Of a stretch of 64,000 nt of DNA, positions 1-64,000 are shown in pieces. Position numbers and translations under genes: made by a program. Under the pieces are notes generated by a model, which worked only from the letters and a program-made list of their open reading frames with translations, had not been told where the DNA came from and did not search any database. Every line of letters begins with the position of its first letter. Position 1 is the first letter of the stretch. This stretch comes from Frondihabitans australicus. Its GTDB lineage: Bacteria; Actinomycetota; Actinomycetes; Actinomycetales; Microbacteriaceae. Where the stretch lies: positions 1,364,001 to 1,428,000 of the forward strand of contig NZ_RBKS01000001.1 in assembly GCF_003634555.1 (NCBI RefSeq). The letters are read 5' to 3'.

Positions 1-108
1 ACGTTCATGCGCGAGCCCAACGTCGACGGCGCCCTCGTCGGCGGCGCGAGCCTCGACACGAACGAGTTCGCGAGCATCGTGCGCTATCAGAACCACGTGG
101 GCGTGTAA
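1..108 (+). CDS. tpiA: Triosephosphate isomerase, C-terminal end (partial)
   Basis: The frame is open from the first base and ends at TAA 106-108, giving 35 residues. The piece [13 protein letters not shown] followed by a short helix is the conserved C-terminal phosphate-binding strand and helix of triosephosphate isomerase, which interconverts dihydroxyacetone phosphate and glyceraldehyde 3-phosphate in the cytosol. The rest of the gene lies outside the window. It is followed by a strong terminator and then secG, as in many actinobacteria where gap-pgk-tpiA precedes secG. Identification rests on a short but highly conserved stretch. Confidence 0.9.
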
Positions 109-123
109 CCGCATTCCCCGCGA

Positions 124-158
124 CCGGAGGGCGGGTTTCGCCCGCCCTCCGGTTATAC
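124..158 (+). terminator. Intrinsic terminator after tpiA
   Basis: A perfect 12-bp stem (CCGGAGGGCGGG, 124-135, with CCCGCCCTCCGG, 141-152) closes a 5-nt loop TTTCG and is followed by TTATACTT. It separates the glycolytic gene from secG. Confidence 0.85.
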
Positions 159-191
159 TTCTTAGCGGCCCGCCCGCTCGAAAGGTTCTCC

Positions 192-443
192 GTGCAAATT
201 CTCCAGGTCGTCCTGCAGGTGGTGCTCGGCATCACAAGCCTGCTGCTGACCCTGCTCATTCTTCTGCACCGCGGTCGCGGTGGCGGTCTGTCCGACATGT
301 TCGGCGGCGGCGTCACCTCCAACCTCGGTGCCTCCGGGGTCGCCGAGCGCAACCTCAACCGCATCACAGTCATCCTCGGGCTCGTCTGGATCGCGTGCAT
401 CGTGGTCCTCGGGCTCATCACCAAGTTCACGGCAGGTTCGTAA
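192..443 (+). CDS. secG: Preprotein translocase subunit SecG
   Basis: An 83-residue protein with two membrane segments (about residues 3-24 and 59-79) joined by a Gly-rich cytosolic loop containing GRGGGLSDMFGGG, the hallmark of SecG, the accessory subunit of the SecYEG channel in the plasma membrane. The GTG start is chosen because AAAGG lies 7 nt upstream and no better start exists. Its TAA stop overlaps the ATG of the next gene by one base (TAATG), so translation is probably coupled to rbpA. Confidence 0.93.
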   Translation: MQILQVVLQVVLGITSLLLTLLILLHRGRGGGLSDMFGGGVTSNLGASGVAERNLNRITVILGLVWIACIVVLGLITKFTAGS

Positions 444-811
444 TGGCATCAGGCGGCAGTGCAATTCGAGGGTCTCGCGTCGGCGCGGGCCCCATGGGCG
501 AGCAGGATCGCGGATTCCATGCCGAGCGAATCACCGTCTCGTACTGGGACGCCCTGGGCAACGAGGTCGTGCGCCACTTCGCGGCGAATGTGCCGGAAGA
601 AGAGATCCCCGAGACCGTCGACTCGCCGTCGACGGGTCTGCCCGCCGGTCGCGACAAGGACAACCCGCCGGTCGTCGCCAAGCTCGAGCCGTACAAGACG
701 CACCTCGCGTACGTGAAGGAGCGCCGCACCGAAGAGGAGGCGGCTCAGCTCCTCGACGAGGCCCTGCAGCAGCTGCGCGAGCGCCGGGGCAAGGTTCCCG
801 CGAAGAAGTAG
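443..811 (+). CDS. rbpA: RNA polymerase-binding protein RbpA
   Basis: 122 residues starting MASGGSAIRGSRVGAG, which is the typical RbpA N-terminus. RbpA is an actinobacterial essential factor that binds sigma and the core polymerase and stabilises the open promoter complex. The central part holds the beta-barrel core region and the C-terminal helix (KERRTEEEAAQLLDEAL) matches the sigma interaction domain. An in-frame ATG lies 48 bases upstream inside secG, but the TAATG overlap with secG and the family N-terminus favour 443. Gene order secG-rbpA is usual in this bacterial group. Confidence 0.93.
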   Translation: MASGGSAIRGSRVGAGPMGEQDRGFHAERITVSYWDALGNEVVRHFAANVPEEEIPETVDSPSTGLPAGRDKDNPPVVAKLEPYKTHLAYVKERRTEEEAAQLLDEALQQLRERRGKVPAKK

Positions 812-827
812 TCCGCGTTCCACGCGA

Positions 828-860
828 AAGGGCCCGACACCAGCTGGTGTCGGGCCCTTC
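828..860. terminator. Terminator between rbpA and pgl
   Basis: A perfect 14-bp stem (AAGGGCCCGACACC 828-841, GGTGTCGGGCCCTT 846-859) with an AGCT loop. It starts with A residues and ends with T residues, so it can stop transcription from both convergent genes. A copy of the dispersed 12-mer follows at 872-883. Confidence 0.85.
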
Positions 861-891
861 GGCGTTCGTGGGCTCCTGCGCCCTGATCGAC

Positions 892-1683
892 TCAGTAGGT
901 CGAGGCGATCAGCTGCTCGGGGACCTCGGCGGCGGCGTCCTTGTCGACGAAGAACACGGTGCGCTTGCGGCCCTTGACGCCCGCCACCGGCACCTGGTCT
1001 TCGCCGGCACCCGCGAGAGCGAGGCCGAGCGAGGCGGCCTTCTCGGCGCCGGCCAGGATCAGCCACACGCGCTGCGAGTTGTTGATCGCCGGCAGGCTGA
1101 GGGTCAGGCGCTCCGGCGGAGGCTTGGGGGAGTCGTCGATGGTGAGGACCGTCGGCGAGGTCTGGAGCACCTGAGGCTTGTCGGGGAAGAGCGACGCGAC
1201 GTGGCCGTCGGGGCCGACGCCGAGGAGCGTGATGTCGAAGCGCGGCGATTCGTCGTCGCCCTGCGCGTGCGCCTTCAGCTCGGCCTGGTACTGCGTCGCA
1301 GCCTCGGCGAGCGACGCCGCCTGCGACGTGTTCGCCATGCGGTGGACGTTCTCGGGCAGGACCCCGATGTGGTCGAGCAGGTCGATGCCGTTCTGCTTGT
1401 CGTTTCGCTCGTCGTCGCCGTCGGCCACGAAGCGCTCGTCGGCCCACCAGAACGACACCTTCGACCAGTCGACGCTGTCGCGGGCCTCGGAGCGGTTGAT
1501 CGCGGCGAGGACCAGGGTCGAGACCGAGCCACCCGAGAGGACGACGCTGGCGTAGTCCTGCTCTTCGATGACGTCGATGATCTTCGTGATGAAGCGGGCG
1601 GCGACGGAGGCCCCGAGGTTCTGCTTGTCGGGGTGTACGAGCACCCGGCGTTCATTCGTCACGTCTGAGTCAGCCTCTATCAC
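892..1683 (-). CDS. pgl: 6-phosphogluconolactonase
   Basis: 263 residues of the glucosamine-6-phosphate isomerase/6-phosphogluconolactonase superfamily, with VVLSGGSVSTLVLAAI (substrate phosphate loop), WADERFVADGDDERN, and LLGVGPDGHVASLFP, all diagnostic of DevB/Pgl. It hydrolyses 6-phosphogluconolactone to 6-phosphogluconate in the oxidative pentose phosphate pathway. The start is uncertain: GTG 1683 gives the full length, while GTG 1662 (VTNERRVLV) has AGAGG upstream and would remove 7 residues. It follows opcA by 38 bases and closes the zwf-opcA-pgl unit. Confidence 0.92.
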   Translation of the reverse strand: MIEADSDVTNERRVLVHPDKQNLGASVAARFITKIIDVIEEQDYASVVLSGGSVSTLVLAAINRSEARDSVDWSKVSFWWADERFVADGDDERNDKQNGIDLLDHIGVLPENVHRMANTSQAASLAEAATQYQAELKAHAQGDDESPRFDITLLGVGPDGHVASLFPDKPQVLQTSPTVLTIDDSPKPPPERLTLSLPAINNSQRVWLILAGAEKAASLGLALAGAGEDQVPVAGVKGRKRTVFFVDKDAAAEVPEQLIASTY

Positions 1684-1721
1684 TGTCGAGACCCGTTGGG
1701 TGCGGGTCGTGAACCGTCAAA

Positions 1722-2672
1722 TCAGTCGTTGCTCGGGTCGGACCGGAGCAGCGCGACTCCGCTCCTGACCACATTGCCGAAGAGCGCGTCTGGGTCGAGT
1801 CTACGGAGTTCTTCGGCCAGGCAGTCACGCAGGCTGCGGCGTGGCAGCGAGAGGTCGTGCGTCGGCTGGCCGGGCTGCGACAGGGTCGCGACGTTGACCA
1901 GCGAGCGCTCGAGCTCGATGGGCCCGGACGCCCGCACGAGCTTCACGCCGTGGATGCCGCTCGAGCCGGTGGCGCGACTGGTCAGCTCGTGATTCACGGG
2001 CACCTGGAGCTGCAGGCGGAGCCAGGCCGCCAGGAGGAGGGTCGAGGGGGAGTCGGCTGCTCCTGAGACCTCGACCGCCGTCACGGGCTCGTACGGGGGC
2101 TGGTCGAGCGCCGCGGCCAGCTGCGTGCGCCAGAGCGTGAGACGGGTCCAGGCGAAGTCGGTGTCGCCGGGCTCGTACGTCGAGGCCAGGTCGATGATCG
2201 ACTGGCGCGGGTTGCTCTGGGCGGCGGCGTCGGTGATCCGGCGCTGCGCGATCCGGCCGAGAGGCGACTCGGAGACCACCGCGGGCGCCTTGCCGGGCCA
2301 CCACGCCACGACAGGGGCGTCGGGCAGGAGCAGGCCGGTCACCAGCCCCTCCTCGTCGCGCGCCACGTCTCCGTACGCCCGGAGGAGGATGACCTCGCTC
2401 GCGCCGGCGTCGCCGCCGACGCGAATCTGCGCGTCGAGGCGGGGGTCGTCGTCGGGGGAGATCTCGTCGTCGGTGGAGATGACGATGACCCGCATCGGGT
2501 GCTCGCGCGAGGCCTCGTTGGCGGCCTCGATCGCCTCCTCCTCGTGGCCGAGGGTCGTGGCGATCACCAGGGTCAGCACGCGGCCGAGGGCGACGACACC
2601 GCCCTCCTCGCGGATCTTGACCAGGGCCTTCGAGACTCGGCTGATGGTGCTGTCGGGCAGATCGACGATCAC
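1722..2672 (-). CDS. opcA: Glucose-6-phosphate dehydrogenase assembly protein OpcA
   Basis: 316 residues beginning MIVDLPDSTISRVSKALVK, the standard OpcA N-terminus in actinobacteria and related to the cyanobacterial OpcA that activates Zwf by oligomerisation. Conserved pieces seen include HPMRVIVIS, EVILLRAYG and VVAWWPGKAP. The GTG start overlaps the stop of zwf by four bases (GTGA), indicating translational coupling of the enzyme and its assembly factor. It has no catalytic motif of its own. Confidence 0.94.
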   Translation of the reverse strand: MIVDLPDSTISRVSKALVKIREEGGVVALGRVLTLVIATTLGHEEEAIEAANEASREHPMRVIVISTDDEISPDDDPRLDAQIRVGGDAGASEVILLRAYGDVARDEEGLVTGLLLPDAPVVAWWPGKAPAVVSESPLGRIAQRRITDAAAQSNPRQSIIDLASTYEPGDTDFAWTRLTLWRTQLAAALDQPPYEPVTAVEVSGAADSPSTLLLAAWLRLQLQVPVNHELTSRATGSSGIHGVKLVRASGPIELERSLVNVATLSQPGQPTHDLSLPRRSLRDCLAEELRRLDPDALFGNVVRSGVALLRSDPSND

Positions 2673-4225
2673 GGACGCCTCCAGGTACGGCCGTCGCGGG
2701 CCATGAGCTCATCGGCGCTGTGGGGACCCCACGTGCCGGGACGGTACTGCTCGGGCTGGCCCTGGGTGGCCCAGAACCGCTCGATGGGGTCGAGGATCTT
2801 CCACGAGAGCTCGACCTCCTCATGACGGGGGAAGAGGGGCGGGTCGCCCAGCAGGACGTCGAGGATCAGTCGCTCGTACGCCTCGGGGCTCGCCTCGGTG
2901 AAGGCGTGGCCGTAGCCGAAGTCCATCGTGACGTCGCGCACCTGCGTGCCGATGCCGGGGACCTTCGAGCCGAAGCGCAGAGTCACACCCTCGTCGGGCT
3001 GCACGCGGATCACCAGGGCGTTCTCGCCGAGCTCGATGCCGTCGCCGAGGCCGAAGACGTTCTCGGGGACGCGCTTGAACACGACCGCGATCTCAGTGAC
3101 GCGGCGGCCGAGTCGCTTGCCGGCGCGGAGGTAGAAGGGCACGCCCGACCAGCGGCGCGTGGCGATCTCGAGTTTGATGGCCGCGTACGTCTCGGTGACC
3201 GACTCGGGGTTCATGCCGCCCTCTTCGAGGAAGCCGAGCACCTTCTCGCCGCCCTGCCAGCCGCCGGAGTACTGCCCGCGGGCGGTGCCCTCGGCCAGGT
3301 CGGCGGGGATCGTCACCGCCGACAGCACCTTCTCTTTCTCGGCGCGCAGATCGCGGGCCTTGAAGCTCACGGGCTCCTCCATGGCGGTGAGCGCCAGGAG
3401 CTGCAGGAGGTGGTTCTGGATGACGTCCCTGGCTGCCCCGATGCCGTCGTAGTAGCCGGCGCGGCCTGCGACGCCGATGTCCTCCGCCATCGTGATCTGC
3501 ACGTGGTCGACGTAGTTCGAGTTCCACAGGGGCTCGTACATCTGGTTGGCGAAGCGCAGCGTCAGGAGGTTCTGGACGGTCTCCTTGCCGAGGTAGTGGT
3601 CGATGCGGAACACCGAGTCGGGCTCGAACACGGTCTCGACGACGGCGTTGAGCTCGCGGGCGGTCTCGAGATCGGAGCCGAACGGCTTCTCGATGACGAC
3701 GCGGCGCCACGGCTTCTCGCCGTGCTCGTCGACGGTGTCGTCGGCGAGGCCCGAGTTGCGCAGCTGTTCGGTCACCAGCGGGAAGAACCGGGGTGGAATC
3801 GAGAGGTAGAACGCGTGATTGCCCTTCGTCCCGCGTTGCGCGTCGAGCTCGTCGATGGTGAGCTTGAGCTGGGCGAAGGCCTCGGGGTCGTCGAAGTCGC
3901 CCTGGACGAAGCGGATGCCCTCCTTCAGCTGACGCCACACGTCTTCGTCGAAGGGGGTGCGGGCGTGCTGCTTGACGGCCTCGTAGACGACCTGCTCGAA
4001 GTCCTGGTCCTCCCACTCGCGCCGGGCGAAGCCCACGAGGGCGAAGCCGGGCGGCAGGAGTCCGCGGTTGGCGAGGTCGTAGACCGCGGGCATGAGCTTC
4101 TTGCGCGACAGGTCTCCGGTGACGCCGAAGATGATGAGCGCGCTCGGCCCAGCGATGCGATTGAGGCGGCGATCGGAGGGCAACCTCAGCGGGTTGAACT
4201 CCGGCGTGATGTCCACCGGTGCCAT
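2669..4225 (-). CDS. zwf: Glucose-6-phosphate 1-dehydrogenase
   Basis: 518 residues. It oxidises glucose 6-phosphate to 6-phosphogluconolactone with NADP+. Seen: N-terminal nucleotide fold with IFGVTGDLSRKKLMP, the EKPFGSDLETARELN loop, and the active-site signature RIDHYLGKETVQN. Residues near the C-terminus (WATQGQPEQYRPGTWGP) match actinobacterial enzymes. The ATG at 4225 (MAPVDITPEFN) is preferred to the longer frame opening at 4300, because that would run through the terminator hairpin region and the family starts here. It is followed by opcA with a four-base overlap. Confidence 0.95.
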   Translation of the reverse strand: MAPVDITPEFNPLRLPSDRRLNRIAGPSALIIFGVTGDLSRKKLMPAVYDLANRGLLPPGFALVGFARREWEDQDFEQVVYEAVKQHARTPFDEDVWRQLKEGIRFVQGDFDDPEAFAQLKLTIDELDAQRGTKGNHAFYLSIPPRFFPLVTEQLRNSGLADDTVDEHGEKPWRRVVIEKPFGSDLETARELNAVVETVFEPDSVFRIDHYLGKETVQNLLTLRFANQMYEPLWNSNYVDHVQITMAEDIGVAGRAGYYDGIGAARDVIQNHLLQLLALTAMEEPVSFKARDLRAEKEKVLSAVTIPADLAEGTARGQYSGGWQGGEKVLGFLEEGGMNPESVTETYAAIKLEIATRRWSGVPFYLRAGKRLGRRVTEIAVVFKRVPENVFGLGDGIELGENALVIRVQPDEGVTLRFGSKVPGIGTQVRDVTMDFGYGHAFTEASPEAYERLILDVLLGDPPLFPRHEEVELSWKILDPIERFWATQGQPEQYRPGTWGPHSADELMARDGRTWRRP

Positions 4226-4300
4226 GTGTCTATCCAAGTCCTTGATGCGTCGGTCGGTGCAGATCGTGATCGCGCGAGCGCCGAACGGCACACCGAACAA

Positions 4301-4330
4301 CGGGGGCGACTGCGCGTGCAGTCGCCCCCG
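4301..4330 (-). terminator. Terminator between tal and zwf
   Basis: A perfect 13-bp stem (CGGGGGCGACTGC 4301-4313 and its complement 4318-4330) with a 4-nt loop. Read on the minus strand it is followed by TTGTTCGGTG. It lies 34 bases after the tal stop and 75 bases before the zwf start, so it splits the pentose phosphate cluster into two transcription units or acts as an attenuator. Confidence 0.8.
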
Positions 4331-4364
4331 TGCCGGTGAGCGCTGGTCTCACGTGGGAGGTCGA

Positions 4365-5492
4365 TTACTTGGCTGCGTCCAGAGCGGCCGTGACCGTGTC
4401 GAGCAGCTCGTTCCACGAGACGATGAACTTGTCGACGCCCTCGGACTCGAGCACGCCCACGACGTCGTCGTAGTCGACGCCGACGGCCGCGATGGCGTTC
4501 ATGACTTCGTTCGCCGCGGCGTAGGAGCCGGTGATGGTGTCGCCGGTGATGACGCCGTGGTCGAACGTCGCCTCGAGCGTCTTCTCGGGCATCGTGTTGA
4601 CGACGTCGGCCGCGACGAGCTCGACCACGTAGGTCGTGTCGGGCACGGACGGGTCCTTGACGCCGGTCGACGCCCAGAGCGGACGCTGCTTGTTCGCACC
4701 CGCGGCCAGGAGGCCGGTGGCGCGCTCGGTGGCGAACGCCTGCTCGTACACCTCGTAGGCGAGCTGGGCGTTGGCGACGCCGGCCTTCGACTTGAGGGCC
4801 TTGGCCTCGTCGGTGCCGACCGCCTCGAGGCGCTTGTCGATCTCGGTGTCGACGCGCGACACGAAGAACGAGGCGACCGAGTGGATCTTCGACAGGTCTT
4901 TGCCCGCTGCCTTGGCCTGCTCGAGGCCGGTGAGGTAGGCGTTGATGACCGCGCGGTAGCGCTCGAGCGAGAAGATCAGGGTCACGTTGACGCTGATGCC
5001 CTCGGCGATCGTGGCGGTGATGGCCTCGAGGCCCTCGACGGTGGCGGGGATCTTGATGAGGACGTTCTCGCGGTCGACCTTGGTGAACAGCGCCTTGGCC
5101 TGCTCGATCGTGCCCTGGGCGTCGTGCGCGAGGCCCGGCTCGACCTCGATCGAGACGCGGCCGTCGAAGCCCTTGGTCGAGTCGTAGATCGGCTTGAAGA
5201 TGTCGCACGCGTTGGCGACGTCGTCGGTCGTGATCTCGAAGACGGCATCGGTGACGCCGGTGCCGGCCTTGGCCAGCTCGGCGACCTGGGCGTCGTACGC
5301 CTCGCCCTTGGCGAGGGCGCCGGCGAAGATCGTCGGGTTGGTGGTGACGCCGACGACGTTGCGGTCGGCGATGAGCTTCTGCAGGCCCTGCGACTCGATG
5401 CGCTCGCGCGACAGGTCGTCGAGCCAGATGCTCACGCCCGCGGCCGAGAGGGCCGCGGTGGGCGTGGTAGCGGTGGTCTGGGTGTCAGTCAT
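4365..5492 (-). CDS. tal: Transaldolase
   Basis: 375 residues, the length of the actinobacterial transaldolase subfamily. It moves a dihydroxyacetone unit between sugar phosphates in the non-oxidative pentose phosphate pathway. Seen: [13 protein letters not shown] near the N-terminus, [10 protein letters not shown], and [11 protein letters not shown], whose Lys forms the Schiff base. The ATG has a strong SD (AAGAAGAGAAG region) just upstream. It lies 40 bases behind tkt and is probably transcribed with it. Confidence 0.95.
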
Positions 5493-5532
5493 TTCTTCTC
5501 TTCTTTCGACGTGTTCTCTGTCGTCGGCCGGC

Positions 5533-7635
5533 TCAGAGAGCGGCCAGCGAGTTGAGCGAGTCCTTGGCAGCCGCGACGGCGTGCTCGGTGGTCATGCCGA
5601 ACTCCTTGAACAGGGTCTTGTAGTCGGCCGAGGCACCGAAGTGCTCGATCGACACGGAGCGACCGGCGTCGCCGACGTAGTTCTTCCAGCCGAGCGCGAT
5701 GCCGGCCTCGATCGAGACGCGAGCCTTGACGGACGACGGGAGCACCGACTCCTTGTACTCGTCGCTCTGCTCCTCGAACCAGTCGAGGCTCGGGGCCGAG
5801 ACGACGCGGGCGTTGATGCCCTCGCCGCGCAGCACCTCGCGGGCCTCGAGAGCGATCTGCACCTCGGAGCCGGTGGCGATGAAGATGACGTCGGCCGAGC
5901 CGTTCGGCGCCTCGGCGAGCACGTAGGCGCCCTTCGAGGCGTACTTGGCCGAGGCGAGCGTGTCGCCGGTGGCCTCGCCCTCGCCGCGCTCGAACACGGG
6001 GAGGTTCTGGCGGCTGAGCGCCAGGCCCTCCGGGCCCGAGAAGCGCTGGAGCACGGTGAGCCAGGCGTACGAGGTCTCGTTGGCGTCGGCCGGGCGGACC
6101 ACGGACATGCCGGGGATCGCACGGAGCGCCCAGAGCTGCTCGATCGGCTGGTGCGTCGGGCCGTCCTCGCCGAGCGCGACCGAGTCGTGCGTCCACACGT
6201 AGGTGGCCGGCGCCTTCATGAGCGCGGCGAGACGCACGGCCGGGCGCATGTAGTCGGAGAAGATGAGGAAGGTGCCGCCGAAGGGCCGGGTGTTGCCGTG
6301 GAGGACGATGCCGTTGAGGATCGCGCCCATGGCGTGCTCGCGGATGCCGAAGTGCAGCACGCGGCCGTACTCGTTGCCCGTCCACTCGTGGGTCGACCAC
6401 TCGGTCGGGACGAACGAGCGGGCACCCTCGATGGTGGTGAGGTTCGACTCGGCGAGGTCGGCCGAGCCGCCCCAGAACTCGGGGAGCAGCGGGGCGATCG
6501 CGTTGATGACCTTGCCGGAGGCGGCACGGGTCGAGACCTCCTTGCCGGGCTCGAAGACGGGCAGCGCCGCCTCGAGGCCCTCGGGCAGGTCGCCGGCGAG
6601 CATGCGGTTGAGCAGGGCGTTCTTCTCGGGGTTGGCCGCAGCCCACGCCTCGAGCTTCTCGTTCCACTCGGCGTGCTGCGCCTGGCCGCGCTCGACGGCC
6701 TGGCGGGTGTGCTCGAGCACGGCCGGGTCGACATCGAACGACTTCTCGGGGTCGAAGTCCAGGACCTTCTTGAGGGCCGCGATCTCGTCGGCGCCGAGAG
6801 CGGAACCGTGCGACTTGCCGGAGCCCTGCTTGGTGGGCGACGGCCACGCGATGATGGTCTTCAGGATGATGAGCGACGGCTTGTCGGTGATGCCCTTCGC
6901 GCGCTCGATGGCGTCGAACAGCTCCTGCACGTCTTCGACGTACTCGCCGGTCTTCTTCCAGTCGACGACCTGGACGTCCCAGCCGTAGGCCTCGTAGCGC
7001 TTGTGGACGTCCTCGGTGAAGGCGATGTTGGTGTCGTCCTCGATCGAGATCTGGTTCGAGTCGTAGATCGCGATGAGGTTGCCGAGCTGCTGGTGGCCGG
7101 CGAGCGAGGCGGCCTCGCTGGTGACGCCCTCCTGCATGTCGCCGTCACCGGCGATGACGTAGACGAAGTGGTCGAAGGGGCTGGTGCCCGCTGCGGCCTC
7201 GGGGTCGAAGAGACCGCGCTCGAAACGGGCCGCATATGCGAAACCGACGGACGAGGCCAGTCCCTGGCCCAGGGGGCCGGTGGTGATCTCGATGCCGTCG
7301 GTGTGGCCGTACTCGGGGTGGCCCGGGGTCTTGGAGCCCCAGGTGCGGAGCGCCTCGAGGTCCTCGAGCTCGAGGCCGTAGCCGCCGAGGTAGAACTGGA
7401 TGTACTGGGTGAGGGAGGAGTGCCCGACCGAGAGGATGAAGCGGTCGCGACCGATCCAGGTGCTGTCGCTCGGGTCGCGGTGCATCACCTTCTGGAACAG
7501 GAGGTAGGCCGCGGGGGCCAGGCTCATCGCGGTTCCGGGGTGGCCGTTGCCGACCTTCTGGACCGCGTCGGCCGCGAGGACGCGGACCGTGTTGACTGCC
7601 TTTTCGTCAATGGAATCCCATTGCAGATCTGCCAC
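5533..7635 (-). CDS. tkt: Transketolase
   Basis: 700 residues, full length for the family. Thiamine diphosphate enzyme transferring two-carbon units between pentose phosphates. Seen: N-terminal [19 protein letters not shown], the diphosphate-binding [19 protein letters not shown], the pyrimidine-domain stretch [12 protein letters not shown], and [10 protein letters not shown] near the C-terminal third. The GTG start ([10 protein letters not shown]) is the first plausible one; an AAGGG lies 12 bases upstream. A long, structured leader precedes it (7636-7880). Confidence 0.95.
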
Positions 7636-7990
7636 GTGAAGATGACCCTTCTAGATGCGAGATTGCGCGGGTCTTGCTCCCGCGCGGACAGCGCCTGCCG
7701 AGACATCGTCGGCTCGACCTTGTTATCGGCCCGGCTGGAGGGTGCGGTCTCGATCTGACATCGCCGGAATCGGATGTCGCCCGATTCTGACTCGCACTGA
7801 AGCGTCGACGTCGTGAACGACATCGACACGGTCAGTGATCGGCGCCTGTGCCCTGCAACTGGCAAGCACCTGCCAGTATAGGGACGTCCGGGGTGCGACC
7901 GCCCTCCGTGACGTCCCCCGTATCGCCGTCAGCGTAGACATTCATCACTTAGACTTGCTCGCGACACAGCATCGCCGGTTTTGAGGACGC
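7636..7990. promoter_or_regulatory. Divergent tkt/ctaB control region with structured tkt leader
   Basis: 355 bases without a gene. On the minus strand TATACT (7880-7875) is a good -10 for tkt, implying a leader of about 230 nt. An inverted repeat ACTGGCA-6-TGCCAGT (7858-7864/7871-7877) overlaps that -10 and could be an operator. The leader holds hairpins GAATCGG/CCGATTC (7767-7773/7781-7787) and GCGCGGG/CCCGCGC (7665-7671/7679-7685). On the plus strand TAGACT (7950-7955) is a -10 candidate for ctaB, with TGAGGA as its ribosome binding site. No clear -35 was seen for either. Confidence 0.5.
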
Positions 7991-8938
7991 ATGACAGCTA
8001 TCGACACCCGCTCCACACCCGCAGGGGAGCGCCCCACGTGGCGGCGGATAGGCGTCAAGCGCAAGGTCCGGGCCTACGTCTCGCTGACCAAGCCGCGCGT
8101 CATGGAGCTCCTGCTCGTCACCACCGCGCCGACCATGTTCCTCGCGCAGGGCGGCATCCCGAACCTCTGGCTCGTCGCCGCCACCCTCATCGGCGGCGCC
8201 CTGAGCGCCGGCAGCGCCTCCTCGTTCAACTGCTACATCGACCGCGACATCGACCGCCAGATGAAGCGCACCGCCGATCGCGCGCTCGTCACCGGCGACG
8301 TCACCGACCGCGAGGCCCTCGTCTTTTCGTACGTCATGGGCGTGGCCTCGACGATCTGGCTGGCGCTGACGGTCAACCTGCTCGCGGCCGCACTGTCGCT
8401 GTTCGCGATCCTCTTCTACGTCGTCGTCTACACGCTGTGGCTCAAGCGCCGCACGCCCCAGAACATCGTCTGGGGCGGGATCGCGGGCTGCATGCCCGTG
8501 CTGATCGGGTGGGCGGCCGTGACGGGCACGCTGGGCTGGGCTCCGCTGATCCTGTTCGGCATCATCTTCCTCTGGACCCCGCCGCACTACTGGCCGCTGT
8601 CGATGCGCTACCGCGACGACTACGCGTCGGTGAAGGTGCCCATGCTCGCGGTCGTCCGCGGCCGCGCGCACGTCGGCCTGCAGGTGATCCTGTATGCCTG
8701 GGCGACCGTGGCATGCTCGCTGCTGCTCGTGCCGGTGGCCCACATGGGCGTGTTCTACACGGTCGTCGCGCTGGCGGCGGGCGCCTGGTTCATCGTCGAG
8801 TCGCACCGCCTCTACGGCCGCGCCATTCAGCCGGTGGCCGAGGTCAAGCCGATGAAGGTCTTCTTCGCCTCCATCACCTACCTCACGCTGATCTTCCTGG
8901 CGGTCGGCATCGATCCGCTGCTGCCGCACCTTTTGTAG
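7991..8938 (+). CDS. ctaB: Protoheme IX farnesyltransferase (heme O synthase)
   Basis: 315 residues with about nine membrane segments of the UbiA prenyltransferase superfamily. It adds a farnesyl group to heme B to make heme O. The two Asp-rich motifs are visible: [18 protein letters not shown] (Mg-diphosphate site) and [27 protein letters not shown] is the typical first helix. With the convergent heme A synthase 500 bases away it supplies heme A for cytochrome aa3 oxidase. The name cyoE is also in use. Confidence 0.94.
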
Positions 8939-9457
8939 TTGTCTCAGTCGGCGGTGCTCATCAACGGGGCACCGGGTTCTGGAAAGACGACCCTCGCCCG
9001 GCTCCTGGGCCCTGAGCTGGGCCGGACCGTGCTGTCGAAAGACGCGGTCAAAGAAGCCCTCGCCGATGCCGTCGCTGCGCGGCTGCCGACGCGAGAGTTG
9101 GGCGCGCTGGCATCCGACGCGATGTGGCGTCTCGCGGCCCTCGTCGACGGCCCCGTCGTCGTCGAATCGTTCTGGGCGGCCGATCGCGACGAGGCATTCC
9201 TGGCCGAGGGGCTCCGGATCGCCGGAATCACGTCCGGTGTCGAGGTCTACTGCGAGGCGCCCCTGCCCATGATGCGCGCGCGGTTCGTCGACCGTGAGCG
9301 GCACGCCGCTCATGACGACGCCCTGCGCCTGGACGAGTGGGAGCACCTCGCCGCCGTGGCCAGGCCGCTGTCGGGCTTCCCCGTGCTGCGCGTCGACACA
9401 TCCGCGCCCGTCGACGTGGCGGCCGTCGCCGTCGCCGTCCGCGAGACCCTCGGCTAG
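8939..9457 (+). CDS. P-loop kinase-like AAA protein
   Basis: 172 residues with a Walker A motif GAPGSGKTT at residues 9-17 and a helical, Arg-containing lid region (DRERHAAHDDALRLDEWEHL), resembling small kinases such as shikimate, gluconate or chloramphenicol phosphotransferase-like enzymes; the substrate cannot be told. TTG 8939 directly follows the ctaB stop; GTG 8954 is a possible shorter start. It sits between heme O and heme A synthase genes but nothing links it to heme. Its TAG stop shares CTAG (9454-9457) with the TAG of convergent ctaA. Confidence 0.7.
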   Translation: MSQSAVLINGAPGSGKTTLARLLGPELGRTVLSKDAVKEALADAVAARLPTRELGALASDAMWRLAALVDGPVVVESFWAADRDEAFLAEGLRIAGITSGVEVYCEAPLPMMRARFVDRERHAAHDDALRLDEWEHLAAVARPLSGFPVLRVDTSAPVDVAAVAVAVRETLG

Positions 9458-10434
9458 CGGACGGCGGCAGCGGCAGCGGCGTCAGCAGGCGCCGCGGTGA
9501 GGTCGACGTCGGACTGCAGCGTGTGCCCCACGGCCGTCATCGCCGACACGAGCAGCGCCGCGAGCACCAGGTGCGCGCCGACGAGCAGCGACGGAAGCCC
9601 CGTGTTGGCCTGGATCAGGCCCACGGCGATCTGCGCGACCTCGACGGCGAGCAGCATCGTGACGAGGCGCCGGGGGAGCCCCAGCCGATAGGTGGCGATC
9701 ACCAGCAGGATCGTGAGACCGAACACGGCGAACGCCGGCACGGCGTGGACCACCTCGATCACCCGGGGGTCGAGCCCGTTGCGGTGGGTGTGCGCGTCGC
9801 CGGCGTGTGGGCCGGCTCCTGTGGTCAGGATGCCCAGCACCACCGTGATCGCGACGAAGACGGCCGTGACCCGCGCGACGTTCGCGAACCACGCCGGCGT
9901 GGCGGCGGACGTGCCGCGCGGCCCGTGCGTGACGCGGTAGACGAGCGTGGTCGCGATACGGACCAGAATCATCGACACGATGAAGTGCGACCCGACGACG
10001 TAGGGGTTGAGCTTGGCCAGGACGCTGATGCCGCCGAGCACGGCCTGGAACGGGATCGACATGCCCTGGATGAAGGTGAGCCAGAAGAGGTCGCGGCGGA
10101 CCTTCCGGAATCGCAGGATGCTGAGGAACGCCGCGATCACGACGATCACCAGGACGAACGTGAGCATCCTGTTGCCGAACTCGATGACCCCGTGATACCC
10201 CATCGCGGGCGTGGTCACGAAGGAGCCGTCACCGCACTGCGGCCACGTCGGGCAGCCGAGACCCGACCCTGTGAGGCGAACGAGACCCCCCGTGCCCACG
10301 AGGACGATCTGGCAGACGAGGGACGCCCAGGCCACGACGACCACGCGGCGGTCGACGCCCGACGGCAACCACGACCACACGGTCGACCAGAGCCGGCCGA
10401 GGGGTTTCATCGACGTTGCCTGTGCATTGCTCAC
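9454..10434 (-). CDS. ctaA: Heme A synthase (COX15/CtaA family)
   Basis: 326 residues with eight predicted membrane helices. It oxidises the C8 methyl of heme O to give heme A. Seen: GGLVRLTGSGLGCPTWPQCG after helix 1, with the paired Cys found in the extracytoplasmic loop, then GVIEFGNRMLTF carrying the conserved Glu and the Asn-Arg, and later histidines in GPHAGD and EVVHAVPAFAVF. GTG 10434 is chosen for its GAAGGG SD 9 bases upstream; ATG 10410 is the alternative. Divergent from sufB. Confidence 0.9.
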   Translation of the reverse strand: MSNAQATSMKPLGRLWSTVWSWLPSGVDRRVVVVAWASLVCQIVLVGTGGLVRLTGSGLGCPTWPQCGDGSFVTTPAMGYHGVIEFGNRMLTFVLVIVVIAAFLSILRFRKVRRDLFWLTFIQGMSIPFQAVLGGISVLAKLNPYVVGSHFIVSMILVRIATTLVYRVTHGPRGTSAATPAWFANVARVTAVFVAITVVLGILTTGAGPHAGDAHTHRNGLDPRVIEVVHAVPAFAVFGLTILLVIATYRLGLPRRLVTMLLAVEVAQIAVGLIQANTGLPSLLVGAHLVLAALLVSAMTAVGHTLQSDVDLTAAPADAAAAAAVR

Positions 10435-10639
10435 CTGGTGGTGCCCTTCGTTCCCTTTGCTGTGCGGACCTGTAGAATCGACTGGTTCAGGAAACGACAG
10501 ACCCGTTGTCTCAAGTCTACGGACGCCGGTCTGAGCGACCGCCTGAGTCCGCCCCGCCGCCGACGGCGAGGGTGTCGCCCCGCATGAGGGAATGCCGCAA
10601 CGAGCGTGAAGGTTCGAGCCGGCAGAGAAAGAGGTAGCT
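10435..10639. promoter_or_regulatory. Divergent ctaA/sufB promoter region
   Basis: 205 bases between divergent genes. Plus-strand TAGAAT (10473-10478) is a -10 candidate for the suf operon, with a leader of about 155 nt ending in AGAGG before ATG. Minus-strand TAGACT (10519-10514) is a -10 candidate for ctaA. -35 elements are not convincing. No SufR gene or obvious Fe-S regulator site is present. Confidence 0.35.
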
Positions 10640-12058
10640 ATGTCCGACGTGCTGATCGACCGCCCCGAGCTCGAAGGGCTCGGCCAATACGAGTTCGGCT
10701 GGGCCGACTCCGACGAGGCGGGCGCCTCCGCCCGTCGCGGCATCAACGACGAGGTCGTCACCGACATCTCGAACCTCAAGAGCGAGCCCGAGTGGATGCT
10801 CAAGAACCGCATCAAGGGCCTCCGGCTCTTCGAGAAGAAGCCCATGCCGACGTGGGGCGCCGACCTCTCGGGCATCGACTTCGACAACATCAAGTACTTC
10901 GTCCGCTCGACCGAGAAGCAGGCCGCGTCGTGGGAGGAGCTCCCCGACGACATCAAGGCGACCTACGAGAAGCTCGGCATCCCGGAGGCCGAGCGCAACC
11001 GTCTCGTCGCCGGCGTCGCCGCCCAGTACGAGTCCGAGGTGGTCTACCACCAGATCCGCGAAGACCTCGAGGCCCAGGGCGTGATCTTCATGGACACCGA
11101 CACCGCGCTCCGCGAGCACCCCGAGTTCTTCGAGGAGTACTTCGGCACGGTCATCCCGGCCGGCGACAACAAGTTCGCGGCGCTGAACACGGCGGTGTGG
11201 TCGGGCGGCTCGTTCGTGTACGTGCCGAAGGGCGTCCACGTCGAGATCCCGCTCCAGGCCTACTTCCGCATCAACACCGAGAACATGGGCCAGTTCGAGC
11301 GCACGCTGATCATCGCCGACGAAGACAGCTACGTGCACTACATCGAGGGCTGCACGGCCCCGATCTACAAGTCCGACTCGCTGCACTCGGCCGTCGTCGA
11401 GATCATCGTGAAGAAGAACGCCCGCGTGCGCTACACGACGATCCAGAACTGGTCGAACAACGTCTACAACCTCGTCACGAAGCGCGCCATCGCGCACGAG
11501 GGCGCCACCATGGAGTGGATCGACGGCAACATCGGCTCCAAGGTGACGATGAAGTACCCGTCCATCTACCTCGTCGGCGAGCACGCCAAGGGCGAGACGC
11601 TCTCCGTCGCGTTCGCGGGCCCGGGCCAGCACCAGGACGCCGGCGCGAAGATGATCCACATGGCGCCGTACACGACGTCGTCGATCGTCTCGAAGTCGAT
11701 CGCGCGCGGCGGCGGCCGCGCCGGCTACCGCGGCGAGGTCCGCGTCGACGAGGGCGCTCACCACGCCGCCAACACGGTGCGCTGCGACGCGCTCCTGGTC
11801 GACACCGTCTCGCGCTCCGACACGTACCCGGCCATCGACATCCGCGTCGACGACGTCCAGCTCGGCCACGAGGCCACGGTCTCGCGCGTCTCGGAAGAGC
11901 AGCTCTTCTACCTCATGTCGCGCGGCATGGCGGAGGACGAGGCGATGGCGATGATCGTCCGCGGCTTCATCGAGCCGATCGCCCGCGAGCTCCCGATGGA
12001 GTACGCACTTGAATTGAACAAGCTCATCGAGATGAGCATGGAAGGATCCGTCGGCTAG
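10640..12058 (+). CDS. sufB: Fe-S cluster assembly protein SufB
   Basis: 472 residues, standard length. Scaffold subunit of the SufBCD complex that builds Fe-S clusters in the cytosol. Seen: [17 protein letters not shown] near the N-terminus, [17 protein letters not shown] in the beta-helix core, and C-terminal [19 protein letters not shown] shared by SufB and SufD. AGAGG lies 8 bases before ATG. sufD starts at the next base after the TAG stop. First gene of a five-gene operon. Confidence 0.96.
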
Positions 12059-13318
12059 ATGTCCGCCACTCCCGCACCAACCACAGCCACGACGGACTCC
12101 CGCGACGATCTCGTCCAGCACGGGGCGAAGGCCCACAGCGACGGCGGCTGGGACGCCTCCGACCGCAAGGTGCCGGTGCAGACGCGCTCCGAGAGGTTCG
12201 CGTCCACCGATCCTGCCGCCTTCCCCGACGTCACCGGCCGCGAGGTCGACTGGAAGCTCAGCCCGGTCGCGAACCTCCGTCACCTGATCGACGGCCCGCT
12301 CGACGGCAGCCCGTACGCCTACCTCGCCCGCGAGACGCCTGGCGCGAGCGTCGACTGGGTGTCGCCGTCGCACGAGCTGGTCGGCCGCGCCGGCACTCCC
12401 GAAGACAAGGCGTCCGCCAACGCCTGGTCGAGCGTCGAGAACGTCCTGCTGATCACCGTGAAGGGCGACGAGCCGACCACGATCACCGTGGGCCGCTCCG
12501 GACTCGACGACCAGCCCCGCGCCGGTCACACCGTGATCCACGCCGAGGCGAACTCGTCCGGTCTCGTGATCCTGCTGAACTCGGGCGCCGCGAACCTCGT
12601 CGAGAACGTCGAGATCGTGGTCGACGAGGGCGCGCACCTCACGATCGTGAGCGTGCAGGAGTGGGACGACGAGGCGATCCACCTCGGCAGCCACTTCTCG
12701 CGTGTCGGCCGCGACGCGCAGCTGAAGCACTTCGTCGTCAGCCTCGGCGGCAAGGTCGTCCGGATCAACCCGTCGGCGCACCTCGCCGAGCAGGGCGCCG
12801 ACGCCGACCTGAACGGCGTGTACTTCGCCGACGCCGGTCAGCACCTCGAGCAGCAGGTCTACGTCAACCACGACGCCCCCAACACCAAGAGCCGCGTCAA
12901 CTACAAGGGCGCGCTGCAGGGCGAGGGCGCGCGCACGGTCTGGATCGGCGACGTCCTCATCGGCCGCACCGCCCCCGGCACCGACAGCTACGAGCAGAAC
13001 CGCAACCTCGTGCTGTCTGAGGGCACCCGCGCCGACTCGATCCCGAACCTCGAGATCGAGACCGGCGACATCCTCGGCGCCGGCCACGCGTCCGCCACGG
13101 GCCGCTTCGACGACGAGCACCTGTTCTACCTCGAGTCGCGCGGCATCCCCGAAGACGAGGCCCGCCGCATCGTGGTGCTCGGCTTCCTCTCCGAGATCGT
13201 CCAGCGCATCGGCGAGCAGGGGCTGCAGGATCGCCTGATCGCCGCCCTCGAAGCCGAGCTGGCGGGCGGCGCCGCCGCACGTGCCGAGGCCGACGCGAAC
13301 GCGGCGACGACGGCATGA
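12059..13318 (+). CDS. sufD: Fe-S cluster assembly protein SufD
   Basis: 419 residues, paralogous to SufB through the beta-helix and C-terminal region (HASATGRFDDEHLFYLESRG, where the His and the helical motif are conserved). It pairs with SufB at the scaffold interface. Starts with ATG immediately after the sufB stop and its own stop overlaps the start of the Rieske gene (ATGA), so the genes are tightly coupled. A variable low-complexity tail (GGAAARAEADANAATTA) ends the protein. Confidence 0.94.
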   Translation: MSATPAPTTATTDSRDDLVQHGAKAHSDGGWDASDRKVPVQTRSERFASTDPAAFPDVTGREVDWKLSPVANLRHLIDGPLDGSPYAYLARETPGASVDWVSPSHELVGRAGTPEDKASANAWSSVENVLLITVKGDEPTTITVGRSGLDDQPRAGHTVIHAEANSSGLVILLNSGAANLVENVEIVVDEGAHLTIVSVQEWDDEAIHLGSHFSRVGRDAQLKHFVVSLGGKVVRINPSAHLAEQGADADLNGVYFADAGQHLEQQVYVNHDAPNTKSRVNYKGALQGEGARTVWIGDVLIGRTAPGTDSYEQNRNLVLSEGTRADSIPNLEIETGDILGAGHASATGRFDDEHLFYLESRGIPEDEARRIVVLGFLSEIVQRIGEQGLQDRLIAALEAELAGGAAARAEADANAATTA

Positions 13319-13644
13319 CCGCGCAGAAGGTCTGCTCCGACGCCGACGTGAGCGTCTCGGAGGCGCTCCGCGTGGTCGTCGACGGCATCCCCGTGGCGGT
13401 CGTCCGCGACTCGGCCGGCACCCTGCACGCCCTGGGCGACACCTGCACGCACGGCGACATCTCGCTGGCCGAGGGCTTCGTCGAGGACGACACGATCGAG
13501 TGCTGGGCGCACGGGTCGAAGTTCGAGCTCACGAGCGGCAAGCCGCTCACCCTGCCGGCGTACGAGCCGGTCCCCGTCTTCGAGGTCACCGTCCAGGACG
13601 GCGACGTCTACGTCGACACCGCGACGCGAGTCGCTGCATCCTGA
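13315..13644 (+). CDS. Rieske-type [2Fe-2S] ferredoxin subunit
   Basis: 109 residues. Cluster ligands are visible as C44-x-H46 (CTH) and C63-x2-H66 (CWAH), spaced as in Rieske ferredoxins of non-heme oxygenases. Start ATG overlaps the sufD stop by four bases. In actinobacterial suf operons a protein of this type is commonly inserted between sufD and sufC; it is probably an electron donor or cluster carrier in assembly rather than part of an oxygenase, since no oxygenase gene is near. The role is inferred from context. Confidence 0.9.
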   Translation: MTAQKVCSDADVSVSEALRVVVDGIPVAVVRDSAGTLHALGDTCTHGDISLAEGFVEDDTIECWAHGSKFELTSGKPLTLPAYEPVPVFEVTVQDGDVYVDTATRVAAS

Positions 13645-13672
13645 GTCTTCTTCTTTTCAGTTAGGAACATCA

Positions 13673-14482
13673 ATGTCTACCCTCGAAATCCGCGACCTGC
13701 AGGTCTCGATCGACACCGAGCAGGGCTCGAAGCCGATCCTCAAGGGCGTCGACCTCACCATCAAGCAGGGCGAGATCCACGCCGTCATGGGCCCCAACGG
13801 CTCCGGTAAGTCGACCCTCGCGTACACGATCGCCGGGCACCCGCGCTACAAGGTCGACGGCGGCTCGATCCGTCTCGACGGCGCCGAGGTGCTCGACATG
13901 ACGGTCGACGAGCGCGCCAAGGCGGGCCTGTTCCTCGCGATGCAGTACCCGGTCGAGATCCCGGGCGTGACGGTCGCGAACTTCCTGCGCACCGCGAAGA
14001 CCGCCCTCGACGGCCAGGCTCCGGCTCTCCGCACCTGGGTCAAGGACCTCCGCACCCACATGGCCGACCTCAAGATGGACGCCTCGTTCGCCGAGCGCAA
14101 CGTCAACGAGGGCTTCTCGGGCGGCGAGAAGAAGCGCCACGAGATCATGCAGCTCGAGCTGCTCAAGCCGAAGTTCGCGATCCTCGACGAGACCGACTCC
14201 GGCCTCGACGTCGACGCGCTCAAGATCGTCTCCGAGGGCGTCAACCGCGCCCACGCGGCCACCGGCCTCGGCATCCTGATGATCACGCACTACACGCGGA
14301 TCCTCCGCTACATCAAGCCCGACTTCGTGCACGTGTTCGTCGACGGCCACGTCGCCGAGCAGGGCGGCCCCGAGCTCGCCGACCGCCTGGAGGAGGAGGG
14401 CTACGACAAGTACGTCACGGCCGCCGCTCTCGCCGCAGGTGAGGGTTCGGCGACCGCGCCGACCGACGCGGTCTCGGCGTAG
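13673..14482 (+). CDS. sufC: Fe-S cluster assembly ATPase SufC
   Basis: 269 residues, ABC-type ATPase: Walker A GPNGSGKS at 40-47, signature FSGGEKKRHEI, Walker B AILDETDSGLD, all in SufC form (ETDSGLD is specific to SufC). It drives conformational change in SufBCD. An AGGAA site precedes ATG. The last 15 residues are a variable acidic and Ala-rich tail. 28 bases separate it from the Rieske gene. Confidence 0.96.
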   Translation: MSTLEIRDLQVSIDTEQGSKPILKGVDLTIKQGEIHAVMGPNGSGKSTLAYTIAGHPRYKVDGGSIRLDGAEVLDMTVDERAKAGLFLAMQYPVEIPGVTVANFLRTAKTALDGQAPALRTWVKDLRTHMADLKMDASFAERNVNEGFSGGEKKRHEIMQLELLKPKFAILDETDSGLDVDALKIVSEGVNRAHAATGLGILMITHYTRILRYIKPDFVHVFVDGHVAEQGGPELADRLEEEGYDKYVTAAALAAGEGSATAPTDAVSA

Positions 14483-14492
14483 GGTCGCGATC

Positions 14493-14825
14493 ATGCCGAA
14501 GGCACTCGCACCCGAGAAGTTCGACTCCGTCGAAGAGGCGCTCAAAGAGGTCATGGACCCCGAGCTGGGCGTCAACGTCGTCGACCTCGGGCTGATCTAC
14601 GACCTCGCGATGGACGACGAGGTCGAAGACGCGCTCATCATCAGCATGACGCTCACGAGCGCCGGCTGCCCTCTGACCGACGTCATCGAGTCCGAGACGG
14701 CCAACGCGCTCGACGGCATCGTCGACGCGTTCCGCATCAACTGGGTGTGGATGCCGCCGTGGGGCCCCGAGCGGATCACCGACGACGGTCGCGACATGAT
14801 GCGCGCCATCGGCTTCTCGATCTGA
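14493..14825 (+). CDS. MIP18/SufT-like metal-sulfur cluster assembly factor (DUF59)
   Basis: 110 residues of the DUF59/PaaD family: EVMDPELGVNVVDLGLIYDL, TLTSAGCPLTD with the functional Cys, and a C-terminal W-M-PPWGPERIT. Proteins of this family help maturation of Fe-S proteins. ATG 14493 begins MPKALAPEKFDSVEEAL; an upstream in-frame start would lie in sufC. Last gene of the suf operon, 10 bases after sufC. The cysteine desulfurase SufS and the SufU scaffold usually found with these genes are not in this operon. Confidence 0.9.
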   Translation: MPKALAPEKFDSVEEALKEVMDPELGVNVVDLGLIYDLAMDDEVEDALIISMTLTSAGCPLTDVIESETANALDGIVDAFRINWVWMPPWGPERITDDGRDMMRAIGFSI

Positions 14826-14844
14826 GTCGTCTCCGCTGCTCCTG

Positions 14845-14875
14845 CGCCCCCGCCCGCCTCGTGCCGGCGGGGGCG
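14845..14875 (+). terminator. Terminator of the suf operon
   Basis: A 10-bp GC stem (CGCCCCCGCC 14845-14854 with GGCGGGGGCG 14866-14875) and 11-nt loop, 20 bases after the last suf gene. It overlaps a copy of the dispersed 12-mer (14838-14849). Confidence 0.7.
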
Positions 14876-14892
14876 TCGTCGTCCGCGCACGA

Positions 14893-14939
14893 GAGAGCCC
14901 CCGGTGCTCCTACAGGGCGCAGGAGCAGCGGGGGCTCTC
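14893..14939 (-). terminator. Terminator hairpin of bioY
   Basis: A long stem, arms 14893-14911 and 14921-14939, paired except for one G-G mismatch, with a 9-nt loop. A second copy of the dispersed 12-mer (14915-14926) forms the loop and the upper right arm. It lies between the convergent suf operon and bioY. Confidence 0.75.
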
Positions 14940-14954
14940 GGGGCTTCGCCGGTA

Positions 14955-15581
14955 CTAGCGGCCGCGACGCGAGTCGAGCGCGCGCGACGCCCGCCACGCG
15001 AGCGGCAGAGCGCCCGCGGCGATGGCCCACTTGACGATGCCGCCGACGATGAACGGCGTGAAGCCGGCGGCCAGGACGTCGGCGAACGTGTGGGGGAGAT
15101 GCAGCTGAGCCAGCGACATCGCGAGGTAGGGCAGGCCCACAGCGAACGGGATCAGCGAGGCGCCGAGGAAGCCGAGCGCCGAGAGCACGACGTGGCGGTC
15201 CCAGGATCGCTCGGACAGCCACCCGATGAGGGCCGCGGCCGGGATGAACCCGATCACGAAGCCGAAGCTGGGGATCGCGAGGCTGCCGACCGAGTGGCCG
15301 GCGTAGATCGGGGCGCCTAGGAGGCCGATGACCATGTACGCCGTGAGCGACAGCGCGCCGCGGCGGGCGCCGAGCGTGGCGCCGACGAGCATGACCGCGA
15401 GGGTCTGCCCGGTGATCGGCACCGGCCACAGCGGGATCTCGACCTGGGCGAGGAGAGCGACGAACGCGACGCCCGCGAGAACGAGGGCAGCGTCGGTGAC
15501 GACCTTCGGAATCGAGGTGCTTCCGGGCACCAGACGGTCGGCCAGGACGGGTCGCAGAGTCGCGCGGGCGGTGTTCGTCAT
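14955..15581 (-). CDS. bioY: Biotin transporter BioY
   Basis: 208 residues with about six membrane segments. BioY is the substrate-binding membrane subunit of ECF-type biotin uptake. Seen: LAQVEIPLWPVPITGQTLAVM, the biotin-site motif (PVPITGQTLAV), GARRGALSLTAYMVIGLLG and GGSL-like AGHSVGSLAIPSFGFV. ATG 15581 has AGGAG 4 bases away; a -10-like TATTCT sits at 15597-15592, so the SD may lie partly upstream of the transcript start. No bioMN ATPase genes are next to it, so it may use a shared ECF module or work alone. Confidence 0.93.
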   Translation of the reverse strand: MTNTARATLRPVLADRLVPGSTSIPKVVTDAALVLAGVAFVALLAQVEIPLWPVPITGQTLAVMLVGATLGARRGALSLTAYMVIGLLGAPIYAGHSVGSLAIPSFGFVIGFIPAAALIGWLSERSWDRHVVLSALGFLGASLIPFAVGLPYLAMSLAQLHLPHTFADVLAAGFTPFIVGGIVKWAIAAGALPLAWRASRALDSRRGR

Positions 15582-15717
15582 CGAGTCTCCTAGAATAATC
15601 AGGTCGATCGGCGCGTTCTGTGTCGTAGACGGTCCACGCATCGATCCCTTTCATCCTAGGGGCGGCCCACCGGCGGGCGGCGTTGTGGACATCTCCTCAG
15701 ATGATTGGAACTTTGCT

Positions 15718-17316
15718 GTGCTTTCCGTGCACGACCTCGAGATCCGCGTGGGCGCTCGCCTCCTGATGAGCGACGTCACCTTCCGGGTCGACAAGGGCGA
15801 CAAGATCGGCCTGGTGGGCCGGAACGGCGCGGGCAAGACCACGATGACCAAGACGCTGGCCGGCGAGACGCTGCCCACGGGCGGCAAGATCGAGCGGACC
15901 GGGGAGATCGGCTACCTGCCGCAGGACCCGCGGAGCGGGAACCCCGAGGATCTCGCGCGGACCCGAATCCTCGACGCCCGCGGGCTCGGTCAGATCCTGC
16001 TCGGGATCCAGCAGGCCACGCTCGACATGGGATCGGACGACCCGGCCGTGGCCGAGAAGGCGATGAAGCGCTACGGCGACCTCGACGACCGCTTCAACGC
16101 GCTGGGCGGCTACGCGGCCGAGGCGGAGGCGGCGTCGATCGCGTCGAACCTCAGCCTGCCCGACCGCATCCTCGACCAGCCGCTCTCGACCCTCTCGGGT
16201 GGTCAGCGGCGTCGCATCGAGCTGGCGCGCATCCTGTTCTCGGCGGCCGAGACGATGATCCTCGACGAGCCGACCAACCACCTCGACGCCGACTCGATCG
16301 TGTGGCTGCGCGAGTACCTCAAGACGTACTCGGGCGGCGTGATCGTGATCAGCCACGACATCGAGCTTGTCGACGAGGTCGTCAACCGCGTCTTCTACCT
16401 CGACGCGAACCGCCAGCAGATCGACATCTACAACATGGGCTGGAAGCACTACCAGCGCCAGCGCGCCGCCGACGAGGAGCGCCGCAAGAAGGAGCGCGCC
16501 AACGCCGAGAAGCAGGCGTCCGCTCTGCAGAAGCAGGCCGCCCGCTTCGGGGCGAAGGCGACGAAGGCCGCCGCGGCGCACCAGATGGTGGCGCGCGCCG
16601 AGAAGCTGCTGGCGGGCCTCGAGGAGGTCCGCGCCGTCGACCGCGTGGCCAAGCTGCGGTTCCCGACGCCGGCCGCCTGCGGGCGCACGCCGCTCATGGC
16701 GTCGAACCTGTCGAAGAGCTACGGCTCGCTCGAGATCTTCACCGCCGTCGACCTCGCGATCGACCGCGGCTCGAAGGTCGTGATCCTGGGCCTCAACGGT
16801 GCCGGCAAGACTACGCTGCTGCGCATCCTCGCGGGTGTCGACGAGCCCGACACCGGGCAGCTCGAACCGGGGCACGGCCTGCGCGTCGGCTACTACGCGC
16901 AGGAGCACGAGACCATCGACGTCAAGCGCAGCGTGCTCGAGAACATGGTGTCGTCGTCGCCGAACATCACCGAGACCGAGGCGCGGCGCGTGCTGGGATC
17001 GTTCCTCTTCACGGGCGACGACTCCGCGAAGCCCGCCGGGGTGCTGTCGGGCGGCGAGAAGACCCGTCTCGCGCTGGCGATGATCGTGGTGTCAGGAGCA
17101 AACGTGCTGCTGCTCGACGAGCCGACCAACAACCTCGACCCGGCTTCGCGACTCGAGATCCTCGACGCTCTCAACAACTACGAGGGCGCCGTGGTGCTCG
17201 TGAGTCACGACGAGGGTGCGGTCGAGGCGCTGAACCCCGAGCGTGTGCTCATCATGCCCGAGGGCACCGAAGACCACTGGACCAAGGACTACGCGGATCT
17301 GATCACTCTGGCGTAG
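15718..17316 (+). CDS. ABC-F family ATP-binding protein
   Basis: 532 residues with two ABC domains and no membrane segment. Domain 1: Walker A GRNGAGKTT near 33, signature LSGGQRRRIELAR near 158, Walker B MILDEPTNHLD. A charged coiled-coil linker (about 240-300) follows. Domain 2: Walker A GLNGAGKTT near 357, LSGGEKTRLALAM near 442, LLLDEPTNNLD near 464. ABC-F proteins act on the ribosome in translation or antibiotic protection. GTG 15718 begins MLSVHDLEIRVGARLL, the family start; the SD is weak. Which ABC-F subgroup it belongs to is not resolved. Confidence 0.9.
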   Translation: MLSVHDLEIRVGARLLMSDVTFRVDKGDKIGLVGRNGAGKTTMTKTLAGETLPTGGKIERTGEIGYLPQDPRSGNPEDLARTRILDARGLGQILLGIQQATLDMGSDDPAVAEKAMKRYGDLDDRFNALGGYAAEAEAASIASNLSLPDRILDQPLSTLSGGQRRRIELARILFSAAETMILDEPTNHLDADSIVWLREYLKTYSGGVIVISHDIELVDEVVNRVFYLDANRQQIDIYNMGWKHYQRQRAADEERRKKERANAEKQASALQKQAARFGAKATKAAAAHQMVARAEKLLAGLEEVRAVDRVAKLRFPTPAACGRTPLMASNLSKSYGSLEIFTAVDLAIDRGSKVVILGLNGAGKTTLLRILAGVDEPDTGQLEPGHGLRVGYYAQEHETIDVKRSVLENMVSSSPNITETEARRVLGSFLFTGDDSAKPAGVLSGGEKTRLALAMIVVSGANVLLLDEPTNNLDPASRLEILDALNNYEGAVVLVSHDEGAVEALNPERVLIMPEGTEDHWTKDYADLITLA

Positions 17317-17411
17317 CGCCGTCGTCCGGCTGCCCTCGCCTTTCCGGCCTACGCGCCGTGCCTAAGACACGCGCCTAGTCCGAAACTACGCGGATAGTCC
17401 GGCGGCCCGCA

Positions 17412-18236
17412 TCAGCAGAACTCGCCGGGCTTGCCCTTCGTGTAGGTGACGTCGATCTCGCCGACGACGCCGTGCTCGTCGAGCACGAAGGTGAGCCAGC
17501 GGCCGGACGAGTCCTCGATGCCGTACGTCTCGCCGAACGTGCTGGTCGTGCCGACGGTCGTGCTGAGCGACTCGATGTCCGGGTAGGTCGCCAGGAGGGC
17601 GGCCTGCGTCGATCCCAGTCCAATGCCCGACGGCGTCTTGGGCGAGTCCGCTGCAGGCGACGTGCCGAGCGCGCCGATCATGATGAGGTCGATCCGGTCG
17701 CCCGAGAAGGCCTGCGTCGTGAGCTTCGGGTCGCCGCCGCCGTGCGGCGTGTAGAAGTCGACGGGGCACGCGTAGGCCTGGCGCGCGACGCTGTAGGCCG
17801 AGGCGGCAGCCGCAGCCGCAGCCGTCTGGCTCCCACCGAGGGCGATCGGACCGATGCCGGCGGTCGTGATGGTCCAGCTCGACGGGTCGACCGGCAGCGG
17901 CGTCGCCGTGCCCGCCGGCTCGGAGGTCGGGCCGGGGGCCGAGGTCTTCGACGGGCCCGCCGACGGGACGGTCGAGGGCGCAGGAGCCGAGGTGACGGGC
18001 ACGGGCACCGCCACAGGGCCCTGCGTCGACGCTCCGCCGCCCAGGGCGGCGTAGGCGAGGCCCCCGCCGCCCAGCACCACGACTGCACTCGCGGCGATCG
18101 CCGTGAAGCGGAGCACGCGCCGACGGCGGATCGCCGGAGCGGCGGCGGCGTGCTCCTGCGCCTGATCGTGGACGAGGCGCCGGACCGCGGCGCGGCGGAC
18201 GGGGTCGATGTAGTCGGGTGCGGGTGTGGCGTTCAT
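17412..18236 (-). CDS. Membrane-anchored partner of ECF sigma factor, copy 1
   Basis: 274 residues: cytosolic N-terminus (about 45), one membrane helix (about 46-66), a Pro/Ser/Thr-rich spacer (about 70-120), then an exported domain starting WTITTAGIGPIALGG and ending in a Cys (KPGEFC). It is paralogous to the product of 18909-19748. ATG overlaps the sigma stop (ATGA) and has GGGAG 8 bases upstream. Topology and coupling suggest an anti-sigma or sensor role, but the zinc anti-sigma motif HxxxCxxC is absent, so this is an inference. The spacer contains a copy of the dispersed 12-mer. Confidence 0.7.
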   Translation of the reverse strand: MNATPAPDYIDPVRRAAVRRLVHDQAQEHAAAAPAIRRRRVLRFTAIAASAVVVLGGGGLAYAALGGGASTQGPVAVPVPVTSAPAPSTVPSAGPSKTSAPGPTSEPAGTATPLPVDPSSWTITTAGIGPIALGGSQTAAAAAAASAYSVARQAYACPVDFYTPHGGGDPKLTTQAFSGDRIDLIMIGALGTSPAADSPKTPSGIGLGSTQAALLATYPDIESLSTTVGTTSTFGETYGIEDSSGRWLTFVLDEHGVVGEIDVTYTKGKPGEFC

Positions 18237-18838
18237 TGGTGTTCTCCCATCGTGGCGATGGCGGACAAGGAGGGGGCCAGGTCGGGCCCGGTGAGCGTGG
18301 CGAGGCGACGCTTGGCGCGGGAGAGACGCGACTTGACGGTGCCGACGGGCACGCGCAGCACGTCGGCGGCCTGCTGCAGGGGGAGCTCGTGGACGACGCA
18401 GAGGGTGAGGACGTCGCGGTCGTTCGGCGCGAGCTGCGCGAACGCGGCCCGGAGGCGCGACTCCCGCCCACTCGAGTCGATGCGGTCGAGCACGTCGTCG
18501 GTGGAGTCGTCGACGCTCTCCTGGAGGGGGAGCTTCGCCATCGCGACCCGGTGTCTGCGGGCGGAACGGCTGGCGTTCGCCGAGACGTAGTTCGCGGTGA
18601 CGAGCAGCCACGGCAGCACCGAGCCGTCGACGACGCGGACGTGCGCCCGTCGCCGCCACGCCTCGAGGAAGACCAGCGCCGCGACGTCCTCGGTGTCGTG
18701 GACGGTCGGCGCCAGCCTCAGCGAGTGACGGTAGACGCGGTCGTAGTGGCGGTCGTAGATCTCCGTGAACGCGTCGGCGTCGCCGTCGCGTGCGCGGTTC
18801 CAGACGACCTCGTCGTCGGGTGGTGTGGTGCCCGGCAT
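18233..18838 (-). CDS. ECF-type RNA polymerase sigma factor, copy 1
   Basis: 201 residues. Region 2 spans about residues 15-85 (FTEIYDRHYDRVYRHSLRL, DVAALVFLEAWRR) and region 4 about 125-185 (LAPNDRDVLTLCVVHELP, VPVGTVKSRLSRAKRRL), the standard two-domain ECF layout. ATG with a GGGGGAAGC site just upstream. It is closely related to the product of 19745-20374, and both genes are followed by a coupled membrane protein and preceded by the same 28-bp element, which suggests self-regulation. Confidence 0.92.
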   Translation of the reverse strand: MPGTTPPDDEVVWNRARDGDADAFTEIYDRHYDRVYRHSLRLAPTVHDTEDVAALVFLEAWRRRAHVRVVDGSVLPWLLVTANYVSANASRSARRHRVAMAKLPLQESVDDSTDDVLDRIDSSGRESRLRAAFAQLAPNDRDVLTLCVVHELPLQQAADVLRVPVGTVKSRLSRAKRRLATLTGPDLAPSLSAIATMGEHQ

Positions 18839-18870
18839 GCTTCCCCCTGTGGTGGTTCCTTTCTCTGGTG

Positions 18871-18898
18871 TGTCCGCTGCCCGAGAAAGGTTCCACCC
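18871..18898 (-). promoter_or_regulatory. ECF-type promoter element, copy 1
   Basis: Minus strand reads GGGTGGAACC, 10 variable bases, AGCGGACA. The same two blocks with the same spacing occur upstream of the second sigma gene (20435-20462). GGAACC resembles an ECF -35 element. It begins 32 bases upstream of the sigma start. Confidence 0.6.
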
Positions 18899-18908
18899 GT
18901 CGGGAAGG

Positions 18909-19748
18909 CTAGCCGCAGAACTCCGGCGGGATGTAGTTGTCGGAGCTCACGAACATCGCCTGAACCGTGGCCGAGGCGTTGTCGACCTCGAAGTCGATCC
19001 AGTGACCGGCCCCGTCGGAGAGGCCGTAGCCGGTCTCGCTCGGATACGTCGAGACCGACACCAGCCCCGAGTACGTCGAACGGAGTTCGTCGGACGTGGA
19101 CCCGATGTGGATCCCGTGGGGCGTCGCCAGGGTGCCCGTGGACGAGTTGGCCGCGACCAAGCCGTCGACCGCCACGTAGCCCACCGTGCTGGGGCTGCTC
19201 AGGCCGACCACGATCTGCGTGCCGTCCGGCAGATCGTAGAAGTGGGTGCCCTGCACGAGACCGCCGCCGCAGTCCGTGACGGTCAGGCCGGCCGCCTTGG
19301 CGATGGCGTCGGCGTCCGCCAGCGGCATGCCCGGCTTCAGCGGCCCGATGCCGGCGGTCGTGATCTGCCAGGTGTCGACGTCGGTCGGAGTGTTCGCCGT
19401 CGGCGTCGGCGTCGGTACGGGCGACGCCGAGCCGGCCGGGTCGACGATGCCGTTCGAGTCGGTGGGCTGCGGCGTGATCGAGGGGCGCGACGAGGGCTGC
19501 GACGTGGGCACGGCGATGTTGCCGCCGGGATCGTGCGACGCGGTGCCGCGCGTGGCCGCGAAGCCGATGCCCGCCGCGGCGACGACGCAGACGGTGGCGA
19601 ACGACGCGATCAGGATTCCGCGGGTGCGCTTGCGTGTGCGGGTGATGCGGCGCGCGTCGGCGTCGTCCGCGAGAGCGCCGCGGAGCATGCTCTCGATGGC
19701 GTCGCCGCGGCGAGGGTCGAGCGGGGGAGTGGAGAACGAGGAAGTCAT
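18909..19748 (-). CDS. Membrane-anchored partner of ECF sigma factor, copy 2
   Basis: 279 residues with the same plan as the product of 17412-18236: about 45 cytosolic residues, a helix (ILIASFATVCVVAAAGIGFAA), a Pro/Ser/Thr spacer, and an exported domain beginning WQITTAGIGPLKPGMPL. The C-terminus again carries a Cys (PPEFCG). The shared ITTAGIGP block and terminal EFC are the best conserved features. ATG overlaps the stop of the sigma gene. Likely anti-sigma-like or ligand-sensing, by context only; no zinc anti-sigma motif. Confidence 0.7.
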   Translation of the reverse strand: MTSSFSTPPLDPRRGDAIESMLRGALADDADARRITRTRKRTRGILIASFATVCVVAAAGIGFAATRGTASHDPGGNIAVPTSQPSSRPSITPQPTDSNGIVDPAGSASPVPTPTPTANTPTDVDTWQITTAGIGPLKPGMPLADADAIAKAAGLTVTDCGGGLVQGTHFYDLPDGTQIVVGLSSPSTVGYVAVDGLVAANSSTGTLATPHGIHIGSTSDELRSTYSGLVSVSTYPSETGYGLSDGAGHWIDFEVDNASATVQAMFVSSDNYIPPEFCG

Positions 19749-20374
19749 CGGGTACCTCCGAGGGTCGACGCCGAGGCGCCCGTGTCGGAATCGGGAGAAG
19801 TCGAGGAGAGGTCGAGGCCGAGGTCGGTCCCGGCCGCGAGGGTGAGGTCGGCGAGCCGCTTCTTGGCCCGCGAGAGGCGTGACTTGACGGTGCCGACCGG
19901 CACGTCGAGGGCGGTCGCGGCGTCGGCGAGCGAGTACTCGTAGACGACGCAGAGCGTGAGCACGTCGCGGTCGTTGGGCGAGAGCCTGAGGAACGCGGCG
20001 CGGAGCGCACTCTCGCGACCGGTCGAGTCCCAGCGCGTCAGGACCTCGTCGGAGTGGTCGTCGGCGTGCTCCTGCGGCGACAGCTTGCTCATCGCGATGC
20101 GGTGACGCCGTCTCGACCGGTCGACGTTGCGGGAGACGAGGTTGGTGCAGACCAGCAGCCAGGCCAGGATCGACCCGTCGACCAGGCGCACGTTCGATCG
20201 GCGGCGCCACGCCTCGAGGAAGACGAGCGCGGTGACGTCTTCGGCGTCGTGGCTCGAGCGAGTCAGGCGCAGGGCCTGACCGTAGATGCGGTCGCGATGC
20301 TCGCGGAAGAGCGTGGCGAACGACGAGTCGTCGCCTTCTCGGGCTCGCTCCCAGATGGTGATCTCATCGGGCAA
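19745..20374 (-). CDS. ECF-type RNA polymerase sigma factor, copy 2
   Basis: 209 residues from a TTG start (MPDEITIWERAREGDD) chosen by alignment with copy 1 and a GGGGG stretch 9 bases upstream; GTG 20431 would add 19 residues. Region 2 (FATLFREHRDRIYGQAL, DVTALVFLEAWRR) and region 4 (LSPNDRDVLTLCVVYEYS, VPVGTVKSRLSRAKKRL) are clear. Followed by a coupled membrane partner. The two sigma-partner pairs stand head to tail and look like an old tandem duplication. Confidence 0.9.
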   Translation of the reverse strand: MPDEITIWERAREGDDSSFATLFREHRDRIYGQALRLTRSSHDAEDVTALVFLEAWRRRSNVRLVDGSILAWLLVCTNLVSRNVDRSRRRHRIAMSKLSPQEHADDHSDEVLTRWDSTGRESALRAAFLRLSPNDRDVLTLCVVYEYSLADAATALDVPVGTVKSRLSRAKKRLADLTLAAGTDLGLDLSSTSPDSDTGASASTLGGTR

Positions 20375-20434
20375 GGCTGTGTACCCCCAGTGGTTCTGTG
20401 ATCGCAGTGCGTGTGGTGACTGCACGACCACTGA

Positions 20435-20462
20435 TGTCCGCTGACGCGAAAAGGTTCCACCC
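20435..20462 (-). promoter_or_regulatory. ECF-type promoter element, copy 2
   Basis: Minus strand reads GGGTGGAACC, 10 bases, AGCGGACA, identical in both blocks and spacing to 18871-18898. It lies 60 bases upstream of the TTG start of the sigma gene, and just after the stop of the SURF1 gene. Confidence 0.6.
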
Positions 20463-20474
20463 TGCTCGGGAAGG

Positions 20475-21365
20475 TCAGCGGCCGATCATGGTGCCGGGCC
20501 GCGACGAGGAGTACCCGGCCTCGTCGAGCTCGTGGTCTTCGATGTCGGCGTCGGTCGGGCCGCGCTTCTGACGCTTGCGCTCTCGCTCCTCCTCGAGCCA
20601 GCGCTGGTCTTCCTCGTCGCTGTAGCGGGCGTCGTACTCCTGCCGGATCACGTAGATGAGGAACCCGAAGGCGGCCAGGGCGAACATGACCCACTGGATC
20701 GCATACGACAGGTTGAGCGACCAGTCGACCTGAGGCTTGAGGGCGGGCTTCGGCAGGTTCGCGGCGCCGGGCGACGGCGTCTCGCTCTTCAGCTTGCCGT
20801 AGGCGGCGGTGTACGCGGTCAGGCCGGTCTTCTTCGCGATGTCGGCCGGCTGGATGCGGGCGACCTCGTTGACGCCCTTCGGGTCGGTCCGGCCCGGCAC
20901 ATCGCCCTGCGCGGGCGCGAGTCGAGCCACGACCGTGACCTCGCCTTTCGGCGGCGTCGGGATGGAATCGGGGTAGTCGTGGTCGTTGCCGGTGGCGACC
21001 CAGCCTCGGTCGATGATGAAGACGCGGCCCGAGGCGAGCTGGAGCGGCACGAGCACGTCGAAGCCCGGGTAGCCGTTGTAGCTGATGTCGCGGGCGAGGT
21101 AGGTCTTCGACGTCAGATAGTGGCCGGTGAGCCTGAGGGGCTTGAACTCGTCGGACGAGTCGTAGGAGTGAAGCGTCGGAAGCACGCTGTCGATCGACAC
21201 CGGCTTCGCGTTGTAGTTCGCGTCGAGCTTGTCTTGGAGCGCGAGGTTCTCAGACCGGCGATCCCACTGCCAGTGCGACAGCAGCACGCAGATGATGGCG
21301 AACGCGACCGCGATGCCGAGATAGCCCAGCCACTTCTTCGACAGGACGAAGCGCCACTCCCTCAC
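20475..21365 (-). CDS. SURF1 family cytochrome oxidase assembly protein
   Basis: 296 residues: N-terminal membrane helix (WLGYLGIAVAFAIICVLLS), an exported domain with GFDVLVPLQLASGRVFIIDRG, where the conserved RGW follows, and a C-terminal helix (AIQWVMFALAAFGFLIYVI), then a long charged tail. SURF1 proteins assist heme A insertion into aa3 oxidase, matching ctaA and ctaB in this window. GTG 21365 overlaps the TGA of the upstream small gene (GTGA). The bacterial family is well known; the partner here is inferred. Confidence 0.9.
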   Translation of the reverse strand: MREWRFVLSKKWLGYLGIAVAFAIICVLLSHWQWDRRSENLALQDKLDANYNAKPVSIDSVLPTLHSYDSSDEFKPLRLTGHYLTSKTYLARDISYNGYPGFDVLVPLQLASGRVFIIDRGWVATGNDHDYPDSIPTPPKGEVTVVARLAPAQGDVPGRTDPKGVNEVARIQPADIAKKTGLTAYTAAYGKLKSETPSPGAANLPKPALKPQVDWSLNLSYAIQWVMFALAAFGFLIYVIRQEYDARYSDEEDQRWLEEERERKRQKRGPTDADIEDHELDEAGYSSSRPGTMIGR

Positions 21366-21607
21366 GAGCTCGCCTCCGCTCCGACCCGTTCGACGGTCTC
21401 GCCCAGTGCGGTGACGACGACGGGGAAGTCGCGCGACCGCAGAAAACCTTCGAGATATTCTACGTGGCTCTCGCAGGCCGCCCACGTCTTCACGCGTTCG
21501 GGGCCGTGGATGCGCGGGTTCCTCCAGTGGACCGCCCGGGTGGCGTCGAGCCTGCACCCGGCGCGAGAGCACTGCGGGGTCGACGGCCCCTCCGAGCCCA
21601 GGATCAC
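21362..21607 (-). CDS. Small Cys/His protein of unknown function
   Basis: 81 residues with QCSRAGC (Cys 13 and 18), an invariant-looking AVHWRNPRIH, and ACESHVEYLEGFL (Cys and His near 45-48), which could form a zinc site. GTG start. It is coupled by a four-base overlap to the SURF1 gene downstream, an arrangement suggesting a link to oxidase assembly or metal handling. I do not recognise a named family. Confidence 0.7.
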   Translation of the reverse strand: MILGSEGPSTPQCSRAGCRLDATRAVHWRNPRIHGPERVKTWAACESHVEYLEGFLRSRDFPVVVTALGETVERVGAEASS

Positions 21608-21623
21608 GCGACGGCCTTCACGG

Positions 21624-22346
21624 TCACTCGCGCGGCCGCGGCTGGACGTTCGCGGCGTCCCGCGCCGCCGCGGCCTGCCGCGCGCGCTCGATCCGCTCGG
21701 CCTGCTGGTCGCGGGACTCGGGCTGCGTGTGCGGGGCGGCGTCGCCCGACGACGCGGGCTGGGCGCGACGCGGCTCCGTGCCGGGGGCGTAGGCGGCGTA
21801 GTAGACGCGGGGCTCTTCGGGCGCCGAGCGATTCTGCTCCTGCGCGCGGCGGCGGCGGTCGGCGTTCGCGTCGCGCCCGGACTGCCCTGGGGCGGCGTCG
21901 GCGGGGCGTGGGGGAGCAGGGGTGTCGCGCGGGGTCTCGTCGGCGCCGTCGGCGTGTGGCGCTGCTCCTGCGCCCTGGGGGTCGTAGCCGGTGAACTCGG
22001 TCGGGCGGTACAGCTCGACGCCGCCCGGGCGCTCGACCTCGCCCGCGGTGCCGTCGTGGCCCGCGTTCGCGATGACGACGGCGAAGTAGGGCAGCACGAC
22101 CGCGGCGATGGCCGGGGCGAGACGCCACCAGCCGGGCACGAAGAAGACGGCGATCACACAGATCGTGCGGATGCCCATCGAGATCGCATAGCGGACCATG
22201 CGCGCCCGCTGCTCGTCGCGGGGAGCCGGGGGCAGGCTCGTGATCGTGTTCGAACCGCCGTTCAGCGGTGTCACGCGCGACTTCTTGCTCTTGATCTTCA
22301 TACGCTCACGGGCTCGGGTGGCATCGCGGTCGGATGCACGCTCCAT
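21624..22346 (-). CDS. DUF3099 membrane protein
   Basis: 240 residues. Core (about residues 30-100) matches DUF3099: SLPPAPRDEQRARMVRYAISM, then two membrane helices (TICVIAVFFVPGWWRL and AIAAVVLPYFAVVIANAG). The remaining 130 residues are a disordered Pro/Arg/Gln-rich tail that contains a copy of the dispersed 12-mer. ATG 22346 is used; ATG 22301 (MKIKSKK) is nearly as good. It lies 16 bases before the small Cys/His gene and probably starts that operon. Function unknown. Confidence 0.82.
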   Translation of the reverse strand: MERASDRDATRARERMKIKSKKSRVTPLNGGSNTITSLPPAPRDEQRARMVRYAISMGIRTICVIAVFFVPGWWRLAPAIAAVVLPYFAVVIANAGHDGTAGEVERPGGVELYRPTEFTGYDPQGAGAAPHADGADETPRDTPAPPRPADAAPGQSGRDANADRRRRAQEQNRSAPEEPRVYYAAYAPGTEPRRAQPASSGDAAPHTQPESRDQQAERIERARQAAAARDAANVQPRPRE

Positions 22347-22488
22347 GGTAAGTCGTTCTCGGGTGGGTGGAGCCTCGACAGTAGGCTTGTCGGCGGCCCT
22401 GGCGCTTCGCGGCGGTCGGGGTCGCTCGACATCGAACGACATGGCGCGAGTTGCGCGACGCGTTCTTCCCGGCTTCTTGGAGAGACTC

Positions 22489-23199
22489 ATGACCACACCC
22501 CGCACCGTCCTGGTCACCGGCGGCAACCGCGGCATCGGCTTCGCCATCGCTCAGCAGTTCCTCGCCGACGGCCACCGCGTCGCCGTCACCGCGCGATCGG
22601 GTCAGGGGCCCGAGGGGGCTCTCACGGTGCACGCCGAGATGACCGACAGCGCCTCGATCGACGCCGCGTTCACGCAGATCGAGCAGGAGCTCGGCGCCGT
22701 CGAGGTCGTCGTCGCCAACGCCGGCATCACGAAGGACACCCTGCTCATGCGCATGTCGGACGACGACTTCACGTCGGTGCTCGACACCAACCTCGGCGGG
22801 GCCTTCCGCGTCGTCAAGCGCGCGTCGAAGGGCATGCTCAAGGCCCGCTTCGGACGAATCGTGCTCATCTCGAGCGTCGTCGGACTCTACGGCGGCGCCG
22901 GCCAGGCGAACTACGCCTCGTCGAAGAGCGGCCTCGTCGGCTTCGCCCGGTCGATCACGCGCGAGCTCGGCGCCCGCGGCATCACGGCGAACGTCGTCGC
23001 CCCGGGCTTCATCGAGACCGACATGACGGCCGTGCTGCCGGAGGCCCAGCAGGCCGAGTACAAGAAGTCGATCCCGGCCGGCCGGTTCGGCACGACCGAC
23101 GACGTCGCACGGGCTGTGACGTGGCTGGCGTCGGACGACGCGGCGTACATCTCGGGCGCCGTGATCCCGGTCGACGGCGGCCTCGGGATGGGCCACTAG
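22489..23199 (+). CDS. fabG: 3-oxoacyl-ACP reductase FabG-type short-chain dehydrogenase
   Basis: 236 residues, classical SDR: TGGNRGIG at 11-18 (NADP loop), NAGITKD, catalytic Ser in LISSVVGLYGGAGQ, YASSK (Tyr-x3-Lys), and C-terminal GAVIPVDGGLGMGH typical of FabG. It reduces 3-oxoacyl-ACP in fatty acid synthesis; a different ketoreductase role cannot be excluded. GGAGAG lies 6 bases before ATG. The 9-bp end of the gene with its stop is tandemly repeated (23194-23202, 23203-23211). Confidence 0.9.
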   Translation: MTTPRTVLVTGGNRGIGFAIAQQFLADGHRVAVTARSGQGPEGALTVHAEMTDSASIDAAFTQIEQELGAVEVVVANAGITKDTLLMRMSDDDFTSVLDTNLGGAFRVVKRASKGMLKARFGRIVLISSVVGLYGGAGQANYASSKSGLVGFARSITRELGARGITANVVAPGFIETDMTAVLPEAQQAEYKKSIPAGRFGTTDDVARAVTWLASDDAAYISGAVIPVDGGLGMGH

Positions 23200-23242
23200 G
23201 GGCACTAGGGCCTCTCGATTTGGCGCGCCTGCAGGCCGGGCG

Positions 23243-23881
23243 CTAGCCGCGGAGGCCCAGCAGCGGGAGCACCTGCGAGAGGTCGCGCACGGGCATCGAG
23301 ACGTCGGCCGACGCACGGACCTTCGGCTTCGCGTCAAAGGCCACCGACAGGCCCGCGACGCGCATCATCTCGAGGTCGTTCGCGCCGTCGCCGATCGCGA
23401 CCGTGCGCGGCAACGGGACGCCTGCCTCCTGCGCCCATTCGGTGAGCGCGGCGGCCTTCGCGGCGGCGTCGACGATCGGGCCGTCGACCCTGCCGGTGAG
23501 CACGCCCTCGGAGACCTCGAGCCGGTTGGCCCGCCAGAAGTCCAACCCGAGACGCTCGGCGACCGGGTCGAGCAGCTCGTGGAACCCGCCGGAGACGACC
23601 CCGACCAGCCCGTCGGCGGCATGGACGCCGGCGATCATGTCGGGAACACCGGGGGTGACCAGGATCCTGCTGCCGACGCTCTCGAACACGCCCTCGTCGA
23701 CGCCCCGCAGCGTCGCCACCCGCTCGGTGAGCGACTCGGCGAAGTCGAGCTCGCCCGCCATCGCCCGCTTGGTGATCTCGCGCACGGCGTCGTGGCTGCC
23801 TGCGACCTCGGCGAGCAGCTCGATGGCCTCGTTCTCGATGAGGGTGGAGTCGACGTCGAGAACTACGAGGAAGCGAGGCAC
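23243..23881 (-). CDS. serB: Phosphoserine phosphatase SerB
   Basis: 212 residues, HAD superfamily. Motif 1 DVDST at residues 9-13, SGG in motif 2 (VVSGGFHELLD), and motif 4 GDGANDLEMM. It dephosphorylates phosphoserine, the last step of serine synthesis. It is the short form without an ACT domain. Likely leaderless: TACCCT (23893-23888) ends 6 bases before the GTG start. Convergent with fabG, 43 bases apart, with no clear hairpin between. Confidence 0.92.
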   Translation of the reverse strand: MPRFLVVLDVDSTLIENEAIELLAEVAGSHDAVREITKRAMAGELDFAESLTERVATLRGVDEGVFESVGSRILVTPGVPDMIAGVHAADGLVGVVSGGFHELLDPVAERLGLDFWRANRLEVSEGVLTGRVDGPIVDAAAKAAALTEWAQEAGVPLPRTVAIGDGANDLEMMRVAGLSVAFDAKPKVRASADVSMPVRDLSQVLPLLGLRG

Positions 23882-23931
23882 CCAGCCAGGGTAGTGGTGC
23901 CGGGCTTCCCATGACGCCGCACAGTTCGCCG

Positions 23932-23984
23932 AGTGGCAGGAAAGTGCTGATGCGGGCGCCCGGGATCAGCAGTTTCTTGCCACT
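23932..23984. repeat. Large imperfect inverted repeat after glgC
   Basis: Arms AGTGGCAGGAAAGTGCTGAT (23932-23951) and 23965-23984 pair at 18 of 20 positions around a GC-rich 13-nt loop. It lies between the glgC stop and serB, both on the minus strand. No T run follows, so it may be a factor-dependent terminator or a mobile palindrome remnant. Confidence 0.6.
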
Positions 23985-24004
23985 CGCGGGACGAGGTGAG
24001 CGAG

Positions 24005-25246
24005 CTACTGCTCGACGCGGACGCCCTTGCCGACCACGGTGATGCCGGAGGGGGTGACTGTGAAGCCGCGGGCGCGGTCGGCCTCGGCATCGAGACCGAT
24101 GTGGGCGCCGTCGGCGATCACGACGTCCTTGTCGAGGATCGCGCGGTTGACGATCGAGTTCTTGCCGACGTAGATGCGGTCGAACAGCACGGAGTCGACG
24201 ACGCGCGAGCCCGAGTCGAGCGTGTTCCACGGCCCGACGACGCTGCGCTCGATGTGCGAGCCGATCGACACGGTGCCGAGCGACACGATCGACTCGATGA
24301 GCGAGCCCGGGTTTCCGTGCGCATCGCGCCCGAACTTGGCCGGCGGCGAGTTGAGCTGCTGGCTGTAGATCGGCCACGACGTGTTGTAGAGGTTGAAGAC
24401 CGGAAGCGCGGCGATGAGGTCGCGGTGGGCGTCGTAGAACGAGTCGATCGTTCCGACGTCGCGCCAGTAGTAGCGGTCGCGCTCGGTCGACCCGGGAACA
24501 TCGTTGCGGTTCAGGTCGTACACGGCGCAGTCGCCTCGCGACACGAAGTCGGGGATGATGTCGCCGCCCATGTCGTGGTTCGACGCGGGGTTCTCGCCGT
24601 CGCGCAGCACGGCGTCGATCAGCGCGTCGGCGTTGAAGACGTAGTTGCCCATCGACGCGAGCACCTCGTCGGGGGAGTCGGCGAGGCCGACCGGGTTCTT
24701 CGGCTTCTCGAGGAACGCGTCGATGAGGGTCGCGTCGTCCTCGTTGGTCTGGATGACGCCGAACTGGTCGGCCAGCGAGATCGGCTGGCGGATCGCGGCG
24801 ACGGTCGCGCTCTTGCCCGACTCGATGTGCGCCTGCACCATCTGGTCGAAGTCCATGCGGTAGACGTGGTCGGCGCCGACCACGACGACGATGTCGGGCT
24901 TCTCGTCGCGGAGCAGGTTGAGGGACTGCAGGATCGCATCCGCCGACCCCGCGAACCACCTCTTGCCGAGGCGCTGCTGCGCGGGGACCGAGGCCACGTA
25001 GGCGCCGAGGAGGCCCTCGATGCTCCAGGTCTGCGACACGTGGCGGTCGAGGCTGTGCGACTTGTACTGCGTCAGCACGACGATCTGCCGGAGCCCGGAG
25101 TTGATGAGGTTCGACAGCGCGAAGTCGATGAGACGGTAGTTGCCACCGAAGGGGACCGCGGGCTTGGCACGGTCGGCCGTCAGGGGCATCAGCCGCTTGC
25201 CCTCTCCGCCGGCGAGAACGATGCCGAAAATCTTCTTCGATGCCAT
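24005..25246 (-). CDS. glgC: Glucose-1-phosphate adenylyltransferase
   Basis: 413 residues, full length. Makes ADP-glucose from ATP and glucose 1-phosphate. Seen: GIVLAGGEGKRLMPLT (nucleotide loop), KPAVPFGGNYRLIDFALSN, WFAGSADAI, GADHVYRMDF, and C-terminal left-handed beta-helix repeats (IGSHIERSVVG, DKDVVIADGAHIG). ATG start, with CATTCT six bases upstream that may be a weak leaderless -10. Divergent from the glycosyltransferase that uses its product, with 46 bases between starts. Confidence 0.95.
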   Translation of the reverse strand: MASKKIFGIVLAGGEGKRLMPLTADRAKPAVPFGGNYRLIDFALSNLINSGLRQIVVLTQYKSHSLDRHVSQTWSIEGLLGAYVASVPAQQRLGKRWFAGSADAILQSLNLLRDEKPDIVVVVGADHVYRMDFDQMVQAHIESGKSATVAAIRQPISLADQFGVIQTNEDDATLIDAFLEKPKNPVGLADSPDEVLASMGNYVFNADALIDAVLRDGENPASNHDMGGDIIPDFVSRGDCAVYDLNRNDVPGSTERDRYYWRDVGTIDSFYDAHRDLIAALPVFNLYNTSWPIYSQQLNSPPAKFGRDAHGNPGSLIESIVSLGTVSIGSHIERSVVGPWNTLDSGSRVVDSVLFDRIYVGKNSIVNRAILDKDVVIADGAHIGLDAEADRARGFTVTPSGITVVGKGVRVEQ

Positions 25247-25292
25247 GAGGCCAGAATGGCACGTTCCGCATGAGAACGACTACCGTAAGGGC

Positions 25293-26474
25293 GTGCGAGT
25301 CGATGTGATCTCCAAGGAATACCCGCCCAACGTCTACGGCGGGGCGGGCGTCCACGTCACCGAGCTCGTCAAGGCCCTCCGCGAGAGCATCGAGGTGCAG
25401 GTGCGGGCCTTCGGTCAGCCCGTCGACGAGGCGGACACCACCGGGTATCCCGACCTGGCGGAGCTCGACGGCGCCAACGGCGCCCTGAAGACCCTCGGTG
25501 TGGATGTCCGGATCGCGCAGGACGTCGCGGGCGCCGACGTCGTCCACTCGCACACCTGGTACGCCAACGCCGCGGGCCAGCTGGCGCAGATGCTGCACGA
25601 CGTCCCGCACGTGCTGACGGCGCACTCCCTCGAGCCGCTTCGGCCGTGGAAGGCCGAGCAGCTCGGCGGCGGCTATCGCGTGTCGAGCTGGATCGAGCGC
25701 CAGGCCTATGAGACCGCCGATCACGTGATCGCGGTCAGCGACGGCATGCGACGCGACATCCTGCGCGCCTACCCGCAGATCGACGAGCAGAAGGTGAGCG
25801 TCGTCTACAACGGCATCGACCTCTCCTCCTGGCGTCGCCTCGACGAGCCCGAGCTCGTCCGCTCGCTCGGCATCGACCCCGACCGCCCCGCGGTCGTCTT
25901 CGTCGGCCGCATCACCCGCCAGAAGGGCCTGCCGTACCTTCTGCGCGCCGCGGCCCTCCTGCCGCCCGAGGTCCAGCTGATCCTGTGCGCAGGAGCACCG
26001 GACACCCCCGAGATCATGGAGGAGGTCACCGGCCTCGTCCGCGAACTGCAGGAGTCGCGCACCGGCGTCGTCTGGATCGAGCGGATCCTGCCCCGCGACG
26101 AGCTCTGCGCCGTGCTCTCGGCGTCGACCGTGTTCGTCTGCCCCTCGATCTACGAGCCGCTCGGAATCGTCAACCTCGAGGCCATGGCCTGCGGCCTGCC
26201 CGTGGTCGGCACCGCGACCGGCGGGATCCCCGAGGTCGTCGCCGACGGTCTGACCGGGCGTCTCGTGCCGATCGAGCAGGCCACCGACGGCACCGGCACG
26301 CCCCTCGACCCGGAGAAGTTCGTGAACGACCTTGCGGCGATCCTCACCCAGACCGTGGCCGACGCCGGCATGGCGTCGCTGATGGGGCAGGCCGGGCGCA
26401 TGCGGGCCGAACAGGACTTCAGCTGGGCGTCGATCGCCGAGCGGACGCTCGGGGTGTACCGCTCGCTGGCGTAG
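25293..26474 (+). CDS. glgM: Alpha-maltose-1-phosphate synthase / glycogen synthase (GlgM type)
   Basis: 393 residues, GT-B fold. N-terminus VISKEYPPNVYGGAGVHVTE and C-terminal YEPLGIVNLEAMACGLPVV (E-x7-E) are visible. The length and N-terminus match the mycobacterial Rv1212c group, which uses ADP-glucose and glucose 1-phosphate to make maltose 1-phosphate, rather than the longer classical GlgA; databases often call both glgA. Leaderless: TACCGT (25281-25286) lies 6 bases before GTG. Its substrate is made by divergent glgC. Confidence 0.88.
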   Translation: MRVDVISKEYPPNVYGGAGVHVTELVKALRESIEVQVRAFGQPVDEADTTGYPDLAELDGANGALKTLGVDVRIAQDVAGADVVHSHTWYANAAGQLAQMLHDVPHVLTAHSLEPLRPWKAEQLGGGYRVSSWIERQAYETADHVIAVSDGMRRDILRAYPQIDEQKVSVVYNGIDLSSWRRLDEPELVRSLGIDPDRPAVVFVGRITRQKGLPYLLRAAALLPPEVQLILCAGAPDTPEIMEEVTGLVRELQESRTGVVWIERILPRDELCAVLSASTVFVCPSIYEPLGIVNLEAMACGLPVVGTATGGIPEVVADGLTGRLVPIEQATDGTGTPLDPEKFVNDLAAILTQTVADAGMASLMGQAGRMRAEQDFSWASIAERTLGVYRSLA

Positions 26475-26565
26475 GTTCGGCGGCCTTCGGCTGCTCCTGC
26501 GGCCGTTGTCCACAGGTGTCGGTGAGTCGGGCTTTTCGGTGCGCTCGACTGAGTAGAGTTCAGAC

Positions 26566-27351
26566 ATGCCCACCGTTCTGCAGCTCACCGATGTGTCCGT
26601 CGTCCGGAATGGCTCTCGGATCGTCGACGACGTCTCGTGGACTGTCGACTCCGACGAGCGCTGGGTCGTGCTCGGGCCGAACGGCGCCGGCAAGACCACC
26701 GTGCTGCAGGTCGCGGCCGCCCAGACGCACCCGTCGTCAGGCGGCGTCGAGGTGCTCGGCGAAGACGTGGGCAGCGTCGACCTCTTCGACCTCCGCCCCC
26801 GCATCGGCTTCGCATCGACCACCATCGCCCGCCGGATCCCGCCGACCGAGAAGGTCATCGACGTCGTGCTCACCGCGGCGTACTCGGTGACGGGGCGCTG
26901 GAACGAGGAGTACGAGAACGTCGACGTCCGCCGTGCGCAGCGGGTGCTCGACGAGTGGAAGCTGGGGCACCTCGCCGACCGCACGTTCGGCGGGCTCAGT
27001 GACGGCGAGCAGAAGAGGGTGCAGATCGCCCGCGCCGTGATGACCGACCCCGAGCTCCTGCTGCTCGACGAGCCGGCCGCGTCGCTCGACCTCGGCGCGC
27101 GCGAAGAGCTTCTGCAGATGCTCGGCGGCTACGCCTCGAGCGAGGGCGCCCCGGCCATCGTGATGGTCACGCACCATGTCGAGGAGATCCCGCGCGGCTT
27201 CACGCACGCGCTGCTGCTGTCGCACGGCAAGGTGCAGGCCGCCGGTCCGCTGGCCGAAGTGCTGACGGCCGAGATCCTGGGCGAGACGTTCGGCTTGTCG
27301 CTTACCGTGACCGAGACCGACGGCCGTTTCGCCGCCCGCGCCGCGAGCTAG
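26566..27351 (+). CDS. ABC transporter-type ATP-binding protein
   Basis: 261 residues, single ABC domain: Walker A GPNGAGKTT near 39-47, a modified signature GLSDGEQKRVQIAR, Walker B LLLLDEPAASLDLG, and switch His in VTHHVEEIP. No membrane or solute-binding partner is adjacent. The sequence style (ARRIPPTEKVIDVVLTA, HHVEEIPRGFTHALLL) resembles the soluble YlmA/ModF-like group with a possible role other than transport. Leaderless: TAGAGT (26554-26559) six bases before ATG. Ends in CTAG shared with the convergent transporter gene. Confidence 0.85.
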   Translation: MPTVLQLTDVSVVRNGSRIVDDVSWTVDSDERWVVLGPNGAGKTTVLQVAAAQTHPSSGGVEVLGEDVGSVDLFDLRPRIGFASTTIARRIPPTEKVIDVVLTAAYSVTGRWNEEYENVDVRRAQRVLDEWKLGHLADRTFGGLSDGEQKRVQIARAVMTDPELLLLDEPAASLDLGAREELLQMLGGYASSEGAPAIVMVTHHVEEIPRGFTHALLLSHGKVQAAGPLAEVLTAEILGETFGLSLTVTETDGRFAARAAS

Positions 27352-28826
27352 CGGACGCCGCGCATCAGGCGCAGCACCGGGCGGGCGATCAGCAGGAGCA
27401 CGACGCCGACCGCGACCGACACGAGGCCGAGCGTCGTGAAGTACGGCACCTCGTTGGTCGGGTCGTAGACCCCGGCGAGGAGGCCCGACGCCGCCGACCC
27501 CAGCGCCACCGACAGGAAGAACAGCGCGACCATCTGCGTGCGGAACTTCTCGGGCGCGAGCTTCGTCGCCGCCGACAGGCCGACGGGGGAGAGCATGAGC
27601 TCCGCCACCGTGAAGACGAGCAGAATCAGCACGACCGCGATCACCGGTGTGCCGTGGGGCCCCGTGCCGCTGAACGGCAGGAAGAGGAGGAACCCGAGCC
27701 CGACGATGCCGACGCCCAGACCGAACTTCACCGGGGTGGACGGCTGGCGCGGCCCGAGCTTGGTCCAGATCGCGGCGAACACGCCCGACAGGATGATGAT
27801 GAAGATCGGGTTGATCGACTGCACCCAGGCGACCGGGAACTCCCACCCGAACACGTCGCGGTTCAGCCGCTTGACCGCGTAGATCGTCAGCAGGGTGAAC
27901 TGCTGCTGGTAGATCGACCAGAAGACCACGCTGGCGAGGAAGAGCGGGATGAACGCGAACACGCGACTCCGCTCGTCGGCCGTGATGATCCGGCTGGTGA
28001 GGATCACGATGAAGTAGGCCACCGACGCCGCCGCGCTCACGCCGATGACGACGTAGGCGAGTTTCGACGCCGTCACGAGGTGCAGCGCCACGGCGAGGAC
28101 GATGACGACGAGCGCGACGACGGCGACAATGGCCATGCGGAGGCGGCCCGACGCGGGGAGCGGGTCGGGCAACTCGAGGGTCGTGTGCGGCAGTCGACGG
28201 CGCCCGAACCAGTATTGTGCGAGCCCGAGGGCCATGCCGACGGCGGCGAGGCCGAAGCCGTAGTGGAACCCGAGCGTCGACTGCAGGAGGCCGGTCAGCA
28301 GCGGGCCGACGAACGCGCCGAGGTTGATGCCGAGGTAGTAGAGCGAGAAGCCCGCGTCGCGGCGCGTGTCGCCCTCGGAGTACAGCGTGCCGACGAGGGA
28401 CGTGGCCGTCGCCTTCAGGCCGCCGGAGCCCACGGCGATGAGGATGAGGCCCACGGCGATGCCGCCGACCCCCGGGATCAGCGCCAGGGCGATGTGCCCG
28501 AGCATGACGATCGTCGCCGAGACGAGCAGGGTCCGCTGCGGCGCGAGCAGCCGGTCGGCGACCCAGGCGCCGAGGATCGTCGCCAGGTACACGCCGCCGC
28601 TGTACGCCCCGGCGATGCCCGCGGCCGTGGCCTCGTCGATGCCGAGGCCGCCCTTGGCCGTCGAGTAGAACAGGTACAGCAGCAGGATCGCCTGCATGCC
28701 GTAGAACGAGAAGCGCTCCCACAGCTCGACGCCGAACAGGGTCGCGAGCGGACGCGGCTGGCCGAAGAACCCGGTGTCGAGTTCCTCGCTGTCGTCGGTC
28801 GAACGGTCGGTGGGGGTGGTGCTCAT
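27348..28826 (-). CDS. POT family proton-coupled oligopeptide transporter
   Basis: 492 residues with 12-14 membrane helices. The family signature is clear: LWERFSFYGMQAILLLYL in helix 1 (ExxERFxYY type), GAWVADRLLAPQRTLL, and GLKATATSLVGTLY. It imports di- and tripeptides with protons, as DtpT does. ATG 28826 (MSTTPTDRS) is used; ATG 28844 and 28865 are alternatives and none has a good SD. Its TAG overlaps the TAG of the convergent ABC gene in CTAG. Confidence 0.92.
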   Translation of the reverse strand: MSTTPTDRSTDDSEELDTGFFGQPRPLATLFGVELWERFSFYGMQAILLLYLFYSTAKGGLGIDEATAAGIAGAYSGGVYLATILGAWVADRLLAPQRTLLVSATIVMLGHIALALIPGVGGIAVGLILIAVGSGGLKATATSLVGTLYSEGDTRRDAGFSLYYLGINLGAFVGPLLTGLLQSTLGFHYGFGLAAVGMALGLAQYWFGRRRLPHTTLELPDPLPASGRLRMAIVAVVALVVIVLAVALHLVTASKLAYVVIGVSAAASVAYFIVILTSRIITADERSRVFAFIPLFLASVVFWSIYQQQFTLLTIYAVKRLNRDVFGWEFPVAWVQSINPIFIIILSGVFAAIWTKLGPRQPSTPVKFGLGVGIVGLGFLLFLPFSGTGPHGTPVIAVVLILLVFTVAELMLSPVGLSAATKLAPEKFRTQMVALFFLSVALGSAASGLLAGVYDPTNEVPYFTTLGLVSVAVGVVLLLIARPVLRLMRGVR

Positions 28827-29016
28827 GGTGGGCCATGGTGCCATATCAGATGCCGTGGGGGCCAAATCCGTCGGGCGGCTGTGGATGGGCAGACTTCAGG
28901 ATCCTGCTGCCGCCTGACGAAACCCGCTCGTTCTGGTAACGTTGACGGCTGGCCGTTCGGCCGTTTCCGTCTGCCCTGGCAAAACCCAGTGCACCCCAGA
29001 CTCCCAAGGATTCCCC

Positions 29017-29271
29017 ATGAAGACCGACATCCACCCCGAGTACAAGGCGATCGTGTTCCGCGACCTCGCCTCCGGTGAGACCTTCCTCACCCGCTCGACC
29101 GCGACCAGCGACAAGACGATCGAGCTCGACGGCGTCACGTACCCCGTCATCGACGTCGAGATCTCGTCGGCGTCGCACCCGTTCTACACGGGCAAGCAGC
29201 GCATCCTCGACTCGGCCGGTCGTGTCGAGAAGTTCAACCAGCGCTTCAAGAACTTCGGCGGCGCCAAGTAA
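29017..29271 (+). CDS. rpmE2: 50S ribosomal protein L31 type B
   Basis: 84 residues, [20 protein letters not shown] followed by [12 protein letters not shown] and [20 protein letters not shown]. It is the type B form: there is no Cys, so it does not bind zinc. In several actinobacteria this form replaces the zinc L31 when zinc is scarce, under Zur control; I see no clear Zur box here. AAGGA lies 8 bases before ATG. A strong terminator follows, so it is a single-gene unit. Confidence 0.95.
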
Positions 29272-29285
29272 GTCGACGCTCTGCC

Positions 29286-29323
29286 CGAAGGGCCCGGCAC
29301 GCACTCGAGTGCCGGGCCCTTCG
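29286..29323 (+). terminator. Terminator of rpmE2
   Basis: A perfect 15-bp stem (CGAAGGGCCCGGCAC 29286-29300 and complement 29309-29323) with an 8-nt loop. Very similar in sequence to the rbpA terminator. Confidence 0.85.
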
Positions 29324-29374
29324 CCGTTCTCGGGCCTGCACCGCGATGACGGTGGGCGCCGCTACCCTGGGGGC

Positions 29375-30099
29375 GTGAGTACAGCACCTGTCGACGACGC
29401 GACCGTCGGGCCCATACCGGTCAACTGGTGGGACGGCCTCGGCGTCTTCGACCTCGAGACGACGGGCATCGACGTCGAGACCGCGCGCATCGTCACCGCT
29501 CACGTCGGGGTCATCGACTCCACCGGCGCGTCGATCGCGCACGGCGAGTGGCTGGCCGACCCGGGCGTCGAAATCCCGCCGCAGGCGTCGGCCGTGCACG
29601 GCATCACCACCGAGCGCGCGCAGGCCGAGGGCCGCCCCGCGCCCGAGGTGGTCGCCGAGATCATCGCCGCACTCCGCGCGGTCTTCGTGCGGGGCATCCC
29701 GCTCGTCATCTACAACGCCCCCTACGACCTCACCGTCCTCGACCGCGAGGCCAAGCGCTACGGCCTCGAGCCGCTCGGCGACGACGGCTTCGTCGTCGAC
29801 CCGCTCGTCATCGACAAGGCCGTCGACCGCTGGCGCAAGGGCAAGCGCACCCTCGAGGCCGCCGCGGAGTTCTACGAGGTGTCGCTCACCGACGCGCACG
29901 ACGCCGGTGCCGACGCAATCGCCGCAGGCCGGGTCGCGCAGGCGATGGCGCGCCGCCACGGCGACACGCTCAACGTGCCCGCGCACGAGCTGCACCAGCT
30001 GCAGGTGGGCTGGTGCAGCGAGCAGGCCGCCAGCTTCCAGGAGTACATGCGCCGACGCGACCCGGCGTTCACCGCTTCCGGCGAGTGGCCACGCAAGCC

Positions 30100-30103
<4 letters not shown>
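29375..30103 (+). CDS. DEDDh 3'-5' exonuclease (DnaQ-like)
   Basis: 242 residues. Exo I: FDLETTG (DxE); Exo II: region YNAPYDLTVLD; Exo III: DAHDAGADA with the catalytic His and Asp, so it is a DEDDh nuclease similar to the DNA polymerase III epsilon subunit. Likely role is DNA or RNA trimming or proofreading in trans. The C-terminal 30 residues are extra. Leaderless: TACCCT (29363-29368) six bases before GTG. TAG shared with convergent treS in CTAG (30100-30103). Confidence 0.9.
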
Positions 30104-31848
<1,745 letters not shown>

Positions 31849-31941
31849 CGTTCTCCTTCGGGCTGGCGGATTGCCCCACCCTACGACGGCGCGCGCGCCC
31901 GCCGTCCAGAGTCGTCCGAGCCGCGTCTTTAGACTGGCCGG

Positions 31942-34023
31942 GTGACTCCTGACAGCCCGACCGTGCCCTCGCCCTACGCCGATCGGCTCGACGGGCTCCA
32001 GATCGAGGCACGGCGCGTCACGGCCGGGGAAGTCGACACGGCCTACTGGGTCTACGGCGACGACGACGCACCTCAGACGCTGCTGATGGTGCACGGCTTC
32101 CGCGGCGAGCACCACGGCCTCGAGCCGATCGCAGCCCACCTCGACGGCCTTCGCGACGGCTCGCTGCGGGTCGTCGCGCCCGACCTTCCCGGATTCGGGG
32201 CGTCCGCGCCGTTCCGCGGGCGGGAGCACAGCGTGCCTTCGTACGCGAAGTGGCTGGTGGCGTTCTCCGGGGCGCTCGGACTCGGCCCCGGGGTCGTGGT
32301 GCTCGGGCATTCGTTCGGGTCGATCGTGTCGGCGGCGGCTCTCGCCGGGGCGCCCGGGCGGCCGGCACTGCCGGCGGCGCGGCTGATCCTGGTCAACCCG
32401 ATCGCTGCTCCTGCGCTCAAGGGGCCCCGAGGGGTCTTCAGCCGGCTCGCAGTGCTCTACTACTGGGCCGGGGCCGCGCTGCCCGAGGTGCTGGGCGAGC
32501 CCGCGCTCAAGAGCCGCTTCGTCACGCGCGTGATCAGCGAGGCTATGGCGAAGACGCGGTCGAAGCCGCTGCGGTCGTGGATCCACGACCAGCACGACGT
32601 CTACTTCTCACGCTTCGCCGACCGGCAGGTCGTGCTCGAGGCGTTCAAGGCGTCCGTCTCGACCGACGTGTCGACGTACGCCTCGGGCATCGCGCAGCCG
32701 ACCCTGCTGGTGGCCGCCGACCGCGACGACGTCACGGCGCTTCCCGCGCAGTACGCGCTTCAGCAGAAGTTCGCTCGCGCCGAGCTCGACGTGATCCACG
32801 GGGTCGGGCACCTGATCCACTATGAGAAGCCGCGCGAGGCGGCTCTCGCGATCGGGGACTTCCTGGCTCGCGGCGAGGCGTCGTTCACGCCGGCATCGGG
32901 GGCAGATCTGGGCGCAGGAGCAGCAGACCGCCCGCTCGACATCCTGCTCGACTGCCGGTACGTGCGCACGGGGCAGCACGACGGCATCAGCCGATTCACC
33001 GCGGGCCTCGTCACCGCCCTCGCGCCGCTGGCGGCCGCTCGGGGCCATCGTCTCCGCCTGCTCGTGAGCGACCGCCGCCAGCTCTCGAAGTTGCCCCGGC
33101 TGCCCTTCGTCGTGGGGACCGATCCGACCAGCCCGTTCGAGCCGCTCGTCGCGACCCGGATCAACCGCCTCGCGCCCGACATCGTCTGGTCGCCCATGCA
33201 GACGATGGGCACCTTCGGGCGCGGCTACCGCCTCGTGCTCACGCTGCACGACCTCATCTACTACACGAACCGGACGCCGCCGCCCGAGTTCAACCCCGTG
33301 ATCCGTATGCTGTGGCGGGCGTACCACCTGGCGTGGTGGCCTCAGCGGCTCCTGCTCAACCGGGCGGACGCCGTTGTCACGGTGTCGTCGACCACGGCGG
33401 CGGCGATCGCCGAGCACCGGCTCACGGCGCGGCCGGTGTCGGTGGTGGCGAATGCCGCGGATCCTGCGCCCTCTGGCCTTGTCGCGCGCACGGCGCCCGC
33501 GACTCGCGACCTCGTCTACATGGGGTCGTTCATGCCGTACAAGAACGTGGCGACGCTCGCTTCGGCGATGCAGTCTCTCGCGGCGGACGGGTACCGGCTG
33601 CACCTGATGAGCCGGGTGTCGCCCGCCCAGCGCGCGTCGCTCTCGGCGCTCGCCCCTGCCGGATCGCTCGTCTTCCACGACGGGGCGTCGGACGACGAGT
33701 ACCAGGCGGTGCTGCTGGGTGCGACGGCCGTGGTGTCGGCGTCGCTGAACGAGGGGTTCGGGATTCCGCTCGTCGAGGGCATGGTGCTCGGCACGCCGGC
33801 CGTGGTGAGCGACATCCCGATCTTCCGCGAGATCGGCGGGGAGGCGGCGATGTACTTCGAACCGTCGTCGCCTGCGTCGGTGGCGGCTGCGGTGCGGCGG
33901 GTGTCGGCGCCCGACGAGTGGGCTGCGCGGAGCGCGGCGTCGCTGGCGCAGGCCGCTCGGTTCAGCTGGGATGCCTCGGCCGGGGTGCTGCTCGACCTGC
34001 TGGAGCGGACGGCACGAGGCTAG
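31942..34023 (+). CDS. Alpha/beta hydrolase-GT4 glycosyltransferase fusion
   Basis: 693 residues in one open frame. Residues 1-315 are an alpha/beta hydrolase: LMVHGFRGEH (oxyanion), GHSFGS (nucleophile, about 122), and a catalytic His in GVGHLIHYEKP (about 287). Residues 330-693 are a GT4-type glycosyltransferase: LLDCRYVRTGQHDGISRF, LTLHDLIYYTNR, YMGSFMPYKNVATL and NEGFGIPLVEGMVLG (about 602). The linker (residues 318-330) is encoded by a copy of the dispersed 12-mer. Leaderless: TAGACT (31930-31935) six bases before GTG. Substrates are unknown; a coupled acyl and sugar modification is one possibility. Confidence 0.85.
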   Translation: MTPDSPTVPSPYADRLDGLQIEARRVTAGEVDTAYWVYGDDDAPQTLLMVHGFRGEHHGLEPIAAHLDGLRDGSLRVVAPDLPGFGASAPFRGREHSVPSYAKWLVAFSGALGLGPGVVVLGHSFGSIVSAAALAGAPGRPALPAARLILVNPIAAPALKGPRGVFSRLAVLYYWAGAALPEVLGEPALKSRFVTRVISEAMAKTRSKPLRSWIHDQHDVYFSRFADRQVVLEAFKASVSTDVSTYASGIAQPTLLVAADRDDVTALPAQYALQQKFARAELDVIHGVGHLIHYEKPREAALAIGDFLARGEASFTPASGADLGAGAADRPLDILLDCRYVRTGQHDGISRFTAGLVTALAPLAAARGHRLRLLVSDRRQLSKLPRLPFVVGTDPTSPFEPLVATRINRLAPDIVWSPMQTMGTFGRGYRLVLTLHDLIYYTNRTPPPEFNPVIRMLWRAYHLAWWPQRLLLNRADAVVTVSSTTAAAIAEHRLTARPVSVVANAADPAPSGLVARTAPATRDLVYMGSFMPYKNVATLASAMQSLAADGYRLHLMSRVSPAQRASLSALAPAGSLVFHDGASDDEYQAVLLGATAVVSASLNEGFGIPLVEGMVLGTPAVVSDIPIFREIGGEAAMYFEPSSPASVAAAVRRVSAPDEWAARSAASLAQAARFSWDASAGVLLDLLERTARG

Positions 34024-34106
34024 CGCCGGGGCGACTTCGCCCAGGCGGGAACACGTGCGCATTTCTGCGTATGGGCCACGACGACGTGGGGCCCTAGCGT
34101 GTCCGC

Positions 34107-34892
34107 ATGCTCATCAAAGGACCTTCAGCTCCCGCGTCGATCCCTCCGCCACCGGAGGTCGTGCGCGATAGCTTCGTCGAGGCCGCTCGGCTGGCTGCGC
34201 CCAACATCATCCGCCGGCGCGCGATCCTCGACGAGATCCTCGCGGACCGTGATGTCACCTCGTCCCCTGAGCCTCTTCGGAGGCTGGCGACCATGGCTGT
34301 GCCGATCGCACGGGATGGAGTCCTGGAGATGCAGGAGATCCCCTATCTCGAGCGACCTGAGACCTTGATGGCGGCTTTCGACGATCTGGCGGTCGAATCG
34401 GGCCCGGCCCCCTGGGGAGAAGACCGGATGCAGGAGCTTCGCGACGACGCGTTCCTCTTCCGGCAGTGGCTCGCCGCTGAAGAACGCGTCCTCGCCGACG
34501 CCGGACTCCCCGTGTTAAGCATTTCAGAACTCCGCAGGGAGCTGACGGGCGCGATCAGGGAACCGCGCCGGGCGCCGGAAGACCTGCACGCGCCTCTCGC
34601 CATGGTCGCGGAATCGTTGGCGTCGGACGCACGCCATCTCGGACCGGATGCCTCGTCGGATCATGAGCACGGACCACACAGCCTCGCGTCGAGCAAGGCA
34701 CTCTGGGCTCGCATCCGAGGCGCGGCCACGATCATCGGCGGCGGTGCGAGCATCGTCGCCGACATCCCGCACCCCTTCCTGACCGGCGGGGTGAGCATCG
34801 GCGTGGCCCTGATCTCCATCAGCGGAGGAATCTCCATGATCGCCGACGGAGTGGCCAGGGTGACCGAGACCATGGAGCCGAACCAGGGGTAG
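34107..34892 (+). CDS. Unknown protein with C-terminal membrane segments
   Basis: 261 residues with no family I recognise. N-terminal 200 residues are soluble, charged and helical (VVRDSFVEAARLAAPNIIRR, LFRQWLAAEERVLADAG). The end has Gly/Ala/Ile-rich stretches (TIIGGGASIVADIPH, GVSIGVALISISGGISMIA) that look like two short membrane or membrane-active helices. Leaderless: TAGCGT (34095-34100) six bases before ATG. Its base use is slightly less GC-rich than its neighbours, so it may be acquired. Confidence 0.65.
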   Translation: MLIKGPSAPASIPPPPEVVRDSFVEAARLAAPNIIRRRAILDEILADRDVTSSPEPLRRLATMAVPIARDGVLEMQEIPYLERPETLMAAFDDLAVESGPAPWGEDRMQELRDDAFLFRQWLAAEERVLADAGLPVLSISELRRELTGAIREPRRAPEDLHAPLAMVAESLASDARHLGPDASSDHEHGPHSLASSKALWARIRGAATIIGGGASIVADIPHPFLTGGVSIGVALISISGGISMIADGVARVTETMEPNQG

Positions 34893-35023
34893 CCGGCACG
34901 GCACGAGGCCGCCTGATCCGAACCGCCCCGTTCGGGGGATCGTGGCACGGCGGCGACCGCCGTAGCGTGGTGGGGCCATCATCGCTCGTGGTTCCTGGGG
35001 GGACCGCCACGACAGGAGACCAC

Positions 35024-36199
35024 GTGACCTACGCGCCCGCCTCCGCGCCCGTCCGACCGCCGCTGCGCTTCGTCGTGCCGCCCGGATGGCCCGAGCCGTC
35101 GCCGTCGTGGGTGTCGCGCAACCAGGGCTGGCAGCCACCCGCAGGCTGGGTGCCTCCGGTCGCCGCGGGGTGGCCGCGTCCTGCCGCCGCACCCCGAGGC
35201 TGGTCTTTCTGGGCGCAGGAGCCCGGCGCCTGGAGCTCGTTCCGAGAGCCCTACCGCCGCGCCGCGCTGAGCCAGATCCGCGTCGGGGCGATCTTCATGG
35301 GCGTCGGCTTCGGAGTCACGCTGCTGGGGCTGCTCGGTGTGCTCGGGCCGGTTTTCCTGATCCTGTGGGGGCCTGTGATCTTCGGCGCGATCAGGGTTGT
35401 GACGGGCCTCGTGAACCTGCGCCGCGCGGATGCCCACGCCCGGGCGGCGCTCGCCTCGCGCGCCCTGCAGGTGCGCAGCGCACAGGACGCGGCCCTGTAC
35501 CCGCAGTACCTGGCCGAGACCGCCGCCACGCGCGCGGCCACGGGGCAGCCGGCGATGTTGCTGGAGCAGCTGTCGTACGCGCTGGACTCCGAGCCATGGG
35601 GGAGCGCGACGCCGCGGCAGGCGACGCTCGCACCGGTCGGTGGGTCGTACGGTTCGGGGTCGATCGGCGGGGCTTACGGCGCGTACGGCGCCTACGGCTC
35701 GGGCTACGGGGCGGTGTCGCCCTGGGCGCCCCCGGTCGTCGAAGCGCGGCGGTCGGAACTCAGCGTGCGCAAGCGCTTCTGGATCCCGCTCGCGTCGATC
35801 GGCGCGGTGCTGATCGTGCTCGTCGCCATCGGGGCGGTGACCGACCTCAGCCATTCGCCGGCGTCGAGTGCGGGAACGGGTGTCACCGACAGCACCGGCC
35901 GCCACTGGCCGCCGAACACCGGCAACTACAGCCTCAGCGGGGTGAAGTACGAAATCGTCGACTCCGGGCCGTGCAGCACGTCGCTGGGATGCATCCAGGC
36001 CGACATCACCGCGCCCACGGCCTGCGCGTCGGCGACGATCACGTGGGGCTTCTCGGACGCCGCCAACGGCGACGACAAGGCGGTGCGCGCGAGCACGGTG
36101 ACTTTCGTGGCCGGGCAGACGGAGCATGTGTCGATCCCCGAGGACTCCCAGCTGGAGCCTCTGAAGTACATGTTCCTCGACAGCATCACCTGCGCGTGA
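35024..36199 (+). CDS. Membrane protein with Pro/Trp-rich N-terminus, unknown
   Basis: 391 residues. N-terminal 60 residues are rich in Pro and Trp (PPGWPEPSPSW, GWQPPAGWVPP), a form seen at the start of many actinobacterial membrane proteins. Two membrane helices lie near 85-125 (IFMGVGFGVTLLGLLGVLG), a Gly/Tyr-rich spacer (GGAYGAYGAYGSGYGA) near 205-225, a third helix near 255 and an exported C-terminal domain with four Cys. GTG 35024 has AGGAG 6 bases upstream. Its stop overlaps the next gene. A dispersed 12-mer copy lies in the N-terminal part. Confidence 0.7.
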   Translation: MTYAPASAPVRPPLRFVVPPGWPEPSPSWVSRNQGWQPPAGWVPPVAAGWPRPAAAPRGWSFWAQEPGAWSSFREPYRRAALSQIRVGAIFMGVGFGVTLLGLLGVLGPVFLILWGPVIFGAIRVVTGLVNLRRADAHARAALASRALQVRSAQDAALYPQYLAETAATRAATGQPAMLLEQLSYALDSEPWGSATPRQATLAPVGGSYGSGSIGGAYGAYGAYGSGYGAVSPWAPPVVEARRSELSVRKRFWIPLASIGAVLIVLVAIGAVTDLSHSPASSAGTGVTDSTGRHWPPNTGNYSLSGVKYEIVDSGPCSTSLGCIQADITAPTACASATITWGFSDAANGDDKAVRASTVTFVAGQTEHVSIPEDSQLEPLKYMFLDSITCA

Positions 36200-36564
36200 G
36201 TGCGCTGCCCGACCGCGGCGACTGGGGCGGACTGCTCTGGTCGGCGAAGCCGTTCAGTGTCGGGATCCGCGAGACGATCGCGGTGAATGCGAGCGCGCCG
36301 TTTCCGCGCGGAGTCGCGCTCTACGAGAACGGAATCCTGCTCAGAAGCCTCGCCACGAAGGTGTTCGTCTCGCGGATCGACATCACCGAGATCCATCGCG
36401 GCCCGGGCTACGTCAGGATCGTCTGGGGCGCGGGCGGGCACCGGGCTTCGGCGGTGGTGAACGACCTGTGGAGGATTCGGCGCACGGTCGCCGCCCTGCG
36501 GGAACACGGATTCGACGTGCAGGGCGGACGCGCGAAGAATGACTCGTCGTGGAGGGCGCGATGA
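36196..36564 (+). CDS. Small PH-like protein, unknown function
   Basis: 122 residues (MSALPDRGDWGGLLWSAKPF...). GTG overlaps the upstream TGA by four bases and the stop overlaps the next ATG by four bases, so it is the middle of a coupled three-gene unit. The pattern of alternating strands (GVALYENGILLRSLATKVFV, YVRIVWGAGGHRASAVV) ending in a helix (LWRIRRTVAALREHGF) looks like a PH-type fold, an impression only. It is hidden in a longer frame that begins inside the neighbour, so it may be missed by gene callers. Confidence 0.65.
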   Translation: MSALPDRGDWGGLLWSAKPFSVGIRETIAVNASAPFPRGVALYENGILLRSLATKVFVSRIDITEIHRGPGYVRIVWGAGGHRASAVVNDLWRIRRTVAALREHGFDVQGGRAKNDSSWRAR

Positions 36565-37382
36565 AGTGGTTCACGGCGGCACGGGTGTTCGGGCCCGACG
36601 AGAGCGACGCACGACCCGAGTACGCGCAGCACCTGGCCGAGATCGACGACGCTCTCACGCCCGAGGTGCGCGAGCTCGCGCACGACGTCCACCTGCACGA
36701 CGCGCGGGTCGAGTCGTTCGACGCGAGCGGCGACCGGCTCCGGCTCCTGCTCGTCGCGGGCGCCAACGCCCGAGGGTACGAGCGGATCGCCCTGACCTTC
36801 GAGGGGGTGACCCTCGGCGTCCCCGAGCGGACTCGGCTGGACGAGCTGCACCTTCTGGCGGGCGACAGCGAGATCCTGTGTGACGAGGTCGACCTCGCTC
36901 CGGGCGGCCGTTTCGTGCACCGCGGCTGGGTGTGGGAGACGGGCATGTTCAGCGTCGAGTTCTCGGGCCTGCTGCTGAGCCGGGAGGCGACGACCGCGGC
37001 CGACCGCAACGCCCTCGCGGCGCGGCACGACTCGCCTGACGAGGCACGCGGGCTGAGGGACAGGTGGCTCGACTTCGAGCCTCCGCTCGTCGCCGCTGCC
37101 GCGCGAGGCGACCTCGACGAGGCGACGAAGCTCCTCGCGGGCGGCGCCTCGCCCGACTCGGCCGACGACGCCGGATGGAGCGCGCTGCATGCCGCTGCGA
37201 GTCGCTCGCACCTTGAAGTGTGCCTGCTGCTGCTCGGCGCAGGAGCGGACATCGACGTCGTCGACGACGCCGGATTCTCACCGCTGCACAATGCTCTGCG
37301 GGCGGAGGCCGCCCCGGCGGTCATCGACTACCTGCGCGCGGAGGGAGCGAAGGAACCCGAACCCGACGACGACGACGACTAG
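36561..37382 (+). CDS. Ankyrin-repeat protein
   Basis: 273 residues. The N-terminal 165 residues form an unrecognised beta-rich domain. From about 170 there are ankyrin repeats: PPLVAAAARGDLDEATKLLA, GWSALHAAASRSHLEVCLLL, and FSPLHNALRAEAAPAVIDYL, and an acidic tail of Asp. Such repeats mediate protein contacts. ATG 36561 overlaps the previous stop (ATGA). Shares CTAG with the convergent small membrane gene (37379-37382). Confidence 0.78.
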   Translation: MKWFTAARVFGPDESDARPEYAQHLAEIDDALTPEVRELAHDVHLHDARVESFDASGDRLRLLLVAGANARGYERIALTFEGVTLGVPERTRLDELHLLAGDSEILCDEVDLAPGGRFVHRGWVWETGMFSVEFSGLLLSREATTAADRNALAARHDSPDEARGLRDRWLDFEPPLVAAAARGDLDEATKLLAGGASPDSADDAGWSALHAAASRSHLEVCLLLLGAGADIDVVDDAGFSPLHNALRAEAAPAVIDYLRAEGAKEPEPDDDDD

Positions 37383-37606
37383 GGCCGAGGCGGTCCGCTC
37401 GGCCCTCCGCGACCCTGGTAGCGCGGATCCCACTCGCCGGTCGACTCGAAGCGTCGCACGGTCTTGTAGTGGCTGTGGAGCGCCCGCAGGATCGCCGTGC
37501 GGATCAGCAGGTAGGCGAGGAACAGCACCAGCAGCCCGAGCCCGACGTACACCACGACCGCGACGATGCCGAAGATGACGGCGTTGACACCTAGATCCTG
37601 GAACAT
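37379..37606 (-). CDS. Small membrane protein
   Basis: 75 residues: a long hydrophobic N-terminal half (FGIVAVVVYVGLGLLVLFLAYLLI, likely one or two helices) and a basic then Gly/Pro-rich tail (YKTVRRFESTGEWDPRYQG). ATG with GGGGGTCTC directly upstream. No family recognised. Convergent to the ankyrin gene. Confidence 0.65.
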   Translation of the reverse strand: MFQDLGVNAVIFGIVAVVVYVGLGLLVLFLAYLLIRTAILRALHSHYKTVRRFESTGEWDPRYQGRGGPSGPPRP

Positions 37607-37661
37607 GAGACCCCCTTCGCCCGCCGTCTGCGGGCTGCTCGATGCTAGCGGAATCCGTGCG

Positions 37662-38198
37662 TCAGCCCGGGTAGTTGCAGCGCCAGCCCTCGTGCGAGGT
37701 GTCCTGGTCGGCAGGATCCGAATCGGGCTGGTCCATGCGCCGCTCGACAGTGATCACCTGGCCGGGCTGCAGTTCCCTGCCGGACGACTCACCGGGGTTG
37801 ACGATGTCGACGCCGCACAGCCCGAAGCGGAGGGCGATCACCGAGTCGACGTCGCCCGAGCTCACGGTGTACGTGTAGACGCCCGGCGACGTCTCGACCG
37901 CGGTGCCTTCGGCGTTCGCGCGGGCGCCGTGGTCCTTCGCCGGCCACTCCTGGATGGTGTCGGTCGCGACGGACGTGGGCTGCGAGGTGGCGTTCTCGGC
38001 GGCCGCCTGGTTGCGCCCGGCGGCGATGGCCGCGTGATCCTGCGCGCTGAGGGTGCGTGACGTCGGATCGGGCGTCGAAGACGGCGCAGGAGCAGACGTG
38101 CCCAGCCCGTGCCCGGTCGTGCAGCCCGCCAGCAGGACCAGGCCCAGGACCGTGGCGACGGCTGCCGCGGCACACGTGTGCGACCTTCTGCGGGGCAT
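37662..38198 (-). CDS. Putative lipoprotein with LysM-like domain
   Basis: 178 residues. Signal peptide with lipobox LLAGC near residue 25, a Ser/Thr/Pro spacer, then a C-terminal region with the LysM pattern: YTYTVSSGDVDSVIALRFG followed by ELQPGQVITV. LysM domains bind peptidoglycan glycan. ATG 38198 overlaps the stop of the upstream gene by one base (TGATG), so the two lipoproteins are coupled. Two further Cys in LCGVD and WRCNYPG may form a disulfide. Confidence 0.75.
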   Translation of the reverse strand: MPRRRSHTCAAAAVATVLGLVLLAGCTTGHGLGTSAPAPSSTPDPTSRTLSAQDHAAIAAGRNQAAAENATSQPTSVATDTIQEWPAKDHGARANAEGTAVETSPGVYTYTVSSGDVDSVIALRFGLCGVDIVNPGESSGRELQPGQVITVERRMDQPDSDPADQDTSHEGWRCNYPG

Positions 38199-39001
38199 CA
38201 ACCCTGGCCTCCCGAGTAATCGTCGGTCGTGATGGTCACCGTCGAGTCGTTGTTCTCGCAGCGGCCGATGACGGTCGTCGCATCGGCCCGGTCGGCGGTC
38301 TCGGCGTGGCCCGGCTGAGCAGCCAACGCGGCCTTGGCGAGGGAAGCCGTCGAGGACGACTCCCATGAGGTCGCGCCCGCCTTCGTCGACAATGCTGCGA
38401 GATCGGAGGCTGCCGTCGCTCGCTCCTGCTGCCACTGCGACGCCGACAACTCGTGCGAGAGGTAGTCCTGGTCGGCTTGGTCGAGCGTCGACTCGGCGTC
38501 GGAGTAGGCGGTGCAGAATGCCGAGACGCCCGCGTTCTGACGGAACACGTAGGTGGACAGCGACGCCCGCACGGTGAATGGCTTTCCATCCGTCGCCGCG
38601 GTGGCGTCGAGCGTCACGGTCGTCGCGCCGAAGTCCTTGTCGCGCGCTGTGATCGGCAGGTACTCGGGGGACGTCGTGCCGCACGATGCTTCACGGGTGA
38701 GCGTCGAGGCGTCGTCTGTGACGAACCATCCGCCCGATCCCGCGCAGGTGACCGTGACCTCGATCGACTGCGCACCCGTCACGAGCGGCACCGTGAGCAC
38801 GAGAGGCTTCGACGAGGTCGCGTGGCCCGCCGTGATACCCGTGCCGTGAGCGACCGTCGCTGCGCCGAGCGCTGACGTGTTCGCAGGTGTCGCCGACGAG
38901 CGGCCGGCCTCCTGTGTCGAGGCGGCTGAGCACGCGGAGAGGCCGACGATCAGAACCACGGCAGCCAGAGCGACACCGACGGCGGTTGGTTTCGAACCCA
39001 C
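38198..39001 (-). CDS. Putative lipoprotein, unknown
   Basis: 267 residues from GTG 39001, which has GGGGGGAAAC upstream. Signal peptide ends in lipobox LSAC (about residue 24). The mature part has a small beta domain with paired Cys (VTCAGSGGWFV, REASCGTTS), then a helical region (CTAYSDAESTLDQADQDYL) and a final Cys in GRCENNDS. No family recognised. Coupled to the LysM-like lipoprotein gene. The pair probably acts at the cell surface. Confidence 0.68.
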   Translation of the reverse strand: MGSKPTAVGVALAAVVLIVGLSACSAASTQEAGRSSATPANTSALGAATVAHGTGITAGHATSSKPLVLTVPLVTGAQSIEVTVTCAGSGGWFVTDDASTLTREASCGTTSPEYLPITARDKDFGATTVTLDATAATDGKPFTVRASLSTYVFRQNAGVSAFCTAYSDAESTLDQADQDYLSHELSASQWQQERATAASDLAALSTKAGATSWESSSTASLAKAALAAQPGHAETADRADATTVIGRCENNDSTVTITTDDYSGGQG

Positions 39002-39057
39002 GTTTCCCCCCAAGGAACTGCTCTGATCATGGCACAGGATCGGCGTGAGTCAAGCGA

Positions 39058-39549
39058 TCAGTACTCGGTGGCCCGGCGCGGAAATCGTGCCGCCTCGGCG
39101 GCCAGATGCTCGACGGCCGATGCGAGTTCGCGCCGGGTCAGAGCGAAGTCGAGACGGTAGCCCGTGGCTCGCTTCATCACGAACGGGCGCTTCTTGTCGT
39201 CGACAGCCGCCTCGAAGGTGCTCGGCGGCGCCGCATCGTGCTCGAGCGCCACCGCGATCGACACGATGTCGTCGTTGACTGCGATCAGTTCGAAGCCGAG
39301 GCTCGGCTCGAGAAACCAGAGTTCGTCGCCCGCCACGCGAGTGCCCTCTGTGGTCGCGCACTCGCGCAGCCACGTGACCAACTCGGCCAGCTCCACCGCG
39401 GTGAGCGCAGGATCACGAAAGGTCCACTCCTCGGCGGTTCCTCCGACACGCCCTTCGATCACGAGCCAGGAGTCGTCGCCGTCGGGGAACTCGTATCTCG
39501 TCGGTGAGAGCTCGACCCAGTACCCGGATCGCGGATCCTGCAGCCTCAT
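39058..39549 (-). CDS. WapI-like (immunity-type) protein
   Basis: 163 residues, soluble. N-terminal LSPTRYEFPDGDDSWLVIEG followed by EEWTFRDPALTAVELAELVTWL has the pattern of the WapI family, known as immunity proteins for contact-dependent WapA-type toxins. No toxin gene is present here, so it could be an orphan immunity gene or a housekeeping relative. Family call is from pattern memory and should be treated as tentative. The gene after it on this strand is a lipoprotein gene 57 bases away. Confidence 0.5.
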   Translation of the reverse strand: MRLQDPRSGYWVELSPTRYEFPDGDDSWLVIEGRVGGTAEEWTFRDPALTAVELAELVTWLRECATTEGTRVAGDELWFLEPSLGFELIAVNDDIVSIAVALEHDAAPPSTFEAAVDDKKRPFVMKRATGYRLDFALTRRELASAVEHLAAEAARFPRRATEY

Positions 39550-39592
39550 GCGCCTTCACTCGCGACAGGGTTCGTCCGTGTCGTCATGTCCA

Positions 39593-40189
39593 TCAGAACG
39601 GCGGCAGCCCGTACGTGTGCCTCACGGGGTCGGCCTCACTGTCGAAGAATCGGAGGTAGACGGCGGCCTCCTCGGTTCCGTCCGGGGCGGAGTCCGCCGG
39701 CTGCCAGACTCGGAGATAGGCAGCGGCGGTAAGGCCCGGTCGAGTCCACGCGAGCGGAATGCGACTCTCATGGACGTTGTCGAAGCCGTCGAACGCGGAC
39801 CTGCGGCCGATGTGCACGGCCGGCAGCTCGTCACTCCGCCAGGTGAGCGACTGGACGTCATCCAGGCCGCGTGGCGCGGTTGTGCCAAGTTCGGCTACAG
39901 CCATGGGAATCACGGCGACGATGCCGAGGTCCTCGTCCTCGGCGAACAAGGCGTCGCCGACGAGGGCCGCGAAGATCTCGATCATGTCGCCCACCGCCCA
40001 GGCCTTCCTGGAGCCGAAGAAGTACGCCGAGTCGGCCGACGAGAGCTGCTCGTCGGCGATGAACTCGCGAGTGGACTCGAGGAACTCGTGAGCCGCTCCG
40101 ATGGCCTTCTGGAGTCGCCGCTGAGCGCGAGACGATGACTCGCGTGCGAAGCCCGGCCTGGTGATCACTCTCAGAGCATACGAAAGCAC
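39593..40189 (-). CDS. Unknown soluble protein
   Basis: 198 residues from GTG 40189 (AGGG 6 bases upstream); GTG 40168 would give 191. An N-terminal helical region (SSRAQRRLQKAIGAAHEFLE) is followed by mixed segments (AWAVGDMIEIFAALVGDALF, AAVYLRFFDSEADPVRHTYG). No family or motif recognised. It precedes the WapI-like gene on the same strand and the two may form a small unit. Confidence 0.6.
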   Translation of the reverse strand: MLSYALRVITRPGFARESSSRAQRRLQKAIGAAHEFLESTREFIADEQLSSADSAYFFGSRKAWAVGDMIEIFAALVGDALFAEDEDLGIVAVIPMAVAELGTTAPRGLDDVQSLTWRSDELPAVHIGRRSAFDGFDNVHESRIPLAWTRPGLTAAAYLRVWQPADSAPDGTEEAAVYLRFFDSEADPVRHTYGLPPF

Positions 40190-40424
40190 GCCGCGCCCTG
40201 TGAGACGCCGCCATCGACACACCCCCGAACCGACGCGAATTGAGCGCCGGGAGGAAGTTCACGTCGGGTAGAGGGTGTCTCGGTGAGCACGGCGCGGGGC
40301 GGCTCAGCGAGTTTTCAGCGCTCGGTTACGGGCAAAAGCTCGGTGCGCTCGACGACCCGGGCTCGCCGGTCGGCGAGCGCGGCGCCGTCGCCGGAACGCG
40401 CCCAGAGGAGGCAGCAGAGGAGGA

Positions 40425-41039
40425 TCACTCGTCGCCCCTCCCGTCGTCGTGGCCCTCGGCGGTCTCGGCGTGCTGCCCCCGCTGGAGCAGCCGGCCCTGG
40501 AGGACGGCGATCGCCGCATAGCCCAGCAGGACGATTCCGAACACTCCCGCGACGAATGTCCCGCGGAAGTCCGAATCGCGGCCGATGCCGATAACGGGGC
40601 CGAACCAGAACAGCGCCACCGCGATGGCGCAGCAGACCACTCCCATGAATGCGGCTTTGCCCGGTCCGATGACCTGTGCCATCGGGTCGTAGGCGTCGCG
40701 GTAGAAGTCGGCATCGATTTCGGCCGCTTCCGTCGGCTCCTGCGTCGCTCGATGTCCGCTGTCGCCGTCCAGGGCAGAGGACGTGTCCCGACCAACAGGG
40801 TCGCGGTCGTCGACGACACGCTGCTCACGCGCCCGCCGTTGGGCCGCGGTGACGCCGAAGGTCGCCCAGCCGACAAGGCCCAGCCCGATGAATACGGCGC
40901 CCTCCCGCAGATCGTCGCTCATCTCGGTGATGCCGTATCCGAAGACCAGGGTTCCCAGGATGCCGGAGACGAACTCCAGCCATGTCGGGCCCGACGGATC
41001 GTCGGGTGCGAAGCCGAACACCTGACGAGGAGTCTTCAT
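40425..41039 (-). CDS. Small membrane protein, unknown
   Basis: 204 residues with two pairs of helices, near 23-64 (FVSGILGTLVFGYGITEM, GAVFIGLGLVGWATFGVTA) and near 132-180 (AAFMGVVCCAIAVALFWF, GIVLLGYAAIAVLQG), separated by a charged cytosolic stretch. TACCTT lies seven bases before the ATG, so it may be leaderless. The 235 bases between it and the previous gene (40190-40424) hold no gene I can support. Confidence 0.68.
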   Translation of the reverse strand: MKTPRQVFGFAPDDPSGPTWLEFVSGILGTLVFGYGITEMSDDLREGAVFIGLGLVGWATFGVTAAQRRAREQRVVDDRDPVGRDTSSALDGDSGHRATQEPTEAAEIDADFYRDAYDPMAQVIGPGKAAFMGVVCCAIAVALFWFGPVIGIGRDSDFRGTFVAGVFGIVLLGYAAIAVLQGRLLQRGQHAETAEGHDDGRGDE

Positions 41040-41125
41040 GGTCGCAAAGGTAGCGGACGTGAGGGGGATGGCTGGCGAGCGACGGGGCGCGTAGAGTCGC
41101 GCTCATCGCACGGCAGGGGGATGTC

Positions 41126-41284
41126 ATGGAGACCAGGCGCATTCTGATCGGTGCCGGGCGCACCGTAGCGAGGACTCTGGCCACTCTGGGGCGAGCCCTG
41201 ACCGCCCTCGGCTCGGGCGGCGGAGTGTCGCCGCTCGCTGCCCCGCCACCGGAGTTCCGCAAGCGCGACGACTACCGGCCGTAG
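41126..41284 (+). CDS. Tiny DYRP-tailed protein, copy 1
   Basis: 52 residues: METRRILIGAG, a helical amphipathic middle, and C-terminus KRDDYRP. A second protein of the same kind is encoded at 45107-45253 (ending RREDYRP). Both have GGGGGA-type ribosome sites, and the upstream regions share GCGCGTAGAGTCG, holding a -10 TAGAGT. The shared tail, promoter and ribosome site support a real gene although it is under 60 codons. Function unknown. Confidence 0.65.
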   Translation: METRRILIGAGRTVARTLATLGRALTALGSGGGVSPLAAPPPEFRKRDDYRP

Positions 41285-41335
41285 GCTCGGTCGGGCCGAG
41301 CTCGGAGCCCGGCGGCGCGAAGGAGCCCCAGCACG

Positions 41336-41767
41336 ATGCCGAACGAGACACCCGCGACGCACGCGTCGAACGTCACCCTCATCCGGTCCGCCGAGCTGTC
41401 GAGCGCGGCTGAGTACGCGTACGCGGCGAGCGCGCCGGGGGATTCGCGGCTGGTGTTTCTCGCGGGCTCCTGCCCGCTGGATCCGGACGGGAACGTCGTC
41501 CGACCCGGCGACTACGGGGCGCAGACGGCGCAGTGCCTCGTCAACATGGAGATAGCGCTACGGGCCGCCGGCGCGACGATCACGGACGTCATCAGCACCC
41601 GGGTGCTGGTGGCCTCGACCGAGAGGACGGACCTCGGCACGGCATGGAGTGTCGTCCGCGACCGGTTCGGCGCCCACGACGTGCCGAGCACGCTTCTCGG
41701 CGTAACGGTGTTGGGGTATGAGGGCCAGCTCGTCGAAGTCGAGGCCGTGGCGGTCGTGCGCGACTGA
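41336..41767 (+). CDS. RidA/YjgF/UK114 family protein
   Basis: 143 residues. Rid family pattern: FLAGSCPLDPDGNVVRPGDY, QTAQCLVNMEIALRAAGATI, DVISTRVLVAS, and STLLGVTVLGYEGQLVEVEA. The Arg of the RidA active site appears in STRVLV, but the typical C-terminal RVEIEA box is changed to LVEVEAVAVV, so imine/enamine deaminase activity is likely but not certain. AAGGAG lies 13 bases before ATG. Confidence 0.88.
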   Translation: MPNETPATHASNVTLIRSAELSSAAEYAYAASAPGDSRLVFLAGSCPLDPDGNVVRPGDYGAQTAQCLVNMEIALRAAGATITDVISTRVLVASTERTDLGTAWSVVRDRFGAHDVPSTLLGVTVLGYEGQLVEVEAVAVVRD

Positions 41768-41855
41768 GTGCGACGCGGCGCGGCCACGCGAACCGCGAAC
41801 GCGGGGTTGGCGCAGGGCGCAGGATCCTGCGACACTGACCGCCGAAGGGGGAGTC

Positions 41856-42938
41856 ATGGCCACTGCGACGACCGCGCCCGCACGCGGCGCCGAACGCGTG
41901 CGCGCTGCGAGCGACGGCGGGCCGTGGGGCATCTTCCGCTCCGACGACGAGGCACCGATCCGGCGAGCGCATCCCCTCGACGCGGCCCGCCGCTACTGGA
42001 CCAAGTACGCCGTCTTCACGGGGCGGGCGAGCCGGAGCGAGTTCTGGTTCTCGTGGCTGTACCTCACGGCGGGGTACGGCCTCATCCTGATCGGTGTGCC
42101 GCGGCTCCTGGGCGTGCACAGCGACTTCAGTCTGGACAGCGGGTTCCTCGGCCCGGCGCTCAGCACGGGCTGGTCTCTCGCGAACGCGCACGGCGGCGGC
42201 CTGCCCGATCCGTGGAGCGGGGTCGGAGCCGTCACGCACGCGCTTCTTCTCACCTTCACGCTGGTGACCTTCGTACCGACGATGGCTCTCGGGTTCCGGC
42301 GCATGCACGACGTGGGCCTGCCCGGCTGGATCGCCGTGACCGGGCTCGGCACGTCACCGATCGTCGGGCTGCTGTTCCTCGCGGCGCTGTTCCCGTCGCG
42401 GACGGCCGGGGCGCGGTACGACCGCGCGGTCGAGCGCATCGGTGCCGACGAGTCCGAGACGCCGGACCGTGCCGACAGTACCGACACGCATCACCACTCC
42501 ATCCTGGGGGGCCGCCCGAAACGAACCACCGTCGTCCGCGCGAGCGTTGTCGTCGGGCTCGTCGCCGCCGCGACGGTCGGCCTGTACTTCGCCGCCGTCC
42601 CCGCGACGCCCGTCGCGGCCCAGGGCACCTGGCAGCTGACCGCGATGCGAGGCATCTCCGGACCCCAACGCCTCACGAGCGAGCCCATCGAGATGACTCT
42701 GCGCGCCGGTTCTCTCGTCGGCGACGACACCTGCAACACGTTCTCCGCAGACCTGCACGGCTTCTCGCCGTGGCGCATGTCGACCGTCATCGCCACCGAG
42801 ATGGGCTGCGACGACGACTCCGCGGCCCGCGCGCATTTCGCCGACGACCTCGCATCGGTCGCGCGGGCCTCCGTCGACGGCGACACGCTCCGCCTGACTG
42901 GCCCGAACGGCGTCGAGCTGGACTTCGTGCGGACGTGA
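41856..42938 (+). CDS. DUF805-META domain fusion membrane protein
   Basis: 360 residues. Residues about 45-200 are DUF805: YWTKYAVFTGRASRSEFWFSW, then helices and FRRMHDVGLPGWIA. After a membrane helix near 230 comes an exported META/HslJ-like domain: GTWQLTAMRG, GDDTCNTFSADLHGF, TEMGCDDDSAARAHF, GDTLRLTGPNG. META domains occur in surface and stress proteins such as HslJ. The fusion may place the META domain outside the membrane. GGGGGAGTC precedes ATG; the leader resembles that of 43018. Confidence 0.78.
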   Translation: MATATTAPARGAERVRAASDGGPWGIFRSDDEAPIRRAHPLDAARRYWTKYAVFTGRASRSEFWFSWLYLTAGYGLILIGVPRLLGVHSDFSLDSGFLGPALSTGWSLANAHGGGLPDPWSGVGAVTHALLLTFTLVTFVPTMALGFRRMHDVGLPGWIAVTGLGTSPIVGLLFLAALFPSRTAGARYDRAVERIGADESETPDRADSTDTHHHSILGGRPKRTTVVRASVVVGLVAAATVGLYFAAVPATPVAAQGTWQLTAMRGISGPQRLTSEPIEMTLRAGSLVGDDTCNTFSADLHGFSPWRMSTVIATEMGCDDDSAARAHFADDLASVARASVDGDTLRLTGPNGVELDFVRT

Positions 42939-43017
42939 CCGCGGTCCACCCCGTACCTCGGAAGCGGGGCTGGCAGCCGGCGAGGCGCCCTGAGACACTC
43001 ATCACCGAGGGGGAGTC

Positions 43018-43347
43018 ATGACCGACGACACATCTGCCGCATCCGAAGGCCAGCGCACCACCGAGGGTCTTCCCTCCGACCGTTCGCTCTGGGGGCAGAG
43101 GGCGCCCGGCTACGCGCCGCCCGAGCCTCGCACTCCCCGGCAGCTCGCCCGCATCTGGATCCTCGTCATCGGCAGCATCCTCCTCGTCTTCGGCGCAATC
43201 GCCACGCCCGCCGGCCTCCACTCGCAGTACGAGGGCTGGGGGTTCCTCGGCATCGGCGCGCTGATCTTCGGGTTCTCGACCCTCATGGTGACGCTGTTCC
43301 TCTTCGCGTTCGGCCACCCGGGCCCGACGTCGCCCGACAGGCCGTGA
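43018..43347 (+). CDS. Small membrane protein, unknown
   Basis: 109 residues. N-terminal 50 residues are polar and Pro-rich (GYAPPEPRTPRQLAR), then two helices (IWILVIGSILLVFGAIA and FLGIGALIFGFSTLMVTLFLFAF). Leader GACACT-CATCACCGAGGGGGAGTC before ATG is nearly the same as upstream of the DUF805-META gene. Its stop overlaps the GTG of the next gene (GTGA). Confidence 0.68.
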   Translation: MTDDTSAASEGQRTTEGLPSDRSLWGQRAPGYAPPEPRTPRQLARIWILVIGSILLVFGAIATPAGLHSQYEGWGFLGIGALIFGFSTLMVTLFLFAFGHPGPTSPDRP

Positions 43348-44120
43348 GCGGGGCCGCACCGGCAGAGCAACAGGAGCGGGCAGGCCGCAGGATCCTGCTG
43401 CTGCTCGTGGCGACCATCGCCCTGCCGGTCGCCGGCTCCGTGGTCGGCCTGCTGCTGCTCATCGGGCTCCGCGGCGGCCTCTCGCTGGGCGGTGTGCTGT
43501 TCGGCTCGGTGGCGATCGTGTTCGCCGTGCCGTTCGCGATCTCGGCGGTCGTCAACCTGATGCTCTGGGTTCGCAGGCCCGCCGGAACCACCGCCGGCCG
43601 GAGCTTCGTCGTCGCGTGGTCTGCCCTGGCGGTGAGCGGCGCCGCGTGGATCGCCGAGATGCTGCTGGTGCCGCTCGACGATCAAGAAGGCTTCGGTTTC
43701 GTGATCGGCTGTCTCATCGCGGCCTCGTCGATCGCGGTGTGCGTGATGCTCGTCCGCTCGGGTCGGCACGCTCTCGTCAACCTGCCCCCGGAGGAGCGAC
43801 TTGCCCGTCACTCCGCCCACCGCCGAAAAGTGCGACGCGGTCTCCTGGTCACCGGTATCGCCGCGGTCGCCCTCGTCGCTGCGGGAGCCTTCGTCTACAC
43901 GGTGCCCACCGGGCACTACGATCACTGTCGCGCCGAGGGGTACTCCGCGACCGGCGATCAGTACACCGTCTACACCGAGAACTGCGGCGTCTTCGCTGTC
44001 ACGGCCGACAATCACATCTACTCGTCGTTCGACGGCGACGAGACGTGCACGTTCACCACCAGAGGCTTCACGATCCTGCCCTGGAGAGCTCGCGCGGTGT
44101 CGATGACGTGGACCGAGTGA
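43344..44120 (+). CDS. Multi-span membrane protein with exported Cys domain
   Basis: 258 residues with about five helices (RILLLLVATIALPVAGSVVG, FGSVAIVFAVPFAISAVVNL, AWSALAVSGAAWIAEML, FVIGCLIAASSIAVCVML, GIAAVALVAAGAFVYTVP) and a 70-residue C-terminal exported part with three Cys (DHCRAEG, YTENCGVF, ETCTFTT). No family recognised. GTG overlaps the previous stop, so the two membrane proteins are coupled. Confidence 0.68.
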   Translation: MSGAAPAEQQERAGRRILLLLVATIALPVAGSVVGLLLLIGLRGGLSLGGVLFGSVAIVFAVPFAISAVVNLMLWVRRPAGTTAGRSFVVAWSALAVSGAAWIAEMLLVPLDDQEGFGFVIGCLIAASSIAVCVMLVRSGRHALVNLPPEERLARHSAHRRKVRRGLLVTGIAAVALVAAGAFVYTVPTGHYDHCRAEGYSATGDQYTVYTENCGVFAVTADNHIYSSFDGDETCTFTTRGFTILPWRARAVSMTWTE

Positions 44121-44132
44121 GCGGGCGGCGGA

Positions 44133-44648
44133 TCAGACCGACGGCACCGCGTACTTGAACCCCACGTGCGACGCGACGAACCCGAGCCTCTCGTAGAAGC
44201 GGTGGGCGTCGACCCTCGCCGAATCGGACGTCAGCTGCACCAGCGCGGCCCCGAGCGACAACGCCGCGACGTCCGTCACCCAGCGCATCAGGGCGCCGCC
44301 GATCCCCGCCGACCGTCGCTCGCTCGACACGCGCACGGCCTCGACGAGCAGCCGCGTGGCGCCCCGTCTCGCCATCCCGGGGATCAGCGTGAGCTGCAGC
44401 GTCCCGACGACCACGCCCGCGGCGTCCTCCACCACGACGAGCTCGTTCGCAGGATCCGACAGGATCCTCGCGAGAGCTTTCTCGTACGCGGGTCGGTCCT
44501 CGCCCCGCGCCGCGTCGCCCCGCCCGGCGCTGATCGCGTCGTCCGACAGCAGGCCGATGAGGGCGTCGAGGTCACAGTGCCGGGCACGTCGCACCGTGTG
44601 CGTGTCGGCGGTGGGGAGGGCGGCGGGCAGGTCGAGAGAATCGAGCAC
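44133..44648 (-). CDS. GNAT family N-acetyltransferase
   Basis: 171 residues. GNAT fold: ARHCDLDALIGLLSDDAIS (start of the fold), LVVVEDAAGVVVGTLQLTLI, ATRLLVEAVRVSSERRSAGIGGALMRW (acetyl-CoA loop RxxGIG) and FYERLGFVASHVGFK. The acceptor is unknown. GTG 44648 is used; an inner GTG near VRRARHCDL (27 codons later by eye) would also keep the whole fold. A 12-mer near copy lies upstream at 44663. Confidence 0.82.
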   Translation of the reverse strand: MLDSLDLPAALPTADTHTVRRARHCDLDALIGLLSDDAISAGRGDAARGEDRPAYEKALARILSDPANELVVVEDAAGVVVGTLQLTLIPGMARRGATRLLVEAVRVSSERRSAGIGGALMRWVTDVAALSLGAALVQLTSDSARVDAHRFYERLGFVASHVGFKYAVPSV

Positions 44649-44730
44649 ACGGTAGTGTCTCGCATCCTGCGCCCTGGGTCGGCGCAAGGCGTGCACGCTC
44701 GACGGTTCGAGGGCTCGCTACGCTGACGCC

Positions 44731-44982
44731 ATGAACGACCCTCGCGACATCGCGTCGACGCTGACTTTCGCGCAGAGTGTGCATGCCGACGACGAGCCGG
44801 GCCGCTTCTCCGAGCTGCTGCGGAACGTGGCCGACACGGTCGACGGGCTGGGACGAGTCGACGTGCACGACATGACGTTTCGCCAGGAGAGCACGCCGCA
44901 GGGCGACTTCCTCACGATCAGCGTCTACTACGACCGGCTCGACGGGCCCGATCTCAGGATCGTGCCGATCCACGGCGACTGA
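44731..44982 (+). CDS. Small soluble protein, unknown
   Basis: 83 residues: a helical N-terminus (DEPGRFSELLRNVADTVDGL) and a beta-rich end (VDVHDMTFRQES, GDFLTISVYYDRL). No family recognised, but the regular pattern and a leaderless promoter (TACGCT 44719-44724, six bases before ATG) support expression. Triple tandem repeats follow its stop. Confidence 0.65.
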   Translation: MNDPRDIASTLTFAQSVHADDEPGRFSELLRNVADTVDGLGRVDVHDMTFRQESTPQGDFLTISVYYDRLDGPDLRIVPIHGD

Positions 44983-45020
44983 TCGGCGCGTCGCGACGTG
45001 ACGCGCGGGCCTCGCGGCCG

Positions 45021-45074
45021 TCGCGGCTCGACCGACCCTCGCGGCTCGACCGACCCTCGCGGCTCGACCGACCC
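45021..45074. repeat. Three tandem copies of an 18-bp unit
   Basis: TCGCGGCTCGACCGACCC occurs three times without change (45021-45038, 45039-45056, 45057-45074) between the stop of an 83-residue gene and the next tiny gene. It ends just before the GCGCGTAGAGTCG promoter. Likely slippage product. Confidence 0.85.
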
Positions 45075-45106
45075 GCGCGTAGAGTCGGCGCATCAGAGGG
45101 GGAGCC

Positions 45107-45253
45107 ATGAGGGTTCTGCGTGTGACCGGCAGGGTGTTCTCGGCGCTGCTGCTGACCATCGCGAAGACGATCGGCGGCATGCACGGGTCGCGGACGTTCG
45201 ACCACGACAACGCGACGTCGATCTACCGCCGGCGCGAGGACTACCGGCCGTAG
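45107..45253 (+). CDS. Tiny DYRP-tailed protein, copy 2
   Basis: 48 residues: MRVLRVTGRVFSALLLTIAK, GGMHGSRTFDHDNATSIY, and C-terminus RREDYRP. Related to 41126-41284 by the tail and by the promoter GCGCGTAGAGTCG and GGGGGAGCC site before ATG. The middle could be a short amphipathic or membrane helix. Its last codons overlap the stop of the convergent gene at 45241. Confidence 0.68.
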   Translation: MRVLRVTGRVFSALLLTIAKTIGGMHGSRTFDHDNATSIYRRREDYRP

Positions 45254-45564
45254 CGCTCGGCCGCGAGGCGCACGAGTTCGTCGAGGACGGCGCGGCCGGT
45301 GCTGAGCACGTCGTCGGCCGGCGGCCCGATGCTCGGCAACACGATGAGATTCGTCGATCGGGCGTGCACGCTGGCCGTGCCGTCGCCGTTGTCCGCGAAG
45401 TCGAATCTCGTCGTCTCGGCGCGGAACGCCAGGTTCGTCCTCACGCCGACGAGAGCGTACGCGTCGTCGACGTCGATGAGACTGGCATGCGGCACCGCCG
45501 CGACGGCCTGCCGGATCAGACCCGGCACAGCGGCGATCGGCGCGGCGACTCTGACGGTGGGCAC
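45241..45564 (-). CDS. Unknown 107-residue protein
   Basis: Soluble alpha/beta protein (TVRVAAPIAAVPGLIRQAV, ASLIDVDDAYALVGVRTNL, RFDFADNGDGTASVHARS, DVLSTGRAVLDELVRLAAE). The pattern resembles a small START-like fold, an impression only. Leaderless: TACTCT (45576-45571) six bases before the GTG start. Ends by overlapping the tiny gene by 13 bases. Confidence 0.68.
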   Translation of the reverse strand: MPTVRVAAPIAAVPGLIRQAVAAVPHASLIDVDDAYALVGVRTNLAFRAETTRFDFADNGDGTASVHARSTNLIVLPSIGPPADDVLSTGRAVLDELVRLAAERYGR

Positions 45565-45589
45565 GGCCTCAGAGTAGGCGCCGCCGAGG

Positions 45590-45910
45590 AGGGGTGCGAT
45601 GTCACGAGTTCGGGAGGAAGTTCTCCCTCCCGGACGGACACGGGGCTGCACGCGTGGCGCGCCTGGTGCCATGGTGCACGTCCGGGAGGAGAAAAGTCCT
45701 CCTGAAGGCCTGCAAACGGGCCCGCCGGAGAGAACGCGCGACGGCGGGGAGGAAATCGGCGCGGTCGATCCTCCCCAACGAGTCGTCGTCACGCCGATTT
45801 CCTCCCGAGTGCGCGTCTTCGGGCCATTCCTCCTCCCGAAACGGCGGCGAGTCCTCCCGAGCCGAACGCCCCGACAAACGAAAGACGCCAGGGGAGGAAG
45901 CGCCTCCTCC
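45590..45910. repeat. Non-coding block of GGGAGGA/TCCTCCC inverted repeats
   Basis: The 361-base gap 45565-45925 holds no convincing gene. It contains about eleven copies of GGGAGGA or its complement: plus at 45612, 45681, 45745 and 45892; minus at 45623, 45696, 45770, 45800, 45830, 45852 and 45904. They form hairpin pairs, for example GAGGAAATCGGCG (45749-45761) with a perfect complement at 45792-45804. The unit resembles ribosome-binding sequence held in stems. Confidence 0.65.
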
Positions 45911-45925
45911 CGCTAGCGTGAGCCC

Positions 45926-46948
45926 ATGGAGAAGGTCGAGCTCACCACCGAGCGGCTCACCCTGCGCGCGCCCCAGCCGCGAGACGCCGACGAGATCGCG
46001 ATGGCCTGCCGCGACGAGGGGATTCAGCGCTGGATCCCGCTGCCCGACCCCTACACCCTCGACAGCGCCCGCGCCTTCGTCGCCGAGCACAGTGACGCCG
46101 GGTGGGCCGCCGGCACGGCGTGCGTCTGGGCCATCGTCACGAGCACGGGGTTCGCCGGCGTCATTGAGCTGAACAACCTCGGCGGGCAGTCGTCGATCGG
46201 CTACTGGCTCCGGCCGCAGGATCGAGGCCGAGGCCTCATCGACGAAGCCGCCAGGGCCGTGCTCGACTTCGCCCTCAGCCCGGCTCCCGCGGGTCTCGGC
46301 CTGGACCGCATCGAGTGGCGCGCCTTCGCCGGCAACGACGCGTCGGCGCGGGTGGCCGCGCGCCTCGGGTTCCGGTTCGAGGGCACTCGGCGGGCCAGCG
46401 CGGTGATCCGCGGCGAGCGTCGCGACGAGTGGGTTGCGGCGATCCTGCGCGGTGATCCGCGCGAGCGGGTGGAGTGGGACGTCGCGGGCATGTGGGAGGA
46501 CGCCGCCGATGATCGCGTGAAGGCGGCGGTCGGGGTGGAGAGTCAGACGCTGACGGTCGCCGAGATCACGGCGGTGCTGGGCCTGGAGCCCGATCTGTCG
46601 TGGAACAAGGGCGAGCGGCGACCCACGGCACCGCCCGACATGCCGATCGAGCCGGCGTCGTTCACGTTCACGTCGTGGTCGATCGAGTCGCGGCTTCCGA
46701 CGACGGCCTCCGACGACGAGCACCTGGCGCACCTATGGGATCGCGCCTCGGCGGCGATGGCGCGCGTGCCTCTCCTCGACGGCGACGTGAAGCCGTGTCT
46801 GTTGCTGGTGCGCAAAGTCGACGGCCGCACGGGGCAGGGCCATGGCTTCGGATTCGAGTCGCCGTGGCTCGAGCTCATGGGCAGGATCGGGGGAAGCATC
46901 GAGGTCGACCAGTACCTCCTCCGCACCGGTCCCGACGGCGACGACTGA
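45926..46948 (+). CDS. GNAT acetyltransferase-DUF4279 fusion
   Basis: 340 residues. Residues 1-185 are a RimJ/RimL-type GNAT domain: LTTERLTLRAPQPRDADEIA, WAIVTSTGFAGVIELNN, QSSIGYWLRPQDRGRGLIDEA (acetyl-CoA loop), ARVAARLGFRFEGTRR. Residues 200-340 match DUF4279: TVAEITAVLGLEPDLSWNKG and a Trp-Ser-Ile-Glu-Ser strand. The family is often involved in modifying protein N-termini or small molecules; the target is unknown. Leaderless: TAGCGT (45914-45919) six bases before ATG. Confidence 0.82.
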   Translation: MEKVELTTERLTLRAPQPRDADEIAMACRDEGIQRWIPLPDPYTLDSARAFVAEHSDAGWAAGTACVWAIVTSTGFAGVIELNNLGGQSSIGYWLRPQDRGRGLIDEAARAVLDFALSPAPAGLGLDRIEWRAFAGNDASARVAARLGFRFEGTRRASAVIRGERRDEWVAAILRGDPRERVEWDVAGMWEDAADDRVKAAVGVESQTLTVAEITAVLGLEPDLSWNKGERRPTAPPDMPIEPASFTFTSWSIESRLPTTASDDEHLAHLWDRASAAMARVPLLDGDVKPCLLLVRKVDGRTGQGHGFGFESPWLELMGRIGGSIEVDQYLLRTGPDGDD

Positions 46949-46979
46949 CCCGCCGCCCGCCGCCTCGTAGGCTGACAGC

Positions 46980-47219
46980 ATGCCTCCTCCTGCCGGGGGA
47001 GTCGTCCTCGGGAGGCCTCAGCTCGCAGCCCCGCCTCAAGGTCGACGGAGGCAGGGTCGCGTGGGGGGAGCCGCAGCCGGCTGCGCCGCTGCGTGGGGGG
47101 AGGCTGCCGCGACACAACGCGACACCTGCGACGCTCCGTGGCGTCGCAGCCGTCGCGTTGTGTCGCCAGAAGGGTCGCCAGACGGGTCGCCAAACGGGGC
47201 AGACAGAGCACTAGGGTGA
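46980..47219 (+). other. Leaderless start signal with non-protein-like frame
   Basis: TAGGCT (46968-46973) stands exactly six bases before ATG 46980, like the real leaderless genes nearby. The 79-codon frame is, however, low-complexity (Gly, Ala, Arg) and runs through a 58-nt hairpin repeat. It may be a decayed gene or the start of a small RNA. Not accepted as a protein. Confidence 0.3.
47109..47166. repeat. 58-nt hairpin repeat, copy 1
   Basis: Outer stem GCGACACAACGCGAC (47109-47123) pairs with 47152-47166; inner stem CTGCGACGC (47126-47134) pairs with 47141-47149, loop TCCGTG. Same length and layout as 49417-49474. Between the two copies the outer pair C-G changes to A-T on both arms. Confidence 0.85.
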
Positions 47220-47223
47220 CGGC

Positions 47224-47583
47224 ATGACCGAGTCGCTGCCAGAGCCGACGCAGGCGCGCGCCACGTCGCCCGCGTCCTCGCCCCCGCCCGCTCGCACGAC
47301 CTCGGGCATCGCCGTCGCTGACGACTCCGTCCGCGCGACGAACCCGTGGGGTGTGGTGATGCTTGTCGGGGCCGGCCTCTTCGTGATCGTCGGCCTGATC
47401 GTGTGGTCGTACGGCGACATCTCGGCGAACGCGACGTTCGACAACGCGACCGGCCCCACTCACGACCAGCTGGCACTCATCCAGCACATCACGGGCCTCG
47501 TGCTCGTCGGCTTCGGAGTGCTCACCGTCCTCTTGCGCATCGCTGTCGAGGCCGTGCGCTGGACGCCTCGCGCGCGCGACTGA
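47224..47583 (+). CDS. Small membrane protein, unknown
   Basis: 119 residues: polar N-terminus, then two helices (WGVVMLVGAGLFVIVGLIVWS and LALIQHITGLVLVGFGVLTVLL) separated by a polar outer loop. Resembles other two-helix proteins in this zone (43018, 47593). Leaderless: TAGGGT (47212-47217) six bases before ATG. Family unknown. Confidence 0.68.
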   Translation: MTESLPEPTQARATSPASSPPPARTTSGIAVADDSVRATNPWGVVMLVGAGLFVIVGLIVWSYGDISANATFDNATGPTHDQLALIQHITGLVLVGFGVLTVLLRIAVEAVRWTPRARD

Positions 47584-47592
47584 CGCGGTCGG

Positions 47593-47910
47593 TCAGCTCT
47601 CGCCCTGGATCGCCCGGAGCAGGACGCCCGTCGCGACACGGACCGTGAGCACCACGGCACCCGTCGCGGCGACGATCCACGAGGCGATGACCGCGACCGG
47701 CGACAGGGTGAGCCGCGAGACGCCCTGTGCCTGATACACGTGTGTGCCCATCGCCGGCAACACGAGCACTCCGACGCCGATCACGACGAGAGCGACGCCC
47801 AGCGCCGAGAGGGCGCGAAGAGCCGGTGGTGCGGCGCGTCTCGTGGCAGGCGCGCCACTCGCATCGACACGTGGACGGGCGCCCTGCGCCTCCCAGTCAC
47901 CGTCGGTCAT
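47593..47910 (-). CDS. Small membrane protein, unknown
   Basis: 105 residues with two helices (LGVALVVIGVGVLVLPAMG and IASWIVAATGAVVLTVRVA). N-terminal 40 residues are polar and Ala-rich. ATG with GGGGGGATC just upstream; the leader is about 40 bases. Convergent with the two-helix gene 47224-47583, 9 bases apart. Confidence 0.68.
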   Translation of the reverse strand: MTDGDWEAQGARPRVDASGAPATRRAAPPALRALSALGVALVVIGVGVLVLPAMGTHVYQAQGVSRLTLSPVAVIASWIVAATGAVVLTVRVATGVLLRAIQGES

Positions 47911-48109
47911 GATCCCCCCGTTCGCCGCGCGAAGGGCGGCATCGTCACGCAAGGGTAGCCGCCTGCCCGGCCGCATCGCACGCACGCGTTCGGGGGGCCG
48001 CCGCGGGCCGTGGCAGCGGCGGAGGCCGCGCGGGCTTCCCTGATCCTGCGCCCTGCTCGCCCCGCCCGAGGCGAGCCCAAGGTCGGCGGCTTCTGGGAGA
48101 GTAAGCGGC

Positions 48110-48532
48110 ATGGACCTCGAGGTGACGCCGGCGCTGACGATCCCCGGCGCCGAGCTGCGCTGGCGCTTCTCGCGCTCGTCGGGGCCGGGCGGGCAGCACG
48201 TCAATACGTCCGACTCGCGCGCACAGCTGTCGTGGAACGTCGCGACCAGTGCAGCTCTCGACGACGAGACCCGGGCGATCCTGCGCGAAAGGCTCGCCCC
48301 GAGACTCGTTCGCGGCGAGATCACGGTCAGCGCGAGCGAGCAGCGATCGCAGCTGCGCAACCGCGAGACCGCACGCGCCCGGCTCATCGCCCTGATCGTC
48401 GACGCCCTGGCGCAGGAGCCACCCGAACGCCGCCCGACCCGACCGTCACGCGGTGCCGTCCGCCGCCGCCTCGACGACAAGGCCCGCCGGTCGACGACGA
48501 AGGCCCAGCGCCGCCGCCCGCCCCTCGACTAG
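48110..48532 (+). CDS. arfB: Alternative ribosome rescue factor ArfB-like (release-factor family)
   Basis: 140 residues. The catalytic GGQ motif is in SSGPGGQHVNTSDSR, and a basic C-terminal tail (RRRLDDKARRSTTKAQRRR) fits the ArfB/YaeJ family, which frees peptides on stalled ribosomes by entering the empty mRNA channel. It lacks the codon-recognition domain of RF1 and RF2. ATG start; no clear SD. An intergenic 12-mer copy lies at 48042-48053. Confidence 0.88.
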   Translation: MDLEVTPALTIPGAELRWRFSRSSGPGGQHVNTSDSRAQLSWNVATSAALDDETRAILRERLAPRLVRGEITVSASEQRSQLRNRETARARLIALIVDALAQEPPERRPTRPSRGAVRRRLDDKARRSTTKAQRRRPPLD

Positions 48533-48540
48533 CCTCACGC

Positions 48541-48595
48541 CTCCCAAAAACGACTCTGCACATGCGAAATCACGTGCGCAGAGTCGTTTCGGGAG
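48541..48595. terminator. Hairpin between convergent genes
   Basis: CTCCCAAAAACGACTCTGC (48541-48559) pairs with GCAGAGTCGTTTCGGGAG (48578-48595) with one bulge. It begins 9 bases after the ArfB stop and ends 3 bases before the phosphotransferase stop, so it can end both transcripts. Confidence 0.7.
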
Positions 48596-48597
48596 GG

Positions 48598-49365
48598 TTA
48601 GCGACCCCAGGCGCCGCCGAGCAGCATGTCGCCCTCGCCCCCGGGCAGGAACGGGTCGAACCCGTGCGCGGCGAGCCACCGGATGTTCGTGAGGCACCGC
48701 CACGACCACCACGCCTCGACGAGCGAGGCGTCGACCGGCATGTGCCCAGAGGCCTCGTACCCGTCGAGCAGGTCCGGCAGCCGCGCCGCATGCCCCAGCG
48801 TCAGCGTCGCCAGGTCGAACAGCGGATCGCCCGGCCCGCCCTCCGACCAGTCGATGATCCCCGTGACACGAGGGTTCGCGCCGCCACCCTCGACGAACAC
48901 GTGCTCGGGCTGCAGATCGCCGTGCGTGAAGGCCGGCTCGAACGATCGCACGACGCGCGAGGCGAGCTCCTGGTGCCTGATCACGACCGACACCGGCAGG
49001 ATCCCCTCGCCGACGAGCGCCTCGCACTCCCGCGCCAGCACGTCGATCGTGGCGGCCGGGCGCCCGGGCAGCGCAGGAACGGGCGCCTCATGAAGCCGCC
49101 GCACCACCGCCCCGACCGCCCGCCACACCGACGCCGGAGCGGACGACACCTCGCCGAGCCGAGCAAGCCTCTCGCCCCGAACCCGCGCGACGGCCATCGC
49201 CTGCGGCTGCCGCCAGAGCACCTCGCCGGTCGGCACCGGGGCGAGATCCATCGCCGCCAGCTCGCGGTCGAGGCGCGCAGGATCCGAGTCGATCTTGATG
49301 AAGACGTCCCCGGCCCGCACCGTCGCCCGCTCCGCGTGCGCGACGACCACCTCGACTTCACTCAC
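48598..49365 (-). CDS. Aminoglycoside phosphotransferase-like kinase
   Basis: 255 residues. APH fold: N-terminal FIKIDSDPARLDRELAAM (ATP-binding Lys), HGDLQPEHVF (catalytic Asp), and GIIDWSEGGPGDPLFDLATL (metal-binding Asp). Substrate unknown; this group includes antibiotic kinases and sugar or choline kinases. GTG 49365 is chosen for AGGAGG nine bases upstream; ATG 49374 is too close to that site. Confidence 0.85.
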   Translation of the reverse strand: MSEVEVVVAHAERATVRAGDVFIKIDSDPARLDRELAAMDLAPVPTGEVLWRQPQAMAVARVRGERLARLGEVSSAPASVWRAVGAVVRRLHEAPVPALPGRPAATIDVLARECEALVGEGILPVSVVIRHQELASRVVRSFEPAFTHGDLQPEHVFVEGGGANPRVTGIIDWSEGGPGDPLFDLATLTLGHAARLPDLLDGYEASGHMPVDASLVEAWWSWRCLTNIRWLAAHGFDPFLPGGEGDMLLGGAWGR

Positions 49366-49416
49366 GGCGCCCATCCTCCTCCGCCCGCCGTTCCTCGCGC
49401 GCGCCCGCCCGCCCGC

Positions 49417-49474
49417 GCGACAAAACGCGACACCTGCGACGCGCCGGAGCGTCGCAGATGTCGCGTTTTGTCGC
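49417..49474. repeat. 58-nt hairpin repeat, copy 2
   Basis: Outer stem GCGACAAAACGCGAC (49417-49431) with 49460-49474; inner stem CTGCGACGC (49434-49442) with 49449-49457; loop GCCGGA. Same 58-nt plan as 47109-47166 with a compensatory pair change in the outer stem. It lies between two minus-strand genes. Confidence 0.85.
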
Positions 49475-49487
49475 AGGTGGCGGAGAG

Positions 49488-50126
49488 TTACGCGTCAGCC
49501 CGGTTCTCGAGCGCGTTCTGGTACCCGAACGCATACCGCCCGGCGGCCTCCGACATGACCTCGATCGGGTCGTCGAACGCGACGAGCGACAGCGCGCCGT
49601 CGACCACCTGGAAGGAGTGGATGGACCCGTTGCGGATCGGCACGCCGGCGTTGGCATCCTGCTCAGGAGCCACGTGGTTCACGATCGCGCGGATCACGGC
49701 GCCGTGCGTGGCCACGACGACGACCTGCCCGGTGCACGACGCGGCGATCTCGAGGAGGGCCGACTCGACGCGCTCGAGGAGCGCGGTGCGGCTCTCGCGG
49801 CCGGGAACGGGGGCGCCGTCGGGGAACGACGCCTCGACCTCGTCGAAGGTCATCCCCTCGGCCTCGCCGTACGAGCGCTCGATCATGCGAGGCGCGATCG
49901 TCGGCGACGGCAGCCCGAGGTGCGACGCGATGATCGCACCGGTGTCGAAGGCGCGCTGCAGCGGGCTCGCGTAGACGGCGTCGAAGTGCCGGCGCGACAG
50001 GAGCTCGGCCGCAGCCAGGGCCTGCTGGCGCCCCAGCTCGTTGAGCGCGATGTCGGTCGCGCCCTGGATGCGGCGCTGGCGGTTCCAGTCGGTCTCGCCG
50101 TGGCGGACGAGGTAGAGCAGTGTCAT
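49488..50126 (-). CDS. Histidine phosphatase (phosphoglycerate mutase-like)
   Basis: 212 residues. Starts MTLLYLVRHGETDWNRQRRI, the RHG motif of histidine phosphatases, with VYASPLQRAFDTG and ATHGAVIRAIVNH giving the second His. Such proteins are often phosphatases of small molecules (CobC, PhoE or glucosyl-3-phosphoglycerate phosphatase), so the exact substrate is unknown. ATG with GGAG upstream. Confidence 0.9.
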   Translation of the reverse strand: MTLLYLVRHGETDWNRQRRIQGATDIALNELGRQQALAAAELLSRRHFDAVYASPLQRAFDTGAIIASHLGLPSPTIAPRMIERSYGEAEGMTFDEVEASFPDGAPVPGRESRTALLERVESALLEIAASCTGQVVVVATHGAVIRAIVNHVAPEQDANAGVPIRNGSIHSFQVVDGALSLVAFDDPIEVMSEAAGRYAFGYQNALENRADA

Positions 50127-50216
50127 GGGGGATTCTCCAGGAGCGGAGGGCGTTCCTGATCCTGCGCCCCACCCGGACCCGCCGCGACAGCGCGACGACC
50201 CGAGCAACACGCAGGC

Positions 50217-51053
50217 CTAGGGGATGAGCCGCTCGGCCAGGGCCGTCAGCGTCTCCGACGTGCCGGCGTTCAGCTTAACGGTGGCACGCCCGTCGCCCTT
50301 CGTCACACCCCGGTTAATCACGACGACGGGCGCCTTCTTGCGGAGCGCGGTCTCCAGGAGCCGGATGCCCGAGTTCACGACCAGCGACGACCCTGCGACG
50401 ATCAGTGCGTCGGCCTGAGCGACCATGGCCCGCGCCTCGGCGAACCGCTCGACGGGCACGAACTCGCCGAAGAAGACGACGTCGGGCTTGAGGACCCCGC
50501 CGCAGTTCGTGCAGACGGGCACCTCGAAGTCGGCGTAGTCGTCGATATCGACGTCGCCGTCGGGGTTGAGGTGGATCTCGTCGGGGCGCTCCAGCCAGGG
50601 ATTGGCGGAGGCCATGCGCTGGGCGATCGTCTCGCGGGCGAACTCCTGCCCGCAGGTGAGGCACACGACGCGGTCGACGGAGCCGTGGAGGTCGACGACC
50701 CGGCTCGACCCGGCACGGAGGTGGAGGCCGTCGACGTTCTGCGTGACGACGCCGTTCGTGACGCCGGCGTGCTCGAGCGCGGCGAGCGCGCGGTGGCCGT
50801 CGTTCGGCGCGGCCTCGCGGAAGTGCCGGTAGCCGAGGTGGCTGCCGGCCCAGTAGCGCTTCCGGAAGGCGTCGTTCGCGAGGAACTGCTGGAAGGTCAT
50901 CGGGTGGCGGACGGGAGCGCCCTCGCCGCGGTAGTCCGGGATCCCCGAGTCGGTGGAGACGCCGGCCCCGGTGAGCACCGCGAGGCTCCTGCCGCGGAGG
51001 ATGCCGGCGGCCTCGTCGAACTCCGCCTCGGTGGGCGTCGGTGCGAGTGGCAT
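50217..51053 (-). CDS. Sirtuin NAD-dependent protein deacylase
   Basis: 278 residues. GAGVSTDSGIPDYRGEGAP (NAD loop), TQNVDGLHLRAGSSRVVDLHG (catalytic His), zinc Cys pairs CLTC and CTNC, and VVFFGEFVP. It removes acyl groups from lysines using NAD+. It lacks the Tyr and Arg typical of the CobB desuccinylase as far as I can see. ATG has AGAGGAG upstream; minus-strand TAGGCT (51087-51082) is a -10 candidate. Confidence 0.92.
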   Translation of the reverse strand: MPLAPTPTEAEFDEAAGILRGRSLAVLTGAGVSTDSGIPDYRGEGAPVRHPMTFQQFLANDAFRKRYWAGSHLGYRHFREAAPNDGHRALAALEHAGVTNGVVTQNVDGLHLRAGSSRVVDLHGSVDRVVCLTCGQEFARETIAQRMASANPWLERPDEIHLNPDGDVDIDDYADFEVPVCTNCGGVLKPDVVFFGEFVPVERFAEARAMVAQADALIVAGSSLVVNSGIRLLETALRKKAPVVVINRGVTKGDGRATVKLNAGTSETLTALAERLIP

Positions 51054-51131
51054 GCAGGAACTCCTCTGGGGCTGTGACGCTAGCCTAAACAACGACTCTT
51101 TCCGTTATGTTTCCGAAGGCCACCCGACCCG

Positions 51132-51929
51132 TTGCGAATCACCCCGATCTCCGACCTCGACCGCCCCGAGCTCGCCGACTACTCGCGGCTCACCGACGTG
51201 TCGCTGCGTCGCAAGACCGAGCCGGCGGGCGGCCTGTACATCGCCGAGTCGACGAAGGTGATCACGCGCGCCCTCGCGGCCGGGCACACGCCGCGGTCGG
51301 TGCTGCTCGCCGAGAAGTGGCTGCCCGACGTCCTGCCGCTGGTCGAGGCCTATGACGGCGACGTCTTCGTCGGCGACGACGCCCTGCTCGAAGAGCTGAC
51401 CGGGTACCACCTGCACCGGGGCGCCCTGGCCGCGATGCACCGCCCACCCCTGCCCGAGGTCGCCGAGCTGCTCGAGGGCGCACGGCGCGTCGTCGTGCTG
51501 GAGGACATCGTCGACCACACCAACGTCGGGGCCATCTTCCGCGCCGTCGCCGGCCTCGGCGCCGATGCCGTCTTCATCACGCCGCGGTGCGCCGACCCGC
51601 TCTACCGGCGGAGCGTGCGCGTGTCGATGGGCACGGTGCTGCAGGTGCCGTGGACGCGCCTGCCCGAGTGGCCCGAGGCGCGCGAGCAGCTCCACGGCGC
51701 CGGGTTCGAGATCGCCGCCCTGGCCCTCAGCGACGACGCGGTGACACTCGACGACTACGCCGCCACGCCGCCCGAGCGCGTCGCGATGGTGTTCGGCACC
51801 GAGGGCGACGGGCTGTCTCGCCATGCCCTCGAGTCGGCCGACACGGTCGTCACGATCCCGATGCTGCACGGCGTCGACAGCCTGAACGTGGCCGCGGCGA
51901 GCGCCGTGGTGCTCTGGGCGCTGCGGTGA
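51132..51929 (+). CDS. TrmH/SpoU family RNA 2'-O-methyltransferase
   Basis: 265 residues. N-terminal substrate-binding part (FYIAESTKVI type: GLYIAESTKVITRALAAG), then SPOUT knot motifs: VVLEDIVDHTNVGAIFRAVA, MVFGTEGDGLSRHALE and IPMLHGVDSLNVAAASAV. It methylates ribose in rRNA or tRNA. TTG start (51132) fits MRITPISDLDRPEL; SD is weak. Its stop overlaps the GTG of the next gene. Confidence 0.9.
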   Translation: MRITPISDLDRPELADYSRLTDVSLRRKTEPAGGLYIAESTKVITRALAAGHTPRSVLLAEKWLPDVLPLVEAYDGDVFVGDDALLEELTGYHLHRGALAAMHRPPLPEVAELLEGARRVVVLEDIVDHTNVGAIFRAVAGLGADAVFITPRCADPLYRRSVRVSMGTVLQVPWTRLPEWPEAREQLHGAGFEIAALALSDDAVTLDDYAATPPERVAMVFGTEGDGLSRHALESADTVVTIPMLHGVDSLNVAAASAVVLWALR

Positions 51930-53191
51930 GGCGCACCGAGGCGAAGGTCACAGCGCGCAGGAGCCGACGCCGGTTCGGCCTGGTCGTCGGCATCGTCGTC
52001 GTCGTGGCGCTCGGCCTCTACGTGCCGGCGAGCCTGCTGGCGCCCGCCCCGGCGAGCGCAGGCGTCGCGACGACGTACACGGCGCCGAGCCAGGCGGCGA
52101 CGAGCGTCGACCTGCCGAGCTACGGCGGGTCGGCCATCGAGGCTGTCGGCTACAAGGGTTCGCTCGTGACCCACGACCCGTCGACCCCCCGCTCGATCGC
52201 GTCGATCAGCAAGATCGTCACCGCGCTCGTCGTCTTGCAGAAGAAGCCGCTGAACGGCGGGAACGGCCCCACGATCACGATCACCCCGACCGAGCAGGCC
52301 TACTACAAGACCTACCTCGCGCAGGACGGCGAGGTCGCGACGATGACGGTCGGGCAGAAGCTCACCGAGCGGCAGGTGCTCGAGGTCGCCCTGATCAAGT
52401 CGGCGAACAACTACGCGACCACGCTGGCGATCTGGGCCTACGGCTCCATCCCCGCCTACCGGGCGGCGGCGGCGACCTGGCTGAAGCAGCACGCCCTCGA
52501 CCACACGACGATCAACGAGCCGACGGGCCTCGACTTCAAGAACAAGTCGACCCCGACCGACCTCCTCACGCTCGGCAGGCTCGCCCTGGCGAACACCGAC
52601 GTCGCCACCATCGTCTCGACGGCGGAGACCACCGTGCCCGGCGTCGGCGAGATCGAGAACTCCAACGGGCTCCTCGGCAAGGACGGCGTCGTCGGCATCA
52701 AGACCGGCACCCTCGACAAGGTCGGCGCGAACCTCCTCTTCGCCACGAAGCAGGAGGTCGACGGCCACGAGGTCGAGCTGATCGGCGTGGTGCTCGGCGG
52801 CCCCGACCACGACACCATCGACACGGCGATCGGGCGCATGCTCGCCCAGGTGACCGCGAAGTTCCACGTGGTCACCGCGGTGTCGAAGGGCGCCGTCTAC
52901 GGCACGTACGCGACGCCCTGGGGTGCGACGGCCCGAGCCGCGACGACCCGTTCGGCCTCGAAGCTCGTGTACGGCACGGCGACGGTGTCGGCACACGTGA
53001 AGCTCGACCACGTGGCGGTCCGGGGCGCAGGAGCCCACGTGGGCACCATCCGCGTCACCATCGGCTCGTCGACGACCACGGTGCCGCTCGCGCTCGACGG
53101 TCCGATCGAGGCCCCCTCGGCCTGGTGGCGCCTCACGAATCCTCGGGCGACGTTCGGCGGTGCGGAGGCGGCGGTCGCGGAGCGGTTCTAG
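51926..53191 (+). CDS. D-alanyl-D-alanine carboxypeptidase (peptidase S11)
   Basis: 421 residues. N-terminal membrane anchor or signal (FGLVVGIVVVVALGLYVPASL), then the penicillin-binding motifs: SISK near 93-96 (nucleophile Ser), SANN, and KTGT near 258-261. It trims cell-wall peptides. The C-terminal 130 residues are a beta-rich domain not needed for catalysis. GTG overlaps the upstream TGA. Its last 19 bp with the stop are tandemly duplicated. Confidence 0.9.
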   Translation: MRRTEAKVTARRSRRRFGLVVGIVVVVALGLYVPASLLAPAPASAGVATTYTAPSQAATSVDLPSYGGSAIEAVGYKGSLVTHDPSTPRSIASISKIVTALVVLQKKPLNGGNGPTITITPTEQAYYKTYLAQDGEVATMTVGQKLTERQVLEVALIKSANNYATTLAIWAYGSIPAYRAAAATWLKQHALDHTTINEPTGLDFKNKSTPTDLLTLGRLALANTDVATIVSTAETTVPGVGEIENSNGLLGKDGVVGIKTGTLDKVGANLLFATKQEVDGHEVELIGVVLGGPDHDTIDTAIGRMLAQVTAKFHVVTAVSKGAVYGTYATPWGATARAATTRSASKLVYGTATVSAHVKLDHVAVRGAGAHVGTIRVTIGSSTTTVPLALDGPIEAPSAWWRLTNPRATFGGAEAAVAERF

Positions 53192-53211
53192 CGTCGCGGA
53201 GCGGTTCTAGC
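53174..53211. repeat. Tandem 19-bp duplication over a stop codon
   Basis: GTCGCGGAGCGGTTCTAGC at 53174-53192 and again, unchanged, at 53193-53211, and a partial third start (GTCGCCGAGCG) after it. The first copy includes the carboxypeptidase TAG stop. Confidence 0.85.
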
Positions 53212-53307
53212 GTCGCCGAGCGCGGTGCCGCGGATCCTGCGCCCGGGGGTTCGTGCGCCCGCGCGCGCGTCGGGGTACCCTCGACGCAGATCACACCTGG
53301 GGGAATC

Positions 53308-53646
53308 ATGATCATCTTCGGCTCACGGACGTCGTCCAAGATCGTCGCCATGCTCGTCTTCGTCTGCGGCGCCTGCGGGCGCGAGGCGGCTCAGCGGCTC
53401 GTGCGGCGGCGGACCTGGTTCACGCTGTTCTTCACGCCGATCTTCCCGTTCGGCCACGGAACCTACGCGATCTCGTGCGCGTACTGCGGGGCACACTCGC
53501 CGATCACGCGCGAGAACGCCGACCGGTTCGTCAAGGACTCCGAGGCGGCGCAGATCAACGCCGAGGCCGACCGCATCCTCGCGGCGGAGGACGCCCGGAT
53601 CGCCGCTGAGCAGAACGGACAGGGGCAGCCGCCGCTCCAGGGCTGA
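53308..53646 (+). CDS. Zinc-ribbon protein
   Basis: 112 residues. Two CxxC pairs (CGAC near 20-23 and CAYC near 57-60) around a hydrophobic WFTLFFTPIFPFGHGTYAI stretch, typical of the small zinc-ribbon proteins of this clade (zinc-ribbon 15 type), with a helical acidic tail. GGGGGAATC precedes ATG; TACCCT lies about 26 bases upstream. Confidence 0.82.
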   Translation: MIIFGSRTSSKIVAMLVFVCGACGREAAQRLVRRRTWFTLFFTPIFPFGHGTYAISCAYCGAHSPITRENADRFVKDSEAAQINAEADRILAAEDARIAAEQNGQGQPPLQG

Positions 53647-53647
53647 C

Positions 53648-53684
53648 CCGCGGCCCGGCGGCGTAACCGCGGCCCGGCGGCGTA
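53648..53684. repeat. Tandem 19-bp duplication after zinc-ribbon gene
   Basis: CCGCGGCCCGGCGGCGTAA (53648-53666) is followed by the same unit with one final change (53667-53684), directly after the TGA stop of the zinc-ribbon gene. Another 3'-end duplication of the same period as at 53174. Confidence 0.8.
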
Positions 53685-53738
53685 CGCGCGGCTCCTACGA
53701 ACGTCGCACACGCCGGGAAGCGGCGCACTCGCGCCCGG

Positions 53739-54524
53739 CTACCTCTCGTTCGCGATGACCGACACGGCCTCGGGCCGCTTCGGACCAAGGCCGTCGCCCG
53801 ACGACTGGTGTCGCACCCGCCGCAGCACCCACGGAACGAGGTACTCGCGCGCCCAGCTCACGTCGTCGCGGCGGGCCTCGCGCCAGTGTCGCGGCGCAGC
53901 GGCCGGCAGCGTGCGCTCTTCGAGGTCGTTGTCGACGTTCAGAGTCGCGAGCACCATGCGGGCGATCGTGTGGTGGCCGAGCGGCGAGAAGTGCAGGCGG
54001 TCGGGAGCCCACATGCGGCTGTCGGCGAGCTGCCGCAGGGCCCACATGTCGGCGACCACCGCGTCGTGGCGGAGGGCGATCGCGTGGACGTTCTCGTTGT
54101 AGATCGCGACCTTGCCGCGCAGCCTGCCGAGCACGGGCGTCGCGCCGATGTCGGGGCCGGTGAACAGCACGACCGTGGCGCCGTCGCGCGACAGCGTGCC
54201 GACGAGCCCGTCGAGGCGCGAGGCCACCTCGTCGGGGTCGGTGCCGGGGCGGATGATGTCGTTACCGCCCGCCGACACCGTGATGAGGTCGGGGCGCAGC
54301 TCGAGGGCGGCCTCGGCCTGCTCGTCGATGATGCCCTGCAGCAGCCGGCCGCGGATCGCGAGGTTCGCGTACGCGAAGTCGGGCGTGGACGACCCCAGCA
54401 CTTCGGCGACGCGATCGGCCCAGCCGCGATGCCCGCCGACCGCACCGGGGTCGGGGTCGCCGATGCCCTCGGTGAACGAGTCGCCGACGGCGACGTAACG
54501 GGACCACGGGTGGAGCTCAGGCAT
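53739..54524 (-). CDS. SGNH/GDSL family hydrolase
   Basis: 261 residues. Block I VAVGDSFTEGIGDP (nucleophile Ser), block II Gly in LAIRGRLLQG, block III VSAGGNDII, block V DRLHFSPLGHHTIA (Asp and His). Esterase or lipase-type activity on an unknown substrate; no signal peptide, so cytosolic. ATG 54524 has TACCGT seven bases upstream, inside the palindrome at 54529-54544. Confidence 0.9.
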   Translation of the reverse strand: MPELHPWSRYVAVGDSFTEGIGDPDPGAVGGHRGWADRVAEVLGSSTPDFAYANLAIRGRLLQGIIDEQAEAALELRPDLITVSAGGNDIIRPGTDPDEVASRLDGLVGTLSRDGATVVLFTGPDIGATPVLGRLRGKVAIYNENVHAIALRHDAVVADMWALRQLADSRMWAPDRLHFSPLGHHTIARMVLATLNVDNDLEERTLPAAAPRHWREARRDDVSWAREYLVPWVLRRVRHQSSGDGLGPKRPEAVSVIANER

Positions 54525-54528
54525 GCCT

Positions 54529-54544
54529 CCCACGGTACCGTGGG
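54529..54544. promoter_or_regulatory. Palindromic bidirectional -10 element
   Basis: CCCACGGTACCGTGGG is a perfect 16-bp palindrome between two divergent starts. It gives TACCGT on plus (54536-54541, six bases before GTG 54548) and TACCGT on minus (54537-54532, seven bases before ATG 54524). Both genes would be leaderless from one symmetric promoter core. Confidence 0.7.
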
Positions 54545-54547
54545 GGA

Positions 54548-55714
54548 GTGACAGCGACCTCCGCAGACGGCCTCCTCGACGACGAGCTCCTCGAGCGGTT
54601 CCGGTCGCGCGCCGCCGGCTACGACGCCGCGAACGCCTTCCCCTCCGACGACTTCGACGAGCTCGTCGCCCGAGGCTACCTCCGCGCGGCGGTGCCGACG
54701 GAGTTCGGCGGTCTCGGGCTGGGCCTCGAAGTCGTCGCCGAGCTGCAGTCGCGCCTCGCGTCCGCCGCTCCCGCCACCGCCCTCGCGGTCAACATGCACC
54801 TGGTGTGGACCGCCGCCGCCGCCATCGTCCACGCGCGGGGCGAGTCGTTCCTCGACGTGGTGCTGACGGACGCAGGAGCAGGCGAGGTCTTCGCGTTCGG
54901 GGTCTCCGAGCCCGGCAACGACCTCGTCCTCTTCGACTCCGTGACGAGCGCGGTGCCGATCGGCGACGGCGGCTACGCGTTCGCCGGCACGAAGATCTCC
55001 ACGTCCCTCTCACCGGTGTGGACGAGGCTCGGCCTGTTCGGCCGCGACGACACGGGCGGCCCCGACGGCACGCCCGTGATCGTCCACGGGTTCCTGCGCC
55101 GCGACGAGCCCGGCCACACGTCGCTCGGCGACTGGGACACCGTCGGCATGCGCGCGACGCAGAGCCACACCACGCTGCTCGACGGCGCCGTCGTGCCGGC
55201 GTCCCGCATCGTCCGCACGCTGCCCGTCGGGCCCAGCGCCGACCCTCTGGTGTTCGGCATCTTCGCCGCGTTCGAGACCCTCGTGGCCGCCGTCTACCGC
55301 GGTGTCGCACGCCGAGCCGTCACCCTCGCGGTGGAGGCCGCCAACGGTCGCACCTCCCGCCGCTCCGGCGCCCCCATCGCCCTCGACCCGGTGACGCGAT
55401 GGCGCGTCGCCGACCTGTGGATGGCGCTCGACGGCCTCGAGCCGCAGATCGACCGCGTGGCGCAGGATCTCGACGCCCTCGCCGGATCCGCACCCGACTG
55501 GTTCCCGCGCCTCGTGGCCCTGAAGGTCCGCGCGACCGAGGTCGCGGCGGCCGTGGTCGACGGCGCCCTCACCGTCGCCGGAGGGTCGTCGTACCGGGCG
55601 GACTCCGAGCTCGGGCGACTCTTCCGCGACGTGCTCGCCGGGCGGTTCCACCCCTCGTCGAGCGACTCCGCCCACGCCACGGTGGCGCAGCGGCTGCTCG
55701 GGCCGCTCGGCTGA
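54548..55714 (+). CDS. Acyl-CoA dehydrogenase family protein
   Basis: 388 residues. Three-domain acyl-CoA dehydrogenase layout: N-terminal helical (FDELVARGYLRAAVPTEFGG), central beta (FAFGVSEPGNDLVLF and DWDTVGMRATQSHTTLLDG), C-terminal helical bundle. The catalytic Glu of classical enzymes is not obvious, so it may belong to the DszC/monooxygenase-like side of the family. Leaderless GTG 54548. Confidence 0.85.
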   Translation: MTATSADGLLDDELLERFRSRAAGYDAANAFPSDDFDELVARGYLRAAVPTEFGGLGLGLEVVAELQSRLASAAPATALAVNMHLVWTAAAAIVHARGESFLDVVLTDAGAGEVFAFGVSEPGNDLVLFDSVTSAVPIGDGGYAFAGTKISTSLSPVWTRLGLFGRDDTGGPDGTPVIVHGFLRRDEPGHTSLGDWDTVGMRATQSHTTLLDGAVVPASRIVRTLPVGPSADPLVFGIFAAFETLVAAVYRGVARRAVTLAVEAANGRTSRRSGAPIALDPVTRWRVADLWMALDGLEPQIDRVAQDLDALAGSAPDWFPRLVALKVRATEVAAAVVDGALTVAGGSSYRADSELGRLFRDVLAGRFHPSSSDSAHATVAQRLLGPLG

Positions 55715-55767
55715 CCTCGGGCGTCGGTGGCTCGTGTGAGGATGGCCCCTGACGCGAAAGGGGAGCG

Positions 55768-57039
55768 GTGAGCAAGCAAGACGGCTCGGGTCGCCAGGTG
55801 ACGCTGAGCGCGCCCGACGACGACACGGCGACGATTCTGCACGTCGACATGGACGCGTTCTTCGCCTCTGTCGAGCTGCTCGAGCACCCCGAGCTGCGGG
55901 GCCTGCCCGTCGTCGTGGGGCACCGCTCGCAGCGCTCCGTCGTCACCGCCGCGACCTACGAGGCGCGCAAGTTCGGCGTGAACTCGGCCATGCCGATGGC
56001 CGTCGCCCTCCGCCGCTGCCCGCAGGCGATCGTGCTCGAGCCCCACTTCGACCGCTACAAGCACTTCTCGAAGCAGGTCATGGCGATGTTCGACGACGTC
56101 ACCCCGAAGGTCGAGCGACTCGGCATCGACGAGGCCTTCCTCGACGTCGCGGGCTCGCGGCGACTGCTCGGGTCGACGTTCGACATCGCCACGGCCCTCC
56201 GCAAGCGCGTCCACGCCGAGACCGGCCTGCACTGCTCGATCGGCGCCGCCTCGACGAAGTTCGTGGCGAAGCTCGCGTCCAGCGTCGCGAAGCCCGACGG
56301 CCTGTTGATCGTCCCGCGCGACGAGACCGTCGCCTTCCTGCACCCCCGGCCCATCAGCGCCCTCTGGGGCGTCGGCGGTCGCACCGAGGAGGTGCTGCGC
56401 GGCTACGGGCTGAACACCGTCGGCGACGTCGCGCACACGCCGCTCGACACGCTCCAGCGCGCCATCGGCCCGGCCGGCGGCGCGAAGATCCTCGACCTCG
56501 CCTGGGGCCGCGACCCCCGCACCGTGCAGACCCGGGCGGACGAGAAGAGCGTCGGCCACGAGGTCACCTTCGAGCGCGACGTCGCGGCTCCCGACGAGAT
56601 CCGCCGCGAGCTCTTCCGGCTGAGCGACCAGGTGGGCCGGCGCCTCCGGGCTGCCGGAGCCGTCGGGCGAACGGTCGTGCTGAAGCTCCGCTTCGGCGAC
56701 TTCACCACCATCACCCGGTCGAAGACCCTTCCCGACCCCACCGACCTCGGGCGGAGCATCTTCGAGGAGGCGCGCAGCATCTACGAGGCCTCCGGCAAGA
56801 TCGGCACGCCGCTGCGACTTGTCGGGGTCCGCATGGAACAGCTGGCGTTCGAGGGAGAGATCTCCGGGGCTGTCGGCCTGTGGGACGACGACGACGCCTG
56901 GCGCGACGCCGAGTCGACGATGGACGCCCTCCGCGCACGGTTCGGGCCGGGCAGCGTCTCACCGGCGAGCCTGCTGTCGACGAAGAAGGCTCCGGCTCCG
57001 GCCCGGCGTGTGTCGGAGCACGGCCCGGCGCCCGAGTAA
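55768..57039 (+). CDS. dinB: DNA polymerase IV (DinB)
   Basis: 423 residues, Y-family polymerase: HVDMDAFFASVELLEHP, TYEARKFGVNSAMPM, GIDEAFLDVAG (catalytic Asp-Glu), then helix-hairpin-helix (SALWGVGGRTEEVLRGYGL) and little finger domain. It performs error-prone translesion synthesis. No beta-clamp peptide was checked. GTG with GGGGAGCG upstream; the preceding intergenic part has no clear LexA box. Confidence 0.93.
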   Translation: MSKQDGSGRQVTLSAPDDDTATILHVDMDAFFASVELLEHPELRGLPVVVGHRSQRSVVTAATYEARKFGVNSAMPMAVALRRCPQAIVLEPHFDRYKHFSKQVMAMFDDVTPKVERLGIDEAFLDVAGSRRLLGSTFDIATALRKRVHAETGLHCSIGAASTKFVAKLASSVAKPDGLLIVPRDETVAFLHPRPISALWGVGGRTEEVLRGYGLNTVGDVAHTPLDTLQRAIGPAGGAKILDLAWGRDPRTVQTRADEKSVGHEVTFERDVAAPDEIRRELFRLSDQVGRRLRAAGAVGRTVVLKLRFGDFTTITRSKTLPDPTDLGRSIFEEARSIYEASGKIGTPLRLVGVRMEQLAFEGEISGAVGLWDDDDAWRDAESTMDALRARFGPGSVSPASLLSTKKAPAPARRVSEHGPAPE

Positions 57040-57050
57040 AATCGGTGTCA

Positions 57051-58940
57051 GTGAGCAACGCCTTCGCCTTCGACCCCGCAGAGCCTCCGGGCTCCGGTTC
57101 GTCGAACTCGAACGAGGGCGACCACCCCGCCGCGACCGGCGCCGCCGACGGAGCACCTGTCGGCGCCGTCGCCGGGAACAGCGCGGCCGAGCACCTCTCG
57201 CCCGCCTTCCCCGAGCGCGCCGCCTGGGGCACGGCCGGCAAGCTCCGCGCCTGGCAGGCCGAGGCCCTCGAGAAGTACTTCTCGACGAATCCCCGCGACT
57301 TCCTCGCCGCCGCCACGCCCGGCGCCGGCAAGACCACGTTCGCGCTCAGGCTCGCGACCGAGCTGCTGAGCCGCGGCGAGATCGACCGGGTCGTCGTCGT
57401 CGCGCCCACCGAGCACCTCAAGCGCCAGTGGGCCGACGCCGCCGACCGCGTCAACCTGCGGCTCGATCCGATGTTCAAGAACGCCGACGTGACCTATGGC
57501 CGGCACTTCCACGGCATCGCGATCACGTATGCCCAGGTCGGCATGAAGCCCGAGGTGCACAAGGCCATCACCGAGGCCGGCCGCACGCTCGTGATCCTCG
57601 ACGAGGTCCACCACGGCGGCGACGCCCTCACCTGGGGCGACGGCATCCGCGAGGCCTTCGGCAGCGCGACGCGACGCCTGTCGCTGACGGGCACCCCGTT
57701 CCGGTCGGACACCGCGCCGATCCCGTTCGTCACCTACGCACCCGACGAGCACGGCATCCGCACCTCGCAGTCCGACTACTCCTACGGCTACGGTCGCGCC
57801 CTCGCCGACGGCGTCGTCCGTCCCGTGCTCTTCATGGCCTACGCCGGCCAGATGCGCTGGCGCACGCGCATGGGCGACGAGATGAGCGCGACGCTCGGCG
57901 AAGCTGTGACGAAGGACATCACGGCCCAGGCGTGGCGCACGGCCCTCTCGCCCCAGGGCGACTGGATCGCCGCCGTGCTCTCCGCCGCCGACAAGCGCCT
58001 CACCGAGGTGCGGCGCGGCGTGCCCGACGCCGGCGGCCTCGTCATCGCGACCGACCACACGGCAGCGCGCGCCTACGCCGCGATCCTCACGAAGCTCACC
58101 GGCGAGCGACCCACCGTGGTCCTCTCCGACGAGAAGGCGGGCAGCGACCGGATCGCCGCCTTCTCTTCCGGCGAGTCGCGGTGGATGATCGCGGTGCGCA
58201 TGGTCTCCGAGGGCGTCGACGTCCCGAGACTCGCCGTCGGCGTCTACGCGACCAGCGCCTCGACGCCGCTGTTCTTCGCCCAGGCGATCGGCCGCTTCGT
58301 CCGTGCCCGGCGCCGCGGCGAGACCGCGTCCGTCTTCCTGCCGAGCGTCCCCTCGCTCATCGCCCTCGCCGGCCAGCTCGAGCTGGAGCGCGACCACGCC
58401 CTCGACCGCCCGACGAACGCCGACGACGGCATCTTCGCGCCCGAGGAAGACCTGATGGCGGCCGCCAACCGCGAGGAGAAGGCGTCGAGCCTCCTCGAGC
58501 AGCAGCCGTTCGAGGCGCTCGAGGCGCAGGCGAACTTCGACCGGGTGCTCTACGACGGCGGCGAGTTCGGCACCGCCAGCGAGGTCGGCAGCCTCGAAGA
58601 GCTCGACTTCCTCGGGATCCCCGGGCTGCTCGAGCCCGACCAGGTGCGCGAGCTCCTGCGGCAACGGCAGGCGACCCAGGCCGGCCGCTCGAAGAAGCAG
58701 CCGAAGACCGGCCTCCCGACGCAGGCCGAGGCGCGACCGCTCTACATGACGCTCAAAGAGCAGCGGTCGGAGCTCAGCCGGCTCGTCTCCATCTGGTCGC
58801 GGCATTCGAACGAGCCGCACGGGGTGATCCACGCCGAACTCCGCAGGATCAGCGGAGGGCCCGCCGTGGCCCAGGCCTCCACCGACCAGATCCAGAAGCG
58901 CATCGACGTCCTCCGCGGACGCATCGGCGGCGGCCGCTAA
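57051..58940 (+). CDS. DExH-box superfamily 2 helicase
   Basis: 629 residues. An N-terminal low-complexity stretch (about 45) precedes the helicase core: Walker A TPGAGKTTFAL near 88-98, LDEVHHGG (DExH) near 183, LSLTGTPFRSD (motif III), VRMVSEGVDVPRLAVG and AQAIGRFVRARR (motif VI). Resembles the XPB/RadD-like or restriction-type helicases of actinobacteria. GTG start; TAAAAT eight bases upstream is a possible -10. Operon with dinB is unlikely because of it. Confidence 0.9.
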   Translation: MSNAFAFDPAEPPGSGSSNSNEGDHPAATGAADGAPVGAVAGNSAAEHLSPAFPERAAWGTAGKLRAWQAEALEKYFSTNPRDFLAAATPGAGKTTFALRLATELLSRGEIDRVVVVAPTEHLKRQWADAADRVNLRLDPMFKNADVTYGRHFHGIAITYAQVGMKPEVHKAITEAGRTLVILDEVHHGGDALTWGDGIREAFGSATRRLSLTGTPFRSDTAPIPFVTYAPDEHGIRTSQSDYSYGYGRALADGVVRPVLFMAYAGQMRWRTRMGDEMSATLGEAVTKDITAQAWRTALSPQGDWIAAVLSAADKRLTEVRRGVPDAGGLVIATDHTAARAYAAILTKLTGERPTVVLSDEKAGSDRIAAFSSGESRWMIAVRMVSEGVDVPRLAVGVYATSASTPLFFAQAIGRFVRARRRGETASVFLPSVPSLIALAGQLELERDHALDRPTNADDGIFAPEEDLMAAANREEKASSLLEQQPFEALEAQANFDRVLYDGGEFGTASEVGSLEELDFLGIPGLLEPDQVRELLRQRQATQAGRSKKQPKTGLPTQAEARPLYMTLKEQRSELSRLVSIWSRHSNEPHGVIHAELRRISGGPAVAQASTDQIQKRIDVLRGRIGGGR

Positions 58941-58966
58941 GCCGACGCCGCGCCGCCGCACCGCGA

Positions 58967-58994
58967 CTCAGCCCCCGCAGCTCAGCCCCCGCAA
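58967..58994. repeat. Tandem 14-bp repeat after helicase gene
   Basis: CTCAGCCCCCGCA+G (58967-58980) and CTCAGCCCCCGCA+A (58981-58994), 26 bases after the helicase stop. Confidence 0.8.
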
Positions 58995-59012
58995 GGAGTG
59001 GCCGTTGATGCA

Positions 59013-59038
59013 AGGAGCGGCGTCGCGCCGCCGCTCCT
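59013..59038 (+). terminator. Terminator after helicase gene
   Basis: A 10-bp stem (AGGAGCGGCG 59013-59022 and CGCCGCTCCT 59029-59038), loop TCGCGC. No long T run. Confidence 0.55.
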
Positions 59039-59120
59039 CGCGTGAACCGCCGCTCCTCCTCGACGTCGACGGGACCGACCGGACGTCCGGCGCGCCAGGC
59101 CCGCCCCGTAGACTCGGGGA

Positions 59121-59339
59121 GTGCTCGACGAGACCCGCCCCGGCGCCTGGCTGGTGCGCGCGGGCGCGGGCGAACCGCCCGAGGCGTTCGTCGAGCGGTT
59201 CACCCGCGGCTACAAGCTGTCGAGCTGGTCGCTCGTCGAATCGGAGCGCCGCGACCTCGGCGTCTACATGTCGGCCGAGCTGGCCGAGACCGCCTGGTGG
59301 CGTCGCCGCGAGAGCTCGTCGAGGTCTCCCTCGTCGTAG
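59121..59339 (+). pseudogene. Truncated ORF with intact leaderless promoter
   Basis: 72 residues. TAGACT (59109-59114) lies six bases before GTG 59121, as for real leaderless genes. The first 60 residues (GAWLVRAGAGEPPEAFVERF) look protein-like, but the end (RRRESSSRSPSS) is Arg/Ser-rich and overlaps the 3' end of the convergent gene by 76 bases. It may be the remnant of a longer gene cut when the neighbour was joined. A short functional protein cannot be excluded. Confidence 0.45.
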
Positions 59340-59803
59340 CCCGACACACCGTCGTCGTGGCAGAGGTACACGCCGCGCACCCGGATTCCGTGCCCGACAC
59401 CGACCTCGAGCAGGTAGCTGAGCCACGCCGCGTCGTCGTCGGTCAGCGATCGCGAGCCGGAGCGCTCGAGCACGAAGACGAACGACGCGACCTCGAACTC
59501 GCGCGTCATCATCGTGAGGGTCTCGAGCACGCCCTCACCGTCGACGGCCGGCCCGTCGGCGTGCAGCGGCAGGTCGCCGATCGGGATCATCACGGGCATC
59601 TGGACGTCGTCGGCATCGAGCAGCAGGAGCCACAGCTGGCGCTGCGCAGCGCACGGCAGGAGCTGCCGGACGCGCTGGTCGAGGTCGGCGCGCGACGTCA
59701 GCGGGACGTGCGAGTCGAGGGTGTCGGCGGGCGGCGGACCGGCCTGCGGCGTGGCGCTCGACTCGGAGGCGGTGGAGGGCGTGGGAGCGGTTGTCGTTGT
59801 CAT
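59264..59803 (-). CDS. Unknown protein, SseB-like pattern
   Basis: 179 residues from ATG 59803; GTG 59821 would add 6. After a low-complexity N-terminus (TTTTAPTPSTASESSAT) the rest alternates strands and helices (LWLLLLDADDVQMPVMIPIG, EVASFVFVLERSGSRSLTDD, WLSYLLEVGVGHGIRVRGVY). No family is certain. Its 3' end overlaps the convergent truncated ORF. Confidence 0.65.
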   Translation of the reverse strand: MTTTTAPTPSTASESSATPQAGPPPADTLDSHVPLTSRADLDQRVRQLLPCAAQRQLWLLLLDADDVQMPVMIPIGDLPLHADGPAVDGEGVLETLTMMTREFEVASFVFVLERSGSRSLTDDDAAWLSYLLEVGVGHGIRVRGVYLCHDDGVSGYDEGDLDELSRRRHQAVSASSADM

Positions 59804-59931
59804 GCGACGAGCATCGACCACGCGACCGGGCGGGAAGCCGGTTGTCCACAGGCGGCGTCGGCTCCTGCGCGCTCAGAGCCCGATTGTGGAGAACGCGACG
59901 CGGCCCGACCCGAGCCCCGCGCGCCCCGAGG

Positions 59932-60375
59932 TCAGCGCGCCGCTTGCTCCGCGTCGAGAGCCGCCACAGCGCGCCGCAGGATCGTCGACGACGTCGACAT
60001 CGTGTAGGGGAAGTACACGACCTCCACACCGACCTCGGCGAACTCGCGCTCGAGCTTCAGGCCCTTCTCGGTGCCGCGCCAGTCGTCGCCCTTGAAGAAG
60101 ACGTCGAAGTGCAGCTCGCGCCAGACGTCCATCTTGTCGGGCACCTGCTCGGCGTAGGCCTCGTCGACGTAGTCGATGTGGCTCACGATCTCGAGGCGCT
60201 CGGCGAGCGGGACCATCGGCGACATGTTCTTCGTCAGCTCGAGCATCTCGTCGGCGACGACGCCGGCGATCAGCCAGTCGCACTGGCTCTTCGCGTGCCG
60301 CAGCAGGTTGAGGTGGCCGATGTGGAAGAGGTCGTAGGCGCCGGCTGCGTAGCCGACACGGCGCGGTGCTGTCAT
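59932..60375 (-). CDS. Cytidylyltransferase-like (TagD-type) nucleotidyltransferase
   Basis: 147 residues. N-terminal GYAAGAYDLFHIGHLNLLRHA has the HxGH nucleotide motif, and the end has YTMSTSSTILRR instead of the usual ISSTxLR. Such enzymes activate alcohol phosphates such as glycerol 3-phosphate with CTP. ATG overlaps the stop of the upstream gene (ATGA). With a CDP-alcohol phosphotransferase gene near, a CDP-polyol is a likely product (inference). Confidence 0.85.
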   Translation of the reverse strand: MTAPRRVGYAAGAYDLFHIGHLNLLRHAKSQCDWLIAGVVADEMLELTKNMSPMVPLAERLEIVSHIDYVDEAYAEQVPDKMDVWRELHFDVFFKGDDWRGTEKGLKLEREFAEVGVEVVYFPYTMSTSSTILRRAVAALDAEQAAR

Positions 60376-61616
60376 GAGTCCTTCTCCGAGCTGTCGAGAG
60401 GGCGGGTGAGGGAGCGGGCGGTCGTGCCGCCCGACGAGCCGTCGCCGGATCCTGCGCGCTCGACCAGGTCGGCGATCGAGAAGCCGGCGAGGCGAGGCAT
60501 GCCGAGATCGAGGTCGTCGTCTTCGTCGTCGAAGAGCAGCGGCGTGACGACGACGGGCGAGGTGGGCGCCTTGGGGGAGCGTCGCGAGGGCGTCGGCGCC
60601 TGCACGGCGGCCTCCGAGGTCGCAGGAGCCGGCGGCTCGGCCACGTCGTCGTCCCGCGCCGGCGAGTCGGTCGCCACCACGCCCGCCCGGAAGTCCGACG
60701 CCGTCCACGTGCTCCGCAGCAGCACCCTGTGCCGCGCCGCGACGCCGGTGAGGATCACGCCGATCGGCTCCACGCCCATGCCGAGCAGCTCGCCGTACAT
60801 GGCCAGCAGCGACTCGACCGTGGTGCGGTTGGACCGCGCGACGATGATCACGGCGTCGGCGGCGGGGGCGAGCGCTCGAAGGGGGACGGGCTGGGAGTCG
60901 CTAGCTGCTCCTGCGACCGTGACGTCGTAGCGGTCGCCCAGGACGCCGAGGAGCTCGTCGACCCGGGCGAGCCGGTCGGCCGGACGGGCGGCGATCACGC
61001 GGTCGGGGACGGGCTCGCGGACGTAGCCGGCCGGAGCGGTGCGCGGGGCGTCCTCGCCGAGAGGCGACTGGTCGACCGACGACGGCCGCGACTCGAGACG
61101 GTTCTCCAGGTCGGTGTCGAGCACGGCTGTCGCGAAGCCCGACTCGACCAGGGCGCGGGCCAGACCGCCGTCGACGCCGGACGCCTCGGACACCGTGTCG
61201 GTGCGGGCGAGGACCAGCCGTCGGGGAAGGTCGCCGCCGGCGAGGCTGCGCGTGTTCATGACGGCCTCGCGGAGCGTCGTTCGCATGCGCCGCGTCGAGG
61301 CGCGGTCGTCGTAGCCCTCGGGGCCCAGGTCGGGGTCGATCACCGCGGCGGGCAGCTGCGCGATGACGGGCAGCCCGGTCACGCGGCGGATGTCGTCGAC
61401 CTTGGTGACGCGCGGGTGGAGCTTGACGAGCGTGAACGCGGCGAAGAACCCGGCCGCGGCGCCGACGATCGCGGCGAGCACGACGACGACCGCCGACGGG
61501 TTCGGCGTGCCCGCGGCGATCCCGACGAGAAGGCCGATGACGGCGCCGCCGGCGACGACGGTCCAGCGGCGGCGGAGCTGCGCCAGGACGTCGACCAGGG
61601 TGAGGGGCGTGTTCAC
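60372..61616 (-). CDS. Wzz/BY-kinase-like protein with no Walker A motif
   Basis: 414 residues. Two close N-terminal helices (VVAGGAVIGLLVGIAAG and VVVLAAIVGAAAGFFAAF) lack the long exported Wzz loop. The cytosolic part resembles the ATPase of bacterial tyrosine kinases (DIRRVTGLPVIAQLP, RRLVLARTDT, FATAVLDTDLENR), but the phosphate-binding loop is replaced by TVSEASGVDGG. The tail is acidic with no Tyr cluster. Probably a chain-length regulator without kinase action. Confidence 0.75.
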   Translation of the reverse strand: MNTPLTLVDVLAQLRRRWTVVAGGAVIGLLVGIAAGTPNPSAVVVVLAAIVGAAAGFFAAFTLVKLHPRVTKVDDIRRVTGLPVIAQLPAAVIDPDLGPEGYDDRASTRRMRTTLREAVMNTRSLAGGDLPRRLVLARTDTVSEASGVDGGLARALVESGFATAVLDTDLENRLESRPSSVDQSPLGEDAPRTAPAGYVREPVPDRVIAARPADRLARVDELLGVLGDRYDVTVAGAASDSQPVPLRALAPAADAVIIVARSNRTTVESLLAMYGELLGMGVEPIGVILTGVAARHRVLLRSTWTASDFRAGVVATDSPARDDDVAEPPAPATSEAAVQAPTPSRRSPKAPTSPVVVTPLLFDDEDDDLDLGMPRLAGFSIADLVERAGSGDGSSGGTTARSLTRPLDSSEKDS

Positions 61617-62381
61617 CTACGCGACCTCCCGATCCGGAAGCTCGCCGAGGCTCACCAGCTCACGGAACCACTTGGGCAGGGCGAGCAGGAGGTACAGCGT
61701 GTTCGCCGCGAAGAAGGCGAGGTAGACGACGGTGAAGCCGGCGGGCCAGGCGAGCAGGACGAAGGCGAGGCACATCAGTCCGTAGTCGGTGGGCACCACG
61801 GCGAGCGAGTACAGCGCGCTGGTCTGGCGCGAGCCGCGCGTCGGGATGCCCGTGCGGACGTGCTGCTGGCGCCGCAGCTGGTCCGTGAGCACGATGGCGA
61901 AGAACGCGATGAAGGCGACGCTCTCGTAGGCGAGCGCGAAGCCCTGCAGGCCGAAGTGGCCCTTCGGCTCGCGCAGCCAGTTGCCGAACACGGCGAGGTG
62001 CAGGGTCGCGATCTTCGTGGCGTCGATGACGTGGTCGAGCCACTCGCCGGCCGGGCTGCCGCCGCCGCGCAGACGCGCGAGCTGCCCGTCGGCGGAGTCG
62101 AGGGCGTAGCCGATCACGAGCAGGAGCATCACCGCGATCGCCGACCAGATCGTCGTGTGGACGAAGGCGATCGTCGCGATGCCGGCGAACGTGAACAGCG
62201 CCGACACCACGGTCACCTGGTTCGGCGTCATGCCGAGCTGGAAGGCGGCGGCGGCGAAGTACCGGCCGATGCGCCGGTTGATGTAGCGGGAGTACGCGGG
62301 CGCGCCGGACGACCCCTTCTGCGCCGACTGGAGGCGCTGCAGGGAGTCGGTGTAGCGCTCTTTGACGAGGGGCGAGGTCAC
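61617..62381 (-). CDS. CDP-alcohol phosphatidyltransferase family protein
   Basis: 254 residues with five or six helices. The family motif D(G)x2ARx8Gx3Dx3D is seen in DSADGQLARLRGGG and AGEWLDHVID. It transfers a phospho-alcohol from a CDP-activated donor to an acceptor. GTG overlaps the stop of the glycosyltransferase gene (GTGA). In this polysaccharide locus it may add a phosphopolyol to a lipid or sugar. Confidence 0.9.
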   Translation of the reverse strand: MTSPLVKERYTDSLQRLQSAQKGSSGAPAYSRYINRRIGRYFAAAAFQLGMTPNQVTVVSALFTFAGIATIAFVHTTIWSAIAVMLLLVIGYALDSADGQLARLRGGGSPAGEWLDHVIDATKIATLHLAVFGNWLREPKGHFGLQGFALAYESVAFIAFFAIVLTDQLRRQQHVRTGIPTRGSRQTSALYSLAVVPTDYGLMCLAFVLLAWPAGFTVVYLAFFAANTLYLLLALPKWFRELVSLGELPDREVA

Positions 62382-63607
62382 GAGGCGGCCGCCCAATCCT
62401 GAGGTTCGACCGAGCGGCCCTGCGACACGGCGCCCGGGCCGCGTCGCGCGAGCTCGCGGTCGACGACGGCGTGGATGCGGCGGCGCATGTGCTCGGGGGT
62501 GAACTCGGCCTGGTACGCCTCCTGCGCGCGCACGCCGGCCTCGGCCAGCGCGGCGACGTCGAGGTCGCGCAGCAGGCCCGCGAGGGCGTCGACGTCCTGG
62601 CAGTCGAAGAGCCAGCCGGTCACGCCGTCCTCGATGACCTCTTCCGGGCCGCCGGAGCGCGACGCGATGACCGCGCGGCCCTCGCTGAACGCCTCGACGC
62701 TCACGAGGCCGAAGCCCTCGAGGGTGTCGGTGGGCAGGATCACGGCGTCCGCCGCCTGCAGGTACGGCGTCGCGTCGTCGACCTCGCCCACGACCGTGAC
62801 GGTCGCAGGATCCGACACGTACTTCTCCACGAGAGCCGGGACGTCGACGCCGATGCCGACCGCTGGCGCGCCGCCGAGGATCACGAGCTCGCCGGGGCAG
62901 CCCGCCCTCTCCCACGCCTGCAGCAGCGTGCCGTGGCCCTTGTGGGGGTTCCAGCGGCTCGCGATGAGGTAGTGGGGGCGGGGGTGCACGGGCGGCGGCT
63001 CGGGAAGATCACGCGAGCGGTGGGGCACACCGTTGTGTACCACCACCGCCCGCGCGTCCTCGGCGAGACCCGACGCGCCGAGGACGGAGCGCGAGACGGC
63101 CACGAGGGCCGTGCACGCGCGTGCCAGGGGACGAAGACCTACCCGGTCCCTCGTTCCCCATGGTTCTTGGAGGTGGCCGACGACGCTCCGCACGCCGCGG
63201 AGGCGTGCGAGAGGGGCGACGGGCAGGCATGCGCTCGTGGCGCAGTACACCAGGTCGAAGTGGCGCCCCGAAAGGCGCGAGAAGGTCCGTGCGGCGTCAC
63301 GTGCCAGGCGCAGGAACCCGCCCGGGGTGAGCTTCAGGCGGCGCAGGATCGGCAGCGGGTGGCGTTCCACGCGCGCCCCCAGCTCGCGGAGCAGCGGCGC
63401 GAGCGGGCCGGGCTCGACGTCGGTCGGCAGCCACACGGTCACGTCGAGCGAGTCCGACGCGACGAGCTCGGCGACGACCTCGAGCACGATCCGGTCGGAG
63501 CCGTACATCTCGTCGGAGGAGTGCACGACGAGGACGCGTCCCCGCCGGCCCATGCGGCCGAGCGAGGACGTCGAACTCGGGTGCTCCTGGTTCAGGATCT
63601 CCGTCAT
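62378..63607 (-). CDS. GT4 family glycosyltransferase
   Basis: 409 residues, GT-B fold. N-terminal VLVVHSSDEMYGSDRIVLEV, middle HLQEPWGTRDR, donor site IASRWNPHKGHGTLLQAWE and EGFGLVSVEAFSEGRAVIAS (E-x7-E). It adds a sugar to an exopolysaccharide or glycolipid intermediate. ATG 63607 overlaps the sugar transferase stop by one base (TGATG). Confidence 0.92.
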   Translation of the reverse strand: MTEILNQEHPSSTSSLGRMGRRGRVLVVHSSDEMYGSDRIVLEVVAELVASDSLDVTVWLPTDVEPGPLAPLLRELGARVERHPLPILRRLKLTPGGFLRLARDAARTFSRLSGRHFDLVYCATSACLPVAPLARLRGVRSVVGHLQEPWGTRDRVGLRPLARACTALVAVSRSVLGASGLAEDARAVVVHNGVPHRSRDLPEPPPVHPRPHYLIASRWNPHKGHGTLLQAWERAGCPGELVILGGAPAVGIGVDVPALVEKYVSDPATVTVVGEVDDATPYLQAADAVILPTDTLEGFGLVSVEAFSEGRAVIASRSGGPEEVIEDGVTGWLFDCQDVDALAGLLRDLDVAALAEAGVRAQEAYQAEFTPEHMRRRIHAVVDRELARRGPGAVSQGRSVEPQDWAAAS

Positions 63608-64000
63608 CAGTAGGCCCCCTCCGGCCTCAGGATCACTTTGATGGTCCGCCACATGAGCACGAGGTCGACGGTCATCGACCAGTTCTCGACGTAGTAGAGG
63701 TCGAGCCGGACGCTCTCCTCCCAGCTCAGGTCGCTGCGCCCGTTGACCTGCCACATGCCGGTCAGGCCGGGCTTGATGTAGAGGCGGCGGTGCACGTGGT
63801 CGGCGTAGCCCTCGACCTCGCGCGGCAGCGGCGGGCGCGGCCCGACGATGCTCATCGTTCCGAAGAAGATGTTGAACAGCTGCGGGAGCTCGTCGAGCGA
63901 GTACTTGCGGAGGACACGACCGGCACGGGTGACTCGGGGATCCTGCTTCATCTTGAACAGGAGCCCGGCGCCCTCGGAGCGCGCCTCGAGCTCGGCCAGG
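63607..64000 (-). CDS. Polyprenyl-phosphate sugar transferase, C-terminal part (partial)
   Basis: The frame is open to the window edge. Seen: [54 protein letters not shown] and a C-terminal [20 protein letters not shown], the signature of WbaP/WcaJ-type initiating transferases, which move a sugar phosphate to undecaprenyl phosphate. It is the first step of the locus. The N-terminus lies outside. Confidence 0.93.

What the first reader, a model, noticed from the sequence alone, without database searches (positions are those of the whole stretch)
872..53244. A 12-base word, GGGCGCAGGAKC, repeated 13 times exactly across the window
Exact copies: plus strand 14915, 17976, 32910, 35211, 41815, 53023; minus strand 872, 14838, 21964, 33460, 48042, 50158, 53233. 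With about 70% GC and independent bases I would expect roughly 0.1 copies by rough calculation. Seven lie in intergenic DNA, though that is a small part of the window, and the rest in spacers, tails or variable protein regions. Orientation is balanced, so it does not behave like a polar replication or Chi word. It may be an uptake-type word, a nucleoid protein site, or a small mobile core.
Basis: partly seen in the sequence, partly recalled or inferred. Interest (0 to 1): 0.8.

Follow-up and report, generated by a model that had tools for sequence, protein, structure and literature searches.

The report
Dialect-forming DNA-uptake-like genome word
A plant-associated actinobacterium carries one 12-letter DNA word hundreds of times more often than chance, relatives carry related words in their own dialects, and the pattern looks like the self-recognition tags that some bacteria use when they take up DNA.

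Summary
In detail: 13 copies (0.07 expected), 644 in the whole genome against 10 for the reversed pattern. The genus is Frondihabitans. The real unit is an almost fixed core, CGCAGGAKC, with a preferred GGG/GGT prefix. It is non-polar, about 3-fold denser between genes, has 11 close inverted pairs against 1 direct, and coding copies are mostly not insertions. All six other Frondihabitans genomes are enriched, with dialects. Unexpectedly, much of the family Microbacteriaceae carries another word, GCGGATGCCG (up to 1268 against 109), which stays near background in 19 other families of the order. Best reading: a DNA-uptake-sequence (DUS/USS) type system of monoderm Actinobacteria, in which Frondihabitans changed its word. 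ComEC is nearly universal (245 of 249). Type IV pili are only loosely associated: 23 of 25 word-rich, PilM-negative genomes show no type IV prepilin, so a type IV pilin receptor is unlikely to be the general answer. Binding and uptake are untested; a chromosomal protein site is the main rival.

The parts
872..883 (-). word copy GGGCGCAGGAGC, intergenic, convergent gap
14838..14849 (-). word copy GGGCGCAGGAGC, intergenic, convergent gap; inverted pair with 14915
14915..14926 (+). word copy GGGCGCAGGAGC, intergenic, same convergent gap
17976..17987 (+). word copy GGGCGCAGGAGC inside a gene call (17412-18236 minus)
21964..21975 (-). word copy GGGCGCAGGAGC inside a gene call (21624-22301 minus)
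32910..32921 (+). word copy GGGCGCAGGAGC inside a gene call, in a stretch wholly or largely missing from five of the six relatives aligned there
33460..33471 (-). word copy GGGCGCAGGATC inside a gene call; G003 has GGGCGCAGGATC at the same aligned place, gapless
35211..35222 (+). word copy GGGCGCAGGAGC inside a gene call; G003 aligns gaplessly without a word
41815..41826 (+). word copy GGGCGCAGGATC, intergenic; overlaps a minus-strand core, giving CGCAGGATCCTGCG
48042..48053 (-). word copy GGGCGCAGGATC, intergenic, divergent gap
50158..50169 (-). word copy GGGCGCAGGATC, intergenic
53023..53034 (+). word copy GGGCGCAGGAGC inside a gene call (51926-53191 plus)
53233..53244 (-). word copy GGGCGCAGGATC, intergenic
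60618..60629 (+). GGT-prefixed form GGTCGCAGGAGC (the most enriched one-mismatch class)
60907..60918 (-). GGT-prefixed form GGTCGCAGGAGC
62801..62812 (+). GGT-prefixed form GGTCGCAGGATC

Best explanation
The word is the local dialect of a DNA-uptake-sequence-like system in Microbacteriaceae. Proposed working: the competence machinery binds or admits DNA that carries the word; the DNA passes through ComEC and recombines. Alleles that carry the word are therefore over-supplied, and point mutations that create words accumulate at poorly constrained sites, between genes and in variable parts of proteins. Drift in the receptor's preference would produce dialects: GCGGATGCCG-type words in much of the family, GCAGGA-type words in Frondihabitans. 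Shown here: over-representation, non-polarity, near-fixed core, intergenic and convergent-gap enrichment, inverted pairs, origin of coding copies mostly without insertion, dialects at genus and family level, and the presence of ComEC, ComEA and a type IV pilus operon in this genome. Inferred: preferential binding or uptake, the receptor, and the drive. The receptor is unlikely to be a type IV pilin in general, since many word-rich genomes show none. A Tad/Flp pilus or a ComEA-level component is my guess.
For: Counts: 644 against 10 reversed; 69 against 1.9 expected. One-base variants of the nine core positions total 29 against 18.5 expected, beside 69 perfect words; a very strong consensus is described as typical of USS and unlike ordinary binding sites in PMC1626085 (passages). 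Non-polar: 134 plus, 127 minus over 21 stretches. Location: 25 of 69 intergenic and 2 partial, against 11-13% non-coding for permuted words; convergent gaps hold 9 words in 9.8 kb, divergent 5 in 28.1 kb. Inverted pairs 11, direct 1, within 120 bp. Mostly not insertions. Dialects in the genus, with different forms at aligned sites, e.g. L120:525 GGGCGCAGGAGC here and GGGCGCAGGATG in G003. Family word GCGGATGCCG: ratio (count+3)/(reversed+3) at least 5 in 87 of 249 genomes, at least 10 in 42. In 274 genomes of 19 other families the plain ratio stays at or below about 4 wherever the control is 10 or more. ComEC in 245 of 249. Type IV pilus operon and ComEA. PilM-positive genomes have a higher median ratio (4.8, n=123, against 2.5, n=126). 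Natural transformation is reported for two Microbacteriaceae (PMC11577799, passages), and Tad-dependent competence for an actinobacterium (PMC4322843, passages).
Against: No uptake or binding was measured. 27 of 126 PilM-negative genomes have a ratio of 5 or more, and 23 of the 25 with ratio 6 or more have no N-methyl prepilin at E 0.01. 24 PilM-positive genomes outside Frondihabitans have a ratio under 2.5, though their own dialects were not sought. ComEC is nearly universal, so it hardly discriminates; of the 4 genomes without a match, one (G180, 88% complete, 200 contigs) is word-rich, 194 against 29. The PilM association is not corrected for phylogeny. No bias towards gene ends inside genes (12 of 182 within 60 nt against 224 of 1988 controls), unlike Pasteurellaceae (abstract of PMC2346458). 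In G068 and G093 the family word is almost all coding (39 of 43 and 25 of 26). Spacing is random-like. Coding words lie in indel-rich places (47 of 172 pairs gapped against 656 of 9947), and 11 of 57 sites have no gapless relative.
Confidence: 0.57

Rival explanations
1. Binding site of an abundant chromosomal protein (nucleoid organisation, occlusion, repair) that co-evolved with its site in each lineage; the words are kept by selection inside the cell.
For: Genome-wide, non-polar, fewer in low-GC stretches; present in genera where type IV pili were not found and in one genome without a ComEC match (G180).
Against: No gradient visible along the 21 sampled stretches. Small near-miss surplus in the core (29 against 18.5), whereas sites of regulatory proteins usually show a relaxed consensus (PMC1626085 passage). 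Word places in genes are the fast-evolving ones (identity 74% against 83% in gapless pairs), which argues against strong site-by-site selection.
Confidence: 0.23
2. Chi-like or other polar word for recombination, replication or FtsK.
For: G-rich, asymmetric, hundreds of copies.
Against: Balanced on both strands overall (134 against 127) with no strong local skew (largest 7:3 and 2:5); intergenic and convergent-gap enrichment; inverted pairs. The origin was not located.
Confidence: 0.07
3. Core of a small mobile or REP/RAYT-type repeat.
For: Inverted pairs, and palindromes (CGGATGCCGCGGCATCCG) in G146; species-specific forms; strong consensus; coding words in indel-rich places.
Against: Flanks carry only weak preferences; 42 of 69 lie in genes; 46 of 57 aligned coding sites gapless in a relative, 0 with whole-word gaps in all; in-place substitutions in Salinibacterium. 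RAYT genes were not searched.
Confidence: 0.05
4. By-product of codon usage, terminators or mutation bias.
For: Some copies lie in terminator-like hairpins. Frame preferences exist: in G068 22 of 39 coding copies share one frame and orientation; in this genome full words in genes are 28 in the gene's direction, 14 against it.
Against: Markov models and permuted words do not reproduce the counts; core words in genes are 104 with and 100 against the gene, in several frames; intergenic density is higher; congeneric genomes differ in the word.
Confidence: 0.04

Closest known systems
DNA uptake sequence (DUS) of Neisseriaceae
   Same: Short over-represented word, dialects along phylogeny, two forms within one genome (K = G or T here), some inverted pairs in terminator-like places (dialects: PMC3630211 passages; terminators: PMC12616744 passages)
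   Different: Different sequence and phylum; binding, uptake and a ComP receptor not shown; present in genera in which no type IV pilin was found
Uptake signal sequence (USS) of Pasteurellaceae
   Same: Very strong consensus, family-wide variants, not insertions (PMC1626085 passages)
   Different: No bias towards gene ends in this genome (abstract of PMC2346458); monoderm host; receptor unknown
Chi sites / KOPS (recalled)
   Same: G-rich asymmetric words in hundreds of copies
   Different: Not strand-biased; enriched between genes
Highly iterated palindrome HIP1 of cyanobacteria (recalled)
   Same: Over-represented word across a whole group, function open
   Different: HIP1 is a palindrome; this word is asymmetric and forms dialects

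Membership tests
DUS/USS | Word vastly over-represented against a Markov model | tested here: met
   69 against 1.9; 644 against 10 reversed
DUS/USS | Both strands, genome-wide, non-polar | tested here: met
   134 against 127 over 21 stretches of one genome
DUS/USS | Arises by substitution, not insertion | tested here: met
   46 of 57 coding sites gapless in a relative, 4 of 172 pairs with whole-word gaps; substitutions in place; but word places are indel-rich
DUS/USS | Dialects that follow phylogeny | tested here: met
   Genus dialects, family word near background in the other families sampled; no tree was built
DUS/USS | Intergenic excess and inverted pairs | tested here: met
   Met in G000 and G146; intergenic excess not seen in G068 and G093
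DUS/USS | Bias towards gene termini (Pasteurellaceae only) | tested here: not met
   12 of 182 against 224 of 1988 controls within 60 nt of an end; a property of one branch, not a general criterion
DUS/USS | Host has a DNA uptake machine | tested here: met
   ComEC 7 of 7 in the genus (in G003 split over two frames) and 245 of 249 in the family; prepilins 7 of 7 in the genus; competence of Frondihabitans itself not tested
DUS/USS | Type IV minor-pilin receptor (ComP, ComN) | tested here: inconclusive
   Four prepilins in the G000 operon, but 23 of 25 word-rich PilM-negative genomes show none
DUS/USS | Word raises binding, uptake or transformation | not testable with these tools
   needs experiment
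Chi/KOPS | Orientation bias along the replichore | tested here: not met
   origin not located, but no strong local skew
REP/RAYT or small mobile element | Copies present as insertions with shared flanks | tested here: not met
   RAYT genes not searched

The most novel reading that the evidence does not exclude
Microbacteriaceae possess a self-DNA uptake word system of monoderm bacteria, diversified into dialects across the family, switched to a new word in Frondihabitans, and read in many genera by something other than a type IV pilin, so that uptake words evolved a third time with a different receptor.
Probability: 0.41. Interest if true: 0.88.

Novelty: new variant of a known kind. Interest (0 to 1): 0.77.

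Why it matters
DUS and USS are the classic cases of self-recognition in bacterial gene exchange and are known, to my recollection, only from two proteobacterial families. A family-wide, dialect-forming word in Actinobacteria would make the old question, whether such words arise by receptor bias or are selected as self-tags, testable in an independent lineage. That lineage has natural variation in pilus type, including genera in which no type IV pilin was found. It would also give a practical handle for transforming a poorly tractable group.

Tried and rejected
Mobile core: rejected for coding copies. Polar word: rejected on strand counts. Even spacing as reported for some USS (recalled): not found, gap CV 1.09 against 1.02 random. 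Gene-end bias: not found. Simple equation of the word with type IV pili: weakened. ComEC as a discriminator: nearly useless because nearly universal. The total forward and reverse counts of whole circular genomes say nothing on polarity and are not used for it. Phage Min1 as a carrier: 1 copy of CGGATGCCG against 1.8 expected; one phage only, and its host genus was not tied to a word-rich G genome, so little weight. No structure prediction was run, no tree was built, and RAYT and Tad genes were not searched. Paper searches: the rows listed name no report of such a word in Actinobacteria. I saw listings and abstract starts. Listed of held: 1 of 1, 5 of 5 (18), 15 of 68 (33), 20 of 34 (45), 3 of 3 (46), 10 of 164 (61), 10 of 21 (62), 7 of 7 (74), 15 of 1,051 (75), so this is no proof of absence, and most subscription journals are not in the library. 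In the two most relevant papers that hold the string GCGGATGCCG it is part of a probe and of a primer (PMC12089995 and PMC3388099, one passage each). Passages only were read of PMC12616744, PMC11577799, PMC1626085, PMC4322843, PMC3630211 and PMC6370729, and the outline with abstract of PMC2346458.
Full report
The observation. With up to two mismatches there are 96 matches against 40 expected. The window is C1:1364001-1428000 of a single-contig genome of 4,036,723 bases, which has 317 forward and 327 reverse copies, and 5 and 5 copies of the reversed pattern.

The unit. I read 20 stretches of 20 kb besides the window, 464 kb in all. An order-4 Markov model puts the reverse complements of the two forms first and third among 12-mers. 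Among 69 full words, single-base variants are in clear excess at positions 1-3; at positions 4-12 they total 29 against 18.5 expected, while both G and T are accepted at position 11 (35 and 34). Weak preferences lie outside: A before the word, C or A and then G after it. CGCAGGAGC has 132 copies (31 expected) and CGCAGGATC 129 (33 expected); CGCAGGAAC and CGCAGGACC are below expectation.

Where it sits. With a gene finder of my own, 25 of 69 words are intergenic, 2 straddle a gene end and 42 are inside genes; permuted words are non-coding in 11-13%. Convergent gaps carry 9 words in 9.8 kb, tandem 11 in 34.4 kb, divergent 5 in 28.1 kb. Neighbouring cores within 120 bp are inverted 11 times and direct once, and some make stem-loops, e.g. 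L061:8981; most of the 261 cores are single. Strands balance over the 21 stretches (134 plus, 127 minus). In genes, full words run 28 with and 14 against the gene, cores 104 and 100. The three stretches under 66% GC hold 8 cores (3.5 expected), the rest 253 (38.8 expected). Spacing is random-like. Inside genes there is no pull towards gene ends.

How copies arise. Against six relatives (73-79% identity in the longer matches), coding words lie in fast places: gaps in 47 of 172 site-relative pairs against 656 of 9947 random places, identity 74% against 83% in gapless pairs. Yet 46 of 57 aligned coding sites are gapless in at least one relative, 4 of 172 pairs lack the whole word, and no site lacks it in all. 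Relatives sometimes carry a different form at the same place: at L120:525 and L120:7854 this genome has a GGGCGCAGGAKC word and G003 has GGGCGCAGGATG. In six Salinibacterium-group genomes (76-89% identical) words of the family type come and go by one or two substitutions in place, although a few sites lie in poorly aligned stretches. This follows the test used for Haemophilus USS in PMC1626085 (passages).

Dialects. All 7 genomes of the genus are enriched for the 12-mer, 35 to 644 copies; outside the genus the highest of 243 family genomes has 14. De novo k-mers give related words elsewhere in the genus: GCGCAGGATC in G001, CAGGATGCGA and CAGGATCGCG in G003, GCAGGATGCCC in G004, GCGCAGGAACTC in G005, GCGCAGGATC and GGGCAGGATC in G006; G002 is weaker (CAGGATCCGA; 60 kb only).

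The family. Sampling Salinibacterium and Pseudolysinimonas showed an excess of GGATGCCG words. GCGGATGCCG reaches 1268 against 109 reversed in G146, 1209 against 88 in G133 and 897 against 45 in G110, and is at most 1.9-fold in the six Frondihabitans genomes of that sample (115 against 90 in G000). The ratio with a pseudocount of 3 is at least 5 in 87 of 249 genomes. The reversed control contains TAG and may run low, so I checked stretches with Markov models: CGGATGCCGCG 73 against 3.4 in G146, CGGATGCCG 86 against 17.6 in G068, CGGATGTCGC 36 against 3.9 and CGGATGCCGC 47 against 6.9 in G093. In G146, 19 of 45 are intergenic and palindromic pairs occur; in G068 and G093 nearly all are coding. 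Of 297 order genomes, the 274 of 19 other families stay at or below a plain ratio of about 4 where the control is 10 or more; a few with controls of 0-2 exceed that on tiny counts, such as 8 against 1.

Machinery. The own genome has a type IV pilus operon: two ATPases, PilC, two pilins of the PilA type, two further prepilins, a large protein behind them, a prepilin peptidase, PilM and two following genes. The Pfam scan supports the ATPases, PilC, the four prepilins and PilM; the large protein had no Pfam match, and the rest I named by position and sequence look. ComEA has HHH and SLBB domains and ComEC is at 1,069,539. The two further prepilins are among the most divergent proteins of the operon (33-58% against 85-88% for PilC). 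ComEC is in 245 of 249 family genomes; one of the four without a match, G180, an 88% complete draft, is word-rich. PilM is in 123 of 249 (122 over the cut-off). Word ratio is higher with PilM (median 4.8 against 2.5, Mann-Whitney p about 1e-7, uncorrected for phylogeny). But 27 of 126 PilM-negative genomes reach 5, and 23 of the 25 with ratio 6 or more have no N-methyl prepilin at E 0.01. Two Microbacteriaceae transform naturally (PMC11577799, passages).

Verdict. The word behaves like a DUS/USS in most features that sequence can show; the exceptions are the gene-end bias of one branch, the random-like spacing, and the loose tie to type IV pili. I do not file it as a proven member, because binding, uptake and receptor are untested. 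The main rival is a chromosomal protein site.

Noticed in passing
window about 49395-49465; also L049, L053, L054, L062, L064: A second repeat, GCGACAAAACGCGACACCTGCGACG, faces an inverted copy of itself across a short variable loop: a REP-like hairpin, 9 matches of its middle on both strands in 464 kb.
   Followed up: partly
window about 36000-49500: Only short matches in six congeners, scattered in their genomes, while 49.5-56 kb is matched in all six: an accessory segment.
   Followed up: no
G003:C1:2981383-2982173: ComEC of this Frondihabitans matches in two different reading frames, so it may be broken (or a sequencing error); its dialect signal is the weakest of the five relatives sampled at 180-200 kb.
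   Followed up: no
G006 contig C2: F. sucicola has 18 prepilin matches, 15 of them on a second contig, against 3-5 in the other genus members.
   Followed up: no
G004 stretches L074-L076, L089-L091, L180-L183: GTGGAGTCTC occurs 24 times against 0.6 expected, a separate repeat in this species.
   Followed up: no
G125 (genus g51), G100 (g14), G297 (another family): GCGGATGCCG is rarer than its reversed control (3 against 27, 10 against 33, 4 against 28), possible avoidance.
   Followed up: no
G167 (genus g85): Enrichment is small (84 against 45) within a genus of which other sampled members reach up to 1256 against 66: a possible loss or dialect change.
   Followed up: no
window 45021-45079 and 53174-53222: Short tandem repeats of 18 and 19 bases.
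   Followed up: no
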